64,000 bases of DNA. Source: Demequina pelophila. GTDB lineage: Bacteria > Actinomycetota > Actinomycetes > Actinomycetales > Demequinaceae. The number at the start of each line of letters is the position of its first letter. Within the stretch, counting starts at the first letter, position 1. A program made the position numbers and the translations under genes. Positions 1 through 64,000 of the stretch are shown here, in pieces. The notes under the pieces were generated by a model. That model worked only from the letters and a program-made list of their open reading frames with translations. It had not been told where the DNA came from and made no database searches. The stretch spans positions 244,298 through 308,297 of the forward strand of contig NZ_BBLY01000004.1 in NCBI RefSeq assembly GCF_000971175.1, in the 5' to 3' direction.

Positions 1-260
1 GGGAGGCGATCGCCGGGTACTTCATGTCCCGGTCGCTCGAGCACGGCGTCCGCCGCGCGGAGGAGATGCAGGAGGCCGCCGGCACGGTGGCCGATGCGGG
101 GGTCACCCCGTGGATGGCCGAGGCCACCGTCGCGCGGCAGCGATGGGCGGCGCAGTTCGGCGAGGTGCTGCCGCAGGAGAGCACGCTCGCGCTCGTGGAT
201 GCGGTGCGCGCAGCCGCGGGCCCGCGGGCGGGCTCGCGTCGACAGGAGGAGCACGCATGA
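1..260 (+). CDS. C-terminal part of a 6-phosphogluconate dehydrogenase-like (DUF1932) NAD-binding protein, start outside window
   Basis: Only the last 85 or so codons are present; the reading frame is open from base 3 and ends with TGA at 258-260. The visible helical segment (GVRRAEEMQEAAGTV, then a TPWMAEATVARQRWAA-type stretch) resembles the C-terminal DUF1932 domain of beta-hydroxyacid/6-phosphogluconate dehydrogenase-like proteins often found beside ligJ. The stop overlaps the ATG of ligJ (ATGA), so the two are translationally coupled, and a role in the same aromatic pathway is inferred. The N-terminal Rossmann fold cannot be checked because it lies outside the window. Confidence 0.7.
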   Translation, partial: EAIAGYFMSRSLEHGVRRAEEMQEAAGTVADAGVTPWMAEATVARQRWAAQFGEVLPQESTLALVDAVRAAAGPRAGSRRQEEHA

Positions 261-1270
261 TCATCGACTGCCACGGCCACTACACCACCGCCCCCGCGGC
301 GCACTCGGACTGGCGCGCGGCGCAGCTCGCCGCATGGGAGGCGGGCGACAGCGCGCCCGAGTACCCCGAGATCACCGACGACCAGATCCGCGAGTCGCTC
401 GAGGCCAACCAGCTGCGCCTCATCCGCGAGCGCGGGGCGGACGTCACGATCTTCTCGCCCCGCGCCTCGGTCATGGGACACCACCAGGGCGACCTGGGCA
501 CCTCCATCGAGTGGGCGCGCCGCAGCAACGACCTCATCGCGCGCGCGGCCGACCTCTACCCGGGCGTCTTCGTGGGCGTCTGCCAGCTGCCCCAGGCCGC
601 GGGCGAGGGCCTCGAGGCCGCGATCGCCGAGCTCGACCGGTGCGTGGCGCGCGGATTCATCGGGGCCAACCTCAACCCCGACCCGTCGGGCGGGCACTGG
701 ACGTCGCCGCCGCTCACCGACCGCTACTGGTATCCCATCTACGAGCGGCTGGTCGAGCACGACGTGCCGGCGATGATCCACGTCTCCGCCTCCGCGAACC
801 CCGCGTTCCACGCGACCGGCGCGCACTACATGAACGCGGACACCACGGCCTTCATGCAGCTGCTCCAGGGCGACCTGTTCGCGGACTTCCCCACGCTGCG
901 CCTCATCATCCCCCACGGCGGGGGAGCGGTGCCCTACCACTGGGGCCGCTACCGCGGGCTCGCGGACATGCTGGGCCAGCCGGCGCTCGCGGGCCACCTC
1001 ATGAACAACGTCTTCTTCGACACGTGCGTCTACCACCAGCCCGGCATCGACCTGCTCACGCACGTGATCCCGGCCAGGAACCTGCTGTTCGGCTCGGAGA
1101 TGGTGGGCGCGGTGCGCGGCATCGACCCGGAGACCGGCCACTACTTCGACGACACCAAGCGGTACGTGGACGCGGCGGCGATCACGGACGCGGACCGGGA
1201 GGCGATCTTCGCGGGCAACGCCCTGCGCGTCTACCCCCGGCTCGCGGCCCACGTGGCCTCGCCCGCCTGA
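257..1270 (+). CDS. ligJ: 4-oxalomesaconate hydratase, LigJ-type amidohydrolase
   Basis: A 337-residue protein of the amidohydrolase superfamily that in known members hydrates 4-oxalomesaconate to 4-carboxy-4-hydroxy-2-oxoadipate in the protocatechuate 4,5-cleavage and gallate pathways. The start MIIDCHGHYTT carries the His-x-His metal motif (H6, H8). Further family signatures are FSPRAS, NLNPDPSGGHW, the MIHVSAS metal His, IPHGGGAVPYHWGR, DTCVYHQPGIDL and SEMVGAVRGIDPETG near the C terminus. Length and motif order match LigJ over the whole protein. The ATG at 257 is chosen because an AGGAGG lies 8 bases upstream and it overlaps the preceding stop. An upstream in-frame start at 110 lies inside the previous gene and is unlikely. 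Confidence 0.93.
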   Translation: MIIDCHGHYTTAPAAHSDWRAAQLAAWEAGDSAPEYPEITDDQIRESLEANQLRLIRERGADVTIFSPRASVMGHHQGDLGTSIEWARRSNDLIARAADLYPGVFVGVCQLPQAAGEGLEAAIAELDRCVARGFIGANLNPDPSGGHWTSPPLTDRYWYPIYERLVEHDVPAMIHVSASANPAFHATGAHYMNADTTAFMQLLQGDLFADFPTLRLIIPHGGGAVPYHWGRYRGLADMLGQPALAGHLMNNVFFDTCVYHQPGIDLLTHVIPARNLLFGSEMVGAVRGIDPETGHYFDDTKRYVDAAAITDADREAIFAGNALRVYPRLAAHVASPA

Positions 1271-1433
1271 GACTCCCCCCGGCCGGGCGTCGCGCCCGTC
1301 CGGGGGTCGACACCCTGCCCCGGCCCGCGCATCGTCCCTGATCGCGAGGGTCGGGGCTCAGGTCACGCCCGGATTGCGCCCGCGGGGGCGATACTGGCCC
1401 CCTGCGGCGACCGCGCCGGGACACGGAGGGCTC

Positions 1434-2738
1434 ATGGTGACGAGGGAGCGAGCCGCGCGCGGCGCGTGGATCGTGCTGGCGGCCGCCGTGGGCGCGTACT
1501 TCGTCGCCGTGGTCAACAGGACCGCGCTGGGCATCGCCGGGGTCGAGGCGCTCGACCGGTTCGGCACGGACTCGGTGGGCCTCGCGCTCCTGTCGGTCAC
1601 GCAGATCGCCGCGTACGCCGCGCTCCAGATCCCCGCCGGTCGCATGATCGACCGCTTCGGCCCCAAGGCCGTGATGGCCACCGGGCTCGCGGTGATGGCG
1701 CTGGGCCAGGCGCTCATGGCGTTCACTCCGAGCCTCGCGATCGCCCTGATCGCGCGCGTGCTCATCGGCGCGGGCGACGGGCCCATCTTCATCGGCGTCA
1801 CGGGTCTCATCGCGCGCTGGTTCCCCGCGCGGCAGGTGCCCGTGCTCGTGCAGGTCACCGGACTCGTGGGCCAGGCGGGCCAGCTGGCCTCCGCGATCCC
1901 CGTGGCCGCGCTGCTGCACCGCGCGGGGTGGTCCACCACGTTCTCCGTGCTCGCCGCCGCGACGGTCGTGGTGGGCCTGATGGCCGCCCTGCGGATCCGC
2001 AACCCCGAGGACGCCGCCGACGAGCCGGACCGCCAGCGCCTGTGGGCGTCGATCGGCCAGGCCGTGCGCCCCGCGGGCACCCGGCTGGGCTTCTGGTCGC
2101 ACTTCCTGGCGCAGTTCGCGCCCAACACGCTCGCCCTGCTGTGGGGCGTGCCCTTCTTCGTCCAGGGGCAGGGACGCACGCCCGGCGAGGCGAGCCTGCT
2201 CATCACGCTGCTGACCGTCGCCGCGATGGCGGGCGGGCCGCTCGCGGGCATGTTCACCGCGCGCCACCCCCTGCGCCGCAGCTGGCTGGTGCTGGGCACC
2301 GCGGGCGCCATCGCGCTCGCGTGGATCTGGGTGCTCGTGCACGACACCCCGCGCCCCCTGTGGCAGCTCGCGATCTTCGCCATGGTCACCGGCCTGGGCA
2401 CCCCCGTCTCGCTCGTCGGGATGGACTTCGCCCGCACCTTCGCCCCGGTCGCGCGCCTGGGCACCGCGAGCGGCTTCGTGAACATCGGCGGGTTCGCGGC
2501 GACCATCGCGTCGGTCGCGCTCGTGGGGCTGGTGCTCCGGCTCGTGGCCCCCGGCGGCGCCGGCGACTACACCCTGGCCGAGTACCGGCTCGCGCTCGCG
2601 GCCCTCGCGCTGCCGTGGCTCGTCGGCGTGGCGGGCGTGATCCGCAACCGCCGCTCGGTGCGCGCGGACCTCGCGGCGCAGGGCGTCGAGGTGCCGCTGC
2701 TGCGCGACACCCTGCGCGGTCGCGGGGGAGCGAAGTGA
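1434..2738 (+). CDS. MFS transporter (tandem copy 1)
   Basis: A 434-residue major facilitator with about 12 hydrophobic segments. The N half holds a motif-A-like loop after TM2 (GRMIDRFGPK) and a conserved RVLIGAGDGPIF helix; a central hydrophilic loop follows near residues 190-210. ATG 1434 has GGAGG a few bases upstream, while the in-frame ATG at 1374 would add an unconserved Pro-rich leader. The next gene starts inside this stop (GTGA) and is a clear paralogue. Proximity to ligJ suggests aromatic or dicarboxylic acid uptake, but 160 bp and one dispersed motif copy separate it from ligJ, so the substrate is unknown. Confidence 0.85.
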   Translation: MVTRERAARGAWIVLAAAVGAYFVAVVNRTALGIAGVEALDRFGTDSVGLALLSVTQIAAYAALQIPAGRMIDRFGPKAVMATGLAVMALGQALMAFTPSLAIALIARVLIGAGDGPIFIGVTGLIARWFPARQVPVLVQVTGLVGQAGQLASAIPVAALLHRAGWSTTFSVLAAATVVVGLMAALRIRNPEDAADEPDRQRLWASIGQAVRPAGTRLGFWSHFLAQFAPNTLALLWGVPFFVQGQGRTPGEASLLITLLTVAAMAGGPLAGMFTARHPLRRSWLVLGTAGAIALAWIWVLVHDTPRPLWQLAIFAMVTGLGTPVSLVGMDFARTFAPVARLGTASGFVNIGGFAATIASVALVGLVLRLVAPGGAGDYTLAEYRLALAALALPWLVGVAGVIRNRRSVRADLAAQGVEVPLLRDTLRGRGGAK

Positions 2739-4084
2739 GCGCGCGCGGAGGCGCCGCGGGCGCGAACCCGGCCGGCGCATCGTCCCCGGACAGGATCCCC
2801 CGCGCGGCCTGGCTGGCCTTCGCCGCGGGCATCGCGCTGTACTTCACCGCGGTGGTCAACCGCACGGCGCTGGGCGTCGCCGGCGTGGACGCGATCGACC
2901 GGTTCGGCATCGAGGCGACCTGGCTGTCGATGCTCGCGATCGCGCAGATCGCCGCCTACGCGGCGCTGCAGATGCCCGCGGGCGCGCTGCTCGACCGGTT
3001 CGGCGCGCGGCGGGTCATGATCGGCGGCGCGATCGTCATGGCCGCCGGCACCGGCCTGCTCGCCGTGACCACCAGCCTCCCCCTCGCGCTCGTGGCGCGC
3101 GTGCTCATCGGCGCGGGCGACGCGCCCATCTTCATCTCCGCGTGCCGCCTCATCCCGCTGTGGTTCCCGGCCCGGCGCGTGCCCGTGCTCGTGCAGATCA
3201 CCGGCTTCGCGGGCCAGGCCGGCCAGCTCGCCACGGCCATCCCGGTCGCGTGGCTGCTGCACTCGTTCGGGTGGACGCCCGCGTTCGCCATCCTCGCGGC
3301 GACCACGCTCGCGCTGGGCGGGCTCGCCGCGGTGGGCGTGCGGATGCCGCCCTCGGTGACGCCGCGCGAGGAGCGCGCGGGCGAGAACCTCCTGGTCCAG
3401 ATCCGCGAGGCGACGCGTCCCGCGGGCACCCGGCTGGGCTTCTGGACCCACTTCGTGTCCCTGTTCTCCGCCAACACGATGGCGCTGCTGTGGGGCGTGC
3501 CCTTCTTCGTCACCGCGCAGGGCCGCACCGTCGCGGAGGCGAGCCTGCTGCTCACCCTCGTCACGCTCGCGAAGATGGTCGCGGGCCCCGTCGCGGGCAT
3601 GTACACCGCCCGCCACCCGCTGCGCCGCAGCTGGCTCGTGCTCGCCTCCGCGGGCGCGACCCTGGTCGCCTGGGTGTCGATCCTCGCGCCGTCGACGCCG
3701 CGGCCGCTGTGGCAGCTGTGCGTGTTCATGGTGGTCATCGGCGCGGGCGGCCCCGTGTCGCTCATCGCGATGGACTACGCGCGCACCTTCAGCCCCGAGG
3801 AGCGCCTGGGCACCGCGACCGGCTTCGTCAACGTGGGCGGCTTCGTCGCCACCATCGCGGGCATCGCGCTCGTGGGCGGGACGCTGCAGGCGGTGTCGCC
3901 GGAGGGCGCGTCCACGTACTCCCTCGACGAGTACCGGATCGCCTTCGCGACGCTCCTGATCGTGTGGATCGTGGGCGTCGCGGGCGTGCTGCGCAACCGC
4001 CGCCGCACCCGCGCGGACATGGCCGCGGAGGGCGTGGTCGTGCCGCCGCTGAGGGACGTCCTGCGCCGCTACCGGCGCCGGTGA
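2735..4084 (+). CDS. MFS transporter (tandem copy 2)
   Basis: A 449-residue 12-TM major facilitator that aligns along its entire length with the preceding transporter: the shared blocks YF(V/T)AVVNRTALG, RVLIGAGD, WFPAR-VPVLVQ, GTRLGFW and LLWGVPFF are nearly identical. It starts with GTG at 2735, overlapping the previous stop by four bases, behind GGGGGAG. An N-terminal extension of about 20 residues (Gly/Ala-rich, containing GASSPD) is encoded by a copy of the dispersed CGCATCGTCCCC motif and is absent from copy 1. A heteromeric pair or a recent tandem duplication with divergent substrates are both possible; the sequence does not tell. Confidence 0.85.
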   Translation: MSARGGAAGANPAGASSPDRIPRAAWLAFAAGIALYFTAVVNRTALGVAGVDAIDRFGIEATWLSMLAIAQIAAYAALQMPAGALLDRFGARRVMIGGAIVMAAGTGLLAVTTSLPLALVARVLIGAGDAPIFISACRLIPLWFPARRVPVLVQITGFAGQAGQLATAIPVAWLLHSFGWTPAFAILAATTLALGGLAAVGVRMPPSVTPREERAGENLLVQIREATRPAGTRLGFWTHFVSLFSANTMALLWGVPFFVTAQGRTVAEASLLLTLVTLAKMVAGPVAGMYTARHPLRRSWLVLASAGATLVAWVSILAPSTPRPLWQLCVFMVVIGAGGPVSLIAMDYARTFSPEERLGTATGFVNVGGFVATIAGIALVGGTLQAVSPEGASTYSLDEYRIAFATLLIVWIVGVAGVLRNRRRTRADMAAEGVVVPPLRDVLRRYRRR

Positions 4085-4093
4085 GGCGAGGCG

Positions 4094-4105
4094 GGGGACG
4101 ATGCG
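4094..4105 (+). repeat. Dispersed motif GGGGACGATGCG, intergenic copy
   Basis: Exact copy of the 12-base motif that recurs through the window, here between the second MFS gene and the helicase-like gene. No hairpin partner is adjacent. Confidence 0.7.
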
Positions 4106-4183
4106 CGGGCCGGGTCGGCCTCCGTCCGGCCCCTCGCGCGCGGGGCGGCGGCGTGGCAGCCGGGCGGCCCGGGTCGGCGCGGT

Positions 4184-4189
4184 TACCGT
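4184..4189 (+). promoter_or_regulatory. -10 element TACCGT for a leaderless transcript
   Basis: TACCGT fits the actinobacterial TANNNT -10 and ends six bases before the GTG at 4196, so transcription would start on the start codon; no Shine-Dalgarno sequence is visible. Confidence 0.55.
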
Positions 4190-4195
4190 AGTCGA

Positions 4196-7100
4196 GTGGT
4201 GGACTACATCGGCCGCGCGTTGGTCGCGGATGCGCTCCAGGAGTGGCGCGAGCAGCTGCAGGAACTGGCGACCGTGTCGCCCCTGCGCGAGCTCGCCCTG
4301 TCCGAGTCGAGCATCGTCGATCTGAGGGGCTCGCACCCCGGCGGGCTCGCCCCGCTGTTCGCCGGCCGCGCGACGCCGCTGAGCGCGCTGCTGCGCGACT
4401 CCGAGGTGTTCGCGCAGGCCGTCCACCGCGTCCGGCTCATCCACGAGTCCGCGGAGCGCGTCAAGGCCACCACCGGCGTGTGGACCGCGGCGCTGGTCGT
4501 GGGCACCGTCGCGTGGACCGACGGCCGCCGCCGCCGCGAGATGCCGCTGGTCATGCGCCCGCTGCACATCGAGCCCGCCCGCCAGGGCGACATGCTCCTC
4601 ACGATGCTCGACTCCGTCGCCGTCAACCCGGTGTTCCTCACCGAGGCGCGCCTGCGCGGGGTCGAGGAGGGCCTGGCCGCGGTCGCGCCGCCCGCCGGCC
4701 CCGGCGTCGAGTTCGATCCCCGCCCCCTGTGGCAGCACGTGCGCGGACTCGACCACGCGTTCCCGGGCGTCGAGGTCGCGGACCGCCTGTTCGTGGGCGC
4801 GTTCGACGACCCCGAGCAGCGCCTCATCGACGACCTCGACGACCTGGACCCCGTCATCAGCGCCTCCGACACGGTCGCCGCGATCGCCGGCGACCAGGAG
4901 GCGCAGCGCACGCTCGCGCAGCCGCTGCCCGCCTTCCCGCTGGGCGACCGCGACCCGTTCGCCGAGCGCGGCGTGGGCGACCTCGACGACGTCGAGTTCG
5001 CGGCGCTCGACCTCATCGCCACCGGCCGGTCCGTGTTCCTCCAGGCGCCCCCGGGCTCGGATCCCGTGGGCACCGTGGCGGCCATCGTGGCCGATGCGGC
5101 GGCCTCGGGCCGCTGCGCCCTCGCCGTGGGCGGGTCGGAGGCGGCCGTGCGCGCCGTCGCGCAGCGGCTCGACCGGGTCGGGGCCTCCGACGCGTACGTC
5201 TCCGGCGCGACGGCCTCGTGGAACGAGGTCGCCCGCCGCCGCCTGCTCACCTCGATGACCATGGCCGTCGAGGACGTCTCGGACGACGAGATCCGCACCG
5301 CCGGCGAGGGGCTGCTCACCGCCCGCCACGAGCTCCAGACGCGCCTCGACGCCCTCCACCGGTCGCATCGTCCCTGGGACGTGAGCGCCTTCGAGGCCGT
5401 CCAGGCCGTGGTGCGGCTCATCTCCACGCCGCCCGCGCCGCAGACGCCCGTGCGCCTGGGGGCGGACGCGGCCGCCTTCGTCGCCACGCACGGCTTCGCC
5501 TCGGTCGCCCAGGCGATCGCCGGCGAGCTCGAGGCCCGCGTCGAGGAGCCCGCACCCGTCGAGGAACCCGCCGAGGACGTCGTGTCGATGGTGCCCTGGT
5601 GGTCGGACACCACGAGCGACCCCGCGCAGGGCGCGACGCTCGACGAGGCGCTCGCGACCCTGGTGACCCGGCACCTGCCCAAGATGCGGGCCGAGGCGCA
5701 GATCGCCTCGCACGAGACCGGCATGGACGAGGCCCCCACGATGACCGCGTGGGTGGACCAGGTGACCCTGTTCACGGACCTGCGCGCCACGCTCGAGATC
5801 TTCTCCCCGGCCGTGTTCCACCGCTCGCTGCACGACCTGGTCGCGGCCACGGCGCCCCCGGGCTCGCCGCAGGCGGGCAAGCTCGCCCGCCGCGACCGGC
5901 GCGCGCTGCGCCGCCGTGCGATCGAGCTGCTGCGGCCCGGACGCACCAAGGAGAACCTCCACGAGAACCTGGTCGCCGCGCACGCCCAGGCGCTGCGCTG
6001 GCGCGCGCACTGCTCGGCGGGCGGCTGGCCGCTCGTGCCCGACGACTTCGACCTCTACGCCGACCGCGTCGAGACGGTCCAGCGCCTGTGGGAGCGGCTC
6101 GCGGAGCCCGTCGCCAAGGCGTCGGGTGAGCGCGACCTGTTCGACCAGCCGTGGGCCCGCATCGCGGAGGTGCTCGAGCGCCTCGCCGAGGGCGTCCCGG
6201 GCACGCTCGAGGCGATCGAGTCCGTGCCCGTCGAGGGCGACCTCGAGGAGGCCGGGCTGGGCCCGCTGCTCGCGGACCTGCGCTCCCGCGGCGCGTCCGC
6301 GGAGCAGGCCCGCCGCGACCTCGAGTTCGCGTGGTGGGCCTCCGCCTTCGACGCGATCGTCGCCGCCGACCCGCGCCTGACCGAGGAGGGCGCCATGGGC
6401 CGCGTGGTGGAGGAGTTCCTGCGCCGCGACCGCGCCTTCGGGGCCGCCCGCGTGGGACCGCTCATGCGCGCGGTCGCCGAGCGCCGCCGCATCGCGATCG
6501 CCCGCCACCCCGAGTTCGCGCGCGACCTGTTCGCCACGCTGGTCGAGGGCGCCGACGCCCCCTACCGCGAGCTGTGGCGCGACTTCCAGCCCCTGGTCGC
6601 CGCGCTGCGGCCGGTGACCCTCGCGACCGCCGAGCAGGTCTCGCGCCTCGCCCCGCCCAGCCGCTGCGTCGACGTCGCGGTGGTATTCGCCTCCGAGTCG
6701 CTCGCGCTCGCGGAGACGGTGCCCACGCTGGCCCGTGCCCGCCAGGTCGTGGTCGTGGGCGACGCCGCCTCCGCGACGCGCTCTGCCGTGTCCGTATTCG
6801 CGCAGCTGCTGCCGCGCGTCGACCTCCACGCGCTGCCGCAGTCGCGCGACCCGCGCCTCACCGGCGTGCTCGGCGCGCTCGCGTACGGCCGCTCGCTGTC
6901 CTCCCTGCCCGCCGCGGGCGTGGTCGACGCCCTCCAGGTGGAGATCCTCGAGGCGACCGGGCTGCCCGTCGCCGGCGCCTCCGCCGTCGAGTCGACCCGC
7001 GCCGAGGTCGACGCCGTGGTCGCGCGCGTCGATGCGGCCGTGCACGAGGTCCCCCACCGCAGCGTGCTCGTGGTGGCCGGCAACGAGCTCCACGCCGCCC

Positions 7101-8470
7101 GCCTGCGCGACGCGCTCGAGGAGCGCGGCGCCCGCCTGGCCGACGCGGTCGAGGTGGTGAGCCTGGGCAACGCCGCGGGCCACGACGTCGACGAGGTGAT
7201 CCTCACCCTGGGCTACGCGCCCGACGAGACCGGCACCCTGCCCGGACGGCTCGGCGTGCTCACCGAGGAGTGGGGCCCGCAGGCGCTCGCCCAGGCGGCG
7301 GTCGCGACCCACGAGCGCCTCACCGTCGTCACCGCGCTCGACGCGGACGCGCTCGGGGCGATCGGCGAGGGCCGCGACGCGGAGGGCCTCGACGGCCTGC
7401 GCGACCTGCTCCAGGCCGCGGCCGCCTCGCCCGTCCCGGCGGAGCGCCCCGAGCCCGCGCCGGGGGACTGGCTGCTCGCGGACATCGCGCACCGCCTGCG
7501 CGCCCAGGGCTACGCCGTCCACGTCCGCTACGGCATCGGCGCGGACGCGATCCCGCTGGTGGTGGGCGGCCGCCACGACCGCGGCTACCGCGTCGCGGTG
7601 GTCACGGACGAGGCCGCGCTCGCGGGCCACGTGAGCGTGCGCGACCGCATGCGCCGCCAGTACGCCCACCTCGAGGCGCTCGGCTGGACGGTCGTGTCGC
7701 TGTGGACCCTCGACGTCTTCATGGATCCCGATGCGGCGGTCGAGTCGATCGTGTCCGCGGTCGAGGGCCGGCGCGAGCCGATCGTGTGGGAGCAGCCCTC
7801 CCTGGACCTGGGCGTCGAGACGTCCCAGATCCGGGTGCCCGTCGAGGACGTGTTCGACGCCGAGTCGGTCGACCAGGTGCTGGGCGACGGGCACGGCGTG
7901 CCCGCCTTCGGCGCCGCCGAGCTGGGCGCCGCGGACTTCGGCTCCACCGGGCTCGAGGGCGGGGAGCCCGACGAGCGTCCCGCCGCCGCGCCCGCGGCAG
8001 CCGAGGCGACCTCCGCGCCCGTCGCGGAGGCTCCCGACGTGACGCTCGGGATCTCCGTCATGCTCGCCGAGCAGCTGCTCGCGGACCGCCACGCGGGTCG
8101 CGCCGCCGCGCAGGAGGCCGCCGCGCAGGTGACCGTCGAGCAGCCCGCCCTGGACCTGGATCTCGACGCGGACGAGGCCCAGCGGCCGCAGACCGAGGAG
8201 GACGACGTGGCCGAGGACGCCGACGCGCAGCCCGCCGACGACACGACCACCGACGAGCAGGCGGCCGACCCGGCGCCTGCCGACGAGAAGCCGACGGACG
8301 AGGATGAGGCGACCGGCGCATCGTCCCCCGTCAAGGCCAGGCCGGCGCGCGGCACCGACCGTCCGCTGATCCCCACGCGGGCGCGCGAGGACATGGACGA
8401 GGGCTGGGGCGGCCGCGAGCGGTCCAGCCGCGACGAGGAGATCCTGCGGGAGCGTCCGCCGCACTGGTGA
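4196..8470 (+). CDS. Large SF1-helicase-like protein with degenerate ATPase and nuclease motifs
   Basis: A 1424-residue protein. The order of blocks resembles actinobacterial superfamily 1 (AAA_11/AAA_12) helicases with a C-terminal Vsr/DUF559-like nuclease: a P-loop-like block (FLQAPPGSDPVGT, about residues 280-292), a motif-II-like block (VVFASES followed by VPTLARARQVVVVGD, about 829-850), a motif V/VI-like block (GHDVDEVILTLGYAPDE, about 997-1013) and a restriction-like block with VRDRMRRQYAHLEALGW (about 1150). The P-loop lacks the lysine, motif II reads FASES where DE is expected, and the nuclease acidic/lysine residues are not evident. The last 220 residues are acidic Ala/Pro-rich linker ending in RPPHW. 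The frame is intact, so a structural or regulatory role is plausible; function unknown. GTG 4196 and GTG 4199 are both possible starts. Confidence 0.7.
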   Translation: MVDYIGRALVADALQEWREQLQELATVSPLRELALSESSIVDLRGSHPGGLAPLFAGRATPLSALLRDSEVFAQAVHRVRLIHESAERVKATTGVWTAALVVGTVAWTDGRRRREMPLVMRPLHIEPARQGDMLLTMLDSVAVNPVFLTEARLRGVEEGLAAVAPPAGPGVEFDPRPLWQHVRGLDHAFPGVEVADRLFVGAFDDPEQRLIDDLDDLDPVISASDTVAAIAGDQEAQRTLAQPLPAFPLGDRDPFAERGVGDLDDVEFAALDLIATGRSVFLQAPPGSDPVGTVAAIVADAAASGRCALAVGGSEAAVRAVAQRLDRVGASDAYVSGATASWNEVARRRLLTSMTMAVEDVSDDEIRTAGEGLLTARHELQTRLDALHRSHRPWDVSAFEAVQAVVRLISTPPAPQTPVRLGADAAAFVATHGFASVAQAIAGELEARVEEPAPVEEPAEDVVSMVPWWSDTTSDPAQGATLDEALATLVTRHLPKMRAEAQIASHETGMDEAPTMTAWVDQVTLFTDLRATLEIFSPAVFHRSLHDLVAATAPPGSPQAGKLARRDRRALRRRAIELLRPGRTKENLHENLVAAHAQALRWRAHCSAGGWPLVPDDFDLYADRVETVQRLWERLAEPVAKASGERDLFDQPWARIAEVLERLAEGVPGTLEAIESVPVEGDLEEAGLGPLLADLRSRGASAEQARRDLEFAWWASAFDAIVAADPRLTEEGAMGRVVEEFLRRDRAFGAARVGPLMRAVAERRRIAIARHPEFARDLFATLVEGADAPYRELWRDFQPLVAALRPVTLATAEQVSRLAPPSRCVDVAVVFASESLALAETVPTLARARQVVVVGDAASATRSAVSVFAQLLPRVDLHALPQSRDPRLTGVLGALAYGRSLSSLPAAGVVDALQVEILEATGLPVAGASAVESTRAEVDAVVARVDAAVHEVPHRSVLVVAGNELHAARLRDALEERGARLADAVEVVSLGNAAGHDVDEVILTLGYAPDETGTLPGRLGVLTEEWGPQALAQAAVATHERLTVVTALDADALGAIGEGRDAEGLDGLRDLLQAAAASPVPAERPEPAPGDWLLADIAHRLRAQGYAVHVRYGIGADAIPLVVGGRHDRGYRVAVVTDEAALAGHVSVRDRMRRQYAHLEALGWTVVSLWTLDVFMDPDAAVESIVSAVEGRREPIVWEQPSLDLGVETSQIRVPVEDVFDAESVDQVLGDGHGVPAFGAAELGAADFGSTGLEGGEPDERPAAAPAAAEATSAPVAEAPDVTLGISVMLAEQLLADRHAGRAAAQEAAAQVTVEQPALDLDLDADEAQRPQTEEDDVAEDADAQPADDTTTDEQAADPAPADEKPTDEDEATGASSPVKARPARGTDRPLIPTRAREDMDEGWGGRERSSRDEEILRERPPHW
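8317..8328 (-). repeat. Dispersed motif GGGGACGATGCG, coding copy
   Basis: Exact copy on the minus strand inside the low-complexity tail of the helicase-like gene, read as Ala-Ser-Ser-Pro. Confidence 0.65.
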
Positions 8471-8480
8471 GCGGCGGACG

Positions 8481-8532
8481 GGCGGGCGTGAACGCCCGCC
8501 GGCGCGGCTGCGCCCGGGTCACCGGACCCGGG
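8481..8532. terminator. Two consecutive hairpins between convergent genes
   Basis: GGCGGGCGT/ACGCCCGCC with a two-base gap (8481-8500) and CCCGGGTC-ACCG-GACCCGGG (8513-8532) lie between the convergent helicase-like gene and the zinc-ribbon gene. No T-tract follows, as is usual in such G+C-rich genomes; bidirectional termination is inferred. Confidence 0.55.
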
Positions 8533-8546
8533 TCAGAGCCGTCCGG

Positions 8547-8768
8547 TCAGGACTTCGAGGACGTGGCGGACTTCGCGGGCTTCTTGGACTCGGAGCGCGA
8601 GTCGGTGCGGTAGAAGCCGGAGCCCTTGAAGGTCACGCCCACGGAGCCGAACTGCTTGCGCACCGCGCCGGTGCACTCGGGGCAGTCGGTGAGGGCGTCG
8701 TCGTGGATGGACTGCACCGCGTCGAACGCGTGGCTGCACGCGGTGCAGGCGTAGGAGTAGGTAGGCAT
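8547..8768 (-). CDS. FmdB-type zinc ribbon protein
   Basis: A 73-residue protein starting MPTYSYAC, typical of the FmdB/CxxC_CxxC_SSSS regulatory zinc-ribbon family. Two knuckles are visible (CTAC at residues 8-11 and CPEC near 29-32), followed by the usual VTFKGSGFYRTD segment and a Ser/Lys-rich tail. It probably binds one zinc; the family name comes from a putative formamidase regulator and the true role is not established. Transcription looks leaderless, with TACACT six bases before the ATG. It is followed at a short distance upstream by the formyl-THF cyclo-ligase gene on the same strand, a common actinobacterial pairing. Confidence 0.88.
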   Translation of the reverse strand: MPTYSYACTACSHAFDAVQSIHDDALTDCPECTGAVRKQFGSVGVTFKGSGFYRTDSRSESKKPAKSATSSKS

Positions 8769-8774
8769 GGCGGA

Positions 8775-8780
8775 AGTGTA
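8775..8780 (-). promoter_or_regulatory. -10 element TACACT, leaderless start of the zinc-ribbon gene
   Basis: TACACT on the minus strand ends six bases before the ATG at 8768. Confidence 0.55.
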
Positions 8781-8815
8781 CGCGGCGGTCCGCGTCCGCG
8801 ACAGGGACCCGTTCC

Positions 8816-9433
8816 CTACCGGGGCAGGTCGAGCACCCGCGCGGGGGTGATGACCATGGACACGCCCAGGTCGTGCCGCTCGCGCGGCAGGGGCTCCTCG
8901 CGCACCTCGTTGTCGAAGGTGAGGGCGATGATGGGGATCTCCTCGCGCGACTCGGTGAGCGCGCGGTCGTACCAGCCGCCGCCCTGACCCAGGCGCGTCC
9001 CCGCGAGGTCCACGGCGAGCGCGGGCACCACGATGACCTCCGCATCGGCGAGCGCGTGCGGCGCGAGGAAGGGTCCGCTGGGCTCCGGCGGGCGGCCGGG
9101 CGCGCGCTCGACCAGGTCCTCGGGTCCCTGGTAGCGGCCCCATCCGCGCTGCAGCCCGTCGCCCAGCATGGGGATGAGCACCTCGATGCCGCGCCGGTGG
9201 AGCGCCTCGATGAGGGGGTAGGTGCCCGGCTCGTGGGGACGCGACGCGTAGACGGAGACGCAGTCGGCGTCCGCGACGGCCGGCAGCCCCAGCACGCGGT
9301 CGCGCAGGGCCAGCGCGTGCTCGTGGAGGCGGCGCTCGCTGCGCTGGAGCCGCTCATGCCGGATGGTCGCGCGCAGCGCGGCCTTGGCATCGCTCGGGTC
9401 GGGGGCTCGGAGGGTGCCCTCGGTCGGCGTCAT
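8816..9433 (-). CDS. 5-formyltetrahydrofolate cyclo-ligase family protein
   Basis: A 205-residue member of the family that converts 5-formyl-THF to 5,10-methenyl-THF with ATP. Visible marks are KAALRATIRHERL at the N terminus (substrate/ATP-binding basic helix), the core strands ending in IVVPALAVD, and the nucleotide-loop RLGQGGGWYDR near the C terminus. Two ATGs are possible, at 9442 and 9433. The second is chosen because CACAAT lies seven bases before it, and that putative -10 overlaps the first ATG, which would then not be transcribed. The gene diverges from moeA over a 67-bp A+T-richer gap. Folate recycling is the likely role. Confidence 0.86.
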   Translation of the reverse strand: MTPTEGTLRAPDPSDAKAALRATIRHERLQRSERRLHEHALALRDRVLGLPAVADADCVSVYASRPHEPGTYPLIEALHRRGIEVLIPMLGDGLQRGWGRYQGPEDLVERAPGRPPEPSGPFLAPHALADAEVIVVPALAVDLAGTRLGQGGGWYDRALTESREEIPIIALTFDNEVREEPLPRERHDLGVSMVITPARVLDLPR

Positions 9434-9440
9434 GCTGTCC

Positions 9441-9446
9441 ATTGTG
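9441..9446 (-). promoter_or_regulatory. -10 element CACAAT of the cyclo-ligase gene
   Basis: CACAAT on the minus strand, seven bases before the ATG at 9433; decides the start choice for this gene. Confidence 0.4.
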
Positions 9447-9464
9447 CCAAAGGTTGGTAAATCT

Positions 9465-9494
9465 TTGTTCCTCCGCGCGGCATGTCCCTACTCT
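9465..9494 (+). promoter_or_regulatory. Promoter of moeA/glp, TTGTTC-N18-TACTCT
   Basis: A -35-like TTGTTC (9465-9470) and a -10 TACTCT (9489-9494) with 18-base spacing. The -10 ends six bases before the ATG at 9501, so the mRNA is predicted to be leaderless. Confidence 0.6.
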
Positions 9495-9500
9495 CATCGC

Positions 9501-10736
9501 ATGACCGCTCCCGTCGACCACGGCGCCGCGCGTGCCCTCAAGGACCATCGCGAGACCGTGGAGCGGGCGCTCGCCCCCATCCCGGCGCTGTCCGTGCTCG
9601 CGGGCGACGCCGCCGGCGCGGTCCTCGCCGACGACCTGGTGGCGGACCGGCCGCTCCCCGCCGTCGACGTGGCCGCGTGGGACGGCTACGCGGTCGCCGC
9701 CGCGGACGTGGCCCAGGCCCCCGCCCGCCTGCCCGTCGCGCACGACGTGTCCTTCTCCGACCGCGGCCCGCGCCGCCACCTGCCCGGCACCGCCGCCCGC
9801 GTCGCCTCGGGCATGACCATGCCGACCGGGGCCGATGCGGTGGTCCCCCTCGCCGCCACCGACGAGGGCGTGCCGCGGGTCGAGCTCCGCGCCGCGGTCG
9901 CGCCGGGGGAGGGCGTGCGTCCCGCGGGGCACGACGCGTCGGCCGGGCAGGTTCTCATCCCCGCCGGGCGGCGCCTGGGCGGGCGGGAGATCGCGCTCGC
10001 CGCCGCGCTGGGCCAGTCCCGGCTGCGGGTGCGGCCGGTGCCGCGCGTGGTCGTGCTGGCCGTCGGCTCGGAGCTGGTCGACGCGGGCTCGGGCCGCCAC
10101 GGCGTCCCCGAGCAGACCGCCCACCTCATCGCCGTCGCCGCGCGCACCGCCGGCGCCCAGGCCTATCGCGTGGGACCCGTGGGCGACGACCGCCAGGCCC
10201 TGCGCACCGCGATCGAGGACCAGCTGGTCCGCGCGGACCTGCTCATCCTCACCGGCGGGCTGTCCGCGGGCAGCCACGACACGGTGCTGGCGGTGCTGCG
10301 CTCGCTGGGGACGGTGGACGATGCGCGGCTCGCCTTCGCCCCGGGCCCCCACCACGCGTTCGCGATGCTGGGCGACCCCGAGGTGCGCGAGGTGCCCGCC
10401 ATCGCGCTGCCGGGCTCGCCGGTCGCCGCGGCGCTGGGCTTCGAGGCCTACGTCCGCTCGGCGCTGCGGCGCATGTGCGGATTCACGGAGACGGTCCGCC
10501 CGGGCGTGCGCGCCCGCGTGGACCGCGGCTTCGACTCGCCCGCGGGCGTGGTCCAGGCCGTGCCCGTGGCGCTGGGGCTCGACGGCGCCGGCGCCATCAC
10601 CGCCTCGGTCGTGGGCGATCCCGGTGCCGTGCCGCTGTCCGCGCTGGGCATGGCCGACGGCATCGCCTGGGTCGAGCCGGGCGCGACCCGCGTCGAGGCG
10701 GGGGAGACGCTGCGCTGCTCCGTCTGGGACGACTGA
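9501..10736 (+). CDS. MoeA/gephyrin-like protein (molybdopterin molybdenumtransferase or Glp cell-division protein)
   Basis: A 411-residue MoeA-fold protein. Markers in order: AWDGYA near residue 59 (usually MDGYA), MPTGADAVV, GVRPAGHDA, the MoCF-domain strand VVVLAVGSELVD, LTGGLSAGSHD, and LPGSP (usually LPGNP) before the C-terminal beta-barrel. In the molybdenum pathway MoeA inserts molybdate into molybdopterin. In Corynebacterium the paralogue Glp instead binds FtsZ and the membrane receptor GLPR. Here the gene is followed by a GNAT gene and a SepX/GLPR-like gene, and no other cofactor-synthesis gene is in the window, so the Glp role is favoured. ATG 9501 is leaderless; an earlier ATG at 9363 lies in the divergent gene. 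Confidence 0.88.
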   Translation: MTAPVDHGAARALKDHRETVERALAPIPALSVLAGDAAGAVLADDLVADRPLPAVDVAAWDGYAVAAADVAQAPARLPVAHDVSFSDRGPRRHLPGTAARVASGMTMPTGADAVVPLAATDEGVPRVELRAAVAPGEGVRPAGHDASAGQVLIPAGRRLGGREIALAAALGQSRLRVRPVPRVVVLAVGSELVDAGSGRHGVPEQTAHLIAVAARTAGAQAYRVGPVGDDRQALRTAIEDQLVRADLLILTGGLSAGSHDTVLAVLRSLGTVDDARLAFAPGPHHAFAMLGDPEVREVPAIALPGSPVAAALGFEAYVRSALRRMCGFTETVRPGVRARVDRGFDSPAGVVQAVPVALGLDGAGAITASVVGDPGAVPLSALGMADGIAWVEPGATRVEAGETLRCSVWDD

Positions 10737-10737
10737 C

Positions 10738-11319
10738 ATGGACGGGCCCTCCTTCGGCGACGTGCTCGAGCGGGGGCCGCTGCGGCTGCGGCCGATGCGC
10801 CGCCGCGACGAGCGCGAGTGGCGCGAGCTGCGCGCGCGCAACGCCGACTGGCTGCGGCCCTGGGAGGCGACCCCGCCCGCGGGAGGCGAGGCGCTCGGCT
10901 TCGGCGCGCTCGTGCGGCTCGAGCGCCGTCAGCGCCGCGAGCGTTCCGCGCTCGGGCTCGTCATGGAGGTCGACGGCGCGCTCGCGGGCCGCGTGGTGCT
11001 CGCCGGGATCGAGTGGGGCGCCCAGCGCTCCGCGATGCTGGGCTACTGGATCGACCGCGACCTCGCCGGCCGCGCGCTCGCGCCCCGCGCGGCGGCGATG
11101 ATCTGCGCGCACGGCTTCGACCTGGGGCTTCACCGGATCGAGCTCGCCACCCGGCCCGACAACTCCGCGAGCCGGAGGGTCGCGCAGAAGCTGGGATTCA
11201 CCTCCGAGGGCGTGCGTCGCAGGTACCTCCACGTCGACGGGCAGTGGCGCGACCACGAGGTGTTCGCGCGGATCGCGGACGAGCCGCGCATCGGCCCTTT
11301 CTGGGACCCGGGTTCCTGA
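10738..11319 (+). CDS. RimJ/RimL-type GNAT N-acetyltransferase
   Basis: A 193-residue GNAT protein beginning one base after the moeA/glp stop. It shows the RimJ pattern: LRLRPMRRRDEREW at the N terminus, an acceptor-side GYWIDRDLAGRALAPRA loop (acetyl-CoA pyrophosphate binding, near residues 101-117), then LHRIELATRPDNSASRRVAQKLGF and a C-terminal RRRYLHVDGQWRDHEVFA. Known members acetylate N termini of ribosomal proteins; the target here is unknown. Same transcript as moeA/glp, no separate promoter seen. The family and position in this cluster are common in actinobacteria. Confidence 0.88.
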   Translation: MDGPSFGDVLERGPLRLRPMRRRDEREWRELRARNADWLRPWEATPPAGGEALGFGALVRLERRQRRERSALGLVMEVDGALAGRVVLAGIEWGAQRSAMLGYWIDRDLAGRALAPRAAAMICAHGFDLGLHRIELATRPDNSASRRVAQKLGFTSEGVRRRYLHVDGQWRDHEVFARIADEPRIGPFWDPGS

Positions 11320-11359
11320 CACGCCGCGCGCGGTGCGGCCCGAACGCGCGCGTGCATCG

Positions 11360-11365
11360 TAGCGT
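11360..11365 (+). promoter_or_regulatory. -10 element TAGCGT, leaderless start
   Basis: TAGCGT ends six bases before the ATG at 11372, giving this gene its own leaderless promoter besides any read-through. Confidence 0.5.
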
Positions 11366-11371
11366 CGTGCC

Positions 11372-12355
11372 ATGCCTCCCGCTGGACTCCTCGCGATCAT
11401 CGCTCTCGGAATGGTGCTCGCGTACGTGATCCCCCAGCGGATCAAGGAGCGCTCCGACTACGCCCTGGTGCGGACCGAGGACCGGTTCAGCGCCGAGATG
11501 CGGGTCATCCGCACCACCGCCGAGCGCCTCGAGAAGCCCGCCGCCCGCCCGTCGACGGACACCGGCGAGAACCCGCTGCTGGTGACCGGCGCGGCCCGCG
11601 CCTCGATCGTGGGCCTGGGGGCCGACGCGATGTCGCGCCCCACCGGACCCATCGACCGCGCCGCCGCCGCCGCCCAGCGCCAGCGCCTGTCGATGCACCA
11701 CGACCGTGCCGCCACGCTCGCCGAGCGCCGCGCGCAGGCGCGCCGCCGGGGCCGCGTGGCCCTGGGAGCGCTCGCCCTCACCGTCGCCGCCTGGGTGTCC
11801 GTGCTCGTCGCGCCGGTTCCCGCCTTCGTGGGCGCCATCGCCACCGCGCTGCTCGCCGGCGTGGTCGCCGCGGGTGCCCGCGCCGCGGCCGCCCAGCGCC
11901 GCGTCGACGCCCGTCTCGCCCTGGTCGCCCGCGAGGTGGAGGCCGCCGCCACCGCCACGCAGGCGCTGCGCAAGGTCTCCCGCGAGCGCGCCGCCGGCCG
12001 TCACGCCGAGCCCTCGGACGTCGAGACCCAGGCCATCAAGATCGTCACCTCCGCGGACATCGCGCCGCTGTCGGTGCCCTCGCCCGTGGTGGCGGAGCCC
12101 GTGGGCGCTCCCGCCGTCACCGCGTCCGCGCCCGTCGAGGAGTCCGCCGCGTGGAGCCCGCGCGAGATGCCGCTCCCCGCCTACACGCTCAAGGCCGAGG
12201 TCAAGCCCGGCCAGGCCCGCCCGCTCGACACGGGCGACATCGCCGCCGCGTCCTACCGCGCGCCCGCCGAGGAGGACGCCTCCGAGGCCGCGGCCTCCGA
12301 CGCGACGGGCTCGCTCGACGCGATCCTCGCGCGCCGCAAGTCCCGCACCGCGTAG
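11372..12355 (+). CDS. SepX/GLPR-like membrane protein
   Basis: A 327-residue protein with one N-terminal membrane segment (LLAIIALGMVLAYVIP, residues 5-20) followed by a basic linker, and a hydrophobic hairpin of two further segments near 131-175, then a long Ala/Pro-rich acidic cytoplasmic tail. The pattern of YVIPQRIKER-D---- followed by RF-AEMRVIR close to the N terminus is typical of actinobacterial SepX (Streptomyces) and GLPR (Corynebacterium), which organise division septa. The gene lies two genes after the MoeA/Glp homologue, as in those systems. Assignment rests on topology, motif and synteny, not on an alignment. It ends 22 bp from the convergent glycosyltransferase gene. Confidence 0.7.
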   Translation: MPPAGLLAIIALGMVLAYVIPQRIKERSDYALVRTEDRFSAEMRVIRTTAERLEKPAARPSTDTGENPLLVTGAARASIVGLGADAMSRPTGPIDRAAAAAQRQRLSMHHDRAATLAERRAQARRRGRVALGALALTVAAWVSVLVAPVPAFVGAIATALLAGVVAAGARAAAAQRRVDARLALVAREVEAAATATQALRKVSRERAAGRHAEPSDVETQAIKIVTSADIAPLSVPSPVVAEPVGAPAVTASAPVEESAAWSPREMPLPAYTLKAEVKPGQARPLDTGDIAAASYRAPAEEDASEAAASDATGSLDAILARRKSRTA

Positions 12356-12377
12356 GCGCGGGACGGCGCCGCCGCCC

Positions 12378-13706
12378 CTAGACCCGCACGCGCCGCGGGC
12401 TCGCGATGAGGGCCGGCTGCGCGGCCGGGTGCACGGCACGGGTGAGACGCTCGAACAGCAGGTCGAACACATTCACGCGGTCGAACTGCATCGCGTGCTC
12501 GCGCGCCCGGCCCTGCCACCACTCGCGCTCGGCGGGGTCCAGCCCCGCGACGCACGCGTTGAGGGCCACGGTGATCGCGGAGGGGTCGCCGGACGGCACC
12601 ACCACGGCCGTGTCGCCCACGGCCTCGAGGATGCCCCCGGTGTCGCACGTGATGACGGGCCCGCCGCCGGCGAGCATCTTCTCCACCAGGGCGATGCCGA
12701 AGGTCTCGGTGAACTCGGGCGCCGGCCGGGACGGCAGGGCGTACGCCGAGCAGCCCGCCATGAGGTGCGGCTTCTCCTCGTCGCCCACGTCGTCGAGGAA
12801 CACGATGCGGTCCGCGGCGGACGTGGCCGCCGCGAGGGCACGGAAGTGCTCGCGGTCCGGCCCGCGCCCCGCGACCACCAGGGTCTGGGAGATGCACGCC
12901 TCCGACGCCGCGAAGCCGCGGATCAGGTCGTCGACGCCCTTGGCCCTCTGGAGGCGGGACAGGTACAGCACGTAGCCGCCGGGCTCGAGCCCGCGGGCCG
13001 CCAGCACGCGCGCGGTCTCGGACTCCGGCAGCCCCAGGTACGCGGACGTGTCGATCGCGGGATAGGAGATCTCCACGCGCTTCTCGCACTGCGCGGCGAA
13101 GGCGGTGCCGTACAGCGCGTCCAGCTCCGCGGCGGACTCGACGATGACCTTCTTGGTGTACTCCGACACCGCGACGCACAGGTCCTGCGAGAGGTAGTTC
13201 GCGAGCACCGCGGCGGCCGCGCCGAACTCGCCGTGGTCGACGGCCGAGCGCACCACCTCGGTGACGTCCGAGCCGACCGCCTCGGCGATCGTGGTGACCC
13301 GCACCGGCAGGCCGGTCGAGCGCGCGATGCGCAGCGCATCGGCCACCGCCGTGGTGTGCGGGTGGAGGTACAGGGACATCGCGACGGTGGGCACGCCGTC
13401 GGTGAACAGCTCGACCAGGCGCCCGGTCATGCCCGCCAGGTAGCGGCCGTCGGGGATCTTGTAGCCGCCCACGGGGCCGGGCCGCTCGACGACGATCCCG
13501 GGGGAGTAGGGCAGCACGCTCTCCATGGGCTTGAGCGGCAGGCCGGACTCCTCGAGCCGGTCCAGGGGCCAGGTGACGATGCGCACCTCGTCGAAGCCGC
13601 GCGTGAGCGCCACCTCGGCCAGGTTGCGCGCCTCGGAGCTATGGCCGCAGATCACGGGATCCGCGCGCACGATGATGACCAGTCGACGGTCGATCGGTGA
13701 GTTCAT
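12378..13706 (-). CDS. Glycosyltransferase family 4/1 protein (GT-B fold)
   Basis: A 442-residue predicted cytoplasmic glycosyltransferase. The C-terminal half shows the GT4 signatures: LYLSRLQRAKGVDDLI, a VVAGRGPD strand, and ETFGIALVEKMLAGGGPV, where the two glutamates form the E-x7-E motif, followed by DTGGILEAVG. The N-terminal half starts RRLVIIVRADPVICGHSSEARNLA, an acceptor-domain strand and loop. ATG 13706 is preceded by GAGAGGAG. It starts 12 bp after the stop of the GH92 mannosidase gene, so the two form an operon; a nucleotide-sugar-dependent mannosyl or glucosyl transfer is inferred. Donor and acceptor are unknown. Confidence 0.85.
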   Translation of the reverse strand: MNSPIDRRLVIIVRADPVICGHSSEARNLAEVALTRGFDEVRIVTWPLDRLEESGLPLKPMESVLPYSPGIVVERPGPVGGYKIPDGRYLAGMTGRLVELFTDGVPTVAMSLYLHPHTTAVADALRIARSTGLPVRVTTIAEAVGSDVTEVVRSAVDHGEFGAAAAVLANYLSQDLCVAVSEYTKKVIVESAAELDALYGTAFAAQCEKRVEISYPAIDTSAYLGLPESETARVLAARGLEPGGYVLYLSRLQRAKGVDDLIRGFAASEACISQTLVVAGRGPDREHFRALAAATSAADRIVFLDDVGDEEKPHLMAGCSAYALPSRPAPEFTETFGIALVEKMLAGGGPVITCDTGGILEAVGDTAVVVPSGDPSAITVALNACVAGLDPAEREWWQGRAREHAMQFDRVNVFDLLFERLTRAVHPAAQPALIASPRRVRV

Positions 13707-13717
13707 CTCGACTCCTC

Positions 13718-15928
13718 TCACGGGAGCAGGCCCAGGGTGGGGCGGGGGGTGGAAGGGGGACGCCGGTCGCGTCCCCAGTCGCTCGGGCTGTCGCCGAGCA
13801 CGAATCGGAGCTCCCCTCCCAGGTGGAGCTCGGATCCGGCGATCCAGGACGACTCGACGGGCGACCCGTCGAGCGTGACGGACCGGACGTACTGCGCCGG
13901 GCCGCCGCGGCGGGGCTCGGTGAAGCCCTCGCAGACGATGTGAAGTTCTCCGCGTGCCATCCGCATCCGCGCCGATGCGAAGGCCGGGGGATGGAGCAGG
14001 AAGATGTTCTGCCCCGCCACGGGGAAGAGCCCCAGGGAGGCCCAGACGTACCACGACGATAACCCGCCGGAGTCGTCGTTTCCAGGAAGTCCCCCGCGCC
14101 CGGGGCCGAACTGCTGGTGGACGATGTGATGGACCACCTCCGCGGTCCGGTCCGGCCGTCCCGCGTAGTGGTAGGCCCACGGGGCCTCCATGTCCGGCTC
14201 GTTGTTGAGGCCCTCGAAGCGGCCGAGCGCGTAGCCCGCCGCCATCTCCGCGGAGGCGGGGCGCTCGCCCGGCTGGACCACCGCATCGGCCCCGAACCCG
14301 AAGAAGGCGTCGAGCAGCGCGACGAAGCGCGCGTCGCCGCCGGCCAGCGCGATGCGGGCGCGCATGTCGTGCATGAGGCGGAACGAGTAGTTGTACTTGG
14401 TGCCCTCGTAGTAGGTGGAGTCGCGCAGCAGGCCGGTCTCCGGGTCGAAGGCGTTGACCCAGCGCCCGGCCAGGTCGACGTTCTCGTTGACCAGCGCCCG
14501 GTCGCCCAGCATCTCCGCGATGACGCCGGCGCACCAGTAGCCGAACGACAGGTCCAGGGTGTGGCTCATGGGCTGCGCGTAGCCCTGCAGCAGATACTCC
14601 TCGCCGTAACTGCGGCGCAGGTCCGTCTGCATGTGCACCAGCGCCCAGTCCCAGTCGATGCCGCCCAGGCCCAGGTGCGCGAGGTCCGCGAGCAGCGGGT
14701 GCAGCAGCGCGGAGCCCTGGCGGGAGAAGCGGTCCGAGCCGCGCGCCATGCGGTACCCGATGGGCAGGTTGCCCTCCTGCTCGCCGATCGACAGCATCGC
14801 ATTGGCGAACTCGACCGCCCGGTGGGGCAGCAGCGCCGTGAGCAGGGGCAGCTGCGTGCGATAGATGTCCCACATGGTCGACACGTCGAAGACGAACGGG
14901 CCGCGCTGGGTCCAGAACGGGCTTTCGTCGGGGGCGAAGCACGGCTTGATGAGCGAGTGGTACAGCGCGGTGGCGAACACCTGCCGCCGCTCGTCGTCGT
15001 CGGTCTCCACCTGGACGGCCTCGAAGAGGTGGCGCCACTGCTCGCGGGTGCTGGCGTGGCGGGACTGGAAGGAGCCCAGCTCGCCCATGTCCTTGTGGAG
15101 GTTGCGCCTGGCCTGCTCGACCCCGCGCAGGGAGAAGCCGATGCGCAGCTCGACGGCCTCGCCCTCCTCCGCCGTGCCGGCCCAGATGAGGCCGAAGGGG
15201 CGCACCGTCGTGGGGCGGATCGAGTCCAGGTCGAGCCGCGTGCCGGCGGGCATGAGGCGGCGGTCGTACCAGAGCATCTGGCGCCACTGCTCCGCGTCGC
15301 ACTCCATGTAGACCGCGAGCGGCACGCCCTCGACCACGATCTCGCCCTGCGCGATCCCGGGCTCGACCCACTCGAGGCTCGCGCGCAGCGGCAGCGTCCC
15401 TCCGTAGGGGATCTCGAGGCCGCCGGTGGAGAAGTCGACGACGATGCGCGCGTTGGGGTGCGCGGGGAAGCGGTAGCGGTGGATCACGGACTTGGGGCCG
15501 GCGGTGAGCTCCGCCTCGATGCCGTTGTCCAGGGTCGCGGCGTAGTAGCCGGGTCGGGCGGACTCCTCCTCGAGGCCCCAGAAGCGGTCGAGCTCGTCGA
15601 GCGGCTCGACCATGGGCGTGACGCGGAAGTAGTTGTAGTACTTGCGGATGGCGCCGGTGCCCGACTGCTGGAAGTGCGTGAAGCCGGACGCGACGGGGCC
15701 CTCGTGGAGGCGCGTGGGCACGCCCTCCGTCGACAGGTCGTAGAGGCCGTAGCCCGTGGGATAGCCGCCCGAGTACGCGCACGCGGACACCATGCCCAGC
15801 GGGTAGCAGGCGCCCGGGTGCGTGTTGCCCACCTGCGGCTTGGGCCACCACCACGCGGCCGCGAGGCCGGTCGGGGCAGGCAGGGACGTCGCCTGGGTCC
15901 CGATGAACGGGTCGACGTCGTCATACAT
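13718..15928 (-). CDS. GH92-family alpha-mannosidase, no signal peptide
   Basis: A 736-residue glycoside hydrolase family 92 protein, a calcium-dependent exo-alpha-mannosidase family. Landmarks: DVDPFIGTQ at the N terminus, GNTHPGACYPLGM, the (alpha/alpha)6 domain with FVFDVSTMWDIYRTQLPL and the catalytic-region motif GNDDSGGLSSWYVWASLGLFP near residues 620-640. The chosen ATG 15928 follows GGAGG within 10 bases; a further upstream ATG at 15988 would add 20 unconserved residues. Unlike many secreted GH92 enzymes it has no signal peptide, so it should act on imported mannosides in the cytoplasm. It is the first gene of the operon with the glycosyltransferase. Confidence 0.92.
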   Translation of the reverse strand: MYDDVDPFIGTQATSLPAPTGLAAAWWWPKPQVGNTHPGACYPLGMVSACAYSGGYPTGYGLYDLSTEGVPTRLHEGPVASGFTHFQQSGTGAIRKYYNYFRVTPMVEPLDELDRFWGLEEESARPGYYAATLDNGIEAELTAGPKSVIHRYRFPAHPNARIVVDFSTGGLEIPYGGTLPLRASLEWVEPGIAQGEIVVEGVPLAVYMECDAEQWRQMLWYDRRLMPAGTRLDLDSIRPTTVRPFGLIWAGTAEEGEAVELRIGFSLRGVEQARRNLHKDMGELGSFQSRHASTREQWRHLFEAVQVETDDDERRQVFATALYHSLIKPCFAPDESPFWTQRGPFVFDVSTMWDIYRTQLPLLTALLPHRAVEFANAMLSIGEQEGNLPIGYRMARGSDRFSRQGSALLHPLLADLAHLGLGGIDWDWALVHMQTDLRRSYGEEYLLQGYAQPMSHTLDLSFGYWCAGVIAEMLGDRALVNENVDLAGRWVNAFDPETGLLRDSTYYEGTKYNYSFRLMHDMRARIALAGGDARFVALLDAFFGFGADAVVQPGERPASAEMAAGYALGRFEGLNNEPDMEAPWAYHYAGRPDRTAEVVHHIVHQQFGPGRGGLPGNDDSGGLSSWYVWASLGLFPVAGQNIFLLHPPAFASARMRMARGELHIVCEGFTEPRRGGPAQYVRSVTLDGSPVESSWIAGSELHLGGELRFVLGDSPSDWGRDRRPPSTPRPTLGLLP

Positions 15929-15982
15929 GCCGGCCTCCCTTCCTCCGCTGACGGTAGGCGGGCCGGGTATCGGCACCGTTGC

Positions 15983-15994
15983 CGTCATATGACG
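15983..15994. promoter_or_regulatory. 12-bp perfect palindrome CGTCATATGACG upstream of GH92
   Basis: The palindrome sits 55 bp before the GH92 start codon in a 170-bp intergenic region of lower G+C than its surroundings. It is a plausible operator for a LacI/TetR-type regulator encoded elsewhere; no direct proof. Confidence 0.4.
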
Positions 15995-16010
15995 AACTCT
16001 TTAATAGTGG

Positions 16011-16022
16011 GGGGACGATGCG
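16011..16022 (+). repeat. Dispersed motif GGGGACGATGCG, intergenic copy
   Basis: Exact copy between the GH92 gene and tRNA-Ala. Confidence 0.7.
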
Positions 16023-16057
16023 GTGGCGAGTGGGCCGCGCATCGGTCGAGCGGCGTT

Positions 16058-16086
16058 TTGGCGACTGTCCCGCAAGGTGCTAACCT
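16058..16086 (+). promoter_or_regulatory. tRNA-Ala promoter, TTGGCG-N17-TAACCT
   Basis: A -35 TTGGCG (16058-16063) and a -10 TAACCT (16081-16086) with optimal 17-base spacing, placing the start a few bases before the mature 5' end at 16099. Confidence 0.7.
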
Positions 16087-16098
16087 ATTCCAGCACTT

Positions 16099-16171
16099 GG
16101 GGCTGTGGCGCAGTTGGTAGCGCGTCTCGTTCGCAATGAGAAGGTCAGGGGTTCGATTCCCCTCAGCTCCA
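16099..16171 (+). tRNA. tRNA-Ala (CGC)
   Basis: All four arms fold: acceptor GGGGCTG/CAGCTCC, D-arm GCGC/GCGC, anticodon stem TCTCG/TGAGA with loop TTCGCAA (anticodon CGC, decoding GCG), and T-arm AGGGG-TTCGATT-CCCCT. The discriminator is A and CCA is not encoded. A 14-bp hairpin follows 17 bp downstream. Confidence 0.93.
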
Positions 16172-16187
16172 CTCCAAGTTCCACGTT

Positions 16188-16230
16188 CAACCCCCGACGC
16201 CCGCTGCGGCGCCGGGGGTTGTGTCGTTTC
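16188..16230 (+). terminator. Hairpin terminator after tRNA-Ala
   Basis: CAACCCCCGACGCC (16188-16201) pairs with GGCGCCGGGGGTTG (16208-16221) with one A-C mismatch and a six-base loop, followed by the T-richer TGTCGTTTC. It fits an intrinsic terminator of the tRNA transcript. Confidence 0.75.
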
Positions 16231-16363
16231 CGGGTGCGTGCGCCGGGCCGCGACCGCCGGCCGGCGCCTCATCCGACCTCGCGCAGGATGCGGCGTTTTT
16301 CGGCGGCCCGCGCGCGTTCGCACGGCCCCGGCGCGAATCGGGGCCGTTCGGCGCGAAATCTTG

Positions 16364-16379
16364 CGGACAGTTCTGTCCG
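16364..16379. promoter_or_regulatory. Inverted repeat CGGACAG-TT-CTGTCCG upstream of the lipase gene
   Basis: Seven-base perfect arms around TT, about 75 bp before the lipase start in an A+T-richer stretch. A candidate operator; no promoter with good spacing can be fixed around it. Confidence 0.4.
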
Positions 16380-16453
16380 GAACCCCCTGGACAATCCGGT
16401 AAAACCCCACGTAGCGTCCGAAATGCCAGACAACAACTCAAGATGGAGGCTCC

Positions 16454-17749
16454 ATGCGACGCACAATGGCGTGTGCCGTTCTTTCAGCCCTCGCGGTGGC
16501 CACGGCCGTCGCGGTTCCCGCCGCCGCGAGCGGCGATTTCTACACCCCGCCCGACGAGGTCCCCGAGGCCCAGGGCGAGCTGATCCGCACCGCACCGCTC
16601 GACCTGGCGGTGTCGGTCGACCTGGGCGGCGCCATCGCGCCGCTGCCGGCGACCGCCACGCGGCTCCTGTACTCGTCCCTGGACGAGACCGGCGAGCCCG
16701 TCGCGGTCTCCGGCTCCTACCTCGAGCCCGAGGCGCCGTGGCTCGGCTCCGGCGACCGCCCGCTCGTGTCGTTCTCCGTGGGCACCCAGGGGCAGGGGGA
16801 CGCGTGCGCCCCCAGCAAGACCCTCGAATCGGGGCTCGTGATCGATCCCGAGGCGCTCGCCGTCGGGTACGAGATCCCGTTCATCTACGGGTTCCTGCAG
16901 CAGGGGATCGCCGTGGTGGTGACCGACTACGTGGGGCTGGGGACCACCGACCGGCTGCACTCCTACGTCAACCGGCTCGACTCCGGCCGCGCCGTGCTCG
17001 ACGCCGCGCGCGCCGCGAGCGCCCTGCCCGGCGCGACGGTCACCGCGGACTCGCCCGTGGGCCTCTACGGGTACTCGCAGGGCGGGGGTGCCGCGGCCTC
17101 CGCCGCGGAGCTCGCGCCCGCCTACGCGCCCGAGCTCGACGTGGTGGGCGCCTACGCGGGTGCGCCGCCGGCCGACCTGGTCGAGGTGATGAAGTCCGCG
17201 GACGACACGTCCCTCACCGGGGTGATCGGCTGGGCGCTCAACGGGCTGCTCCAGTACCACCCGGAGATGGCCGCGGCGCTCGAGTCCGAGATCAGCGAGG
17301 ATGGCTGGGAGACGCTCGAGCGGCTCTCGACGGCCTGCATCGGCGACGCCGTCATCGCGACCGGCACGGCCTTCGCCTCCACCTCCGAGTGGACCACCAG
17401 CGGCGAGTCGCTGGCCGCGGTGGCGGCCCGGATCCCCGCGGTGCAGGAGGCCGTGGGCGCGCAGCGCATCGGCGGGCTGACCCCGACCGCACCCGTGCGC
17501 ATCGTCACCGGCACCCAGGACGACATCGTCGACCACGGCCAGGCGCGCCAGCTCGCGCTCGACTGGTGCGCGAGCGGCGCGGACGTCTCCTACGTCCCGG
17601 TGCCGCAGCTGGTGCCCAGCGGCGGCACCGGGCTCAACCACCTCACCCCGGCGATCACGCGCAGCGTCCAGAGCACGGCCTGGATGGTGGACCGGCTGCG
17701 CGGCCTGCCGGCGTGGTCCAACTGCGGGCTGGTCCGCCTGCTGCCCTGA
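16454..17749 (+). CDS. Secreted lipase/esterase of the LIP family
   Basis: A 431-residue alpha/beta hydrolase with a Sec signal peptide (MRRTMACAV, hydrophobic core, predicted cut after AAA-SG near residue 26). The body matches the secretory lipase (LIP) family: VVVTDYVGLG oxyanion-side strand, nucleophile elbow GYSQGG (Ser about residue 201), VGAYAGAPPADL, then RIVTGTQDDIVDHGQ providing the likely catalytic Asp and a C-terminal GTGLNHL His. Two or more Cys may form disulfides (DACAP, TACIG, DWCASG, SNCG). GGAGG stands 5 bases before the ATG. Extracellular ester or triglyceride hydrolysis is likely; substrate unproven. Confidence 0.87.
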   Translation: MRRTMACAVLSALAVATAVAVPAAASGDFYTPPDEVPEAQGELIRTAPLDLAVSVDLGGAIAPLPATATRLLYSSLDETGEPVAVSGSYLEPEAPWLGSGDRPLVSFSVGTQGQGDACAPSKTLESGLVIDPEALAVGYEIPFIYGFLQQGIAVVVTDYVGLGTTDRLHSYVNRLDSGRAVLDAARAASALPGATVTADSPVGLYGYSQGGGAAASAAELAPAYAPELDVVGAYAGAPPADLVEVMKSADDTSLTGVIGWALNGLLQYHPEMAAALESEISEDGWETLERLSTACIGDAVIATGTAFASTSEWTTSGESLAAVAARIPAVQEAVGAQRIGGLTPTAPVRIVTGTQDDIVDHGQARQLALDWCASGADVSYVPVPQLVPSGGTGLNHLTPAITRSVQSTAWMVDRLRGLPAWSNCGLVRLLP

Positions 17750-17886
17750 CGCGCGGAGGGCGGCGCCGGTTCCGGGCCTCGGGGTCCCGGGCCGGCGTCC
17801 TCCTCCGCGGGCATGGCGGGCCGCGCCCCTTCATTGCTACCCTGCAAGGAAGCGGGCGCGGCGCGCCCGACGAATCGGAGGCCGGA

Positions 17887-18714
17887 ATGCGCACACGGGC
17901 GATTCCCGCGGCGGTGCTCGCCGCGATGACCGTGGTGACGCTCGCCCCGACGGCGACCGCCGCATCGTCCCCCGGGGAGGCCTCCCCGCTCGACTTCGCC
18001 GCGGCGCTCGACGTGCCCGACGGCACCATCTACAGCGCACGCCTGCGGGGCGCCCCCGAGGCGGCCGCCGTGGCCGGCGAGGCGCTGGGCACCTTCCCGC
18101 GCACGGGCGACGACTACGTCATCCTCTCCACCGGGGTCGCGGCCGACGTGCCCGGCGGGGACCCGGTCGACGACCTGTCGACCGAGCTGGGCGACGCGCG
18201 CGGCGCCGACGGCAACGACCTGTCGCAGCTGAGCCTGACGCTCGTGCCGCCGGCGGGCGCCCGCTGCCTCGCCCTCGACTACCAGCTCCTCTCCGAGGAG
18301 TACCCGGAGTTCCTCGACGGCGAGTACAACGACGTCTTCACCGCCGAGCTGGGGAGGTCGGACGTCACGGTGGCCGGCGATCGCATCGAGGCGCCGCGCA
18401 GCTTCGCCGTGGACCCGGACGGCGAGATCGCGACGGTGGGCACCGTGCTGGGCTTCGGCCGCGCGACGGACACGGGCATGGACGGCACGACCGTCGCGCT
18501 CGAGGCGCACACCCGCTTCGTGGCGGGCGCGGAGGACGGCCGGTTCACGCTGGTGCTGAGCGTCCAGGACATCGGTGACTCGGTGTACGACACGGCGGTG
18601 CTGCTCGACTCGTTCCGCTGGCTCTACGGCGACATGTGCGCCGCGACGCCGCTCGAGCGATCCCCGGGGGGCTCCGGCCTCGACCTCTTCATGCCCTTCC
18701 AGATCGTGGAGTAG
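17887..18714 (+). CDS. Secreted choice-of-anchor L domain protein
   Basis: A 275-residue exported protein. Residues 1-26 form a Sec signal peptide ending TATAA, and the next residues SSPGEAS come from a copy of the dispersed motif. The mature part shows the choice-of-anchor L signature LDYQLLSEEYPEFLDGEYNDVF near residues 129-150 and ends ALLDSFRWL plus a short polar tail without a clear LPxTG or membrane anchor. Such domains are thought to be surface or adhesion modules; no enzymatic role is known. GGAGG lies 7 bases upstream of the ATG and a -10-like TACCCT about 50 bases upstream. Confidence 0.8.
   Translation: MRTRAIPAAVLAAMTVVTLAPTATAASSPGEASPLDFAAALDVPDGTIYSARLRGAPEAAAVAGEALGTFPRTGDDYVILSTGVAADVPGGDPVDDLSTELGDARGADGNDLSQLSLTLVPPAGARCLALDYQLLSEEYPEFLDGEYNDVFTAELGRSDVTVAGDRIEAPRSFAVDPDGEIATVGTVLGFGRATDTGMDGTTVALEAHTRFVAGAEDGRFTLVLSVQDIGDSVYDTAVLLDSFRWLYGDMCAATPLERSPGGSGLDLFMPFQIVE
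17961..17972 (-). repeat. Dispersed motif GGGGACGATGCG, coding copy at a signal-peptide end
   Basis: Exact copy, read on the plus strand as Ala-Ser-Ser-Pro at the predicted signal-peptidase site of the choice-of-anchor L protein. Confidence 0.65.
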
Positions 18715-18747
18715 CGGGCGGCCGTCGACGCTCGCGCGCGCGGTTGT

Positions 18748-18778
18748 CGAGTTGTTATAGTATTCCTATAACAACTCG
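18748..18778. promoter_or_regulatory. Operator: perfect 13-bp inverted repeat, likely GntR/YtrA-type site
   Basis: CGAGTTGTTATAG (18748-18760) and its exact reverse complement (18766-18778) are separated by TATTC. The element is strikingly A+T-rich for this genome, contains -10-like sequence (TATAGTAT), and its right arm ends at the Shine-Dalgarno of the DUF1648 gene. The operon's second gene encodes a YtrA-type GntR regulator, so autoregulation through this site is strongly suggested. Confidence 0.75.
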
Positions 18779-18793
18779 GAAGGAGTGGTGACG

Positions 18794-19792
18794 ATGGCCG
18801 TCGCCGACCGCGCCCTGTCCCGCGCCGTGCTCGTGGGCCTCACCCTGCCCGTCGCGGTCGCCCTGGTGGCGCTCGCGCTCCAGATCGCCATGATCCCGCA
18901 GCTGCCGGATCCGGTCGCCATCCACTGGAACTCCGAGGGCCCCGACGGCTTCGGGCCGGCGTGGTCCACCGTCCTCATCTCCGCGCTCACCACCGGCGTG
19001 CTCCCGGTCGCGATGGCGGCCTCCGTGATCGTGCCCATCCGCCGCGGCGAGCGCGGCTTCGCGCTGCGGATGATGCCCGCGACCGCGCTGTTCCTCGCGG
19101 TGATGCTCGCGGTGATGCTGACCGGCTCGCTCGCCGTCCAGCGCGGGCTGGACGATGCTGCGGATGCCCCGAGCGCCCTGCCCTGGCTGCTCGGGGGGCT
19201 GGGCGCCGGCGCCGTCGCCGGGCTGATCGGCTGGTTCCTCCAGCCGGTGCACGAGTCGACCGCGTCGCCCGCAGTGCCCGCCCGGCCGCTCGAGCTGCGC
19301 GCCGGCGAGCGCGCGGTGTGGCTCGGGCATGCCGAGATCACGCGGGGGATCCTCGCGCTCATCCTCGCCGCGGTGGGCGCGGTGACGCTCGGCGCGGTGG
19401 CGATGTGGGTCGTGGGCGACACGGCGGCCGCATGGCTCGTCACGGCGATCGCCGTGCTGCTCGCGGCCATGATGGCGATGTTCACCGTCTTCTCCGTGCG
19501 GGTCGACCGCGAGGGGCTCGTGGTCCGCGCGGCGCTCGGCTGGCCGCGCTTCCGCGTGCCCATCGAGGAGATCGCGTCGGTCGGGGTGATCGACGTGTCC
19601 GGCATCGCGCACTTCGGCGGCTACGGGATCCGGTCGATCCCGGGCGCGACCGGAGTGATCGTGCGGCCGGGAGAGGCGCTCGAGGTCACCCGGGTGTCGG
19701 GCCGCCGCTTCGTCGTCACGGTGGACGACGCCGCGACCGCCGCGGGGCTGCTCGAGGCGTACGCGGAGGCCTCCCGTGCTGATCAGGACTGA
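18794..19792 (+). CDS. DUF1648-type membrane protein
   Basis: A 332-residue integral membrane protein. The N-terminal segment with [17 protein letters not shown] (near residues 37-53) is the DUF1648 signature. About six hydrophobic helices follow, then a soluble C-terminal domain of roughly 90 residues beginning [16 protein letters not shown] that resembles a PH-like fold. ATG 18794 is preferred over GTGs at 18785 and 18788 because GGAAGGAG lies 8-10 bases before it. It overlaps the GntR gene by 17 bp. Members often partner with YtrA-type repressors and may respond to envelope stress; function is not established. Confidence 0.8.
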
Positions 19793-20177
19793 CCCGTCCT
19801 CGGAGGCGCCGCTGTACGACCAGATCGCGGCGTCCGTCCGGGAGGACGCCGCGGCCGGGCGGGTGGCCCCCGGCGACCGGCTGCCGTCCGCGCGCGAGGT
19901 CGCCGCCGCGCTCGACGTCAACCTCCACACGGTCCTCAAGGCGTATCAGCTGCTGCGCGACGAGGGCCTGGTGGAGATGCGCCGCGGCCGCGGCGCCGTG
20001 GTGTCGGACCGGGTGGAGGCGCTCGCCCTCCTGCGGGACGATGCGGCGGCCCTGGCCGCGCGCGCCCGCGCCCTGGGCGTGAGCCCCGACGCGCTCGCGT
20101 CGCTGGTGCGCGCGGCGGCCCGCGACGCCCCCACCCCGGACACTCCGCACGGAATGGGCGGCGACGCGCCGGGGTGA
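19776..20177 (+). CDS. GntR family (YtrA subfamily) transcriptional regulator
   Basis: A 133-residue regulator with an N-terminal winged helix ([29 protein letters not shown] split by the recognition helix region [19 protein letters not shown]) and only a short C-terminal helical tail, as in the YtrA subfamily. It starts with GTG inside the preceding gene, behind GGAGG. It most likely binds the 13-bp inverted repeat at 18748. The last dozen residues ([15 protein letters not shown]) are encoded by the left arm of a 96-bp palindromic repeat, so the present C terminus was probably remodelled by insertion of that element. Confidence 0.88.
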
Positions 20178-20234
20178 GTCCCGCGTCGGCCCCGGATGGG
20201 CGGCGTGTCGCGCGTGAATCCGTGCGGAGTGTCC
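20139..20234. repeat. 96-bp palindromic element, copy A
   Basis: GGACACTCCGCACGGA (20139-20154) and its perfect complement TCCGTGCGGAGTGTCC (20219-20234) bound about 64 bp that contain a second, inner inverted pair (GCGACGCGCC / GGCGTGTCGC). It covers the 3' end of the GntR gene and the gap to the convergent thiolase gene, and may act as a bidirectional terminator. A second copy lies at 23705. Confidence 0.75.
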
Positions 20235-20252
20235 GCCGGTGTTCGCCGGGGG

Positions 20253-21404
20253 TCAGACGGCCTCGACGAGCACCGCCGAGCCCTGGCCGCCGCCGCCGCA
20301 CAGGGTCGCGACGCCCAGTGCGCCCGGCCCCGCCGCCGCGACCGTCCGCGCCGCGTGGCCTACGAGCCGCGCCCCCGAGGCGCCGATCGGATGCCCGATC
20401 GCGATGGCCCCGCCGTGCGGGTTGACCCGGGCCAGGTCGAGGCCCATCCGCCGGGCGGACGCGAGGGTCACGGAGGCGAAGGCCTCGGAGATCTCCGCCG
20501 TCGCCAGCTCCTCCACCCGCCGCCCGGCCCGGACCAGCGCGGCCTCCGCCGCCGCGGCGGGCTGCTCGTGCAGGGACACGTCCGGCCCGGCGACCAGCGC
20601 GGTCGCGAGCACGCGGGCCAGGGCCCGGGTGCCGAGCGACTCGTCCGCGAGCACCACGGCCGCGGCCCCGTCGGACAGTTGCGACGCGTTGCCGGCGGTG
20701 ATGGTGCCGCCTTCCCCGAAGGCGGGACGCAGGCGCGCGAGGGCCTCGGTCGAGGCGTCCGGGCGGACGCCGTCGTCGACGGCCACCGCGTCGGCGCCCG
20801 GCTTGACCTCGTAGGGCGCGATCTCCGCCGCGGCCAGGTCCCGGAACTCCGCGGCGCGCCGGTGCGACTCGACCGCCCAGGCGTCCTGGTCCGCGCGCGG
20901 GATCGCGTGACGCTCGCCGTGGTGCTCGGTCGAGGCTCCCATCGAGCGCCGCTCGAACGCATCCGTGAGCCCGTCGTGGGCCATGGTGTCGATGAGGTCG
21001 ATGGACCCGTAGCGGCGGCCCATGCGCGCGGCCGAGGCGTGCGGCGCGAGCGTCATGGACTCCTGGCCGAGAGCGACGACGATGCGCGCCTCGCCCGCCG
21101 CGATGAGCCGCGCGCCCGCGGCGACCGCCTCGGTGCCGGACAGGCACACCACGTTGAGCGTCGACGCGGGGACGGTCAGCGGGATGCCGGCGCCCACCGC
21201 GGACTGCCGGGCGGGGTTCTGCCCCGCGGCGCCCTGCAGGACCTGGCCCGCAACCACCTGGCCGACGTCCGCGGGGTCGACGCCCGCGTCGGCCAGGGCG
21301 GCCGCGATGGCGTGCGCGCCGAGCGCGGTGGCGGGCACGCGCGCGAACGCGCCGCAATAGCGGACGAAGGCGGTGCGGGCGTAGCCCGCGATCACGACGG
21401 TCAT
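20253..21404 (-). CDS. Acetyl-CoA C-acyltransferase (thiolase)
   Basis: A 383-residue thiolase with all active-site blocks: the acylated Cys in [11 protein letters not shown] (about residue 85), [12 protein letters not shown], the [16 protein letters not shown] block with catalytic His (about 341) and CGGGGQG with the second Cys near the C terminus. In context it would cleave acetoacetyl-CoA (AtoB-like) or 3-oxoadipyl-CoA (PcaF-like) formed by the CoA-transferase encoded just upstream. Its ATG overlaps the transferase subunit B stop (ATGA). It is somewhat shorter than the usual 390-400 residues, with no missing catalytic block. Confidence 0.92.
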
Positions 21405-22045
21405 GCGGAGACCTCCAGGTCGAACAGCACCGGCGCGCCCGTGGCCTCGCGCACCTGAGACTCGGTCACGCCCGGCGCGAGGCGACGCACCACGAGGCCC
21501 TCGGGCTCGACGTCGAGCACCGCGAGATCGGTGACGATGCGATGCACCACCCCGCGCCCGGTGAGGGGGAGCGTGCACTCCTCGACGATCTTGGGGCTGC
21601 CGTCCTTGGCGACGTGCTCGGTGAGGACCACGACGCGGCGGGTGCCGGCGACCAGGTCCATCGCGCCGCCCATGCCCTTGACCAGCCTGCCGGGGATGGT
21701 CCAGTTCGCGAGGTCGCCGCGGTGGGAGACCTGCAGCGCGCCCAGGATCGCGGCGTCGATGTGGCCGCCGCGGATCATCGCGAAGCTGGTGGCCGAGTCG
21801 AAGAAGCTGCCGAAGGGCAGGACCGTGACGGTCTGCTTGCCGGCGTTGATGAGGTCCGCGTCCTCGGTGCCCGCGACCGGGAACGGACCCATGGCGAGCA
21901 TGCCGTTCTCCGACTGCAGCGTCACGCGCACGCCGGGCGGCAGGTGGTTGGCGACCAGGGTGGGGATGCCGATCCCCAGGTTGACGTACTGGCCGTCCTC
22001 GAGTTCCAGGGCCGCCTGTGCGGCCATCTCCTCGCGTGTCCACAT
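21401..22045 (-). CDS. 3-oxoacid CoA-transferase subunit B
   Basis: A 214-residue family I CoA-transferase beta subunit. The catalytic glutamate sits in [11 protein letters not shown] (about residue 46), and the block [17 protein letters not shown] near residue 20 and [23 protein letters not shown] further on are diagnostic. It works with subunit A to move CoA from succinyl-CoA to a 3-oxoacid (acetoacetate in ScoAB, 3-oxoadipate in PcaIJ). One base separates it from the subunit A stop. Which substrate is used cannot be read from sequence alone. Confidence 0.92.
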
Positions 22046-22046
22046 G

Positions 22047-22739
22047 TCAGGCGCTCCTCACCGTGCGCTGCTCGATGTCCTTGACCCGCGGTGTCGACGC
22101 CACGAGCCGCTGCACGAAGACGCCGGGCGTCTCCACGGTGTCGGGGTCGAGGGGGGCGTTGTCGATCACCTCGGCCTCGACGACGGTGACCCGCCCGCAC
22201 ATGGCGGCGAGCGGGTTGAAGTTGCGGGCCGTGAAGCGGTAGCGCAGGTTGCCCTCGAGGTCCGCGCGGTGCGCCTTGACCAGGGCGACGTCCGCGACGA
22301 TGCCGCGCTCGAGCACGTGCTCGACGCCGTCGAAGTCCATGGTGGGCTTGCCCTCCGCGACGGGGGTGCCCACGCCCGTGCGGGTGTAGAAGCCCGCGAT
22401 GCCGGCGCCGCCGGCGCGCATCCGCTCCGCCAGGGTGCCCTGAGGTGCGAACTCGACGTCCAGGTCGCCGGCGAGGAACTGCTCCGCGAACAGGCGGTTC
22501 TCGCCCACGTACGACGCGACCACCGTGGCCACCTGGCCGGACTCGAGCAGGATCCCCAGCCCCTTGCCGTCGACGCCCATGTTGTTGCTCACGATCGTGA
22601 GGTCGCGCACGCCCGTGTCGCGCAGCGCCTCGATCAGGTCCGTGGGGTTGCCGCTCAGCCCGAAGCCGCCCACGGCGATCGTCTGCCCGTCTCGGACCAC
22701 CCCCGCCAGCGCCTCCGCGGCGCTCGCCCGCAGCTTCAT
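22047..22739 (-). CDS. 3-oxoacid CoA-transferase subunit A
   Basis: A 230-residue alpha subunit. Conserved blocks: [17 protein letters not shown] near residue 20, [55 protein letters not shown] and [14 protein letters not shown], then the ARNFNP motif near 163. The start [11 protein letters not shown] at 22739 is chosen for the GAGGAGG eight bases upstream; an ATG at 22793 would add a charged unconserved leader. It is the first gene of the transferase-thiolase operon, reading away from the IclR regulator across a shared promoter region. Confidence 0.92.
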
Positions 22740-22808
22740 CCAGACCTCCTCGTCGGCGTCGCGTCGCTCGGCGCGCGGTGCCCGCGCGCCCATATCGTGG
22801 ATACGCCG

Positions 22809-22843
22809 ACGCTATTGACGCGCGGGCTCCAGGTCAATAACAC
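22809..22843. promoter_or_regulatory. Interlocked divergent promoters within TATTGAC-N13-GTCAATA
   Basis: On the plus strand TTGACG (22815-22820), 17 bases, TAACAC (22838-22843). On the minus strand TTGACC (22837-22832), 17 bases, TAGCGT (22814-22809). The two -35 boxes are complementary halves of one inverted repeat, so the promoters for the IclR gene and the CoA-transferase operon overlap almost completely and should exclude each other. Confidence 0.65.
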
Positions 22844-22862
22844 TGCGATATCCGTTCATGGA

Positions 22863-22878
22863 CTGGACGTGCGTCCAG
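22863..22878. promoter_or_regulatory. Palindrome CTGGACG-TG-CGTCCAG, candidate IclR operator
   Basis: Seven-base perfect arms located just downstream of the plus-strand promoter and before the IclR start codon; the likely binding site for the encoded IclR protein. Confidence 0.5.
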
Positions 22879-22913
22879 ATCGTGAACGTCACGGGGCTCC
22901 ACGGGAGGCGGCG

Positions 22914-23675
22914 GTGACCGACGGCGCGCAGGTGGTCGAGCGCACGGCCCGGCTCCTGCGCGCGCTCAGCGCCGACTCCGGCGAGCCGATGACCACCACC
23001 CGCCTCGCCCAGGCGACGGGCCTGACCCGGCCCACCGCGCATCGGCTCCTGACGGCGCTCGCGGAGCAGGGGTTCGTCGACCGCGAGCCCGGCGGCGCGG
23101 CCTGGGTGCTGGGCCCGGAGTTGTACGTCATGGGCGCGCTCGCGGCGGACCGGTACGACATCACGGGGACGGCGGCCGAGGCGGTGCGCGCCGTCGCGGT
23201 CGCGACGGGGGAGAGCGCGTTCCTGTCCGCGCGGCGCGGCGACGAGACGGTGTGCCTGCTGAGGGAGGAGGGCGCCTTCCCCCTGCGCTCGCACGTGCTG
23301 CACGAGGGGATCCGCTTCCCGCTGGGCGTCGCGTCGGCGGGGCTGGCGATCCTGGCGATGCTGCCCGAGCGCGACCGCGAGGACTACCTGCGCCGCGTGG
23401 ACCTGGTGCCCGCGTGGGGCGCGGCGCACGCGGCCGGGCCGCTGCGCGAGCGGCTGGCGCGGGCGCGCGCCGACGGCTACGTGGTCAACCCGGGGCTGAT
23501 CGTCGAGGGCAGCTGGGGCATGGCCGCGGCGATCTTCGACGCGCACGGGCGTCCCGCGTGGGCGCTGTCCGCGACCGGGGTCGAGCAACGGTTCGACGAC
23601 GAGCGGCGGCCCCTCATCGGGCGGGTGCTCGTCGAGCAGGCGCACGTGGTGACGCAGCGCCTGCGAGGGCGGTAG
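22914..23675 (+). CDS. IclR family transcriptional regulator
   Basis: A 253-residue IclR protein: winged helix at residues 5-65 (QVVERTARLLRAL, then TTTRLAQATGLTRPTAHRLLTAL as the helix-turn-helix) and a C-terminal GAF-like effector domain with HVLHEGIRFPLGVASAG and a terminal RGRPAWAL-type strand. GTG 22914 is preferred because GGGAGG lies six bases upstream; another in-frame GTG at 22869 lies within the operator palindrome. It is divergent from the CoA-transferase/thiolase operon and most likely controls it with the 3-oxoacid or a related compound as effector. Confidence 0.9.
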   Translation: MTDGAQVVERTARLLRALSADSGEPMTTTRLAQATGLTRPTAHRLLTALAEQGFVDREPGGAAWVLGPELYVMGALAADRYDITGTAAEAVRAVAVATGESAFLSARRGDETVCLLREEGAFPLRSHVLHEGIRFPLGVASAGLAILAMLPERDREDYLRRVDLVPAWGAAHAAGPLRERLARARADGYVVNPGLIVEGSWGMAAAIFDAHGRPAWALSATGVEQRFDDERRPLIGRVLVEQAHVVTQRLRGR

Positions 23676-23704
23676 CCCGCCGCGCGCTCCGCGCCCCCTC
23701 CCGC

Positions 23705-23801
23705 GGACACTCCGCACGGACTGGCGGGCGACACGCCGTGGCCGGCCCGCGCATCGGCCCCCGACGCCCGCGTGTCGGCTCGACATCCGTGCGGAGTGTC
23801 C
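23705..23801. repeat. 97-bp palindromic element, copy B
   Basis: Same 16-bp outer arms as copy A (23705-23720 and 23786-23801) and a similar inner pair (GGCGACACGCC / GCGTGTCGGC). It lies 30 bp after the IclR stop. Copies A and B therefore exactly bracket the CoA-transferase/thiolase/IclR block. Confidence 0.75.
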
Positions 23802-23984
23802 GGGTGGGAGGCACCGAGTGCCGGTCCCGCGGGGTCCCGGGTTACCCTGGTAGCGCGCTCGCGCGCGGTGAGGTGAATCCGACCCTTGCACGCGGGAACC
23901 TTTGCGGGCGCCCGTCGGTTGGCTCGGGGACACCCGTGCGGCGCGCCCGTGAGCGCGCAGCCGCGGACTAATCCGAGGAGACCC
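23802..23984 (+). promoter_or_regulatory. Leader region of the FKBP gene
   Basis: A -10-like TACCCT at 23843-23848 precedes a stem-forming GCGCGC-TC-GCGCGC and a leader of about 130 bases ending in GAGGAGA before the ATG at 23985. No convincing -35 is seen. Together with copy B this accounts for the 309-bp gap. Confidence 0.4.
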
Positions 23985-24956
23985 ATGAAGAAGAACCTGC
24001 TTGCCGCGGCCGCGGTCGGCGCCGTCGCGATGCTGGGCCTGACGGCCTGCACCGCCGCCGATGACGTCGACGCCTCCGCCTCGCCGTCCGTGGACGCCGA
24101 GGCCGACGCGACCACGGACGCCGGCATCGCCGAGCCCACCGCCGACGACCTCGCGAACCTCGAGGCCATCGAGTGGAGCCAGGAGGGCGAGGACGCGCCG
24201 ACGCTCGACTTCGAGGGCCCGCTCACCATGACGACCTCCGCGACCCGCCTCATCGAGGACGGCGACGGCGACGCGATCACCACCGGGCAGATCGTCACCC
24301 TCGACTACGTGGTGTTCTCGGGCGTCGACGGCGAGTCCGTGTACTCGACCTACGAGTCCGGCGCCCCCGAGTCCGTGACCCTCGAGGAGGGCTCGGTCGA
24401 CCCGGTGCTCATCGAGGTGCTCGACGGCGCCAACGTGGGCGTGAACTTCCTCTACGGCGCGCCCGACGTGTCCGCCTCGGACGGCTCGGCCATCTTCATG
24501 GCCGTCACCGCGACCAAGGCGACCACGCCGCTCGAGCGCGCCGAGGGCGAGGCCGTCGAGTCCGCCGAGGGCCTGCCGGTCATCACGCTCGCCGAGGACG
24601 GCACGCCGTCCATCTCGTTCGACGAGGCGGGCGACATGCCCGAGGAGCTCGTGGTCCAGCCCCTGATCAAGGGCGACGGCGAGGAGGTCGCCGAGGGCGC
24701 CTCCGTCACCGTCCACTACACCGGCTGGCTGTGGGACGGCGAGCAGTTCGACTCGTCCTGGGACCGCGGCACCCCCGCATCGTTCAGCCTCAACGGCGTG
24801 ATCCAGGGCTGGGGCCAGGGCCTCGCCGGCCAGACGGTGGGCAGCCAGGTGCTGCTCGTCATCCCGCCGGACCTCGCGTACGGCGAGCAGGAGAGCGGCT
24901 CGATCCCCGCGAACTCGACGCTCGTGTTCGTGGTGGACATCCTCTCCGCCAACTAA
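23985..24956 (+). CDS. FKBP-type peptidyl-prolyl cis-trans isomerase lipoprotein
   Basis: A 323-residue lipoprotein: signal peptide MKKNLLAAA...LGLTAC with lipobox Cys near residue 22, an acidic Ala/Asp-rich linker, a divergent first domain and a canonical FKBP domain at about 220-322. The latter shows VTVHYTGWLWDGEQFDSSW, VIQGWGQGLAGQTVGSQVLLVIPPDLAYGE and the terminal TLVFVVDILS strand, with the aromatic pocket residues present. The middle part (about 75-190) looks like a second, degenerate FKBP domain without the pocket motif. It should assist folding of exported proteins at the outer face of the membrane. A strong terminator follows. Confidence 0.93.
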   Translation: MKKNLLAAAAVGAVAMLGLTACTAADDVDASASPSVDAEADATTDAGIAEPTADDLANLEAIEWSQEGEDAPTLDFEGPLTMTTSATRLIEDGDGDAITTGQIVTLDYVVFSGVDGESVYSTYESGAPESVTLEEGSVDPVLIEVLDGANVGVNFLYGAPDVSASDGSAIFMAVTATKATTPLERAEGEAVESAEGLPVITLAEDGTPSISFDEAGDMPEELVVQPLIKGDGEEVAEGASVTVHYTGWLWDGEQFDSSWDRGTPASFSLNGVIQGWGQGLAGQTVGSQVLLVIPPDLAYGEQESGSIPANSTLVFVVDILSAN

Positions 24957-24967
24957 CACTCCTTCCA

Positions 24968-25001
24968 CGACGGGGGCCGGGCACTCGCCCGGCCCCCGTC
25001 G
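24968..25001 (+). terminator. Strong intrinsic-type terminator after the FKBP gene
   Basis: A perfect 15-bp stem (24968-24982 with 24987-25001) and a four-base ACTC loop, 12 bp after the stop codon. Confidence 0.85.
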
Positions 25002-25031
25002 TCGTGTCCGGCCGGGATGCGGCCCCCGCCG

Positions 25032-25043
25032 GGGGACGATGCA
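25032..25043 (+). repeat. Dispersed motif, one mismatch, intergenic copy
   Basis: GGGGACGATGCA between the FKBP terminator and the transglutaminase-like gene. Confidence 0.45.
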
Positions 25044-25098
25044 CGCGCCCCGCCCGGCCCGGGACCGGGCGGCGGCGTGGTCCCGGCCTCCGGCGTGC

Positions 25099-25104
25099 GA
25101 CGAT
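25099..25104 (+). promoter_or_regulatory. -10-like GACGAT before a leaderless ATG
   Basis: GACGAT stands six bases before the ATG at 25111 in the position that TANNNT occupies for other leaderless genes here; the surrounding bases GACGATGCGC also equal the core of the dispersed motif. Confidence 0.35.
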
Positions 25105-25110
25105 GCGCGC

Positions 25111-25920
25111 ATGCCTCGCCACGTCTCCTCCCTCCTGGGCCTGCACGCCACCGGGCCCGTGCGCCTGGTGCTCGCCATCGCGGTGGCCCCCGGCCCGGAC
25201 GGCGACGAGGGGCTGGCGATCGACGAGGAGCTGGTCGTCGAGCACGAGGGCGTGCCGGTCCCCGTCGAAGAGGCGGTGGACCAGCACGGCACCCGCCTGC
25301 ACCTGGTCGACGTCGACGAGGGCGAGGTCGAGGTGCGCTACCGCGCGCGGGTCGCCGGCCGCGCCGCGCCGGCCCCCGTGGACCCCCTCGACACGATCCG
25401 CTACCTGCGCCCCAGCCGCTACTGCGAGTCGGACATCCTGCTGCCCACCGCGATCGAGATGTTCGGCGCGCTGTCGGGCCTCGAGCAGCTCCGGGCCGTC
25501 ACCGACTGGGTGCGCGACCACCTCACGTATGCGCCCGGCGCGAGCGGCCCCACCGACGGCGCCACGGCGACGCTGCTCGCGCGCGCGGGCGTGTGCCGCG
25601 ACTTCGCCCACGTGGTGGTGGCGCACCTGCGCGCGCTCGACGTGCCCGCACGGACGGTCGCCGTCTACGCGCCGGGACTCGAGCCCATGGACTTCCACGC
25701 GGTGGTCGAGGCGCTGGTCGACGGAGAGTGGCACGTGGTCGACGCGACCGGCCTCGCCCCCCGCGAGGTGATGGTGCGCGTGGCGACGGGCCGCGACGCG
25801 GCGGACATCGCGTTCCTCACCACCATCGGTGCGCCCATCGTCTTCGAGCGCATGGAGGTCACGGCGCGGGCGGAGAGCCTTCCGAAGGAGGACCCGCGGG
25901 CCCCGGTGCTGCTGGGCTGA
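25111..25920 (+). CDS. Transglutaminase-like domain protein
   Basis: A 269-residue soluble protein with a bacterial transglutaminase/protease-like core. The catalytic triad is visible: Cys in LLARAGVCRDFAHV (about residue 163), His in DFHAVVEALVDGEWHVVD (about 195) and Asp of HVVDATG (about 210). An N-terminal beta domain precedes it, as in the actinobacterial DUF/Tgm pair proteins. No signal peptide. Natural substrates are unknown; many relatives are linked to peptide cleavage or protein modification. Its last 62 bases overlap, in antisense, the end of the AI-2E exporter gene. Confidence 0.87.
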   Translation: MPRHVSSLLGLHATGPVRLVLAIAVAPGPDGDEGLAIDEELVVEHEGVPVPVEEAVDQHGTRLHLVDVDEGEVEVRYRARVAGRAAPAPVDPLDTIRYLRPSRYCESDILLPTAIEMFGALSGLEQLRAVTDWVRDHLTYAPGASGPTDGATATLLARAGVCRDFAHVVVAHLRALDVPARTVAVYAPGLEPMDFHAVVEALVDGEWHVVDATGLAPREVMVRVATGRDAADIAFLTTIGAPIVFERMEVTARAESLPKEDPRAPVLLG

Positions 25921-27115
25921 CGTCCGCGCCCGTGGGGGCGCCGTCCTCCGTGACGGCCACGACCTCGTAGGTGCGGCCGGTGTTCTTCACGATCGCGGTG
26001 ATGAGCGCCGCGACCGGCAGCGCCATGAACGCGCCCAGCGGGCCCGCCAGCGCGCCGCCCGCGAGCGCGCCGCCGAACGCGACCGCGCCGGACAGCTCCA
26101 TGGTCTGCGAGGAGATGCGCGGGCTGAGCCAGTAGTTCTCCGCCTGCTGGTACACCAGCACCCACGCGAGCAGCACCAGCGCCGGGATGAGGCCGTTCAC
26201 CGCGAGCACGATGAGGATGGGCACGGCCGCGCCGATGTACGTGCCCACGAACGGGATGAACACGCTGACGAAGCCCATGAACACCGCGAGCGGCAGCGCG
26301 AAGGCGAGCGGCAGCCCCACGATGAGCATCACGGCGAACCCGCCCGCGCCGCAGATCACCATGAGCAGCAGGCGCGAGTAGAAGTAGCCGCCGGTCTGGC
26401 GGATCGACGTGTCCGCGATCCACGCGGCCACGTACTGCCGCGCGGGAGGCATGCGGGACAGGATCGCGCGCAGCAGCTTGGGCCACTCGACCGCGATGAA
26501 GAAGGCGAAGGTCGCGACGGTGACCAGGTCGAAGACCAGGCCCAGGCCGGAGGTGAGCAGGCCCAGCGCATCGTCCGCCCAGGACAGCAGCGCCTGCGCG
26601 ATCGTGCTGGTGCCGTCGGCCGCCGCGTCGGCGTCGACGATCGGCAGCCCCAGGTGCTCCTCGCCCCAGGCCTGCAGATTCGCGTACCAGTCCGAGGCGT
26701 TGTCCCTCACCAGCCCCGCGAACCGCGCGATCGCCGGAATGATGACGGCCACCAGGAGGGTGAGCCCCACGATTCCGGCGAGGTAGATGAGGCCCACGGC
26801 CGCGCCGCGGCGCATCTTGAAGCGGTGCGTGAGCGTGTTGACGCCGGGGATCATCGCGAGCGCGAGGAACAGGGCGACCGCGAGGATGCCCAGCAGGTGG
26901 CGCAGCTGGAAGGCGACCCACAGCATGCCGCCCGTGAGCAGCAGCACCCAGACGATCCGCCACGCGGACGCGCGGACGGCGCGGCCGAGCCACGCCGGCG
27001 GCCCGGGGTCGGCCTGGGCCTGGGCCTGGGTGGCCGCGCGCGCGACGTCCGCGGGCACGTCCTCGGGCAGGTCCTCGGGCAGGTCCTCGGGCACGTCCGA
27101 CGGCAGGTCCGCCAC
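25859..27115 (-). CDS. AI-2E family (PerM-like) transporter
   Basis: A 418-residue membrane protein with about seven to eight hydrophobic helices. Landmarks: the early pair of helices around LLLTGGMLWVAFQL, the region QTGGYFYSRLLLMVICG and the family block GFVSVFIPFVGTYIGAAVPILIVLA followed by YQQAENYWLSPRISSQTMELS. It starts with GTG three bases after the HdeD-like gene stop. The N-terminal acidic tail contains a four-residue repeat (EDLP). Members export small molecules or act as Na+/H+ antiporters; the substrate here is unknown. The C-terminal tail runs into the convergent transglutaminase-like gene. Confidence 0.88.
   Translation of the reverse strand: MADLPSDVPEDLPEDLPEDVPADVARAATQAQAQADPGPPAWLGRAVRASAWRIVWVLLLTGGMLWVAFQLRHLLGILAVALFLALAMIPGVNTLTHRFKMRRGAAVGLIYLAGIVGLTLLVAVIIPAIARFAGLVRDNASDWYANLQAWGEEHLGLPIVDADAAADGTSTIAQALLSWADDALGLLTSGLGLVFDLVTVATFAFFIAVEWPKLLRAILSRMPPARQYVAAWIADTSIRQTGGYFYSRLLLMVICGAGGFAVMLIVGLPLAFALPLAVFMGFVSVFIPFVGTYIGAAVPILIVLAVNGLIPALVLLAWVLVYQQAENYWLSPRISSQTMELSGAVAFGGALAGGALAGPLGAFMALPVAALITAIVKNTGRTYEVVAVTEDGAPTGADVSPAAPGPAGPPSEGSPPAP
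27058..27100 (-). repeat. 12-bp tandem coding repeat
   Basis: Three to four copies of a CCTCGGGCAGGT-type unit at the 5' end of the AI-2E gene, encoding Glu-Asp-Leu-Pro repeats. Because the unit is a multiple of three, copy number changes keep the frame. Confidence 0.6.
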
Positions 27116-27118
27116 GGC

Positions 27119-27736
27119 TCAGCCCTGGACGCGGGCCGCGCGCCCGAACGTGAAGGCGCGCACGAGCCCCACCACGCCCAGCACCACGAGCGCGACCGCG
27201 TTGAGCCACACGAACACCGAGGCGGAGATCCCCGGCCAGGCCACCACGACGATGCCGGCGACCAGGGCCACGACGCCGTAGACGATCGCGAGGCCCCGCG
27301 AGCGGGCGTGGCCGGACTCGATGAAGGCCATGACGCCGTCGATGATCCAGCCGAGCCCCACGGTGATGGTCGCGATGAGCAGCAGCACCGCCGTCGAGGC
27401 GGCGAGGTTGCGCAGCATCACCACGCCGCCGATGACGAGCAGGAGGCCCAGCAGGATGCCGAGCACGCGCATGCCGGCGGACAGCGCCGAGCCCAGCGCG
27501 CCCATGACGATGCGCACCACGCCGGCGATCACGAAGTAGACGGCGGTGAGCGCCGCGCCCACCGCGAGCGTGCGGCCGGGCCACACGAGCAGCGCGACGC
27601 CGAGCGCGAGGGCGAACACCCCCATGAGGCCGAACGCCACGCGGACGGCCGTGACGGCGCGTGCGGTGAGGACGGCGGGATCGATCTCGAGGCCCATCGA
27701 CTCGGCGGCGGGCGGGGTCGTGTGAAACTGCTGCAT
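27119..27736 (-). CDS. HdeD family (DUF308) membrane protein
   Basis: A 205-residue protein with six hydrophobic helices arranged as three pairs, as in HdeD/DUF308 proteins: each pair starts near a VWPG or AWPG turn (LLVWPGRTLAVGAAL and VVVAWPGISASVFVWLNA). The middle pair holds GWIIDGVMAFIESG. HdeD is linked to acid resistance in enterobacteria, but actinobacterial members have no known role. It is upstream of, and co-transcribed with, the AI-2E exporter (three-base gap). GAGGGA precedes the ATG. Confidence 0.85.
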   Translation of the reverse strand: MQQFHTTPPAAESMGLEIDPAVLTARAVTAVRVAFGLMGVFALALGVALLVWPGRTLAVGAALTAVYFVIAGVVRIVMGALGSALSAGMRVLGILLGLLLVIGGVVMLRNLAASTAVLLLIATITVGLGWIIDGVMAFIESGHARSRGLAIVYGVVALVAGIVVVAWPGISASVFVWLNAVALVVLGVVGLVRAFTFGRAARVQG

Positions 27737-27782
27737 CGCATGCTCCCTCGTGGGCCCGCCGGGGCGCGCACCCGGCGCCAGG

Positions 27783-28817
27783 CTATACCCGAGAGGCGGC
27801 CAGAGCGGGAGATACGAGCGAGAACAGGTCCTTGGGGTCGCGCGGCTCGGCGACCAGGTCGATGTCCGTGCAGTGCGCGGTGCCCGCCACGGAGTCGCGC
27901 AGGAAGCGCAGCGCCGCGCGGTCCTCGACGGCGAAGCCCACCGAGTCGAACACGGTGATCTGGTCGGGCGAGGTGCGCCCCGGCGCCGCGTCCGTGAGGA
28001 CCCGCCACAGCTCGGTGACGGGGTGGTCGGCGGGCACCTGCTGGATCTCGCCCTCGATCCGGGTCTGCGGCTCGTACTCGACGAACGTCGAGGCGCGGTG
28101 CAGGATCGCGGCGTCCAGCTCCGTCTTGCCCGGGCAGTCGCCGCCGATCGCGTTGAGGTGCATGCCGGGCTCGACCATCGCGTCCGTCACGATGGTCGCG
28201 TTGGCCTTGTCCGCGGTGCAGGTGGTGACGATGTCCGCGCCCGCCACGGCGTCCACCGCGGACGATGCGCGGGTCGCCTCGATCCCCAGCGTCGCCGCGT
28301 GGCGCAGGAACTTGTCGATCGCGTCGGGGTCGGTGTCCCACACCCGGACCCGGTCCGCACCCACCGCCGCACGCATGGCGACCGCCTGGAACTCGGACTG
28401 GGAGCCGGCGCCGAGGAGCGCGTGCACGCGCGAGCCCGGCCGGGCGAGCGCCCGCGCCGCCATCGCGGACGTCGCGGCGGTGCGCAGCGCGGTGAGCAGG
28501 GACATCTCCGCGAGCAGCACGGGATAGCCGGTCTGGACGTCGGCGAGGACGCCGAAGGCGGTCACGGTCTGGCGACCGCTGCGGGGGTTGAACGGGTGGC
28601 CGTTGACGTACTTGAAGCCGTACTCGTGGGAGTCCGCGACGGGCATGAGCTCGATGACGCCCACGGGGGAGTGGCTCGCGATCCGGGCGACCTTGTCGAA
28701 CTCCGGCCAGCGCCGGAAGTCCTCCTCGAGGTGCGGGATCAGGTCGGCGATCAGCGTCTCGACCCCGTGCTCCGCCATCCAGCCCCGCATGTGCGCGACA
28801 TCCACGAACATCACCAT
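27783..28817 (-). CDS. ocd: Ornithine cyclodeaminase
   Basis: A 344-residue member of the ornithine cyclodeaminase/mu-crystallin family, which converts L-ornithine to L-proline and ammonia with bound NAD+. Signatures: GFKYVNGHPFNP (substrate-binding Lys near residue 70), the NAD-binding HALLGAGSQSEFQ near 142, TTCTADKA, and IGGDCPGKTEL holding the catalytic Asp near 228. Length is typical for the bacterial Ocd branch rather than for alanine dehydrogenase. ATG 28817 follows AGGAGG by eight bases. A divergent Lrp regulator is next to it, the usual arrangement for amino-acid catabolism. Confidence 0.92.
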   Translation of the reverse strand: MVMFVDVAHMRGWMAEHGVETLIADLIPHLEEDFRRWPEFDKVARIASHSPVGVIELMPVADSHEYGFKYVNGHPFNPRSGRQTVTAFGVLADVQTGYPVLLAEMSLLTALRTAATSAMAARALARPGSRVHALLGAGSQSEFQAVAMRAAVGADRVRVWDTDPDAIDKFLRHAATLGIEATRASSAVDAVAGADIVTTCTADKANATIVTDAMVEPGMHLNAIGGDCPGKTELDAAILHRASTFVEYEPQTRIEGEIQQVPADHPVTELWRVLTDAAPGRTSPDQITVFDSVGFAVEDRAALRFLRDSVAGTAHCTDIDLVAEPRDPKDLFSLVSPALAASRV

Positions 28818-28854
28818 CGGGCATCCTCCTCGCGTGCCGCTCCCGCGGCGTTCC

Positions 28855-28876
28855 GGGCGCTTCGGGCGAAGCGCCC
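28855..28876. promoter_or_regulatory. Hairpin in the ocd leader
   Basis: GGGCGCTTCG and CGAAGCGCCC form a tight stem-loop about 40 bp before the ocd start codon, inside the ocd-lrp divergent region. Attenuation or mRNA stabilisation are possible; unproven. Confidence 0.4.
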
Positions 28877-28995
28877 GATCCGTCCCCTCAGGATGACAGT
28901 GTTCTCGCTCGGCTTTGTGGCCTATCGCGCGGGAAGCGTGCAAGGATTGATGCCTGGGCGCATGGTCGGTGCGTCCGGCGAGATCGGGGGTCCTC

Positions 28996-29439
28996 ATGGC
29001 GATCGACGAGCTGGACCGTCGCATCATCGATCTGCTCCGCATCGACGGCCGCGCCACCTTCGCGGACATGGGCGTGTCGATCGGCCTGTCGCCGTCGGCG
29101 GTCAAGCGCCGCGTCGACCGGATGATCGCGGACGGCGTGATCCGCGGCTTCTCGGTGCGGCTCGACCCGGCGCTCGACGGCGGCGGCACCGAGGCCCACG
29201 TCGAGCTGTTCTGTCGGGGCACGGTGGCGCCCGCGGAGCTGCGGCGCATCCTGGGCGCCATCCCCAACGTGGTCGAGGCGTCCACCGTCACGGGCCAGGC
29301 GGACGCGGTCCTGCGGCTCAAGGCGGCGACCATGCCGGACCTCGAGACGGCTCTCGAGAAGGTGCGCCTGGCCCCTCAGGTCGACAAGACGCGCTCCGCG
29401 ATCGTGCTGTCGCCGCTCATCGAGCGCCGCGACGGATAG
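28996..29439 (+). CDS. Lrp/AsnC family transcriptional regulator
   Basis: A 147-residue Lrp/AsnC protein: N-terminal helix-turn-helix (LDRRIIDLLRIDGRATFADMG, then LSPSAVKRRVDRMIADGVI) and a C-terminal RAM ligand-binding domain with VTGQADAVLRLKA. The divergent neighbour is ornithine cyclodeaminase, so ornithine, arginine or proline is the likely effector and ocd the likely target. ATG 28996 gives the standard short N terminus. It converges with the mannosyltransferase gene with 22 bp between. Confidence 0.92.
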   Translation: MAIDELDRRIIDLLRIDGRATFADMGVSIGLSPSAVKRRVDRMIADGVIRGFSVRLDPALDGGGTEAHVELFCRGTVAPAELRRILGAIPNVVEASTVTGQADAVLRLKAATMPDLETALEKVRLAPQVDKTRSAIVLSPLIERRDG

Positions 29440-29461
29440 CAGGGGATAGCGCGCGCGCCGC

Positions 29462-31051
29462 CTACACCCAGCTGCTCATCCACATGTGCAGGCGCCAGTA
29501 CTCGTAGGGCACGGGGTCGCCCGTCCACAGCGGCAGGAAGAACGCCGCCACCAGCACGCACAGCGCCACCGCGACGGCGGCCACGACCGTGCCGCGCCGG
29601 GACCAGCCCCCGTCGAGCCGCTCGGGCTGCGCGACCCGCCGCAGCGCCCACACCAGCACCAGCACCATGAACGGCGCGATGGTCACCGTGTAGAACGTGA
29701 AGATGGTGCGGTACGCGTACGGCAGCCACGGCACCCAGCCCGCCAGCACGCCCACCGCGAGCGTGGCCGCGAGCATGTCGCGGTGGCGCACCACCCTCCA
29801 GATGGCCCACCCCAGCGCGAGCGTGCCCAGCCACCAGATGAGCGGGTTGCCCAGCGCGTGGATCGCGCTCACGCAGCGCTCCGCCCCGCACGCGGCCTCC
29901 GGCACGTCCTCGAAGTAGAAGGCGGTGGGCCGCTGCTGGACCAGCCACAGCCACGGGTTCGACATGTAGGTGTGCTCGGTGGTGAGGCCGTTGTGGAACC
30001 GCCACCACTGCTGCTGCAGGTGCCACAGCGAGTTGAGCGCGTCGGGCAGCCAGGTGACGCCCTGGCCCGGGTTCTGCGCCGCCCACTGCCGCCCGTACGA
30101 GCCGTCCGTGAGGAACCAGTTCGCCCACGTCGCGACATACACCAGCGGCATGACGACCACCGTGGCGAGCGCCGCCGGGATCGCGCGCAGCCCCGCGCCC
30201 CAGAACCAGCCCGCGTAGCCCGCGCGGCGCCGCTCGACCAGGTCCCACACCACGGACAGCACCAGGAAGGCCGCGGCGTAGTACAGCGTCGACCACTTGA
30301 CCGACGCGCCCAGCGCGAGCGCCACGATGCCGGCGAGGCGCCACCAGCGCACGCCCAGGCCGGGCCCCATTCCGGGAAGGCGGGCCGGTGCATCGTCCCC
30401 GGTCACGGGGGACGATGCGCGGGTCGCCTCCCCGTCCCCGCCGCCCCCGGCGGGGACCAGGGTGCGTGCGCGCAGCCGCTCGCGGTCCCGGGCGGCCCCG
30501 GCGGTGAGGCGCCGCAGCGCCGCGTCGTGGTCGAGGACCAGCAGCCAGGCGGCGAGCACGATGAAGAACGCGGCGTAGCCGTCGAGCACGGCGACGCGGG
30601 ACATGACGATCGCCTGCCCGTCGAGCGCGAGGAGCACGCCGGCCACGCCGCCCCATAGGGTCGACCGCAGCAGGCGGCGGGCGAGCACGGCGACGAGCAC
30701 GCACATCACGGTGCCCAGCACGGCGCCCACGATGCGCCAGCCCACGGGGTTGGCGCCGAAGAGTTGGATGCCCAGCGCGATGAGCAGCTTGCCCACCATG
30801 GGGTGGACCACGTAGTCGCCCTCGGTGCTGAGCCCCGAGTAGTCGCCGTCCACCATCGCCTGGCCGTCGCCGGTCCAGTCGCCCTCGTAGCCGAGCACCG
30901 TGAGGGAGTAGCCGCCGCGCGCGTAGTAGACCTCGTCGAACACGAGCGCGTGGGGGTGGCTGAGCGACAGCATGCGGACCATTCCGGCGATCAGCGCCAC
31001 GCCGGCCAGCATGAGCGCGCCGCGCCAGCGATAGAGGGCCGCGTAAGTCAC
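29462..31051 (-). CDS. pmt: Protein O-mannosyltransferase (GT39, PMT)
   Basis: A 529-residue polytopic membrane protein with about 11 hydrophobic segments. The first extracytoplasmic loop holds the catalytic-type Asp-Glu in HALVFDEVYYARGGYSL (about residues 38-54). A central block with NWFLTDGSYGRQWA and a C-terminal TM region ending in the FYTVTIAPFMVLVL helix match actinobacterial PMTs that use polyprenyl-phosphate-mannose to mannosylate exported proteins. It is divergent from rsmI, the same pair as in mycobacteria. A cytoplasmic loop near residue 215 carries two inverted copies of the dispersed motif (ASSPVTGDDAPA). Start GTG 31051 is leaderless. Confidence 0.9.
   Translation of the reverse strand: MTYAALYRWRGALMLAGVALIAGMVRMLSLSHPHALVFDEVYYARGGYSLTVLGYEGDWTGDGQAMVDGDYSGLSTEGDYVVHPMVGKLLIALGIQLFGANPVGWRIVGAVLGTVMCVLVAVLARRLLRSTLWGGVAGVLLALDGQAIVMSRVAVLDGYAAFFIVLAAWLLVLDHDAALRRLTAGAARDRERLRARTLVPAGGGGDGEATRASSPVTGDDAPARLPGMGPGLGVRWWRLAGIVALALGASVKWSTLYYAAAFLVLSVVWDLVERRRAGYAGWFWGAGLRAIPAALATVVVMPLVYVATWANWFLTDGSYGRQWAAQNPGQGVTWLPDALNSLWHLQQQWWRFHNGLTTEHTYMSNPWLWLVQQRPTAFYFEDVPEAACGAERCVSAIHALGNPLIWWLGTLALGWAIWRVVRHRDMLAATLAVGVLAGWVPWLPYAYRTIFTFYTVTIAPFMVLVLVWALRRVAQPERLDGGWSRRGTVVAAVAVALCVLVAAFFLPLWTGDPVPYEYWRLHMWMSSWV
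30390..30418. repeat. Dispersed motif, inverted pair inside pmt
   Basis: GCATCGTCCCC (30390-30400) and GGGGACGATGCG (30407-30418) face each other across a six-base spacer, an 11-bp stem. The pair encodes ASSP and GDDAP in a loop of the mannosyltransferase. Confidence 0.75.
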
Positions 31052-31058
31052 AGGCGGA

Positions 31059-31064
31059 AGCCTA
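31059..31064 (-). promoter_or_regulatory. -10 element TAGGCT, leaderless start of pmt
   Basis: TAGGCT on the minus strand ends seven bases before the GTG at 31051. Confidence 0.55.
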
Positions 31065-31094
31065 ACCGGGCCCGGACCGGGCCTCCCGGTGTGC

Positions 31095-31100
31095 CACAGT
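31095..31100 (+). promoter_or_regulatory. -10 element CACAGT, leaderless start of rsmI
   Basis: CACAGT ends six bases before the ATG at 31107; with the pmt -10 it makes a divergent pair of leaderless promoters only about 30 bp apart. Confidence 0.5.
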
Positions 31101-31106
31101 GAGCGC

Positions 31107-31943
31107 ATGACCGGACGCATCGTGCTCGCCGCCACGCCGATCGGCAACTCCGGGGACGCGTCGGAGCGGCTGCGCGAGGCGCTCGCGACGGCGGACGTGG
31201 TCGCCGCGGAGGACACACGTCGCACGCGCGACCTGGCGACCCGGCTGGGGCTGCGGATCGTCGGCGACCTGGTCGCCCACCACGACCACAACGAGGGCGA
31301 GGCCGCGCGCGAGCTGGTCGAGCGCGCGCTCGCCGGCGCGACCGTGCTGGTGGTCTCGGACGCGGGCATGCCCGCGGTGTCCGATCCCGGCTTCCGGGTC
31401 GTGGGCGAGGCCGCGCGCGCGGGCGTCGACGTGACCGTGCTGCCCGGGCCGTCCGCGGCGCTCACCGCGCTCGCGCTGTCCGGCCTCGCGACCGACCGCT
31501 TCGCGTTCGAGGGCTTCCCGCCGCGCAAGCCGGGGGAGCGGGCCTCCCGCTTCGCGTCCCTCGCCGCGGAGGAGCGCACCATGGTGTTCTTCGAGGCGCC
31601 GCACCGGCTCGCCGCGACCCTGACCGCGATGGCGGAGGCGTTCGGCGCGGACCGCGCCGGATCCGTCTCGCGCGAGCTCACCAAGACCTACGAGGAAACC
31701 CGCCGCGGCGGCCTCGCCGCGCTCGCGGCGTGGGCGGAGGCGGAGCAGCCCCGCGGGGAGATCGTCGTGTGCGTCGCCGGCCGGCCGGCGGAGGCGCCGG
31801 GCATGGGCATGCTCGTCGCGGAGGTGCTCGCGCGCATCGGCGACGGCGAGCGCGCCAAGGCCGCGGTCGCGGACGTCGCCGCCACCGCCGGGGTGCCCAG
31901 CCGCGAGCTCTACGCGGCGGTGCTCCAGGCCCGCCAGGGCTGA
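31107..31943 (+). CDS. rsmI: 16S rRNA (cytidine-1402-2'-O)-methyltransferase
   Basis: A 278-residue SAM-dependent enzyme that 2'-O-methylates C1402 in the ribosomal P site. Diagnostic blocks: VLAATPIGNSGDAS at the N terminus, AAEDTRRTRDLA, VVSDAGMPAVSDPGFRVV, VLPGPSAALTALALSG, FEGFPPRKPGERASR and FFEAPHRLAATL. The Tetrapyrrole_Mtase fold is complete. The next gene downstream starts about 90 bp later with its own signals, so rsmI may be monocistronic. Confidence 0.95.
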   Translation: MTGRIVLAATPIGNSGDASERLREALATADVVAAEDTRRTRDLATRLGLRIVGDLVAHHDHNEGEAARELVERALAGATVLVVSDAGMPAVSDPGFRVVGEAARAGVDVTVLPGPSAALTALALSGLATDRFAFEGFPPRKPGERASRFASLAAEERTMVFFEAPHRLAATLTAMAEAFGADRAGSVSRELTKTYEETRRGGLAALAAWAEAEQPRGEIVVCVAGRPAEAPGMGMLVAEVLARIGDGERAKAAVADVAATAGVPSRELYAAVLQARQG

Positions 31944-32029
31944 CGCGCGGATCGGGCGTGCGCGCCGCGCGCCCCGGCCGCGGGCGCCCGCCGCGGCGCT
32001 AGCCTCGCGAGAGAATGAGAGGAGCGCCC

Positions 32030-32710
32030 GTGAGCCAGGCCCACGCCCGCCGGGGACTTCCCGCGGCCGCCATCGCGGTCATCGTGGTCGGGGTCGCGGC
32101 GGTCGCCCTGCTGTTCGGCCTGGGCACGTGGTGGCTCGTGACCGGGGACGATGCTCCGGTCGCCGAGGCGGGAGCCTCGCCCGCGGCGTCGGTCTCGCCG
32201 AGCGTGGCGGCCACGGCCGAGGCCACCCCCGACCCCTCCGTCGCGCCGAGCGCGACCCCGGGCCCCTCCGCCTCGCCCGACCCCTCCGTCTCGCCCGATC
32301 CCGAGGCGAGCGCGACGCCCGCGCCGGAGCCCTCGCCCGTGCCCACGCTCGAGGCCGGCGGCACGCTCGCCTTCCAGAGCCCGTCCGGCAACATCCGCTG
32401 CGAGGTGGAGGACCTCGACGGGTTCACGTGGCTCCTGTGCCAGCAGCCCTCGATCAACTACGACCCGCCCGCGCAGGCCTGCGACGGGGACGCGGACGGC
32501 GTGGCCGTGGGGCTGTGGTCGGACGCCGCCCCCGAGTACCCGTGCCTCGACGACAACCTCGAGGGCGGCGAGGTGCTGCCGCTCGACACCCCGGCCGCGA
32601 TCGGCGCGCTCGACTGCCTGCTCACGCTCGACGAGGGCCTGCGCTGCACCAACCCGCAGGGGCGCGGATTCACGCTCGAGTACTCGCGTGGAATAGGATT
32701 TTTGCCATGA
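32030..32710 (+). CDS. Membrane-anchored exported protein with DUF6636-like domain
   Basis: A 226-residue protein: basic N terminus, one membrane segment (AIAVIVVGVAAVALLFGLGTWWLV), a long Ser/Pro/Ala-rich extracellular linker and a C-terminal domain starting LAFQSPSGNIRCEVED. Six Cys (IRC, LLC, QAC, YPC, LDC, RC) suggest three disulfides, and FQSPSGNIRC resembles the DUF6636 signature. GTG 32030 has GAGAGGAG 6-8 bases upstream; ATG 32015 is an alternative. The residues GDDAP after the membrane helix come from the dispersed motif. The stop overlaps the ATG of the micro-ORF that precedes the carboxypeptidase gene. Function unknown. Confidence 0.75.
   Translation: MSQAHARRGLPAAAIAVIVVGVAAVALLFGLGTWWLVTGDDAPVAEAGASPAASVSPSVAATAEATPDPSVAPSATPGPSASPDPSVSPDPEASATPAPEPSPVPTLEAGGTLAFQSPSGNIRCEVEDLDGFTWLLCQQPSINYDPPAQACDGDADGVAVGLWSDAAPEYPCLDDNLEGGEVLPLDTPAAIGALDCLLTLDEGLRCTNPQGRGFTLEYSRGIGFLP
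32144..32155 (+). repeat. Dispersed motif, one mismatch, coding copy
   Basis: GGGGACGATGCT, read as Gly-Asp-Asp-Ala directly after the membrane helix of the DUF6636-like protein. Confidence 0.45.
32694..32699 (+). promoter_or_regulatory. -10 element TAGGAT before a leaderless micro-ORF
   Basis: TAGGAT ends seven bases before the ATG at 32707, inside the end of the upstream gene; the run TTTTTG around it stands out in base composition. Confidence 0.55.
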
Positions 32711-32742
32711 TTCGTGCCCTCCGCGCGCGGAGGCAGCGATGA
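32707..32742 (+). CDS. Eleven-residue Arg-rich leader peptide, predicted
   Basis: ATG at 32707 opens a frame [11 protein letters not shown] that stops with TGA at 32740-32742, overlapping the carboxypeptidase ATG (ATGA). It sits at the leaderless distance from TAGGAT. Five of eleven codons are Arg and use five different codons (CGT, CGC, CGG, AGG, CGA), two of them rare here. Coupled translation or attenuation of the downstream gene is inferred; the peptide itself may have no function. Could be fortuitous. Confidence 0.4.
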
Positions 32743-33665
32743 GGGTCTCCCACGCGCCCGTCTACCGACGCCGACGCCGCCTCGCCGGCCTCGGCGTCGC
32801 CGTGCTCGGCGGCCTCCTGGGCTTCGCGGGCGCGAGCCTGTGGGCCGGCGCCGACGGCGCGTCGGCGGAGTCGACCGCCGCGGCCGAGGCCTCGTCCACG
32901 CGCGAGTCCTCCCCGGACCCGACCCTCGCGGCGCTCGCCACGGAACCCTCCGCGACCCCGGCGGCCGACGCATCGTCCCCCGTCGCGACCCCCTCCCCGG
33001 CGGCGTCGACCGAGCCCTCGCCGGAGGCATCGTCCCCCGAGGCGTCCGCGGACGCCGACGGCTTCGACATGGAGGCCTACTCGCTCACCGATCCCGCCTC
33101 GCCGTGGGTCGTGGTGAACAAGCGTCGACCCATGGAGCCCGAGGACTACGTGCCCACGGACCTGGTGACCATCCCCGGGATGCCCTCCGGGGCGACCATG
33201 CGCGCGGAGGCCGCGGAGGCGCTGGGCCGCATGCACGCGGACGCGGTGGCCGACGGCGCCGCCTTCACCATCTCCACGGCGTACCGCGGCTACGACCACC
33301 AGTCGAGCCTGTACTGGGGCTACGTGAACCGCTCGGGGCAGGCGAGCGCGGACACCTACTCCGCGCGGCCGGGCCATTCCGAGCACCAGACGGGCCTCGC
33401 GGCGGACATGCACGACGGCGGCGCGTGCGACCTGCTCGCGTGCTTCGGCGACACGGCGGCCGGCCGGTGGGCGGACGCGCACGCGTGGGAGTACGGCTTC
33501 GTCATCCGCTACGCGGAGGGCAAGGACGCGATCACCGGCTACGAGTACGAGCCCTGGCACCTGCGGTACGTGGGCCCCGAGCTCGCCGCGGAGATGCACG
33601 CGCGCGGGGTCTGGACGCTCGAGGAGTTCTTCGGGCTCGAGGCGGCGCCCGACTACCAGGACTGA
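32739..33665 (+). CDS. M15B-family D-alanyl-D-alanine carboxypeptidase (VanY/DacC-like)
   Basis: A 308-residue envelope protein: N-terminal membrane anchor ([21 protein letters not shown]), a Ser/Ala/Pro-rich linker with two dispersed-motif copies (DASSPV, EASSPE), and a peptidase M15 domain from about residue 115. Zinc-site residues are visible in [19 protein letters not shown] (His and Asp) and EPWHLRYVG (His, preceded by the catalytic Glu). It trims the terminal D-Ala of cell-wall peptides. GGAGGCAGCG precedes the ATG, which also overlaps the micro-ORF stop. Confidence 0.9.
32969..33037 (-). repeat. Dispersed motif, two direct copies in a linker
   Basis: CGCATCGTCCCC at 32969-32980 (exact) and GCATCGTCCCC at 33027-33037 (one base short), both read as ASSP in the carboxypeptidase linker. 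Confidence 0.7.
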
Positions 33666-33693
33666 GGCCGGGGTGGCGGCGGGCGCCCGACAT

Positions 33694-33699
33694 TAGGAT
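33694..33699 (+). promoter_or_regulatory. -10 element TAGGAT, leaderless start of metG
   Basis: TAGGAT ends seven bases before the ATG at 33707. An in-frame ATG at 33698 overlaps this box, so 33707 is taken as the start. Confidence 0.55.
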
Positions 33700-33706
33700 G
33701 GACGCC

Positions 33707-35497
33707 ATGTCTCGCATCCTGTCCGCGGTCGCATGGCCGTACGCCAACGGCCCCCGTCACATCGGCCACGTCGCCGGCTTCGGCGTCCCCTCCGACGTCT
33801 TCAGCCGCTACATGCGCATGGCGGGCCACGACGTGCTCATGGTCTCGGGCACGGACGAGCACGGCACCCCCATCCTCGTGCAGGCCGAGGGCGAGGGCGT
33901 GAGCCCCCAGGAGCTCGCGGACCGCTACAACCGCGTCATCGTCGAGGACCTCACCTCGCTGGGCCTCAGCTACGACCTCTTCACGCGCACCACCACGGGC
34001 AACCACCACCAGGTGGCGCAGGCGATGTTCAAGGCCGTCCACGCGAACGGCTACATGATCAAGCAGACGACCCGCGGCGCGATCTCCCCGTCGACCGGCC
34101 GCACGCTGCCCGACCGCTACATCGAGGGCACCTGCCCCATCTGCGGCGACGACGGCGCGCGCGGCGACCAGTGCGACAACTGCGGCAACCAGCTCGATGC
34201 GCACGACCTCAAGAACCCGGTGAGCCGGATCAACGGCGAGACCCCCAAGTTCGTCGAGACCGAGCACTTCTTCCTCGACCTGCCGGCGCTCGTGCCCGCG
34301 CTCACCGACTGGCTGGGCGCGCGTCAGGGCTGGCGCCCCAACGTCCTCAACTTCTCGCGCAACCTGCTGGTCGACGTGCGCCCGCGCGCCATGACGCGCG
34401 ACATCGACTGGGGCATCCGGGTCCCGCTCGAGGGGTGGGAGGACAACCCGTCCAAGCGCCTCTACGTGTGGTTCGACGCGGTGATCGGCTACCTGAGCGC
34501 CTCGATCGAGTGGGCCCGCCGCATCGGCGACCCCGAGCGCTGGCGCGACTGGTGGAACGACCCCGAGGCGCTGTCCTACTACTTCATGGGCAAGGACAAC
34601 ATCACCTTCCACTCGCAGATCTGGCCCGGTGAGCTCCTCGCCGCGAACGGCCGCGGAGACAAGGGCGGGTCGCTGAGCGAGTTCGGTGACCTGCAGCTGC
34701 CCACCGAGGTGGTCTCGAGCGAGTTCCTCACCATGGAGTCCGCCAAGTTCTCCTCCTCGCGCGGCCACGTCATCTACGTGCGCGACATGCTCGCGCGCTA
34801 CCAGCCGGACGCGCTGCGCTACTTCATCGCGGTCGCCGGCCCGGAGACCTCGGACGCGGACTTCACCTGGTCCGAGTTCGTCAAGCGCACCAACAACGAG
34901 CTGGTGGCCGGCTGGGGCAACCTGGTCAACCGCACCGCCTCGCTGCTGCACAAGAACGTGGGCTCCATCCCGGAGCTGGGCGAGCTCGAGGACGTCGACC
35001 GCGCGGCGCTCGCCGCCTCCGAGCAGTCGTTCGACGCCGTGGGCGAGCTGATCCGCACGCAGCGCCAGCGTGCCGCCGTGTCCGAGGCGATGCGCGTGGT
35101 GGGCGACGCGAACAAGTACCTCGCGGACACCGCCCCGTGGAAGCTCAAGAACACCGACCCCGAGCGCATGCGCACCGTCCTGGGCGTCGCCGCCCAGCTC
35201 GTGTCCGACGCGAACACGCTGATGTCGCCGTTCCTGCCGCACTCGTCGCAGAAGGTGCACGAGGCGCTGGGGGGCGAGGGGATCCTCGCGCACATGCCGC
35301 GCATGGAGGAGGTCTCGGACCTGGACCTCGAGGGCCGCGAGTACCCGATCATCACCGGCGAGTACACCGGCGCCAAGGGCCTGTGGGGACGCCGCGCGCT
35401 CGCGGCCGGCACCCCGGTGCCCGCGCCCAGCCCCATCTTCACCAAGCTCGACGACGACGTGGTGGCCCAGGAGCTCGCGCGAATGGCGGACGAGTAG
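33707..35497 (+). CDS. metG: Methionyl-tRNA synthetase
   Basis: A 596-residue class I synthetase charging tRNA-Met. N-terminal catalytic core with the HIGH motif in [11 protein letters not shown], the zinc knuckle [18 protein letters not shown] around residues 145-162, and a KMSKS equivalent reading KFSSSRG after FLTMES, as often in this MetG branch. The anticodon-binding helical domain follows ([13 protein letters not shown] onward). No C-terminal tRNA-binding EMAP domain is present, consistent with the length. The next gene, tatD, starts two bases after the stop. Confidence 0.95.
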
Positions 35498-35499
35498 CG

Positions 35500-36348
35500 G
35501 TGCGGCCCGGAGCCTGGCCGGCGGCGCCCGAGGCGCTCGCGGTGCCCGTGGTCGACAACCACACCCACCTCGACTTCCCGGCCGGCGACGGGCCGCTCGA
35601 CGTCGCGGCCCACCTCGCGGCCGCGGCGGCCGTGGGCGTCGACCGGCTCGTGCAGATCGGCTGCGAGCTCGACTCCGCGGCGTGGACGGCGGAGCAGGTG
35701 GACCTGCACCCGCAACTGCTCGGCGGCGTGGCCCTCCACCCGAACGAGGCCCCGCTGCACGCGGCGGGCACCCACGAGTCGGGGGTCGGCTACGACGAGG
35801 CGTTCTCCCGGATCGCGGAGCTCGCGCGCCACCCGCGCATCCGGGTGGTGGGGGAGACCGGGCTCGACTACTTCCGCACCGGCGACGAGGGCCGGGAGGC
35901 CCAGGTGCGCTCCTTCCGCGATCACATCGCGCTCGCGAAGGAGCTCGACCTGGTGCTCCAGATCCACGACCGCGACGCGCACGCGGACGTGCTCGACGTC
36001 CTCGAGCGCGACGGCGCCCCGGCGCGCACCGTGTTCCACTGCTTCTCCGGCGACGCCGGCATGGCGCGGCTGTGCGGCGAGCGCGGCTACTACCTGTCCT
36101 TCGCCGGTCCCGTCACCTTCAAGAACGGCCACGCGCTGCGCGCGGCGCTCGCGGTGACGGACCTGGACCGCGTGCTGGTCGAGACCGACGCGCCGTTCCT
36201 CACGCCGCACCCGCATCGGGGTGCCCCCAATGCCCCCTACCTCATCCCGCTCACGCTGCGCGTGATCGCGGACGTCCTCGGCGTGTCCGAGGAGCGGGCC
36301 TGCGAGGCCGTCTCCGAAACATCGAACGATCTGTATGGCCCCTGGTAG
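35500..36348 (+). CDS. TatD family metal-dependent hydrolase (DNase)
   Basis: A 282-residue amidohydrolase-fold protein with two-metal site ligands: VVDNHTHLDFP (H-x-H), GETGLDYFRTG (Glu), LQIHDRDAH (His), VFHCFSG (His) and LVETDAPFLTP (Asp). TatD proteins show 3'-5' exonuclease and D-aminoacyl/phosphoesterase activities. The GTG at 35500 is chosen by its two-base distance from the metG stop; upstream frame extends inside metG. The gene always follows metG in related genomes, so the pair is one operon. Confidence 0.93.
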   Translation: MRPGAWPAAPEALAVPVVDNHTHLDFPAGDGPLDVAAHLAAAAAVGVDRLVQIGCELDSAAWTAEQVDLHPQLLGGVALHPNEAPLHAAGTHESGVGYDEAFSRIAELARHPRIRVVGETGLDYFRTGDEGREAQVRSFRDHIALAKELDLVLQIHDRDAHADVLDVLERDGAPARTVFHCFSGDAGMARLCGERGYYLSFAGPVTFKNGHALRAALAVTDLDRVLVETDAPFLTPHPHRGAPNAPYLIPLTLRVIADVLGVSEERACEAVSETSNDLYGPW

Positions 36349-36470
36349 ACGGGCGATGTGAGGAGAAGGCCAGGTTGGGCCCCAAGTCCGGGTTGGCCAA
36401 CACCGTTACCAATATGAGATAAAAGTCTCCAGACAGCGCGGCCGCGAGGCCGCACGACGAGAGGCACCGA

Positions 36471-37316
36471 GTGAGTTACCGACGCACCACCCCCGCGCCC
36501 AACGGGCGCCGCGAGCAGCGCACGCGACGTCAGTCGCGCCACCGCGTGCTGCTGCACACGGGCCTCGGCGTCGCCGTCGCATCGTTCGCCGTCGGCTCGA
36601 TCGCCGCGGCAGCCGTGCCGACCGCCCCCGCCGCCGAGCCCACCGTCATCGCCGCGGATCTGACCGCGCTGCCCGAGATCGCCGTGGGCGCCGACGAGGG
36701 CGTCACCGTCACCTCTGAGACCGAGACCCGCGAGTTGGGCTTCGACAAGATCGAGAAGGAGGACCCGAACCTCGAGAAGGGCACCACCAAGGTGGTGACC
36801 GAGGGCGAGCCCGGGTCCGAGCGCATCACCTACGACGTGACCGCGGTGGGCGGCGAGGAGGTGGGCCGCACCGAGTCCATCACGGTTCGCGTCGCCGACC
36901 CGATCGACGAGGTCGTCGCGATCGGCACCAAGGAGGAGCCCGTCGTGGTCTCCTCCGGTGGCAGCGGCTCCGGCGGCGGCTCCGTGGGCGCGAGCGCGGC
37001 CGCCTCCAACCCCACCGGCAACCGGGCGCTCGGCCAGCAGATGGCCGCCTCGATGTACGGCTGGAGCGGCGAGCAGTGGTACTGCCTCGAGAAGCTGTGG
37101 ACCAAGGAGTCCGGCTGGAACCACCGCGCCGCCAACCCCACCTCCAGCGCCTACGGCATCCCGCAGTCGCTGCCCGGATCGAAGATGGCCTCCGCCGGCG
37201 CCGACTGGGCCACCAACCCCGCCACGCAGATCCGCTGGGGCCTGGGCTACATCAAGGGCCGCTACGGCACCCCGTGCGGCGCCTGGTCGCACTCGGTGGC
37301 CAAGAACTGGTACTGA
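36471..37316 (+). CDS. Exported G5-domain protein with C-terminal transglycosylase-like domain (Rpf/lytic enzyme)
   Basis: A 281-residue exported protein: signal region with hydrophobic segment [18 protein letters not shown] near residue 31, a G5 domain (about 70-145, ending [12 protein letters not shown]), a Gly/Ser linker, and a C-terminal lysozyme-like domain of about 80 residues beginning [15 protein letters not shown], where the Glu is the likely catalytic acid, and including [13 protein letters not shown]. This architecture is typical of actinobacterial resuscitation-promoting/lytic proteins encoded between tatD and rsmA. Start is GTG 36471 with GAGAGG ten bases upstream. The 120-bp leader is A+T-richer and includes GTTACCAATATGAG, but no riboswitch was recognised. 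Confidence 0.88.
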
Positions 37317-37321
37317 CCCCG

Positions 37322-38191
37322 GTGGCCCGCCTGCTCGGCCCCACCGACATCCGCCTCCTGGCGCAGTCGCTCGACACGGCGCCCCACAAGAAGTGGGGGC
37401 AGAACTTCGTGGTCGACGCCGGCACCGTGCGGCGCATCGCCCGCCTGTCCGGCGTGGGCGAGGGCGAGCACGTGGTCGAGGTGGGACCCGGGCTCGGCTC
37501 GCTCACCCTCGCGCTGCTCGAGACCGGCGCGAGCGTCACCGCCGTCGAGATCGACCCGGTGCTCGCCGCCGCGCTGCCGCGCACCATCGAGGAGCGCGCG
37601 CTCGAGCACGCGGACCGGTTCGCGTGCGTCCATGCCGACGCCCTCACGGTGAACGCCCTGGACAAGGCCCCCACCGCGCTCGTGGCGAACCTGCCCTACA
37701 ACGTCTCCGTGCCGGTGATCCTGCACTTCCTCGAGACGTTCCCGACCCTGCGCACCGTGCTGGTGATGGTGCAGTCGGAGGTGGCCGACCGGCTCGCCGC
37801 CCCGCCCGGCTCCCGCACGTACGGCGTGCCGTCGGCGAAGGCCGCCTGGTACTGCGACGTGCGCCGCGCCGGCGACGTGGGCCGCGCCGTGTTCTGGCCC
37901 GTGCCCCGCGTCGACAGCGCGCTGGTGCTCATGGAGCGCTGCGCGGTCCCGGAGACCACCGCCCGCCGCGAGCGGGTGTTCGCCGTCATCGACGCCGCCT
38001 TCAGCCAGCGCCGCAAGGCCCTGCGCGGGGCGCTGTCCCGCATCGCGGGCTCGGGCGCGGCCGCGGAGGCCGCCCTGCGTGCGGCCGGCATCGACCCGCT
38101 CACCCGCGGCGAGCAGCTGGCCGTCGAGGACTTCGCCCGCATCGCCGTGGCGCTCGACCAGGCCCCGACCGTCGCATCGTCCGGCGGCTGA
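37322..38191 (+). CDS. rsmA: 16S rRNA (adenine-1518/1519-N6)-dimethyltransferase
   Basis: A 289-residue KsgA/RsmA enzyme that dimethylates A1518 and A1519 late in 30S assembly. It shows [10 protein letters not shown], the SAM motif [12 protein letters not shown], motif [13 protein letters not shown], and the catalytic [10 protein letters not shown], then [19 protein letters not shown] in the C-terminal helical domain. GTG 37322 lies five bases after the upstream stop with no clear Shine-Dalgarno, suggesting coupling. The last residues ASSGG derive from a partial dispersed motif. Confidence 0.94.
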
Positions 38192-38192
38192 C

Positions 38193-39116
38193 GTGACCTC
38201 GCACGCCAAGGCGCCCGCGAAGGTCAATCTCCAGCTCACCGTGGGCCCCGTCCGCGAGGACGGCTACCACCCGCTCGTGACGGTCTTCCAGGCGCTCGCG
38301 CTGTGGGAGCACGTGGTCGCCGCCCCGCGCGCCGACGGCCGGATCACGCTCACCGTGGACGCCGCGCCCGGCGCGCCCGTCGCGATCGACGCCGTGCCCA
38401 CGGACGAGCGCAACCTCGCGTGGAGGGCGGCCGCGCTGCTCGCCGAGGAGTACGGCATCGCCGACGGCGTCGACCTCGCGATCACCAAGGGCGTCCCGGT
38501 CGCCGGGGGGATGGCCGGGGGATCGGCCGATGCGGCGGCCGCCCTGGTCGCGTGCGCCGACGCCTGGGATCTGGGCGCCACGCGGGCGGACCTCGCGCGG
38601 CTGGGCGCGCGACTGGGTGCAGACGTGCCGTTCAGCCTCCACGGCCACACCGCGATGGGGCTGGGGCGCGGCGACGAGCTGACCCCCGTGATGACCCGTG
38701 GCGAGTTCCACTGGGTGCTCGCGACGCAGGCCGAGGGCCTGTCGACGCCGGCCGTGTTCGCCGAGTACGACCGTCAGGTGGCCGCCGGCGACCTCGAGCC
38801 GTCCGACATGCGCGCCCGCGACGCGATCATGAGCGCGCTGCTCGCCGGCGACGCGGAGTCCCTGGGCGCGGCGCTCGCCAACGATCTGGAGGCGCCCGCG
38901 CTGGCGCTGGCGCCGCGGCTGGGCGCCGTGCTCGCCGCCGCGGAGGAGGCGGAGGCGCTGGGCGTCATGGTGTCCGGCTCCGGGCCCACCGTGGCCGCGC
39001 TCGCGCACAGCCGGCGGCACGCCCTCGCGATCGCGGCGCACCTCGACGCCGCGCGGGTGGCCGATGCGGTGGTCACCGCATCGGCCCCCGCGTCGGGGAC
39101 GGTGCTCGTCGGGTAG
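38193..39116 (+). CDS. ispE: 4-diphosphocytidyl-2-C-methyl-D-erythritol kinase
   Basis: A 307-residue GHMP kinase of the MEP isoprenoid pathway, phosphorylating CDP-ME at the 2-hydroxyl. Visible: AKAPAKVNLQLTVG and REDGYHPLVTVFQAL at the N terminus (substrate side), the ATP loop PVAGGMAGGSADAAAAL near residue 103, and the C-terminal motif GVMVSGSGPTVAALA. It starts with GTG one base after rsmA. It converges with mscL across 21 bp. Confidence 0.94.
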   Translation: MTSHAKAPAKVNLQLTVGPVREDGYHPLVTVFQALALWEHVVAAPRADGRITLTVDAAPGAPVAIDAVPTDERNLAWRAAALLAEEYGIADGVDLAITKGVPVAGGMAGGSADAAAALVACADAWDLGATRADLARLGARLGADVPFSLHGHTAMGLGRGDELTPVMTRGEFHWVLATQAEGLSTPAVFAEYDRQVAAGDLEPSDMRARDAIMSALLAGDAESLGAALANDLEAPALALAPRLGAVLAAAEEAEALGVMVSGSGPTVAALAHSRRHALAIAAHLDAARVADAVVTASAPASGTVLVG

Positions 39117-39137
39117 GGCGCCGCCGGTCCGGCAGGG

Positions 39138-39530
39138 CTAGGAGCGCTCGGCGCGCAGCGCGTCGCGGATCTCCACCAGGAGCTCGACCTCGGTGGGGGA
39201 GGCGGGCTCGTCGATCGCGGGCTCGTCCTTCTTGCGGCGCTCGGCGAGCGCGTTGAGCGGCGCGACGATGAGGAAGTAGATCGCGGCCGCGACCGCGAGG
39301 AAGTTGAACAGCGCCTGGAGCACCACGCCGAAGCTGAAGTCCGCGCCGTTGAGCGTGAAGTTGCCCACCGCGGCGAGGTTGGGCTGGCCGAAGACCGCGG
39401 CGACGAGCGGGGTGATGAGCCCGTCGACGATCGCGGTCACCACCGAGCCGAACGCCGCGCCGATCACGACGGCGACCGCGAGGTCGACCACGTTGCCGCG
39501 CATGATGAAGTTCTTGAAGCCCTGGATCAC
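39138..39530 (-). CDS. mscL: Large-conductance mechanosensitive channel
   Basis: A 130-residue MscL: N-terminal amphipathic helix (V/M)IQGFKNFIMRGNVVDLAVAVVIGAAFGSVVTAIVDGLITP leading into TM1, a periplasmic loop, TM2 around FNFLAVAAAIYFLIVAPLN, and the cytoplasmic charged helix ERRKKDEP followed by EVELLVEIRDALR. It opens under high membrane tension to release osmolytes. Start is GTG with GAAAGG upstream. A short hairpin (GGCGCCC/GGGCGC) lies in the leader, and a -10-like TAGATT sits about 50 bp upstream. Confidence 0.95.
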   Translation of the reverse strand: MIQGFKNFIMRGNVVDLAVAVVIGAAFGSVVTAIVDGLITPLVAAVFGQPNLAAVGNFTLNGADFSFGVVLQALFNFLAVAAAIYFLIVAPLNALAERRKKDEPAIDEPASPTEVELLVEIRDALRAERS

Positions 39531-39647
39531 AAGGGTGCCTTTCGTGTCAGCGTGCGCCCTTCGGGCGCCTCTGTCCGAAATCTAACCCGGCCGGTGCGTG
39601 GGCGCGGGCGACCCGCCGGAGCCGGGCGCCTGCCGCGCGCCGGTGGC

Positions 39648-40280
39648 TCAGGACGAGGGCAGGGTGGGCTGCTCCTCGAGGCGCGACAGGCCGTTCCACG
39701 CGAGATTGACCAGGTGCGCGGCGACCTCCTGCTTCGAGGGCTCGCGCACCTCCGCCCAGTGCTGGCCGGTGAGTGCCACCATGCCGACGAGCATCTGCGA
39801 GTAGTACTGGGCCACGTTCGGGTCGAGGTTGCGCTTGACGAACTGGGCCGCGAGCAGGCCCTCGACCTGCGCGGACACGTCGCCCAGCAGCGAGGAGAAG
39901 GTCCCCGACGCCTGGGCCACGGGCGAGTCGCGCGAGAGGATGCGGAAGCCGTCGGGGGAGACCTCGATGTAGCCCAGCAGCGCGAGCGCCGTGCGCTCGA
40001 CCAGTTGACGCGGGTGGGCGCGCTGCGACAGCGCCCCCGACAGGGCGCCCAGGAGGTTCTCCACCTCGCGGTCGACGATGACCGCGTACATGCCCTCCTT
40101 GCCGCCGAAGTGCTCGTAGACCACGGGCTTCGAGACGTCCGCGCGGGACGCGATCTCCTCGACGGAGGTCCCCTCGAAGCCCTTCTCCGCGAACAGGGCG
40201 CGGCCCACCGTGAGCAGCTGCTCACGGCGCTCGCGGGCGGACATGCGGGCGCGCGGCGTGCGGCGGGGCTCGAGGGTCAC
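39648..40280 (-). CDS. TetR family transcriptional regulator
   Basis: A 210-residue TetR regulator. The HTH spans about residues 15-62: REQLLTVGRALFAEKGFEGTSVEEIASRADVSKPVVYEHFGGKEGMYAVIV. The C-terminal helical ligand domain is of the common actinobacterial type with QYYSQMLVGMVALTGQHWAEVR. Start GTG 40280 is leaderless (CACACT seven bases upstream) and sits in the middle of a perfect 14-bp palindrome, a probable autorepression site. No adjacent operon is an obvious target; the neighbours are mscL and tRNA-Gln. Confidence 0.9.
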   Translation of the reverse strand: MTLEPRRTPRARMSARERREQLLTVGRALFAEKGFEGTSVEEIASRADVSKPVVYEHFGGKEGMYAVIVDREVENLLGALSGALSQRAHPRQLVERTALALLGYIEVSPDGFRILSRDSPVAQASGTFSSLLGDVSAQVEGLLAAQFVKRNLDPNVAQYYSQMLVGMVALTGQHWAEVREPSKQEVAAHLVNLAWNGLSRLEEQPTLPSS

Positions 40281-40287
40281 GTGACCC
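40274..40287. promoter_or_regulatory. Perfect palindrome GGGTCACGTGACCC over the tetR start codon
   Basis: The centre of symmetry lies at the first base of the start codon of the TetR gene, directly after its -10 box, where bound repressor would block initiation. Confidence 0.55.
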
Positions 40288-40293
40288 AGTGTG
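40288..40293 (-). promoter_or_regulatory. -10 element CACACT of tetR
   Basis: CACACT on the minus strand ends seven bases before the GTG at 40280. Confidence 0.45.
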
Positions 40294-40342
40294 CCGCGAA
40301 TCCTGGCACACTTGATGCCTCGAGGGGCCGGGCGGCCCCCCT

Positions 40343-40414
40343 TCCGCCCTGGTGTAACGGCAGCATGCGGGCCTTTGGAGCCCTGCGGTAGAGGTTCGAA
40401 TCCTCTGGGCGGAG
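40343..40414 (+). tRNA. tRNA-Gln (TTG)
   Basis: Acceptor TCCGCCC/GGGCGGA, D-arm GTGTAACGGCAGC, anticodon loop CTTTGGA giving TTG, five-base variable loop, and T-arm AGAGG-TTCGAAT-CCTCT; discriminator G, CCA not encoded. The outer anticodon-stem pair 27-43 is a C-U mismatch. A Pro (TGG) reading would break the anticodon stem and is rejected. Confidence 0.9.
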
Positions 40415-40419
40415 CGGTT

Positions 40420-40425
40420 TACACT
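40420..40425 (+). promoter_or_regulatory. -10 element TACACT for glmU
   Basis: TACACT directly after the tRNA-Gln 3' end, about 48 bp before the glmU start; no clear -35. Confidence 0.4.
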
Positions 40426-40472
40426 GGGGCGACCGAACCGTGGGGCAGCCGCCCGGAACGAATGGGGACCTG

Positions 40473-42050
40473 GTGACACGATCGCCCGCAGCCGTCATGA
40501 TCCTGGCCGCAGGCGCCGGTACCCGCATGAGGTCCGCCACCCCCAAGGTGCTGCACTCCATCGCGGGTCGCACGCTGCTGCACCACGCCGTCGCCGCCGC
40601 GCACGCGCTCGAGCCCGGCCGCCTGTGCGTCGTGGTCCGCCACGAGCGCGAGGCCGTCGCCGCGCACGTCGCGCAGATCGCACCCGAGGCGCTCATCGCC
40701 GACCAGGACGAGGTCCCCGGCACCGGCTCCGCCGTCCGCTGCGGGCTGTCCGCGCTCGACGCCGCGGCCATCGCCGCCGCGGTCGCGACCGACGGTGCGG
40801 GGGAGCACCACCTCGACCGCGCCCTCGAGGGCGCGGTGGTGGTCACCAGCGGCGACGTCCCGCTGGTCGACGGCGAGCTGCTCGCCGCGCTCGTGGGCGC
40901 GCACGAGGCCGCCGGCAACGCCGTCACCGTCCTCACCGCGGAGGTGCCGGACGCGACCGGGTACGGCCGCATCGTCCGGGACGACGCCGGCGCGGTGCTG
41001 CGGATCGTCGAGCACAAGGACGCCACCGACGCCCAGCGCGCCATCCGCGAGATCAACGCCGGCATCTACGTCTTCGACGCGGCCCGCCTGCGTGACGGGC
41101 TCGCGCAGCTCACGCAGGACAACGCGCAGGGCGAGCTCTACCTCACCGACGCGCTCGCCCTCGCCCGCGAGGCGGGCGGCCGCGTGGGGTCGTTCGTCGC
41201 CCCGGTCGCGAGCGACGTCGAGGGTGTGAACGACCGCGCGCAGCTGGCGACCGCCGGCGCGGCGCTCAACCGGCGCATCGTCACCGGGTGGATGAGGGCG
41301 GGCGTGACGGTCGTCGACCCCGCCACCACGTGGATCGACGCGGACGTCATGCTCGAGCGCGACGCCACCATCCTGCCCGGCACCCAGCTCCACGGCGCGA
41401 CCGTGGTGCAGGAGGGCGCGACCGTCGGGCCGGACACCACGCTGACGGACGTCACCGTCGGGCCGCGCGCGAGCGTCACCCGCACGCACGGCTCCAGCGC
41501 GAGCATCGGCGCCGGCGCGACCGTGGGCCCCTTCACCTTCCTGCGCCCGGGCACGGTGCTGGGCGCCGCCGGCAAGATCGGCGCCTTCTCGGAGACCAAG
41601 AACGCGGTGATCGGCGACGGCTCCAAGGTGCCGCACCTGAGCTACGTGGGCGACGCGACCATCGGGGACCACTCGAACGTGGGCGCGGGCACCATCTTCG
41701 TCAACTACGACGGCGTCGCGAAGTCGCGCTCGAGCGTGGGCAGCCACGTGCGCATCGGCTCCGACAACACGCTCATCGCGCCCGTGAACATCGGCGACGG
41801 CGCGTACACCGGCGCCGGCGCGATCATCCGTCACGACGTGCCCGCGGGCGCGCTCGCGCTCAACTCCGTCTCGCAGCAGACCGTGGAGGGATGGGTCGAG
41901 CGCCGCCGCCCGGGCACCCCCTCCGCCGATGCGGCACGCGCCGCCCAGGACGGTCCCGGTTCGGCCGGGGTAACGTCGGGACCTGAGTCATCGTCGGCCA
42001 CACAGCAGGAGCGCGCCGGCACGGCCGCCCAGGACAAGGGAGAAGCATGA
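40473..42050 (+). CDS. glmU: Bifunctional UDP-N-acetylglucosamine pyrophosphorylase/glucosamine-1-phosphate acetyltransferase
   Basis: A 525-residue GlmU making UDP-GlcNAc for the cell wall. N-terminal uridyltransferase: VMILAAGAGTRMRSATPKVLH, PGTGSAVRCG and VVVTSGDVPLVDG. C-terminal left-handed beta-helix from about residue 260: hexapeptide repeats through IGAFSETKNAVIGDGSKVPHLSYVGDATIG, GTIFVNYDGVAKSRSSVG, IAPVNIGDGAYTGAGAII. A disordered 45-residue tail of Ala/Ser/Gln follows, longer than in E. coli GlmU. GTG 40473 is chosen because GGGGACC lies just upstream and homologues begin near it. The stop overlaps the prs ATG. Confidence 0.95.
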   Translation: MTRSPAAVMILAAGAGTRMRSATPKVLHSIAGRTLLHHAVAAAHALEPGRLCVVVRHEREAVAAHVAQIAPEALIADQDEVPGTGSAVRCGLSALDAAAIAAAVATDGAGEHHLDRALEGAVVVTSGDVPLVDGELLAALVGAHEAAGNAVTVLTAEVPDATGYGRIVRDDAGAVLRIVEHKDATDAQRAIREINAGIYVFDAARLRDGLAQLTQDNAQGELYLTDALALAREAGGRVGSFVAPVASDVEGVNDRAQLATAGAALNRRIVTGWMRAGVTVVDPATTWIDADVMLERDATILPGTQLHGATVVQEGATVGPDTTLTDVTVGPRASVTRTHGSSASIGAGATVGPFTFLRPGTVLGAAGKIGAFSETKNAVIGDGSKVPHLSYVGDATIGDHSNVGAGTIFVNYDGVAKSRSSVGSHVRIGSDNTLIAPVNIGDGAYTGAGAIIRHDVPAGALALNSVSQQTVEGWVERRRPGTPSADAARAAQDGPGSAGVTSGPESSSATQQERAGTAAQDKGEA

Positions 42051-43027
42051 ACGCCGTGATCTCGAACCCGAGCGAGCGCCGCCTCGTCCTCGCCGGGGGC
42101 CGCGCGCACCCGGACCTCGTGGAGGCCGTGGCGCGTCACCTCGGGATCGACGTGCTCCCCACCACCGCGTACACCTTCGCGAACGGCGAGCTCTACGTGC
42201 GCTTCGGCGAGTCCGTCCGCGGCGCCGACGCGTTCGTGCTCCAGTCTCACGCCGCGCCCATCAACGAGGCGATCATGGAGCACCTGCTCATGGTCGACGC
42301 GATGAAGCGCGCGTCCGCCAAGCGCATCACCGTGATCGTGCCGTCGTACGGCTACGCCCGCCAGGACAAGAAGCACAAGGGCCGCGAGCCCATCTCCGCG
42401 CGCCTCATGGCGGACCTGTTCAAGACCGCCGGTGCGGACCGCGTCATGTCCGTCGACCTGCACACCTCGCAGATCCAGGGCTTCTTCGACGGCCCGGTCG
42501 ACCACCTGTGGGCCATGCCCATGCTGGCCGACTACGTGAAGTCGCGCCTGGACCCGGGCAACCTCACCATCGTCTCCCCGGACGCCGGCCGCGTGCGCCT
42601 GGCCGACCAGTGGTCCGACCACCTGGGCGCGCCGCTCGCGATCATCCACAAGCGCCGCGACCCGTCGATCCCCAACCAGGTCAAGGTCCACGAGCTCGTC
42701 GGTGAGGTCAAGGGCCGCACGTGTGTGCTGGTGGACGACATGATCGATACCGGCGGCACCATCGTCCAGGCCGCGGAGGCGCTGTTCGAGAACGGCGCCA
42801 AGGACGTCATCGTCGCCTCGACCCACGGGCTGCTGTCCGGCCCGGCCGTCGAGCGCCTGTCCTCGTCCGGCGTCTCCGAGGTCATCGTCACCGACACCCT
42901 CCCGATCCCCGAGGAGAAGCAGTTCGACAAGCTCACCGTGCTGTCGATCGCGCCGCTGCTCGCCCGCGCCGTGCGCGAGGTCTTCGACGACGGCTCGGTC
43001 ACCTCGCTGTTCGACGGGCACGTCTGA
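42047..43027 (+). CDS. prs: Ribose-phosphate pyrophosphokinase
   Basis: A 326-residue PRPP synthase converting ribose-5-phosphate and ATP to PRPP for nucleotides, His, Trp and NAD. It has YTFANGELYVRFGESVRG, the flexible loop SYGYARQDKKHKGREPI, DLHTSQIQGFFD, and the PRPP-binding VLVDDMIDTGGTI near residue 225. Co-translated with glmU (ATGA overlap), a linkage that is frequent in Gram-positive bacteria. A hairpin terminator follows 40 bp after the stop. Confidence 0.96.
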   Translation: MNAVISNPSERRLVLAGGRAHPDLVEAVARHLGIDVLPTTAYTFANGELYVRFGESVRGADAFVLQSHAAPINEAIMEHLLMVDAMKRASAKRITVIVPSYGYARQDKKHKGREPISARLMADLFKTAGADRVMSVDLHTSQIQGFFDGPVDHLWAMPMLADYVKSRLDPGNLTIVSPDAGRVRLADQWSDHLGAPLAIIHKRRDPSIPNQVKVHELVGEVKGRTCVLVDDMIDTGGTIVQAAEALFENGAKDVIVASTHGLLSGPAVERLSSSGVSEVIVTDTLPIPEEKQFDKLTVLSIAPLLARAVREVFDDGSVTSLFDGHV

Positions 43028-43065
43028 GCCGCGCCCGGCGCGCCTGAGCGGCGTCCACCCGTCCC

Positions 43066-43100
43066 GGAACGAGGCCGCCTGACCCAGGTGGCCTCGTTCC
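43066..43100. terminator. Bidirectional terminator hairpin between prs and DUF1206
   Basis: GGAACGAGGCC (43066-43076) pairs perfectly with GGCCTCGTTCC (43090-43100) over a 13-base loop, between convergent genes. Confidence 0.75.
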
Positions 43101-43113
43101 GCGTCTGCGCCGA

Positions 43114-43905
43114 TCAGAGCCGCGCGTAGCGGGCGCGCGCGAAAGAGTAGAGCCCGTAGGCGGCGAACCCCGCGCCCACGACGGCGATGATCGCCGGCCC
43201 GCCAGGCAGATCCCGCAGGCTGCGGATGGCGCCGTCGACGCCCTCGGCCCTGTCCGGATCGTGGGTGACGGCCGCGTAGACGAAGAGCACCCCTACAGCT
43301 CCCAGCGCCACCCCCTTGGCGCAGTAGCCCACGGTGCCCAGCCATCGGGCCGCGGCACCGATCTCCCCGGCGGAGGGCCGCTCGAGGTCGTCCTCGAACC
43401 TGCGCGTCACGCCCTTGACCACGTGGTAGCCACCGCCCGCGAGAATCCCCAGCCCGATCGCGCCGACGAGCAGCTGCCCGGCCGGCAGCCCCATGAGCCG
43501 CGCCGCCAGCCCCTGCGCCTGCTGGTCGCCGCTCGACCCGCCCGTGCCCAGAGCCGCCGTCACCGCGGTTCCCGTGAGCGCGAGATAGAGCGCGGCCTTG
43601 CCCGCCGCCTTCGCCCGATCCGCGGTGTCGCGCAGGTGGACCGCATCCGCGGCCTGCCAGGCCGCAAGGGCCGCGAGCGCCGCCGCGAAGACCCACAGCA
43701 GCACCACGCCGACCGCGGTGCCGCGCATGCTCTCGAGCACGGATCCCTGACTGGCCTCGCCGCCGCCACCGAAGGCGATCCGCACGATCACGTAGCCCAG
43801 CATCAGGTGGAGCACGCCCGACACGACGAATCCGCCGCGGGCGCCGGTCTCCCACGCGTCGCCGGAGGACCCCGAGCGAGCCTCCCGGATCGGTGAGGAT
43901 GCCAT
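43114..43905 (-). CDS. DUF1206 membrane protein
   Basis: A 263-residue integral membrane protein built of three repeats of two helices, the DUF1206 layout: GARGGFVVSGVLHLMLGYVIVRIAFG, AAGKAALYLALTGTAVTAALG and LGTVGYCAKGVALGAVGVLFVYAAV begin equivalent repeats (G-x2-Y/G-x-A-K-G pattern). No catalytic or transport motif is known for the family. It is transcribed against the surrounding core genes and appears inserted between prs and rplY. Confidence 0.86.
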   Translation of the reverse strand: MASSPIREARSGSSGDAWETGARGGFVVSGVLHLMLGYVIVRIAFGGGGEASQGSVLESMRGTAVGVVLLWVFAAALAALAAWQAADAVHLRDTADRAKAAGKAALYLALTGTAVTAALGTGGSSGDQQAQGLAARLMGLPAGQLLVGAIGLGILAGGGYHVVKGVTRRFEDDLERPSAGEIGAAARWLGTVGYCAKGVALGAVGVLFVYAAVTHDPDRAEGVDGAIRSLRDLPGGPAIIAVVGAGFAAYGLYSFARARYARL

Positions 43906-43999
43906 GCCGGTGCCAACCGGGTGGGGGCCCCGGTCATTCCGGATGACGGTCGGCGCCCGGACCTGCGACCACGGCCGCCTCTCGCCGCAACCCGGCCCC

Positions 44000-44011
44000 C
44001 GCATCGTCCCC
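44000..44011 (-). repeat. Dispersed motif GGGGACGATGCG, intergenic copy
   Basis: Exact copy in the divergent region between the DUF1206 gene and rplY. Confidence 0.7.
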
Positions 44012-44035
44012 GCGCACGGCCGGCGCTTCAGCGGG

Positions 44036-44041
44036 TACACT
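44036..44041 (+). promoter_or_regulatory. -10 element TACACT for rplY
   Basis: TACACT about 108 bp before the rplY ATG; the leader in between can fold around GGCCCTTCGGGC. No clear -35. Confidence 0.45.
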
Positions 44042-44148
44042 TGACCCGTTCCTCGGCGAGGGAGGCCCTTCGGGCGCTCCGTGATCGACGCGGCAGATGC
44101 GTGAAGCCCTGCCTTGCCGTGGCCCCATCTGACGCAAGAGGAGACATC

Positions 44149-44754
44149 ATGTCCGACCAGACCACGCTCGCCGCGACCAAGCGCACCGAGTTCGGCAAGG
44201 GCGCGGCCCGCCGCGCCCGCGCCGCCCACCAGATCCCCGCCGTGCTCTACGGCCACGGCACCGACCCGGTGCACATCCTGCTGCCGGGCCACGCGACCCT
44301 GCTCGCGACCCGTCACGCGAACGCGCTGATCGCGCTCGACATCGAGGGCACCAAGGAGCTCGCGATCGTCAAGGACATCCAGCGCGACCCGGTGCGCCGC
44401 ACCATCGACCACGTGGACCTCCTGCTCGTCAAGAAGGGCGAGAAGATCTCGGTCGAGGTGCCCGTGCACGTCACCGGCGAGTCCTACCCCGGCACCATCC
44501 ACGTCCTCGAGCACGCGATGCTCGCGATCGAGGCCGAGGCGACCCACCTGCCCGAGCAGATCGAGGTCGGCATCGACGGACTCGAGGAGGGCGCCGTCGT
44601 GCACGCCTCCGAGCTGAAGCTGCCCAAGGGCGTCACGCTGGTGACCGAGGGCGACACCGCCATCGTCGTCATCTCCGTGCCGCGCGCCTCCGCCGCCGAC
44701 GAGGCCGCCGACGCGGCGGCCGAGGCGGCCGACGAGGCCCCCGCCGCGGAGTAA
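44149..44754 (+). CDS. rplY: 50S ribosomal protein L25/general stress protein Ctc
   Basis: A 201-residue two-domain L25 (TL5/CTC type). The N-terminal 5S rRNA-binding domain starts LAATKRTEFGKGAARRARAAHQIPAVLYGHG and the C-terminal beta domain contains VSVEVPV-like strands (ISVEVPVHVTGES) and LPKGVTLVTEGDTAIVVI. An Ala/Glu-rich acidic tail closes it. AAGAGGAG lies six bases before the ATG. It is followed at short distance by pth, the standard ctc-pth pair. Confidence 0.95.
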   Translation: MSDQTTLAATKRTEFGKGAARRARAAHQIPAVLYGHGTDPVHILLPGHATLLATRHANALIALDIEGTKELAIVKDIQRDPVRRTIDHVDLLLVKKGEKISVEVPVHVTGESYPGTIHVLEHAMLAIEAEATHLPEQIEVGIDGLEEGAVVHASELKLPKGVTLVTEGDTAIVVISVPRASAADEAADAAAEAADEAPAAE

Positions 44755-44823
44755 TCCATCACGATGCTCGCCCGGCTCACCCGACTGGTGGGCCGGGCGT
44801 CGTCGTCTCTACCGGAGGACAGC

Positions 44824-45396
44824 GTGAGCGCACTGGTGATCGGCCTGGGCAACCCGGGCCCCGAGTACGAGGCCACCCGCCACAACGTGGGCCAGATGGT
44901 CGTCGACGAGCTGGCCGGGCGCGGCTCCGCGGCGCTGTCCGTCAACAAGAAGACGCGCACCCGCGCCACGACCGTGCGCATCGGGGGAGAGGCCGTCACC
45001 CTCGCGGTGCCCATGTCCTACATGAACCTGTCGGGCGGACCCGTGTCCTCGATGGCCAAGTACCTCTCCGTCGCGCCCACCGACGTGATCGTGGTGCACG
45101 ACGAGCTCGACATCCCGTTCGGCACCGTCAAGCTCAAGCGCGGCGGCGGCTCCGGCGGCCACAACGGGCTCAAGGACATCACCAAGGCGCTCGGCACCCC
45201 CGACTACATTCGCGTGCGCGTGGGGATCGGAAGGCCTCCGGGCCGTATGGAGGCGGCCGCGTTCGTGCTCAAGCCGTTCTCCGCGGCCGAGCGCAAGGAG
45301 CTGCCCTTCCTGCTGTCGGACGGGGCCGATGCGGTGGAGGCCATCCTCGAGGGCGGCCTCGAGGCGGCGCAGATGAGGTTCCACACCCGCGGGTAG
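44824..45396 (+). CDS. pth: Peptidyl-tRNA hydrolase
   Basis: A 190-residue Pth releasing tRNA from peptidyl-tRNA. All signatures are present: VIGLGNPGPEYEATRHNVGQ with the catalytic His and Asn, MNLSGGPV, VVHDELDIPFG, GGSGGHNGLKDI and RVRVGIGRPPGRME. GTG 44824 is preceded by GGAGGA and gives the usual N terminus; an in-frame ATG at 44764 would add 20 residues. In related genomes mfd follows pth directly; here 11 kb of accessory genes intervene. Confidence 0.95.
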   Translation: MSALVIGLGNPGPEYEATRHNVGQMVVDELAGRGSAALSVNKKTRTRATTVRIGGEAVTLAVPMSYMNLSGGPVSSMAKYLSVAPTDVIVVHDELDIPFGTVKLKRGGGSGGHNGLKDITKALGTPDYIRVRVGIGRPPGRMEAAAFVLKPFSAAERKELPFLLSDGADAVEAILEGGLEAAQMRFHTRG

Positions 45397-45424
45397 GCAC
45401 CCGGGGCCGGGCGCGGGGCGGGCG

Positions 45425-45440
45425 CGCGGCTCGAGCCGCG
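45425..45440. terminator. Palindrome CGCGGCTCGAGCCGCG after pth
   Basis: A 16-bp perfect palindrome between the convergent pth and pentapeptide-like genes; hairpin terminator is possible. Confidence 0.35.
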
Positions 45441-45470
45441 TGCGAGGACTGGGCCCGCGCCGCGCGGGTC

Positions 45471-46091
45471 TCAGTCGACGACGATCGCGCCGAGGTGCTC
45501 GGCCAGGTCGCGCGCGTGCTCGGCCGCCTGCGCGGCGGAGATGGTGACGCCCTTGAGCGCCGCGACGTCGGTGATCCGGTCGACGCGGGTGGCGGAGATG
45601 TCGAATCCGTCGATGCGGCCGCGGGAGGGGATGAGCTCCTCGATGCGGCCACCGGTGACGACCACCTCGCGCAGGCGCGAGTTCGTCAGGTCGAGCAGGC
45701 CGATCCGCGAGTCCTTGATCTCGACCCGGCGCACGCGCGCGTCGCGGATGGACAGCACGTCGATGCGGGAGTCCTCGATGGTGAACACGGACATGTCGGC
45801 GCGGTCCGCGAGCAGCGCGCCGACCCGCACGCCCTTGTACCCGCCGCCGAAGATGGTGGCGCCGGGCATCTCCAGCTTCGTGACGGAGCAGCCCACGTAG
45901 CGGGTCGCTGACATGCGCAGGGAGGTGAAGCGGCACTCGCCGGCGACGGTGTCGCTGAACATGCACTCGGAGAGCTCCGCGCCGTCGACGTCCACGTCGC
46001 CGAACTCGAGCCCGTCGAAGTGCAGGTACTCGAGCAGGCCGCCCTCGCCCAGGTCCTCCGGGCCTCCCGGTTCCAGTACGCGACTGTCCAT
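45471..46091 (-). CDS. Pentapeptide-repeat-like beta-helix protein
   Basis: A 206-residue soluble protein whose residues 22-165 show a five-residue periodicity with central Leu/Ile/Phe (for example GLEFGDVDVDGAELSECMF and SRIDVLSIRDARVRRVEI), as in quadrilateral beta-helix pentapeptide proteins, though the A(D/N)Lxx consensus is weak. No other domain, no signal peptide. Some members mimic DNA and bind gyrase; nothing here shows that. TAGAGT six bases before the ATG marks a leaderless start. Confidence 0.75.
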   Translation of the reverse strand: MDSRVLEPGGPEDLGEGGLLEYLHFDGLEFGDVDVDGAELSECMFSDTVAGECRFTSLRMSATRYVGCSVTKLEMPGATIFGGGYKGVRVGALLADRADMSVFTIEDSRIDVLSIRDARVRRVEIKDSRIGLLDLTNSRLREVVVTGGRIEELIPSRGRIDGFDISATRVDRITDVAALKGVTISAAQAAEHARDLAEHLGAIVVD

Positions 46092-46097
46092 CCGTCC

Positions 46098-46103
46098 ACT
46101 CTA
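46098..46103 (-). promoter_or_regulatory. -10 element TAGAGT, leaderless start
   Basis: TAGAGT on the minus strand ends six bases before the ATG at 46091. Confidence 0.5.
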
Positions 46104-46231
46104 CGCAGGGACGCGCATCGCCGGGCGGGACCCCGGGCCGTGCGGTCCGGGCCCCGGGTGCTCTCAGCGCCCGGCGCGCCGAGCCCTCGCGGCCCGCCTC
46201 CGGGCGGGGCGCTCGTGCCCGACCCGGCCCG

Positions 46232-46243
46232 CGCATCGTCCCC
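46232..46243 (-). repeat. Dispersed motif GGGGACGATGCG, intergenic copy
   Basis: Exact copy in the divergent region before the phosphoglucomutase gene, about 30 bp upstream of its -10. Confidence 0.7.
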
Positions 46244-46274
46244 CGCTGGGACGGCCCGATCCCCGCCCCGTTGG

Positions 46275-46280
46275 TAGTGT
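46275..46280 (+). promoter_or_regulatory. -10 element TAGTGT for the phosphoglucomutase/GH65 operon
   Basis: TAGTGT about 72 bp before the GTG at 46352. No clear -35. Confidence 0.4.
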
Positions 46281-46351
46281 GACGACAGGCGGCGCGGCGG
46301 GGTGATCCTCGCGCGAGCGCGCCCTGACGGCGACTGCGGGAGGGAACCCCT

Positions 46352-47104
46352 GTGACCACTGACTCGACCCCCTGGATCATTCCCCAGACTCCCGGTCGCG
46401 CCTACGGCGCGGCGCTGTTCGACCTCGACGGCGTGCTCACGCCGACGGCCGATGTCCACATGGCGGCGTGGCGCAAGATGTTCACCGACTTCTTCGTCGC
46501 GAACGGGGTCGAGCCCGCGTACACGGACGCGGACTACTTCGCGTACGTGGACGGCAAGCCGCGCTACGACGGCGTGCGCGCGTGCCTCGCCTCGCGCGGC
46601 GTCACGCTGCCCGAGGGCACCCCGGAGGACCCCGCGGGCACGCAGACCATCTGCGGCGTGGGCAACACCAAGAACGATGCGTTCTCCGCGATCCTGCGCG
46701 AGGACGGCGTGGAGCCGTACGCCGGCTCCGTCGCGCTCATGGACCACCTCGAGTCGATCGGCTGCGCCATGGCCGTGGTGTCGAGCTCGCGCAACGCGCC
46801 CGCCGTCCTCGAGGCCGCGGGCCTGGCGCACCGCTTCGAGGTCGTGGTCTCGGGACAGGTCGCCGCGGACCACGGGATCGCCGGCAAGCCCGCGCCCGAC
46901 ACCTATCTGTATGCGGCGGAGCTGCTCGGCGTGCCGGCCGCGACCGCGGTGGTCGTCGAGGACGCGCTGTCCGGCGTGGCCGCCGGTGCGGCGGGCGGCT
47001 TCGGGCTGGTCGTGGGCGTGGACCGCGGCGCGGGCGAGGCGGAGCTGCTCGAGGGCGGCGCGGAGATCGTGGTCAAGGACCTGGCGGAGCTGATCGCGCG
47101 ATGA
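46352..47104 (+). CDS. Beta-phosphoglucomutase (HAD superfamily)
   Basis: A 250-residue HAD phosphatase-fold enzyme. HAD motif I is LFDLDGVLTPTADVH (Asp nucleophile about residue 24 and general acid Asp 26), motif II VVSSSRNAP, the Lys in GKPAPDTYLYAAELLG and motif IV VVEDALSGVAAG. These are the marks of beta-phosphoglucomutases that turn beta-glucose-1-phosphate into glucose-6-phosphate. Its stop overlaps the ATG of the GH65 gene, whose enzyme should make beta-glucose-1-phosphate. GTG 46352 follows GGGAGGG. Confidence 0.92.
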   Translation: MTTDSTPWIIPQTPGRAYGAALFDLDGVLTPTADVHMAAWRKMFTDFFVANGVEPAYTDADYFAYVDGKPRYDGVRACLASRGVTLPEGTPEDPAGTQTICGVGNTKNDAFSAILREDGVEPYAGSVALMDHLESIGCAMAVVSSSRNAPAVLEAAGLAHRFEVVVSGQVAADHGIAGKPAPDTYLYAAELLGVPAATAVVVEDALSGVAAGAAGGFGLVVGVDRGAGEAELLEGGAEIVVKDLAELIAR

Positions 47105-49626
47105 AGGCGGCCAAGCGAGCCCTGCGCGACACCACCTCGCCCGACTACGTCGACCGGCTGCGGTTCCCCGCGGATCCCTGGCGCCTCATCGAGACGTCCT
47201 TCAACCACGCGGACCTGGGCACCACCGAGACCCTGTTCGCGCTGGGCAACGGCTACCTGGGCCTGCGCGGCAACATCCAGGAGGGCCACGACGCGCACGC
47301 GCACGGGACCTTCATCAACGGCTTCCACGAGACGTGGCGCATCCGCCACGCGGAGGAGGCGTACGGCTTCGCGCGCACCGGCCAGACCATCGTCAACGTG
47401 CCGGACCCCAAGATCATCCGGCTGTACGTCGACGACGAGCCGCTCATGCTCTCCGTCGCGGACCTGCCCGAGTACTCGCGCACGCTGGACATGCGCTCCG
47501 GGGTGCTGACGCGCGACGTGCTGTGGCGCACGCCCGCCGGCAACCGGGTGCGCGTGCGCGCCCGGCGCATGGTGTCGTTCACGCAGCGTCACGTCGCGAT
47601 CATGCAGTTCGAGGTGACGCTCCTGGACAAGGAGGCCCCGGTCGCCGTCTCCTCCCACCTGCTCAACCGCGAGGCGGGCGCCGACGAGTACCGCTCCAGC
47701 GAGACCGGCGACGTCGCGTTCGACCCGCGCAAGGCGGAGGCGCTCGAGGACCGCGTGCTCGAGCCGCGCCTGCACGCCCACCACGACGACCACCTGCTGC
47801 TGGGCTACAAGTGCGCGAACTCGGGCATGACGCTCGCCGTCGCGATGCAGCACACCTACGACTACGACGGCGACGTCGAGGTCGACACGATGGTGGACCC
47901 CGATTACGCCAAGGAGGTGTTCCGCTACCGCGCGACGCCCGGGCGCACCTTCACCCTCACCAAGGTGGTCACGTACCACACGAGCCGCATGGTGCCCGCG
48001 CGCGAGCTGGGCGACCGCTGCCACCGCACCCTCATCCGCGTGAAGTCCGAGGGTGTGCAGAAGCAGTTCGAGGACCAGCGGGCCTGGCTCGACGACTTCT
48101 GGGCGCGCTCCGACGTCGAGGTCGCGGGCGACGACCGCGTCCAGCAGGCCGTGCGCTGGAACCTGTTCCAGCTCGCCCAGGCCGCCGCGCGCGGCGACGG
48201 GCTGGGGGTGGCCGCCAAGGGCGTGACGGGCTCGGGGTACTCGGGCCACTACTTCTGGGACACCGAGGTCTACGTCATCCCGTTCTTCATCTACACGTCG
48301 CCCGGCATCGCGCGCAACGCGCTGCGCTACCGGTACCGGATGCTGCCGTCCGCCGTGCAGCGCGCGGCCGAGCTCGCGCAGCACGGCGCCCTGTTCCCGT
48401 GGCGCACCATCAACGGCGAGGAGGCGTCCGCCTACTACGCGGCGGGCACCGCGCAGTATCACATCGACGCGGACATCTCCTTCGCGATCGACAAGTACGT
48501 CAAAGCCACCGGCGACGACGAGTTCCTCGCGCGCGAGGGCATCGACATCCTGGTCCAGACGGCGCGCATGTGGGCCGACCTGGGCTTCTGGCGCACGGTC
48601 AAGGGCGGCGGCTCGAGCTTCCGCATCCACGGCGTGACCGGGCCGGACGAGTACACCACCGTGGTGAACGACAACCTCTACACGAACGTGATGGCGCGGT
48701 TCAATCTGCGCTGTGCGGCGCAGTCCGTGCGCAAGCTCGCGGCGATGTGGCCGGACCAGTACGCGAGCATGGTCGCGCGGCTCGACCTCGACGACGCCGA
48801 GGTGGTCGAGTGGGAGTCCGCCGCGGAGTCGATGGCCATCCTGTGGGACGAGGACCTGGGCATTCACCCGCAGGACGCCCTGTTCCACGAGCGCGAGATG
48901 TGGGACCTCGAGAACACCCCGCCGGAGCAGCGGCCCCTGCTGCTGCACTTCCACCCGCTGGTGATCTACCGCTTCCAGGTGCTCAAGCAGGCCGACGTGG
49001 TGCTCGCCCTGTTCCTCCAGGGCGACCAGTTCTCCGCCGAGGAGAAGAAGTCCGACTTCGACTACTACGACCCCATCACCACCGGCGACTCGACCCTGTC
49101 CGGCGTGGTGCAGTCGATCATGGCGTCCGAGGTGGGCTACCACGAGCTCGCGCTGCGCTACTTCTGGGACGGGCTGTTCGTGGACCTCGCGGACCTGCAC
49201 GACAACACCGCCGACGGCGTCCACGTGGCCTCCGCGGGCGGCGTGTGGTCGGCGCTCGCCCACGGCTTCGGCGGCATGCGCGACTACGGGGGCGTGCTGT
49301 CCTTCGACCCGCGCCTGCCCGAGTCGTGGCCGTCCCTGGTGTTCCGCGTCACGCAGCACGGCACCCGCCTGCGCGTCACCGTCACCCAGGATGCGGTCGC
49401 GTTCCACGTCGAGGAGGGCCAGGGCCTGCTGGTCCAGGTGCGCGGCAAGCGCGTGAGCGTGCTGCGCGGCGACGAGACCGTGGTGCCGCTCGAGCACCAG
49501 GGGCCGCGCATCCCCGGCGCCCCCGACGCCTCCGCCTTCCACGGCACCATGCGCGCGGACGGCACGGTGGTCACCGCCTCGCTGCCCGCGGTGGTGGACC
49601 AGTCGGACGACGAGGACGACGACTAG
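47101..49626 (+). CDS. GH65 disaccharide phosphorylase (trehalose/kojibiose/maltose phosphorylase-like)
   Basis: An 841-residue family 65 enzyme: N-terminal beta-sandwich (LFALGNGYLGLRGNIQEG near residue 45), linker, (alpha/alpha)6 catalytic barrel with GSGYSGHYFWDTEVYVIPFF, WRTINGEEAS, then HGVTGPDEYTTVVNDN whose Glu (about residue 517) is the general acid, and the phosphate-site region DYYDPITTGDSTLSG. The fused or coupled beta-phosphoglucomutase argues for an inverting phosphorylase rather than a hydrolase: alpha-glucoside + Pi gives beta-Glc-1-P + glucose. Trehalose, kojibiose, nigerose and maltose specificities cannot be separated by eye. Acidic DDEDDD tail. Confidence 0.92.
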   Translation: MKAAKRALRDTTSPDYVDRLRFPADPWRLIETSFNHADLGTTETLFALGNGYLGLRGNIQEGHDAHAHGTFINGFHETWRIRHAEEAYGFARTGQTIVNVPDPKIIRLYVDDEPLMLSVADLPEYSRTLDMRSGVLTRDVLWRTPAGNRVRVRARRMVSFTQRHVAIMQFEVTLLDKEAPVAVSSHLLNREAGADEYRSSETGDVAFDPRKAEALEDRVLEPRLHAHHDDHLLLGYKCANSGMTLAVAMQHTYDYDGDVEVDTMVDPDYAKEVFRYRATPGRTFTLTKVVTYHTSRMVPARELGDRCHRTLIRVKSEGVQKQFEDQRAWLDDFWARSDVEVAGDDRVQQAVRWNLFQLAQAAARGDGLGVAAKGVTGSGYSGHYFWDTEVYVIPFFIYTSPGIARNALRYRYRMLPSAVQRAAELAQHGALFPWRTINGEEASAYYAAGTAQYHIDADISFAIDKYVKATGDDEFLAREGIDILVQTARMWADLGFWRTVKGGGSSFRIHGVTGPDEYTTVVNDNLYTNVMARFNLRCAAQSVRKLAAMWPDQYASMVARLDLDDAEVVEWESAAESMAILWDEDLGIHPQDALFHEREMWDLENTPPEQRPLLLHFHPLVIYRFQVLKQADVVLALFLQGDQFSAEEKKSDFDYYDPITTGDSTLSGVVQSIMASEVGYHELALRYFWDGLFVDLADLHDNTADGVHVASAGGVWSALAHGFGGMRDYGGVLSFDPRLPESWPSLVFRVTQHGTRLRVTVTQDAVAFHVEEGQGLLVQVRGKRVSVLRGDETVVPLEHQGPRIPGAPDASAFHGTMRADGTVVTASLPAVVDQSDDEDDD

Positions 49627-49637
49627 CCAGCCGCCGC

Positions 49638-49755
49638 GTCACCTGTCCACACGGAATCTGCGCTGCTCCACACGCCGACCGGCGTGTCGTCGGCGTGTCG
49701 CGCAGATATCAGCATTTTTGCGGCGGTTTCAGGCCCGCGTGTGTGGAGGAGTGAC
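49638..49755. repeat. 118-bp REP-like element with GTCACC...GTGAC ends, copy E3
   Basis: Ends GTCACCTGTCCACAC and GTGTGTGGAGGAGTGAC form imperfect terminal inverted repeats; the interior has nested pairs (CACGCCGA / TCGGCGTG, ATCTGCGC / GCGCAGAT). It relates to the 106-bp elements at 55733 and 56629 by its ends only. Confidence 0.65.
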
Positions 49756-49847
49756 GCCGGGGTGGTGGAGTGACGCCGGGGTGGTGGAGTGACGCCGGGG
49801 TGGAGGGGTGACGCCGGGGTGCGGGGGTGACGCCGGGGTGGGGGCAG
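49753..49847. repeat. 19-bp tandem repeat, about five units
   Basis: Unit GACGCCGGGGTGGTGGAGT occurs twice exactly, then with changes at the 3' part, from 49753 to about 49847. The unit overlaps the right end of element E3, so the array looks like an expansion of that end. It is noncoding and lies between the convergent GH65 and ABC genes. Confidence 0.8.
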
Positions 49848-49854
49848 GACCTGG

Positions 49855-50622
49855 TCAGCGGTGCATGATGCGCGCGAGGAACTCCTGCGTCTCCGGACGC
49901 TGAGGGTTCTCGAAGATCTGCTCGGGCGTGCCCGACTCGAGGGGGCGGCCGCCGTGCATGAAGACGATGCGGTCGGCCACGGAGCGTGCGAAGGACATCT
50001 CGTGCGTCGCCATCAGAATCGTCGAGCCCTGCGCCTTGAGGTCGCGCACCAGGTCGAGCACCTCGCCCACGAGCATGGGGTCGAGCGCGGAGGTGATCTC
50101 GTCGAGCAGGAGCAGCTCGGGATCCGTCATGATCGCGCGGACGATCGCGACGCGCTGCTGCTGGCCGCCGGAGAGCCGGTCGGGGTAGTCGCGGATCTTC
50201 TCGCCCAGCCCGAACTTCTCGAGCAGCCCGATGCCCCGGTCGCGCGCCACGTCCGCGTCGACGCCGTGCACCCGCCGCGCGGCGAGCGTGACGTTGTCGA
50301 TCACGCGCATGTGGGGGAACAGGTTGAAGTGCTGGAAGACCACGCCGATGCGCGCGCGCACCTTGTCGACGTCGACGCCGGGGTCCGTGATGTCGTCGCC
50401 CGACAGCAGGATGCGGCCGTCGTCGACGCGCTCGATGAGGTTGATGGTGCGCATGAGCGTCGACTTGCCGGAGCCGGACGCGCCGATGACCACGACCACC
50501 TCGTGGCCCGCGACCGTGAGGTCCACGCCGCGCAGGACGTGGTTGTCGCCGAACAGCTTGTGGACGTCCCGCAGCTCGAGGACGGGGGAGGCGGCGGACG
50601 ATGCGCCGGAGGACGCGCTCAC
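49855..50622 (-). CDS. Polar amino-acid ABC transporter, ATP-binding protein
   Basis: A 255-residue GlnQ/HisP-type ATPase: Walker A GASGSGKST, Q-loop FQHFNLFPHM, signature LSGGQQQR, Walker B LLLLDEITSALDP and H-loop ATHEMSFARSVADRI. It energises uptake of an amino acid with the permease and binding protein encoded upstream. GTG 50622 overlaps the permease stop (GTGA). The N terminus SASSGASSAASP is low-complexity and partly from a partial dispersed motif. The membrane stoichiometry would be a homodimer of one permease type. Confidence 0.94.
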   Translation of the reverse strand: MSASSGASSAASPVLELRDVHKLFGDNHVLRGVDLTVAGHEVVVVIGASGSGKSTLMRTINLIERVDDGRILLSGDDITDPGVDVDKVRARIGVVFQHFNLFPHMRVIDNVTLAARRVHGVDADVARDRGIGLLEKFGLGEKIRDYPDRLSGGQQQRVAIVRAIMTDPELLLLDEITSALDPMLVGEVLDLVRDLKAQGSTILMATHEMSFARSVADRIVFMHGGRPLESGTPEQIFENPQRPETQEFLARIMHR

Positions 50623-51485
50623 ACCGTCCCCCCGATCTGCTCGCGCTTGGCCATGCGCGCGGACACGTAGTCGGTGAGGCGGATCATGGGGAAGGAGAGG
50701 GCGACGAACATGAGGCCGGCCACCACGTAGGGCGTGAAGTTGTAGGTGGTCTGGCTGACGATCTGCGCGGAGCGCACCGCGTCGACCGCTCCGAGCACGG
50801 AGATGAGGCCCACGTCCTTCTGCATCGACACGAAGTCGTTCATGAGCGCGGGCACCACCTTGCGCAGCGCCTGCGGGATCACCACGATGCGCAGCGTCTC
50901 GCCGTGGCCCAGGCCCAGGGAGCGGGCCGCGATGCGCTGCGACGGGTGGACGGCCTCCATGCCGGCGCGCAGCACCTCCGCGACGTACGCCGAGTAGCAC
51001 AGGGTGATGGCGATGGTGCCCAGCACGGCGACGGGGATGCGCACCGTCGTGTCGAGCCCCGGGATGCCGAAGCCCACCAGGTACAGCACGATGAGCACGG
51101 GCAGCCCGCGGAACAGGTCCGTGTAGCCGGTGGCGAGCGCGCGCAGCGGGAACCACACGGGTCCGCGCAGGGACCGCATCACCGCGAGCAGCGTCGCCAC
51201 GATGGCGACCGCGATGGTCGCGAAGAACAGCACCCGCAGGTTGAGCCACAGGCCCTCGAGGATCCGCGGGAACGAGTCCGCCGCGATCTCGAGGTTGAAG
51301 AAGGACTGCTGGACCGCGTCCCAGTTGGGGGAGCCCACCACCAGCCAGCCCGCCGCGACGGTGAACAGCACCGTCGAGACGAGCGCGACCAGGACCGAGC
51401 GGCGGGAGGCGCGTCGCCGGTGCAGGCGTCGCTCGAGCTCGAGCTCGCTGGGCGTCCAGGCGCCCTCCGCCACTCGGTCGGTCAT
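50619..51485 (-). CDS. Polar amino-acid ABC transporter, permease
   Basis: A 288-residue permease with about six hydrophobic helices: an N-terminal extra helix (VLVALVSTVLFTVAAGWLVV), then the His/Glu/Gln type 3-TM region. The family block LFRGLPVLIVLYLVGFGIPGL and the EAA loop EAVHPSQRIAARSLGLGHGETLRIVVIPQALRKVVPALMND are well conserved. It lies between the binding protein and ATPase genes in one operon. Confidence 0.94.
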   Translation of the reverse strand: MTDRVAEGAWTPSELELERRLHRRRASRRSVLVALVSTVLFTVAAGWLVVGSPNWDAVQQSFFNLEIAADSFPRILEGLWLNLRVLFFATIAVAIVATLLAVMRSLRGPVWFPLRALATGYTDLFRGLPVLIVLYLVGFGIPGLDTTVRIPVAVLGTIAITLCYSAYVAEVLRAGMEAVHPSQRIAARSLGLGHGETLRIVVIPQALRKVVPALMNDFVSMQKDVGLISVLGAVDAVRSAQIVSQTTYNFTPYVVAGLMFVALSFPMIRLTDYVSARMAKREQIGGTV

Positions 51486-51521
51486 GATGCGATCAGGCTC
51501 TCGGTCGAGGCGCTACGGCGC

Positions 51522-52364
51522 TCAGCCGAGCACCGGCACGTCGACGGCCTCGGACAGCCACTCGGCCTCCAGGTCCGCCAGGGTGCCGTCCTCGCGCAGG
51601 GCGTCCACCGCATCGGTCACGGAGGCGGTGAGCTCGGAGTCCTTGGGGAGCACGAAGCCGAACTCGTCGCCGCCCTCGGTGCCCTCGAACTGGCCCACGA
51701 TCACGCCGCCGTCGACCTCGACCGCGGCCGAGTAGAAGGCGCCGGGCAGGTCGGTGATGAACGCGTCGATCTGACCGGCGTTGAGCGCGCCCACCACGTC
51801 GGCGACGGAGTTGAACACCTGGAGGTCGTCCTCGCCCAGCTGCGCGACGGCGACGTCGTAGGAGGTGGTGCCCACCGCGACGCCGATCATCGCACCGGCG
51901 AGGTCCTCGACGGACGCGGCGTCCGCGACGGCCGAGCCCTCGGTCGCGACGACGGCCTGCGTGGTCGTGTAGTACGGGCTCGAGAAGTCGACGGCCTGGC
52001 GGCGCTCGTCGGTGATGGAGAACTGCTGGATGTTGAGGTCCCAGTCCTTGGCGCCGGGCGCGATCGCGGCGTCGAACGCGGAGCGGACCCACACGACGTC
52101 CTCCTCGGCGAAGCCCATCTCCTCGGCGACCGCGTAGGCCACGGCGGACTCGAAGCCCTCGCCGGAGGTCGGGTCGTCGTCCACGACCCACGGCTGGTAC
52201 GCCGGCTCGCCGGTCGCGATGGTGAGCTTGCCCTCGGTGAGGGTGGGCAGGGCGCCGTCGGCGGCGGTCGAGTCGTCCGAGTCGGACGAGCAGCCCGCGA
52301 GGGCGAGGGCGGCGAGCGCGACGGTGCCGGCGGCGGCGGTGCGCAGGGTCGTACGGGTGATCAT
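51522..52364 (-). CDS. Polar amino-acid ABC transporter, substrate-binding lipoprotein
   Basis: A 280-residue lipoprotein: signal peptide with lipobox LALAGC (Cys about residue 25), then a family 3 solute-binding fold starting KLTIATGEPAYQPWV. Ligand-site features are GFESAVAYAVAEEMG, the FSSPYYTTTQAVV hinge region and VGTTSYDVA. The polar amino acid bound cannot be named; the usual Arg of GlnH-type sites is not obvious, and SAFDAAIAPG replaces W--LIPAL. ATG 52364 follows GGAGA. First gene of the operon. Confidence 0.92.
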   Translation of the reverse strand: MITRTTLRTAAAGTVALAALALAGCSSDSDDSTAADGALPTLTEGKLTIATGEPAYQPWVVDDDPTSGEGFESAVAYAVAEEMGFAEEDVVWVRSAFDAAIAPGAKDWDLNIQQFSITDERRQAVDFSSPYYTTTQAVVATEGSAVADAASVEDLAGAMIGVAVGTTSYDVAVAQLGEDDLQVFNSVADVVGALNAGQIDAFITDLPGAFYSAAVEVDGGVIVGQFEGTEGGDEFGFVLPKDSELTASVTDAVDALREDGTLADLEAEWLSEAVDVPVLG

Positions 52365-52430
52365 CGAGTCTCCATCGTGTCGTCGGGAGAGCGGGGTCGC
52401 CGTTGATCGCTCGGGGGACAATCGGCCAGT

Positions 52431-52871
52431 CTACGCGCCGGCCTCCCGTGCGAGCCTCCAGTCGGCGAAGTCGAAGCCGGGGGAGACCACGCAGCTGACC
52501 AGGCACTCCGCGTCGTCGACCAGGCGCGCCGCCTGCCACACGCCCGCCGGCACCAGGGCCTGGGCGGCCTCGCCCGCCCGGTCGGGGCCCAGCACCACGG
52601 TCTCCACCGCATCGTCCGGGGTCTCGCCGGAGCCGCCCAGGCTCAGCTCGAGCCGTCCGGGCCCGTGCCACAGCCAGATCTCGTCCGAGCTGACCACGTG
52701 CCACGCGGACGCCTCGCCGGGGACCAGCAGGTAGTGGATGCAGGTCGCGGCCGGCCGCGCGCCGCCCGGGGTGTCCACCCCGTGCGCGGCGGTGTAGGTG
52801 CGGCGGAACCAGCCGCCCTCGGGGTGGGGCTCCAGCCCCAGGGCCGATGCGGTGGCCGGGACGGCGGTCAT
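52431..52871 (-). CDS. Cupin DUF985 protein
   Basis: A 146-residue cupin-fold protein of the DUF985/YML079w-like family: PHPEGGWFRRTY at the N terminus, IHYLLVPGEASAWHVVSSDEIWLWHGPG in the middle, and VPAGVWQAARL plus CVVSPGFDFADW near the end. Potential metal or ligand residues (His in WHVV and WHG) are kept. Catalytic activity is unknown for the family. It is the last gene of the operon with the amidohydrolase and the SAH/SIH hydrolase; ATGA overlap with the former. Confidence 0.88.
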   Translation of the reverse strand: MTAVPATASALGLEPHPEGGWFRRTYTAAHGVDTPGGARPAATCIHYLLVPGEASAWHVVSSDEIWLWHGPGRLELSLGGSGETPDDAVETVVLGPDRAGEAAQALVPAGVWQAARLVDDAECLVSCVVSPGFDFADWRLAREAGA

Positions 52872-54169
52872 GCGGGGGCTCCCGTCTGGTGGGCGAAGGC
52901 GTCCGTCGCGTGGCGGACGCGGCCGGAGATCACGGTGGCCGCGCATCGTCCCTCGCCGTGAAGGACCGTGTCCTCCAGCGTCGTGTGGACGTCGCTCACG
53001 GGGACGTCGAGGAAGGCGAGGTCCGCGCGGGCGCCCACGGCCAGGTAGCCGGTGCGGTGCGGGCCCATGTGCAGGCCCATCGCGCGGGCGCCGCCGTGGG
53101 TGGCGGCCGCGAGCAGGCGCTCCGGCAGGTCGTCCCACCGGTAGCCCTGGGCGCGCGCGATCCGGTGCAGCGCCGCGACGTCCCCCATGAGGTCGAGGCT
53201 GGGGGAGCTCGACAGGGAGTCCGTGCCCACGGCGATGGGCGCGCCCTCGTGGAGGTACGCGGCGACGGGCGGCTCGTCGAGCCCGATCACCGCGTTCGAG
53301 CGCGGGCACAGCGCCACCGAGGTGCCGCGGGCGCGCAGGATCGCGCGGTCCTTGGCGCCCAGGTAGACGCCGTGGGCGACGTGGCAGTCGGGGCCCAAGA
53401 CGCCCAGGTGGTCCACATAGTCGGTGGCGGACGTGCCGTAGCCCGCCTGGCGCAACTCCGTGAGGCTGCCGAGTCCCTTGGCGTGCCAGGGCTCCGCGGC
53501 GACGTGCTCGAACTCGCGCTCGATCGCGGACTCGCCCAGGTGGATATGGATGCGGCTGCCGCGCTCGCGGACGATGTCCGGGATGTCCAGCAGCGGCAGG
53601 ATCTCGAGCGAGTACGGCGCGTGCGGGCTCAGGCCCGTGCCGGGCGGGGTGGGCAGCGCCGCGAGGGCGGCCTCGACCTGGTCGCGCCCGCGCGCCCGCC
53701 AGTCCTCGTTGGTCCAGTCCATCACCTCCCAGTAGGTGATGCCGTGCAGGCCCGCGTCGTGCAGCGCGCTCATGGCCTCGAGGTCCGTCACCACGTCCGC
53801 GACGGCGGTGGTGCCGGCCTCGAGCGCGGCGCGCGCGCCCGCGGCGGCGGCCGCGGCCCAGTCCTGCCCGCGCTCGTAGACGGGGTTGAAGGCGCGCGCC
53901 CAGTCCTCGAAGCCCTGGTAGGACCCGGCTCCTACCTGAGCCATGCCGGTGTACTGCAGGTGCGTGTGCGCGTTCACCAGGCCGGGCATGAGCACGCCGG
54001 TCCAGTGCGCCTCGTCGAAGTCGAGGCCGCGCTCGCGCAGCGCCGCGACCACCCAGGCGCGCTCGCCCACGTGGAGGATGCGCCCGTCGCGCACCGCGAT
54101 CGCGCCGTCGAGCGTGGGCGGCGCGGTGACGGGCACCACGAGCGCCGCGGAGTAGACGGTGACCCTCAT
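52868..54169 (-). CDS. Nucleoside/SAH deaminase-like amidohydrolase
   Basis: A 433-residue amidohydrolase with one metal-site set: NAHTHLQYTGM (H-x-H), HIHLGES (His plus Glu), HGVYL (His) and VGTDSLSSSPSLDLMGD (Asp), as in the MtaD/DadD/SsnA/aminofutalosine deaminase group. The PGLVNAHTHLQYT and SPHAPYS blocks fit adenosine-derivative deaminases. The gene directly upstream encodes a SAH-hydrolase homologue, so deamination of S-adenosylhomocysteine, MTA or 5'-deoxyadenosine is the favoured guess. Guanine or aminofutalosine deaminase cannot be ruled out. Overlaps both neighbours by four bases. Confidence 0.8.
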   Translation of the reverse strand: MRVTVYSAALVVPVTAPPTLDGAIAVRDGRILHVGERAWVVAALRERGLDFDEAHWTGVLMPGLVNAHTHLQYTGMAQVGAGSYQGFEDWARAFNPVYERGQDWAAAAAAGARAALEAGTTAVADVVTDLEAMSALHDAGLHGITYWEVMDWTNEDWRARGRDQVEAALAALPTPPGTGLSPHAPYSLEILPLLDIPDIVRERGSRIHIHLGESAIEREFEHVAAEPWHAKGLGSLTELRQAGYGTSATDYVDHLGVLGPDCHVAHGVYLGAKDRAILRARGTSVALCPRSNAVIGLDEPPVAAYLHEGAPIAVGTDSLSSSPSLDLMGDVAALHRIARAQGYRWDDLPERLLAAATHGGARAMGLHMGPHRTGYLAVGARADLAFLDVPVSDVHTTLEDTVLHGEGRCAATVISGRVRHATDAFAHQTGAPA

Positions 54170-55692
54170 CGCGCGTCCCGGTAGCGCGGGGAGTGCCAGT
54201 CCGGCTGCGTGGCTTGGACGGGGGACGATGCGGCGGGGGCCATGGTCGTCGCGGTGCCCGGGGACGATGCGCCGGCGAGGGGGACGCCCCGGGCGGCCGC
54301 GGCCGCGCGGCCCACCCGGGCGACGGCCTCGTCCGGCAGGGCGTGGACGCCCACGCCGGGGCGGGCATCGACGAGGTGGCGGATCGCGGCGAGCTGGGTC
54401 GCGAAGCTCAGGTCCATGATCTCGATGGGGTTGCCCTCCGCGGCGGTGACGTTGATGCAGCCGCCGCGGTCGAGCACCAGGGTCATCCAGCCGGGGATGT
54501 AGTCGACGGCGGCGGCGCCGTCGAGGGGCGCGAGGACGGCGCCCTCGCGCCCGGCCGCGTCGAGATCGACCTCGCCGGGCACGCCGCCGGCGACCGCGAC
54601 CACGGCGGCGGCCCGCAGCAGGGGCACCGTGACGGTCTGGGGCACGCCGGTGCAGGACACGACGAGCGCGCCCTCCGCGCCCTCGAGCGAGTCGACTGCC
54701 TCGTAACCGTCGTGGAGGGCGAGCAGGGCGCGCACGGGGTCGGCCTCCGCGACGCGCACCTCCGCGCCGAGCGCCGTGAGGTGGGCGGCGACGCCCTGGC
54801 CCACCGGGCCGTAGCCGATCACGAGTGCCGGCTGGTCGCGCACGGTGAGACCCGCGGGCTCGAGCAGGTCCGCGATGGCGAGCACGCACGACTGCCCCGT
54901 GCCGTACCGGTTGTCGAACCCGGTCTTGGTCGGGGCATCGTTCACCGCGACCACCGGGGTGCGCAGCGCGCCCTCGCGCGCCATGAGGCGCAGGGGGGTG
55001 AGGCCGGAGGTGGTCTCCTCGGTGACCCCGATCCAGGCCTCGACGAGCTCGGGCGCGGCCTCGTGGGCGAGGCGGACCAGGTGGCTGCCGTCGTCGACGA
55101 CGAGGTCGAAGCCGCGGCGCAGCCATCCCAGTGCCGCGGCGCGCTCGGCGTCGCCGGACAGGGCGGGGTCCGCGTCGACGGGCACGCCCTGCGCGCGCAG
55201 GGCCTCGGCGACCGCGGGGTCGGTCTCGTCGGGGTGCGCGTACACGGCGACGTCCGCGCCGGCGTCGCGCAGCAGCAGGGCGAGGTTGGCGGTCTTGGGC
55301 TCGAGGGTCATGGCGACGCCGATCCTCAGCCCGCGCACCGTGCCCGCCCCCGCGAGCTCGGCCGCGAGCGCGCGCGAGGCCGGCATGTGGGCCAGCGCGA
55401 AGTCGAGCCGCTCCTGGGCGTCGGCGCGCTCCGGCAGCGGCGCGCCGCCCAGGGTGAGCGTCGCATCGTCCCCCGCGACCTCGACGCCGAGCACGGCGGC
55501 CTCCTCTGCGGGGCCCACCTCGTCGACCAGGCGGGCGCCCATGCCGGTGAAGAGCGCGGCGACGGCGTAGGCGAGGGGCTGGTCCTCGGGGCCTTCCGCG
55601 CTGATGCGCACCGGGCGGCCGGCGATGAGCAGGTTGGTGGCGCGGGCGAAGCGGCGCAGGATCCGCTCGGCGGCGGCGTGCGGATCGGTCAT
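54166..55692 (-). CDS. Adenosylhomocysteinase family protein (SAH or S-inosylhomocysteine hydrolase)
   Basis: A 508-residue AdoHcy hydrolase relative. Conserved pieces are the NAD-domain VIGYGPVGQGVAAHLTALGAEV, VNDAPTKTGFDNRYGTGQS (canonical: NDSVTKSKFDNLYG-CRES), NVTAAEGNPIEIMDLSFATQ and PDWHSPRYR near the end. It lacks the Cys of the GCRES motif and is altered at EPKTANL (canonical E-x-TKTG), so a changed purine specificity is plausible. A roughly 25-residue insert before the terminal helix holds two dispersed-motif copies. It starts leaderless (TAGAAT seven bases upstream) and is first in the operon with the deaminase-like gene. Confidence 0.82.
   Translation of the reverse strand: MTDPHAAAERILRRFARATNLLIAGRPVRISAEGPEDQPLAYAVAALFTGMGARLVDEVGPAEEAAVLGVEVAGDDATLTLGGAPLPERADAQERLDFALAHMPASRALAAELAGAGTVRGLRIGVAMTLEPKTANLALLLRDAGADVAVYAHPDETDPAVAEALRAQGVPVDADPALSGDAERAAALGWLRRGFDLVVDDGSHLVRLAHEAAPELVEAWIGVTEETTSGLTPLRLMAREGALRTPVVAVNDAPTKTGFDNRYGTGQSCVLAIADLLEPAGLTVRDQPALVIGYGPVGQGVAAHLTALGAEVRVAEADPVRALLALHDGYEAVDSLEGAEGALVVSCTGVPQTVTVPLLRAAAVVAVAGGVPGEVDLDAAGREGAVLAPLDGAAAVDYIPGWMTLVLDRGGCINVTAAEGNPIEIMDLSFATQLAAIRHLVDARPGVGVHALPDEAVARVGRAAAAARGVPLAGASSPGTATTMAPAASSPVQATQPDWHSPRYRDAR
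54221..54271 (+). repeat. Dispersed motif, two direct exact copies
   Basis: GGGGACGATGCG at 54221-54232 and 54260-54271, both read on the minus strand as ASSP just before the C-terminal PDWHSPRYR of the SAH-hydrolase homologue. Confidence 0.75.
55462..55473 (-). repeat. Dispersed motif GGGGACGATGCG, coding copy
   Basis: Exact copy, read as Gly-Asp-Asp-Ala (AGDDATLTLGG) in the N-terminal region of the SAH-hydrolase homologue. Confidence 0.65.
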
Positions 55693-55699
55693 TCCTCGG

Positions 55700-55705
55700 A
55701 TTCTA
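55700..55705 (-). promoter_or_regulatory. -10 element TAGAAT, leaderless start
   Basis: TAGAAT on the minus strand ends seven bases before the ATG at 55692. Confidence 0.55.
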
Positions 55706-55732
55706 CGAGCCGCTCTCCCGGACCGGCCCCAG

Positions 55733-55838
55733 GTCACCCCTCCACACACCCCAACTGGAATTGGTAGGTGGTGGTCGGTTTCGCGAGGTTGCTGCGCGCC
55801 ACGGGTAACTCATGGTCGTTCGCGTGTGGAGAGGTGAC
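55733..55838 (+). repeat. 106-bp element, copy E1
   Basis: Starts GTCACCCCTCCACAC and ends GTGTGGAGAGGTGAC, so it has near-perfect 15-bp terminal inverted repeats. It is 106 bp long and matches the reverse complement of copy E2 with about seven differences. Confidence 0.85.
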
Positions 55839-55872
55839 GTCGCCCGGGCACTGCAGGCTTGCTCGCTCTCGG

Positions 55873-56604
55873 CTAGGCGCAGCCCTCGACGTAGTGGAGC
55901 TGCTCGAGGCGGCCCGCGCCCCACTCGCGTACGGCACCGTCCGCGCCGAGCACGAACTTGTACCCGAAGCCGTCCGGGCCCGCCGCGACGAACACGTCCG
56001 TGCTGGCGACGTCGTAGAAGCCCTCCCGGGTCTCGAGATCGGCGCCGTAGGCGGCGGTGATGTGGGCCATCGTGGAGCCGAGTCCGATGCCCTCGGACGT
56101 GCGCGCGTCCACTGCGGCCGGCTCGTCCTGGGCGATGCCGTAGCCGAAGGTGTCGATGGGCCCGTCGGCGCCCTCGGACTCGGCGAGCGCCCAGATGGGT
56201 GCCCACGGTCCGTCGCCGCCCAGGATGACGGCGGCGCAGTGCCCGCCGAATGCCTCCATGTCCATGGAGTAGTCCTCGCCGGTGACGGCAGCCGCCTCGG
56301 TGAGCGTCATCTCCGTGGTGAAGGGGCCCACGCCGGTGGGAGTGATGGCGGTCGCGGCGTCCGTGGACGCAGCCGGGGTGGGTCTCGGGGTCGGGCTCGT
56401 GGCGGACGCTGCGGGATCGGACGCGGTGGGATCCGACGTGGCGGGTGCGGGGCTCGCCGTGGAGTCGGCGGCCGTGGCGGATTCGGTGGCCGTGGTGGCC
56501 GTGACGCTGGGCGTGGGGCTCGCCGCGCCTTCGTCGCCCGCGGCGCAGCCGGCAAGGGCGATCACGGCGGCGAGCGCGGGAGCAACCATCGACGACCGAG
56601 GCAT
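55873..56604 (-). CDS. Hypothetical lipoprotein
   Basis: A 243-residue lipoprotein: signal peptide MPRSSMVAPALAAVIALAGC with lipobox Cys near residue 20, a Thr/Ser/Ala/Pro-rich linker to about residue 105, and a C-terminal domain of about 135 residues beginning GPFTTEMTLTEAAAVTG, with two Cys (GGHCAAVIL and the penultimate EGCA) likely bridged. I recognise no catalytic motif. It is flanked on both sides by inverted 106-bp elements E1 and E2 and has its own leaderless -10 TACGGT, so it could travel as a unit. Confidence 0.72.
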   Translation of the reverse strand: MPRSSMVAPALAAVIALAGCAAGDEGAASPTPSVTATTATESATAADSTASPAPATSDPTASDPAASATSPTPRPTPAASTDAATAITPTGVGPFTTEMTLTEAAAVTGEDYSMDMEAFGGHCAAVILGGDGPWAPIWALAESEGADGPIDTFGYGIAQDEPAAVDARTSEGIGLGSTMAHITAAYGADLETREGFYDVASTDVFVAAGPDGFGYKFVLGADGAVREWGAGRLEQLHYVEGCA

Positions 56605-56610
56605 GCCCTC

Positions 56611-56616
56611 ACCGTA
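56611..56616 (-). promoter_or_regulatory. -10 element TACGGT, leaderless start of the lipoprotein gene
   Basis: TACGGT on the minus strand ends six bases before the ATG at 56604. Confidence 0.5.
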
Positions 56617-56628
56617 GGCCCGCCCCGC

Positions 56629-56734
56629 GTCACCTCTCCACACGCGGACGACCATGAGCTACCCGTGGCGCGCAGCAACCTCGCGAAACCGACCACCACC
56701 TACCCATTCGGGGTGGGGCGTGTGGAGGGGTGAC
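56629..56734 (-). repeat. 106-bp element, copy E2 (inverted relative to E1)
   Basis: Same length and ends as E1, in inverse orientation; the shared inner part includes GGTGGTGGTCGGTTTCGCG on its minus strand. The right end is repeated once more at 56735-56760 (GGGGCGTGTGGAGAGGTGACG), an end duplication like that beside element E3. Confidence 0.85.
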
Positions 56735-56783
56735 GGGGCGGGGCGTGTGGAGAGGTGACGGCACCCACGGCCGGGGGCGTGCC

Positions 56784-56789
56784 TACGAT
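56784..56789 (+). promoter_or_regulatory. -10 element TACGAT for mfd
   Basis: TACGAT about 47 bp before the mfd GTG; no clear -35. Confidence 0.4.
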
Positions 56790-56836
56790 GGGGGCTCGCC
56801 GGAGATTCCGGTCCGTCCGCATGCCCGGGAGGCCCC

Positions 56837-59800
56837 GTGACCCAGCCCCTCGCCCCGCTCCTCGGAGACTGGGCCGACGCGCGCCTGTCCGGCGACGCCC
56901 ACGTCCACGCCCCCGCCGCGGCCGCCACGCCGCTGCTGGCCCGGGCGGCGGCGGACGACGCGGGCCCCATCCTCGCGATCACGGCCACCGGCGGCGACGC
57001 CGAGCAGCTCGCCGCCCGCCTGAGCGCCTACCTCGATCCGCGCACGGTCGCGCTCCTGCCCAGCTGGGAGACCCTCCCGCACGAGCGCCTCAGCCCCCGC
57101 TCCGACACGGTCGCGCGCCGCCTCGCCACGCTGCGCCGCCTGGTCCACGCGGACGCCGCCGCGGTCGAGTCCGGCCTGCCCGCCCCCCGGATCGTGTGCG
57201 CGCCGCTGCGCGCCGTGCTCCAGCCGCTGGTCCCCGGCCTGGCCGACCTCGAGCCCGTCCGCGTCGCCCCGGGCGACACCCGCGACCTCACCGAGCTCGC
57301 GAACGCCCTGGCAGCGGCCGCGTACACCCGCGTCGACATGGTCGAGCGCCGCGGCGAGTTCGCCGTCCGCGGCGGCATCCTCGACGTCTTCCCGCCCACG
57401 GACCCGCACCCGGTGCGCCTCGAGTTCTTCGGCGACGAGGTCGAGTCGATGCGCTCCTTCTCCATCGCGGACCAGCGCTCGCTCGAGGCCGTCGACCGCC
57501 TGTGGGCCCCGCCGTGCCGCGAGCTGCTGCTCACCGAGGACGTCCGCCGCCGCGCCGCGTCCCTCGCGGGACAGCTGCCCACCGCCGCGGACCTGCTCAC
57601 CCGCATCGCCGACGGCCACGCGGTCGAGGGCATGGAGAGCCTCATCCCCGCGCTGCTCGACCGCCTCGAGCCGCTACCGGACGTGCTCCCGCGCGACGCG
57701 CGCATCGTCGCCCTCGAGCCCGAGCGCCTCGCCCGCCGCGCCGAGGACCTCCACCGCACCGCGCAGGAGTTCCTCGCCGCCGCCTGGGTGAGCGCCGGCG
57801 CGGGCGCCGACTCGCCCATCGAGGCGCAGGGCGCCTTCCTCACGCTCGACGAGGTCCACGAGGCCGCCCAGGATCGCGGCCTGGGCTGGGGGACCGTGGG
57901 CCCCTTCGCCGCGGCCGATGCGGTGGAGACCGGGATCGCCGACGTCGAGGGCCTCCGCGGTCGCCTCGACGCGGTGCTCGACACCGTCCGCGCGCGCCTG
58001 GCCGACGGGTGGCGCGTCGTGGTGGCCGCGGCCGGCAAGGGCTCCGCGGTGCGCATCACCGAGCAGTGCCGCGAGCGCGACATCCCCGCCCGGGTCGCGG
58101 ACCACGCGCTCGACGCGGACCCCGGCGTGGTCGCCGTGCTGCCCGCCGTCGATGCCCTGGGCTTCGCGGTGGCGGGCGAGCGCCTGCTGGTGCTGCACGA
58201 GTCCGACCTCACCGGCCGCGCCGCCTCCGCGGCCGGCCCCAAGGTCAAGGTGCCCAGCCGCCGCCGCACCCAGGTGGACCCCCTGCAGCTGCGCCCCGGG
58301 GACTTCGTGGTCCACGAGACGCACGGCGTGGGCCGGTTCGTCGAGCTCACCAAGCGCACGGTGCGCGGGATCGAGCGCGAGTACCTGGTCATCGAGTACG
58401 CGTCCTCCAAGCGCGGCGGCCCCGGCGACCGGCTCTCCGTCCCCACGGACCAGCTGGACCTCATCACCAAGTACGTGGGCGGCGAGACGCCGTCGGTGAA
58501 CAAGATGGGCGGCGCGGACTGGTCCAAGACCAAGGGCAAGGCGCGCAAGGCGGTCAAGGAGATCGCCGCGGAGCTGATCCGCCTCTACAGCGCGCGCATG
58601 GCGACCAAGGGGCGGGAGTTCGGCCCCGACACCCCGTGGCAGCGCGAGCTCGAGGAGTCCTTCGCGTACGTCGAGACTCCCGACCAGCTGTCCACCATCG
58701 ACGAGGTCAAGGACGACATGGAGAAGGGCGTCCCCATGGACCGCCTCATCTGCGGCGACGTGGGCTTCGGCAAGACCGAGATCGCCGTGCGCGCCGCATT
58801 CAAGGCCATCCAGGACGGCACCCAGGTGGCCGTGCTGTGCCCCACCACCCTGCTCGTCAAGCAGCACGTCGACACCTTCACCGAGCGCTTCGCCCAGTTC
58901 CCCGTCAAGGTCGCCGCCCTGTCGCGCTTCCAGACGGACAAGGAGGCCAAGGAGGTCATCGAGGGGCTCTCCGACGGCACCATCGACCTGGTGGTGGGCA
59001 CCCACCGCCTCATCACGGGCTCCGTGCGCTTCAAAAAACTGGGGCTCATCGTGGTCGACGAGGAGCAGCGGTTCGGCGTCGAGCACAAGGAGACGCTCAA
59101 GGCGCTGCGCACGGACGTGGACGTGCTCGCGATGTCCGCGACGCCCATCCCACGCACGCTCGAGATGGCGGTGACCGGCATCCGCGAGATGTCCACGCTC
59201 GCCACCCCGCCGGAGGAGCGCCACCCGATCCTCACCTACGTGGGACCGCACGAGAACCCCCAGGTGACGGCCGCGATCCGTCGCGAGCTGCTGCGCGACG
59301 GCCAGGTGTTCTACATCCACAACTCGGTCAAGACCATCACCCGCGCGGCCCTCCAGCTGGGCGAGCTGGTGCCGGAGGCGCGCATCGCGGTCGCCCACGG
59401 CAAGATGAGCGAGAAGCAGCTCGAGCAGGTGATCGTCGACTACTACGACAAGAAGTACGACGTCCTGGTGTGCACCACCATCGTGGAGACGGGCCTGGAC
59501 ATCTCCAACGCCAACACCCTCATCGTCGAGCGGGCGGACACGTTCGGCCTGTCCCAGCTGCACCAGCTGCGCGGGCGCGTGGGTCGCGGCCGCGAGCGCG
59601 CCTACGCCTACTTCCTCTATCCGCCGGACCGCACCCTCACGGAGACGGCGCACGACCGCCTCCAGACCATCGCCGCGAACACGGACCTGGGCTCGGGCAT
59701 GGCCGTCGCCATGAAGGACCTCGAGATCCGCGGCGCGGGCAACCTGCTGGGCGCGGAGCAGTCGGGCCACATCGAGGGTGTGGGCTTCGACCTCTACATC

Positions 59801-60313
59801 CGTATGGTCGGGGAGTCCGTCGCCGGCTTCCGGGGCGAGCAGCAGGAGGAGCGCGCCCCCATGACGGTGGACCTGCCCATCGACGCGCACCTGCCCACCT
59901 CCTACATCGAGCACGAGCGCCTGCGCCTCGAGGCGTACCGCAAGATCGCGGACGCCGCCTCGTCCGAGGAGCTCGCCGCCGTCGAGGAGGAGCTCGACGA
60001 CCGCTACGGCACGCTGCCCGAGCCGGTCCGCCACCTGTTCGCCGTCGCCCAGCTGCGGGTCGAGCTGCGCGAGACGGGCATCCACGACGTGGTCGCGCAG
60101 GGCAAGTTCATCCGCTTCAGCCCGCTCGAGCTGCCCGACTCCGCCGCGCTGCGCGTGAACCGGCTGTACCCCGGCACGCTCATCAAGCCCGCCGTGCGCC
60201 AGGTGCTGGTCCCCGCCCCCATGACCGCCCGGCTGGGCGGCAAACCCGTCGAGGGGCCGGAGGTGCTCGACTGGGTGCGCGGCGTCATCAAGGCGACGCG
60301 GCCGCCCCAGTAG
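56837..60313 (+). CDS. mfd: Transcription-repair coupling factor
   Basis: An 1158-residue Mfd that removes stalled RNA polymerase and recruits UvrA. UvrB-like N-terminal module (about 1-350, with LPSWETLPHERLSPRSD and RGEFAVRGGILDVFP), RNA-polymerase-interacting domain (LRPGDFVVHETHGVGRFVEL, about 490-560), SF2 translocase with Walker A GDVGFGKTE (about 640), DEEQRFG, SATPIPRTL and QLRGRVGRG, and the C-terminal TRCF domain. GTG 56837 is preceded by GGGAGG. The family is 1150-1200 residues long. Its TAG stop forms part of the -10 of the next gene. Confidence 0.96.
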   Translation: MTQPLAPLLGDWADARLSGDAHVHAPAAAATPLLARAAADDAGPILAITATGGDAEQLAARLSAYLDPRTVALLPSWETLPHERLSPRSDTVARRLATLRRLVHADAAAVESGLPAPRIVCAPLRAVLQPLVPGLADLEPVRVAPGDTRDLTELANALAAAAYTRVDMVERRGEFAVRGGILDVFPPTDPHPVRLEFFGDEVESMRSFSIADQRSLEAVDRLWAPPCRELLLTEDVRRRAASLAGQLPTAADLLTRIADGHAVEGMESLIPALLDRLEPLPDVLPRDARIVALEPERLARRAEDLHRTAQEFLAAAWVSAGAGADSPIEAQGAFLTLDEVHEAAQDRGLGWGTVGPFAAADAVETGIADVEGLRGRLDAVLDTVRARLADGWRVVVAAAGKGSAVRITEQCRERDIPARVADHALDADPGVVAVLPAVDALGFAVAGERLLVLHESDLTGRAASAAGPKVKVPSRRRTQVDPLQLRPGDFVVHETHGVGRFVELTKRTVRGIEREYLVIEYASSKRGGPGDRLSVPTDQLDLITKYVGGETPSVNKMGGADWSKTKGKARKAVKEIAAELIRLYSARMATKGREFGPDTPWQRELEESFAYVETPDQLSTIDEVKDDMEKGVPMDRLICGDVGFGKTEIAVRAAFKAIQDGTQVAVLCPTTLLVKQHVDTFTERFAQFPVKVAALSRFQTDKEAKEVIEGLSDGTIDLVVGTHRLITGSVRFKKLGLIVVDEEQRFGVEHKETLKALRTDVDVLAMSATPIPRTLEMAVTGIREMSTLATPPEERHPILTYVGPHENPQVTAAIRRELLRDGQVFYIHNSVKTITRAALQLGELVPEARIAVAHGKMSEKQLEQVIVDYYDKKYDVLVCTTIVETGLDISNANTLIVERADTFGLSQLHQLRGRVGRGRERAYAYFLYPPDRTLTETAHDRLQTIAANTDLGSGMAVAMKDLEIRGAGNLLGAEQSGHIEGVGFDLYIRMVGESVAGFRGEQQEERAPMTVDLPIDAHLPTSYIEHERLRLEAYRKIADAASSEELAAVEEELDDRYGTLPEPVRHLFAVAQLRVELRETGIHDVVAQGKFIRFSPLELPDSAALRVNRLYPGTLIKPAVRQVLVPAPMTARLGGKPVEGPEVLDWVRGVIKATRPPQ

Positions 60314-60316
60314 GAT
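60311..60316 (+). promoter_or_regulatory. -10 element TAGGAT overlapping the mfd stop codon
   Basis: The mfd TAG is the first half of TAGGAT, which ends seven bases before the ATG at 60324; this rejects the ATG at 60315. Confidence 0.55.
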
Positions 60317-60323
60317 GACGGCC

Positions 60324-60935
60324 ATGCCGATGCTCCGTCGCGTTGTCGCGCTCGCCGCCGGGTCCCTGTTCCTCGCCTCGTGCGCCGTACCGGGGCAGGG
60401 CGCACCGGGCTCGCTCGCCTCGTGGGACGGCCAGACCGTGACGTCCTCCCAGGTCGACGCGATCACGCAGGCATGGGACGACGAGACCGACGGCGCCCAG
60501 ATCGTGACCCGCCGCGTGGCGCTCACCTACGAGCTGCTGGGCGACGCGTTCATCGACGCCGCCGCGGAGGCCGGCACGCCCGTGCGCGAGGGCGACGCGC
60601 GCTCGCTCGCGCAGATGTGGCTCACCGCCGCCGGCATCGAGAACCCCGAGCCGGGCCCGGAGGTGGTCGCCTCCACGCACGCCATCGCCGCGCTCTACGC
60701 GCTCACCACGGTGCCCGACGGCCGCGCGCTCATCGAGGAGGCCGCCGCGGCCCTCGAGGAGGACGGCACCTTCTCCCCGCGCGTGGGCGAGTTCACCACC
60801 GAGCAGCTGATCACCTCGATCACGCAGGCGTACACGATCGCGGACTCGCTGGGCCTGGGCGACCAGTCCTTCATCGCCTTCTCCCGCGTGAGCGGCTTCG
60901 CCGACGCGGACCAGCCGTGGGCGGCGCATGAGTGA
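60324..60935 (+). CDS. Lipoprotein, SurA-N-like helical domain
   Basis: A 203-residue lipoprotein with signal peptide MPMLRRVVALAAGSLFLASC (lipobox Cys about residue 20). The mature part is helical; the beginning SLASWDGQTVTSSQVDAITQAW resembles the N-terminal helix of SurA/PpiD-type chaperones (VNGE-I---DV pattern), but no parvulin domain follows. It is found between mfd and mazG in many actinobacteria. A periplasmic-face folding helper is an inference. Its end overlaps mazG by eight bases. Confidence 0.75.
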   Translation: MPMLRRVVALAAGSLFLASCAVPGQGAPGSLASWDGQTVTSSQVDAITQAWDDETDGAQIVTRRVALTYELLGDAFIDAAAEAGTPVREGDARSLAQMWLTAAGIENPEPGPEVVASTHAIAALYALTTVPDGRALIEEAAAALEEDGTFSPRVGEFTTEQLITSITQAYTIADSLGLGDQSFIAFSRVSGFADADQPWAAHE

Positions 60936-61605
60936 GGGCCTCGCCCGCCTCGTCGAGGTGATGGACCGGCTCCGCTCCCCGGGCGGCTGCCCCTGGGACG
61001 CCGAGCAGACGCACCAGACGCTCACCCGCTTCGCGCTCGAGGAGACCTACGAGCTGGTCGACGCGATCGAGAACGGCACCCGCGCGGACCTGCGCGAGGA
61101 GCTGGGCGACGTCCTGCTCCAGGTGGTGTTCCACGCCCGCGTCGCGCAGGAGCACCCCGAGGACCCCTTCGACCTCGACGAGGTCGCGACGCTCATCGCC
61201 GACAAGCTCACCGAGCGCCACCCCCACGTCTTCGCGGACGAGGAGGCCGGCACCGCCGCGGAGGTCCATGCCCGCTGGGAGCGCATCAAGAAGGAGACCA
61301 AGCGCCGCGAGTCGGTCTTCGACGGCGTCCCGCTGGACCAGCCCTCGCTCGCCCGCGCCCAGAAGATCGCGAGCCGCGCCGCCCGCGCCGACCTCGATGT
61401 CCCGGTGCCGGGGGACGATGCGCCGGCCGCCGCATCGTCCCGTGTCCGGGAGGGAGCGGGAGACCTGGGCGAGCGCCTGCTCGCCCTCGCGGTCGAGGCG
61501 CATCACGCCGGCGTCGACGCGGAGGCGGCCCTGCGGGCCGCGACCAGGCGCTACGAGGACGCCGCGCGGGCCGCCGAGAGGGTCACCCAACGTTCACCCG
61601 AGTAG
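60928..61605 (+). CDS. mazG: Nucleoside triphosphate pyrophosphohydrolase
   Basis: A 225-residue MazG, hydrolysing (d)NTPs, including aberrant ones, to NMP and PPi. The N-terminal domain carries CPWDAEQTHQTL, the first Mg-site E-x-x-E in LEETYELVDAI and the second EELGDVLLQVVFHA. The C-terminal domain is partial in length. A 20-residue linker (VPGDDAPAAASSR, about residues 162-174) consists of two inverted dispersed-motif copies. The gene is translationally coupled to the upstream lipoprotein and precedes eno. Confidence 0.93.
   Translation: MSEGLARLVEVMDRLRSPGGCPWDAEQTHQTLTRFALEETYELVDAIENGTRADLREELGDVLLQVVFHARVAQEHPEDPFDLDEVATLIADKLTERHPHVFADEEAGTAAEVHARWERIKKETKRRESVFDGVPLDQPSLARAQKIASRAARADLDVPVPGDDAPAAASSRVREGAGDLGERLLALAVEAHHAGVDAEAALRAATRRYEDAARAAERVTQRSPE
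61411..61442. repeat. Dispersed motif, inverted pair inside mazG
   Basis: GGGGACGATGCG (61411-61422) and CGCATCGTCCCG (61431-61442, last base differs) face each other across GCCGGCCG-type sequence, an 11-bp stem. It encodes GDDAPAAASS between the MazG halves. Confidence 0.75.
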
Positions 61606-61641
61606 GACAATGGTCGCCCAGCGCGTTCGCACGGGCGTCGA

Positions 61642-62967
<1,326 letters not shown>

Positions 62968-63000
62968 GACCGTCGGCCGCGCGAGCGGCCGCAGCGTCTG

Positions 63001-63040
63001 ACGGGCGCGTCTCCCCTCGGGGAGGCGCGCCCGTTCCGCA
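63001..63040 (+). terminator. Intrinsic terminator after eno
   Basis: ACGGGCGCGTCTCCCC (63001-63016) pairs with GGGGAGGCGCGCCCGT (63019-63034) with one G-T pair, followed by TCCGCATTT. A smaller hairpin (CGGCCGC-GCGA-GCGGCCG) precedes it. Confidence 0.8.
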
Positions 63041-63046
63041 TTTCCG

Positions 63047-63058
63047 GGGGACGATGCG
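63047..63058 (+). repeat. Dispersed motif GGGGACGATGCG, intergenic copy
   Basis: Exact copy between the eno terminator and the ftsB promoter. Confidence 0.7.
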
Positions 63059-63101
63059 CGACTCGCGGCGGCGCCACCGGCCCGCCGGGACCTGGGGCCG
63101 G

Positions 63102-63107
63102 GACAAT
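63102..63107 (+). promoter_or_regulatory. -10 element GACAAT, leaderless start of ftsB
   Basis: GACAAT ends six bases before the GTG at 63114. Confidence 0.5.
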
Positions 63108-63113
63108 GGGCGC

Positions 63114-63968
63114 GTGCCCCGTGACTCCCGACCCTCGACGCCGCGCGCGTCCGGGGGACGGTCGCGCGCGAAGGCGGGCGCGAGCCGTGTGAAGCCGAGC
63201 GCGAGCCGCGCGAAGCCGGGGGCGACGCGCGACGCGCGGCCCGCCGGCGCATCGTCCCCGGGCAAGCCGGTCACGGGCTCCGCGAAGCCGGCCACCGGCT
63301 CCGCCGAGGCGCGCCGGCGCCGCGAGAGCACCCGCATCCCCAAGGGCCGGGGCTCGTCCCGTCCGGGCGGCGCGACCGCCCCTTCCCGGGTGCAGGCGCT
63401 GCGCAATCGCATCGAGCCCGTCGCGCCGGGCCGGTCCTGGATGACCACGTCGACGGTGCGGATGGTCGTGCTCGTCGTGGTGATCGCGCTCGCCACCGTG
63501 GTGGTGCTGCCGTCGCTGCGCGCGTACTTCCGCCAGCAGGAGGAGCTCGCCGAACTGCGGGCCGAGGCCGAGCAGGCGCGCGCCGAGGTCGAGGAGCTCG
63601 AGGCGGAGAAGGCGCGCTGGGAGGACCCGGCGTTCATCGTCGCGCAGGCGCGCGAGCGGCTCGCCTACGTGTTCCCGGGCGAGACGCCGTACCGCGTCAT
63701 CGACCCCGAGGTGGTCGAGGGCGCCGCGGAGGGCTCGCCGGCGGCCGCCGAGCAGCCCGACGTCCGGCGCGACGGCACCTGGTACACGCGCCTGTGGGAC
63801 ACCTTCGAGGAGGCCGGCGGGGTGCCGGAGGACGCGGAGGCCGAGGGCGCCGACGCGGAGGCGGGCGCGGATTCCGGCGCGGATTCCGGCACGGACGCCG
63901 CCTCTCCCGCCGCCTCTCCCGACGCCTCTCCCGACGCCGGTGGCCCGGCCGCCAGCCCGGCCCCGTAG
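63114..63968 (+). CDS. ftsB: FtsB/DivIC septum formation initiator
   Basis: A 284-residue bitopic protein: a basic, Ser/Pro/Gly-rich cytoplasmic tail of about 110 residues, one membrane helix (MVVLVVVIALATVVVLPSL, about 117-135), an extracytoplasmic coiled coil (QQEELAELRAEAEQARAEV, continuing ELEAEKARWEDP), the FtsB-type end RERLAYVFPGETPYRVID and a long acidic Ala/Gly/Ser tail. It should join the FtsQBL divisome complex. Both tails are longer than in typical FtsB; the N tail has the ASSPG peptide from the dispersed motif. GTG 63114 is taken for its -10 at leaderless distance. Confidence 0.9.
   Translation: MPRDSRPSTPRASGGRSRAKAGASRVKPSASRAKPGATRDARPAGASSPGKPVTGSAKPATGSAEARRRRESTRIPKGRGSSRPGGATAPSRVQALRNRIEPVAPGRSWMTTSTVRMVVLVVVIALATVVVLPSLRAYFRQQEELAELRAEAEQARAEVEELEAEKARWEDPAFIVAQARERLAYVFPGETPYRVIDPEVVEGAAEGSPAAAEQPDVRRDGTWYTRLWDTFEEAGGVPEDAEAEGADAEAGADSGADSGTDAASPAASPDASPDAGGPAASPAP
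63248..63259 (-). repeat. Dispersed motif GGGGACGATGCG, coding copy in ftsB
   Basis: Exact copy, read as Ala-Ser-Ser-Pro in the disordered cytoplasmic tail. Confidence 0.65.
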
Positions 63969-63971
63969 ACT
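63966..63971 (+). promoter_or_regulatory. -10 element TAGACT for the following gene
   Basis: The ftsB TAG stop is the first half of TAGACT, which ends seven bases before a GTG at 63979. Confidence 0.5.
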
Positions 63972-63978
63972 TCCCCGG

Positions 63979-64000
63979 GTGAACGACACCCCTGCCACCG
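63979..64000 (+). CDS. First codons of the next gene (DUF501 protein expected)
   Basis: GTG 63979 opens MNDTPAT at the leaderless distance from TAGACT. Only seven codons are present. In related genomes a DUF501 protein gene follows ftsB; that identity is inferred from synteny only. Confidence 0.4.

Follow-up and report, generated by a model that had tools for sequence, protein, structure and literature searches.

Iterated words and DNA uptake

To our knowledge, self-specific uptake words have been described only in the Neisseriaceae and Pasteurellaceae, so ideas about their origin, the evolution of their receptors and self-preference rest on two cases. HIP1 of cyanobacteria is an extremely over-represented short palindromic word, and we know of no drifting dialects of it. 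The DUS of the Neisseriaceae, as described in one study (PMC3630211), are short words present in very many copies, with a conserved core and dialects congruent with phylogeny, and are placed both in genes and in permissive gaps. For the USS of the Pasteurellaceae, PMC12616744 reports that a receptor has not been established experimentally and that a minor pilin is predicted; it also describes two disulfides of ComP as essential for DUS binding. The high-GC actinobacterium Micrococcus luteus is naturally transformed by way of Flp pili and comEA/comEC, and the available text of that report (PMC6370729) does not mention an uptake word.

The word described here, 12 bases long in its exact form, was noticed in a 64,000-nt stretch of the Demequina pelophila genome (the window). 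It resembles DUS in being a short, non-palindromic, iterated word with a core and dialects, found in genes and gaps, in a host that encodes a type IVa pilus and Com proteins. The sequences are unrelated (the core is CGATGC here and, according to PMC3630211, CTG in the Neisseriaceae), the 337 exact copies compare with 2245-5918 for the Neisseriaceae dialects named in PMC3630211, and the host is an actinobacterium. With the USS of Haemophilus and other Pasteurellaceae it shares the character of a short self word with a core, and differs in sequence and phylum. D. pelophila is, like M. luteus, a high-GC actinobacterium with comEA/comEC, whereas the pili of M. luteus are of the Flp/Tad kind. The likeness to HIP1 lies in extreme over-representation; HIP1 is palindromic and the Demequina word is not.

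Abundance, gene context and dialects of the word

The 12-mer occurs exactly 15 times in the window (7 plus, 8 minus) and 23 times with one mismatch. This total of 38 compares with a mean of 2.34 and a largest value of 6 in 100 dinucleotide shuffles, and an order-3 Markov model predicts 0.04 exact copies. The first-pass annotation had listed about 15 exact copies in balanced orientation and at least eight with one change, and had estimated well under one exact copy by chance; all 15 and all eight are present, with three positions corrected (30407 to 30408, 30390 to 30389 and 33027 to 33026), and the strand count holds. The individual copies are as follows.

1328..1339, minus: one-mismatch copy
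2776..2787, minus: exact copy inside a called gene (MFS transporter)
4094..4105, plus: exact copy outside called genes
5364..5375, minus: one-mismatch copy
8317..8328, minus: exact copy inside a called gene (REase_MTES_1575 protein)
16011..16022, plus: exact copy outside called genes, upstream of tRNA-Ala
17961..17972, minus: exact copy inside a called gene, close to the gene start
25032..25043, plus: one-mismatch copy
30389..30400, minus: one-mismatch copy, divergent pair with 30408
30408..30419, plus: exact copy inside a called gene, divergent pair with 30389
32144..32155, plus: one-mismatch copy
32969..32980, minus: exact copy inside a called gene
33026..33037, minus: one-mismatch copy
39077..39088, minus: A-to-C variant GGGGCCGATGCG, resembling the dialect of sister species
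9828, 14282, 23750, 45322: further copies of the A-to-C variant
44000..44011, minus: exact copy outside called genes, preceding a gene that we take to be L25-like
46232..46243, minus: exact copy outside called genes
52942..52953, minus: one-mismatch copy
54221..54232, plus: exact copy inside a called gene, tandem with 54260
54260..54271, plus: exact copy inside a called gene, tandem with 54221
55462..55473, minus: exact copy inside a called gene
61411..61422, plus: exact copy inside a presumably MazG-like gene, convergent pair with 61431
61431..61442, minus: one-mismatch copy, convergent pair with 61411
63047..63058, plus: exact copy outside called genes
63248..63259, minus: exact copy outside called genes

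The over-representation is genuine and extends over the whole genome. The 337 exact copies in 2.68 Mb are far from expectation, the reversed-word control occurring once, and at no more than one mismatch there are 1153 copies against 24 for the same control.

Within the genes of the window, 11 of the 13 copies of the 11-mer GGGACGATGCG lie in the frames translated as GDDA and ASSP, in agreement with the first-pass annotation. This preference is what would be seen if protein sequence and codon bias accounted for the word, a reading that is almost certainly wrong and that we consider ruled out by synonymous shuffling. Fifty synonymous shuffles of the called genes gave 0.06 copies where 13 are observed (maximum 1 in 50); the corresponding figures are 51 against 3.3 in seven other species of the same dialect, 279 against 46.7 in nine C-dialect species, 9 against 0.3 in G010 and 20 against 0.58 in G009. 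The word is also denser outside genes than inside them: between genes its density is 4-7 times that within genes in the dialect of D. pelophila, and outside called genes 2-7 times that within across the dialects examined, with copies at gene edges scored as outside. The gene caller, which is purpose-made and composition-based, misses genes in species of lower G+C (the coding fraction is 0.61 in G010), and densities there are unreliable.

The extended form in D. pelophila is approximately TGNCN-GGGGACGATGCG-NN-GGCCG. Only about 20 bp are conserved and the flank is loose, with semi-conserved bases several positions beyond the core; CGATGC is the portion common to most of the genus. Dialects were sampled from 79-115 kb of each of 30 of the 44 Demequina genomes. 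A related word with a CGAYGC core is over-represented at z>5 in 26 of the 30, D. pelophila included; its dialects differ among genomes, and CGACGC replaces CGATGC in three species. The sampled stretches of G001 and G012 contain no word despite PilT, pilins and ComEC in those genomes, and those of G018 and G027 have only weak words. Full logos from anchored EM were left out as evidence, codon periodicity having confounded most genomes.

The core is conserved and the dialects follow phylogeny, in small samples of 12 to 13 genomes. In Mantel tests dialect similarity is correlated with distance in ComEC (n=12, r=0.61, p=0.0001) and in PilB/T/C (n=13, r=0.38, p=0.002); the ComEC comparison covered 23 of 30 loci, the others having failed the residue pattern, with 19 in the tree and 12 in the Mantel test. 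The PilBTC and ComEC trees conflict, and the dialect of D. pelophila, which appears in three places on the former, is not a single clade on either.

Pili, competence genes and a candidate receptor

PilT and pilin signals were found in all 44 Demequina genomes and ComEC in 43. In D. pelophila a pilB-pilT-pilC-pilA-minor pilins-pilD-pilM-pilN-pilO cluster is flanked by aroE and aroC, most of the gene names being our assignments by order and resemblance, and comEA, for which this was the genome examined, adjoins comEC. The host encodes a pilus and a ComEA/ComEC uptake machine. Across the order, PilT exceeded the cut-off in 12 of 24 chosen genomes, all within families f1, f20 and f2, and in 104 of 297 genomes in a wider draw, 68 of them outside f1 and f20. 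In those 68 the loose word pattern does not exceed about 139 per Mb, compared with about 184-560 per Mb in Demequina species with a CGATGC dialect; modest ratios of this pattern to its reversed-word control are not evidence, since the control includes TAG, a triplet seldom found in genes. The proposal that the word tracks type IV pili was dropped on the wider draw: because many pilus-bearing families lack the word, the machine alone does not predict it. Type IV pili are therefore insufficient for the word and may be necessary. The order contains another family marked by a related word, and genus g49 of family f20 (G122 and G225) has many words and no PilT match above the cut-off.

An orphan pilin found in Demequina was considered as a candidate receptor. 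It carries a type IV pilin N-methylation signal (PF07963 above cut-off), and its head contains two cysteines in all 15 species compared, hence one disulfide at most where ComP needs two. The head is acidic overall, with a net charge of -10 in D. pelophila and -16 to -2 in the 15 species, which weighs against this candidate; the figure is for the whole head, whereas the feature of ComP is an electropositive DNA-binding surface. A Foldseek search gave a best match of E 1.5, and the absence of ComP from the VIA-align list shows neither kinship nor its absence. Divergence of the orphan pilin does not follow dialect (n=20, Mantel r=0.16, p=0.09), and once ComEC is taken into account the partial r is -0.26 (n=12); a dialect-setting role for it is unsupported. 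PilA divergence showed no relation to dialect (r=0.06, p=0.30, n=13), and the small and large minor-pilin cassettes both cut across the dialects.

Competing explanations and a possible uptake system

The copy number of the word is within the plausible range for a polar replication or repair signal like Chi or KOPS, but its orientation makes such a role highly improbable, and the strand tests rule it out. The 337 genome copies divide 168/169 by strand and are non-polar (test on 97 of them); G026 has 33 leading and 33 lagging copies if the record start is taken as the origin, and the best split across any origin gives p=0.09. The contrast with polar signals drawn in the first-pass annotation is thereby upheld. 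Inverted pairs at gene ends are known in Neisseria, whereas the A dialect of D. pelophila shows no clear excess: neighbours within 100 bp are convergent in 4 cases, divergent in 5 and tandem in 6 (about 2.9, 2.9 and 5.8 expected), and terminator stem-loops were accordingly rejected as the main role. The C dialect has 12, 9 and 5 (5.4, 5.4 and 10.8 expected), and stem-loops may have a minor role there. The same want of inverted pairs, and the sharing of only about 20 bp, weigh against an origin from a short mobile element or a REP-like one, which we consider very unlikely; relics of a small inserting element had been one of three readings in the first-pass annotation. When 15 copies in a 23.5-kb stretch were compared with nine named Demequina loci, eight had no aligned orthologous site; among the seven that did, substitutions make up most of the difference in four and gaps are involved in three. 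The eight and the three would fit such relics and the four speak against them, so insertion may have occurred at single sites.

The first-pass annotation also offered a nucleoid-protein site. Sites throughout the genome for such a protein, or for one that organises the chromosome, with a specificity drifting between species, would suit the random-like spacing (cv 0.6-0.9, and 0.93 on a one-contig chromosome), the non-polarity and the excess outside genes. The word has been repeatedly rewritten among species, however, where a housekeeping site on the chromosome would be expected to stay the same, and we judge this explanation quite unlikely. An iterated word like HIP1, kept by a bias of mutation, methylation or repair and not by uptake, is unlikely as well: it would accommodate the very high copy number and the single-base dialect changes, but GGGGACGATGCG is neither palindromic nor self-complementary, semi-conserved bases lie several positions outside the core, and one extended sequence stands far above the synonymous and Markov nulls. 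The remaining reading of the first-pass annotation, a signal resembling DNA uptake sequences, best fits a word that is genome-wide, strand-balanced, non-polar, found within genes but denser between them, and split into dialects by clade in a host with competence genes.

We therefore regard the word as probably the core of an uptake-sequence-like signal. Demequina would extend a type IVa pilus, one pilin of which would bind free DNA best when that DNA carries the dialect of the species; PilT would retract the pilus, ComEA and ComEC would pass the DNA inward, and recombination would install it. Because word-bearing DNA would enter more often, words born by mutation could spread over many generations by molecular drive, accumulating where they are least harmful, in intergenic DNA and where the encoded protein is tolerant, as at GDDA and ASSP. 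As the preference of the receptor drifted, the genome would slowly be rewritten, giving dialects by lineage. The literature searched contained neither uptake data nor a report of natural transformation for Demequina.

It is conceivable, at a little short of an even chance, that this is a third independent origin of uptake sequences, in monoderm Actinomycetota. The CGATGC-core watermark would then be old and split into species dialects across Demequina, one other family of the order would have a family-level dialect, approximately CGGNCGATGCCGCS, and the reader would be a type IVa pilin lacking detailed homology to ComP. If the uptake reading is true, it predicts natural transformation in Demequina and adds a third case from a different phylum, where a single genus offers both many related dialects and cultured species. 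Such a system could address how dialects change and whether the pilin changes first, and could be used to ask whether uptake words shape species boundaries.

Copies of the word and their setting

The 12-base word GGGGACGATGCG is real, is selected or driven, and forms dialects. In the window, where G+C is 73.8%, it has 15 exact copies and 38 at up to one mismatch; 100 shuffles of the window gave a mean of 2.34 matches at the latter level (maximum 6), in keeping with the first-pass annotation's description of a dispersed word with about 15 exact copies, well above chance. The full-genome count that it proposed, made over the 11 contigs (2,682,991 bases) of GCF_000971175.1, gave 337 exact copies against 1 for the reversed word, and 1153 against 24 at up to one mismatch. 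The window is thus typical of a feature that spans the genome. The balance of orientation noted in the window extends to the genome (168 forward, 169 reverse).

Several lines of evidence bear on how the excess arose. The first-pass annotation allowed that conserved protein sequence and codon bias might explain the copies, and copies within the window's genes do favour the frames read as GDDA or ASSP (11 of 13), in line with what it had stated; we take these to be the frames best tolerated by proteins. The 11-mer GGGACGATGCG, however, occurs 13 times in the window's genes, compared with a mean of 0.06 (maximum 1) in 50 synonymous shuffles, and 51 times in seven further species sharing this dialect, compared with 3.3 (maximum 8). 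Density is also higher outside called genes than inside them, at 1.01 versus 0.23 per kb in the window and 0.72 versus 0.10 per kb in those seven species. Together, the shuffles and the densities rule out coding as the cause. The strands speak strongly against a polar signal: in a check of six contigs, covering 97 of the 337 copies, strands are intermixed and spacing is near random, and in G026, a relative with a one-contig genome (2,705,399 bases), the 66 copies are equally shared between strands, 33 leading and 33 lagging, when the origin is placed at the start of the record; allowing any origin, the best split has p = 0.09. No clear surplus of inverted pairs is seen among adjacent copies of this dialect. 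The suggestion that copies are insertions found little support when a 23.5-kb stretch was aligned with nine named Demequina loci: 8 of its 15 copies have no aligned counterpart, and of the seven that do, four differ mainly by substitutions, which speaks against insertion, and three involve gaps, which would fit it.

The word has a rigid core and a looser surround. Among one-mismatch copies, 46 of 47 changes fall at bases 1-5 and 12, and one within bases 6-11 (CGATGC). In 44 exact copies the third base 3' of the 12-mer is G in 91% and the fourth in 70%, with a looser preference for C, C, G beyond; the 5' flank prefers T-G-N-C. The A-to-C form is also present in the window, and GGCCGATGCG occurs 19 times in 81 kb of this genome against 1.3 expected, so that the genome carries a main form and a minor form, the latter being the main form of sister species. 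Positions 4196-8470 of the window hold a possible defence gene, whose product of 1424 aa carries a REase_MTES_1575 domain. The methionyl-tRNA synthetase encoded in the window shares 81-88% identity with nine Demequina loci and no more than 77% with the remaining 71 of the 80 best loci listed, in agreement with a placement in Demequina (Actinomycetota).

Dialects within Demequina and a possible dialect beyond it

Exact GGGGACGATGCG occurs 66-433 times in 13 of 37 genus genomes (D. pelophila included), 1-17 times in the other 24, and 0-4 times in 22 genomes of other families. When 30 genus genomes were sampled (79-115 kb each), the "empty" species mostly proved to carry their own version. A best word, exceeding z = 5, was assigned in 26: GGACGATGCG in nine, including D. 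pelophila, GGCCGATGCG in six, GGCCGATGCC in five, GGCCGATGCT in four (tied with GGACGATGCG in G035), and a CGACGC form in G003 and G009, the latter with 37 copies of CCCGACGCT against 1.8 expected. Weak words were seen in G027 (GGACGACGCT, z 4.7) and G018 (GGCCGATGCC, z 4.4), and none in the samples of G001 and G012.

Both ComEC distance (r = 0.61, p = 0.0001, n = 12) and PilB/T/C distance (r = 0.38, p = 0.002, n = 13) are correlated with dialect similarity. In the ComEC tree (19 genomes) four of the five species with GGACGATGCG are united in one supported clade, the fifth standing apart; in the PilBTC tree, built from 20 genomes, this dialect falls in three places. The latter tree divides largely by minor-pilin cassette, which suggests that pilus genes have been exchanged. 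Two such cassettes occur 3' of pilA in Demequina (loci L261-L280), one with a small pilin of about 140 aa and the other with a large one of about 600-640 aa; their scatter over the dialects points to possible exchange.

Some genomes each have further conspicuous short repeats: G001 (CTCAGAACCGAC and AGAACCGACACT; L111-L115), G020 (ACCTACCACT; L257-L260) and G035 (CACCCAGCAC; L121-L125). In D. flava (L126-L130, L036) the palindrome TTTCACGTGAAA, which resembles the parS consensus, was counted 10 times over both strands, or about 5 sites in 122 kb.

Across 297 genomes of the order, a looser word pattern is raised in Demequina and in a second family, f20, at approximate rates based on rounded genome sizes. 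CGATGCCGC(G/C) is strongly over-represented in f20 genomes G276, G161, G256, G266, G109, G057 and G095. Among the matches listed, CGC follows CGATGC at 64 of 100 sites in G276; in G095 CGC follows at 9 of 50 and CG at 19 of 50. CGATGCCGCS reaches about 187-383 per Mb in 7 of 10 genomes of genus g22 (94-167 in G148, G188 and G201). Of 16 genomes from other families, by comparison, 13 have 28-64 per Mb and three (G046, G094 and G260) have 82-139. The f20 word may be a second, family-level dialect. Of the 18 f20 genomes drawn, 12 have PilT over cut-off; against such a dialect, genus g49 (G122, G225) has 183-286 words per Mb and no PilT over cut-off, and G148 has PilT yet few words. GGACGATGCC-like sites are repeated in 7.8 kb of L090, a Bifidobacteriaceae MAG locus, which may hint at kinship with f20.

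Type IV pili are insufficient for the word. PilT is over cut-off in 104 of the 297 genomes (24 in the Demequina family, 12 in f20, 68 elsewhere), and in those 68 the looser pattern does not exceed about 139 per Mb.

Uptake machinery and a receptor candidate

All 44 genus genomes have type IV pilin signals and a PilT match over cut-off, and 43 of them a ComEC match; the single miss is in an assembly that is 85% complete. In D. pelophila comEA (SLBB and helix-hairpin-helix) adjoins comEC, and the pilus cluster, with names that we assign by order and resemblance except for PilT, matched over cut-off, reads:

aroE-pilB-pilT-pilC-pilA-two small pilins-PilX-like-pilD-pilM-pilN-pilO-aroC

A lone pilin gene (141 aa, contig C6) lies outside this cluster and has relatives in many congeners. 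The best 26 of its 291 database matches align over 91-100% of its length with 51-69% identity; all organism-named sources among them are Demequina. W-C and a C-terminal C are invariant in 28 aligned relatives, which share the pattern H-P-x-G, P-G-V-R-F-D, N-G-Y-V-E; in the same 15 species its head is more conserved than that of PilA (mean identity 0.41 versus 0.30). The predicted model (pLDDT 88.9), with a long helix and strand-rich head, is consistent with a pilin; structural matches to it are weak. We name this orphan pilin only as a candidate receptor because its divergence does not track dialect, it is acidic, and it is also present in two species that show no dialect word.

Published work describes eight neisserial DUS dialects with a common CTG core that match the core phylogeny (PMC3630211), and a minor pilin lately predicted as the Pasteurellaceae uptake receptor (PMC12616744). 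A 2019 review (PMC6370729) gives ComP as the pilus protein identified as DNA receptor in Neisseria, and for M. luteus it describes Flp pili alongside comEA/comEC. Our searches returned no paper on Demequina and uptake sequences, results on Demequina and competence that were off topic as judged from their listing, and nothing on the subject of uptake words in actinobacteria or Gram-positives. To our knowledge, such words have been described only in the two proteobacterial families, Neisseriaceae and Pasteurellaceae. The most economical reading of the Demequina word, and on balance a probable one, is a putative DNA-uptake sequence.
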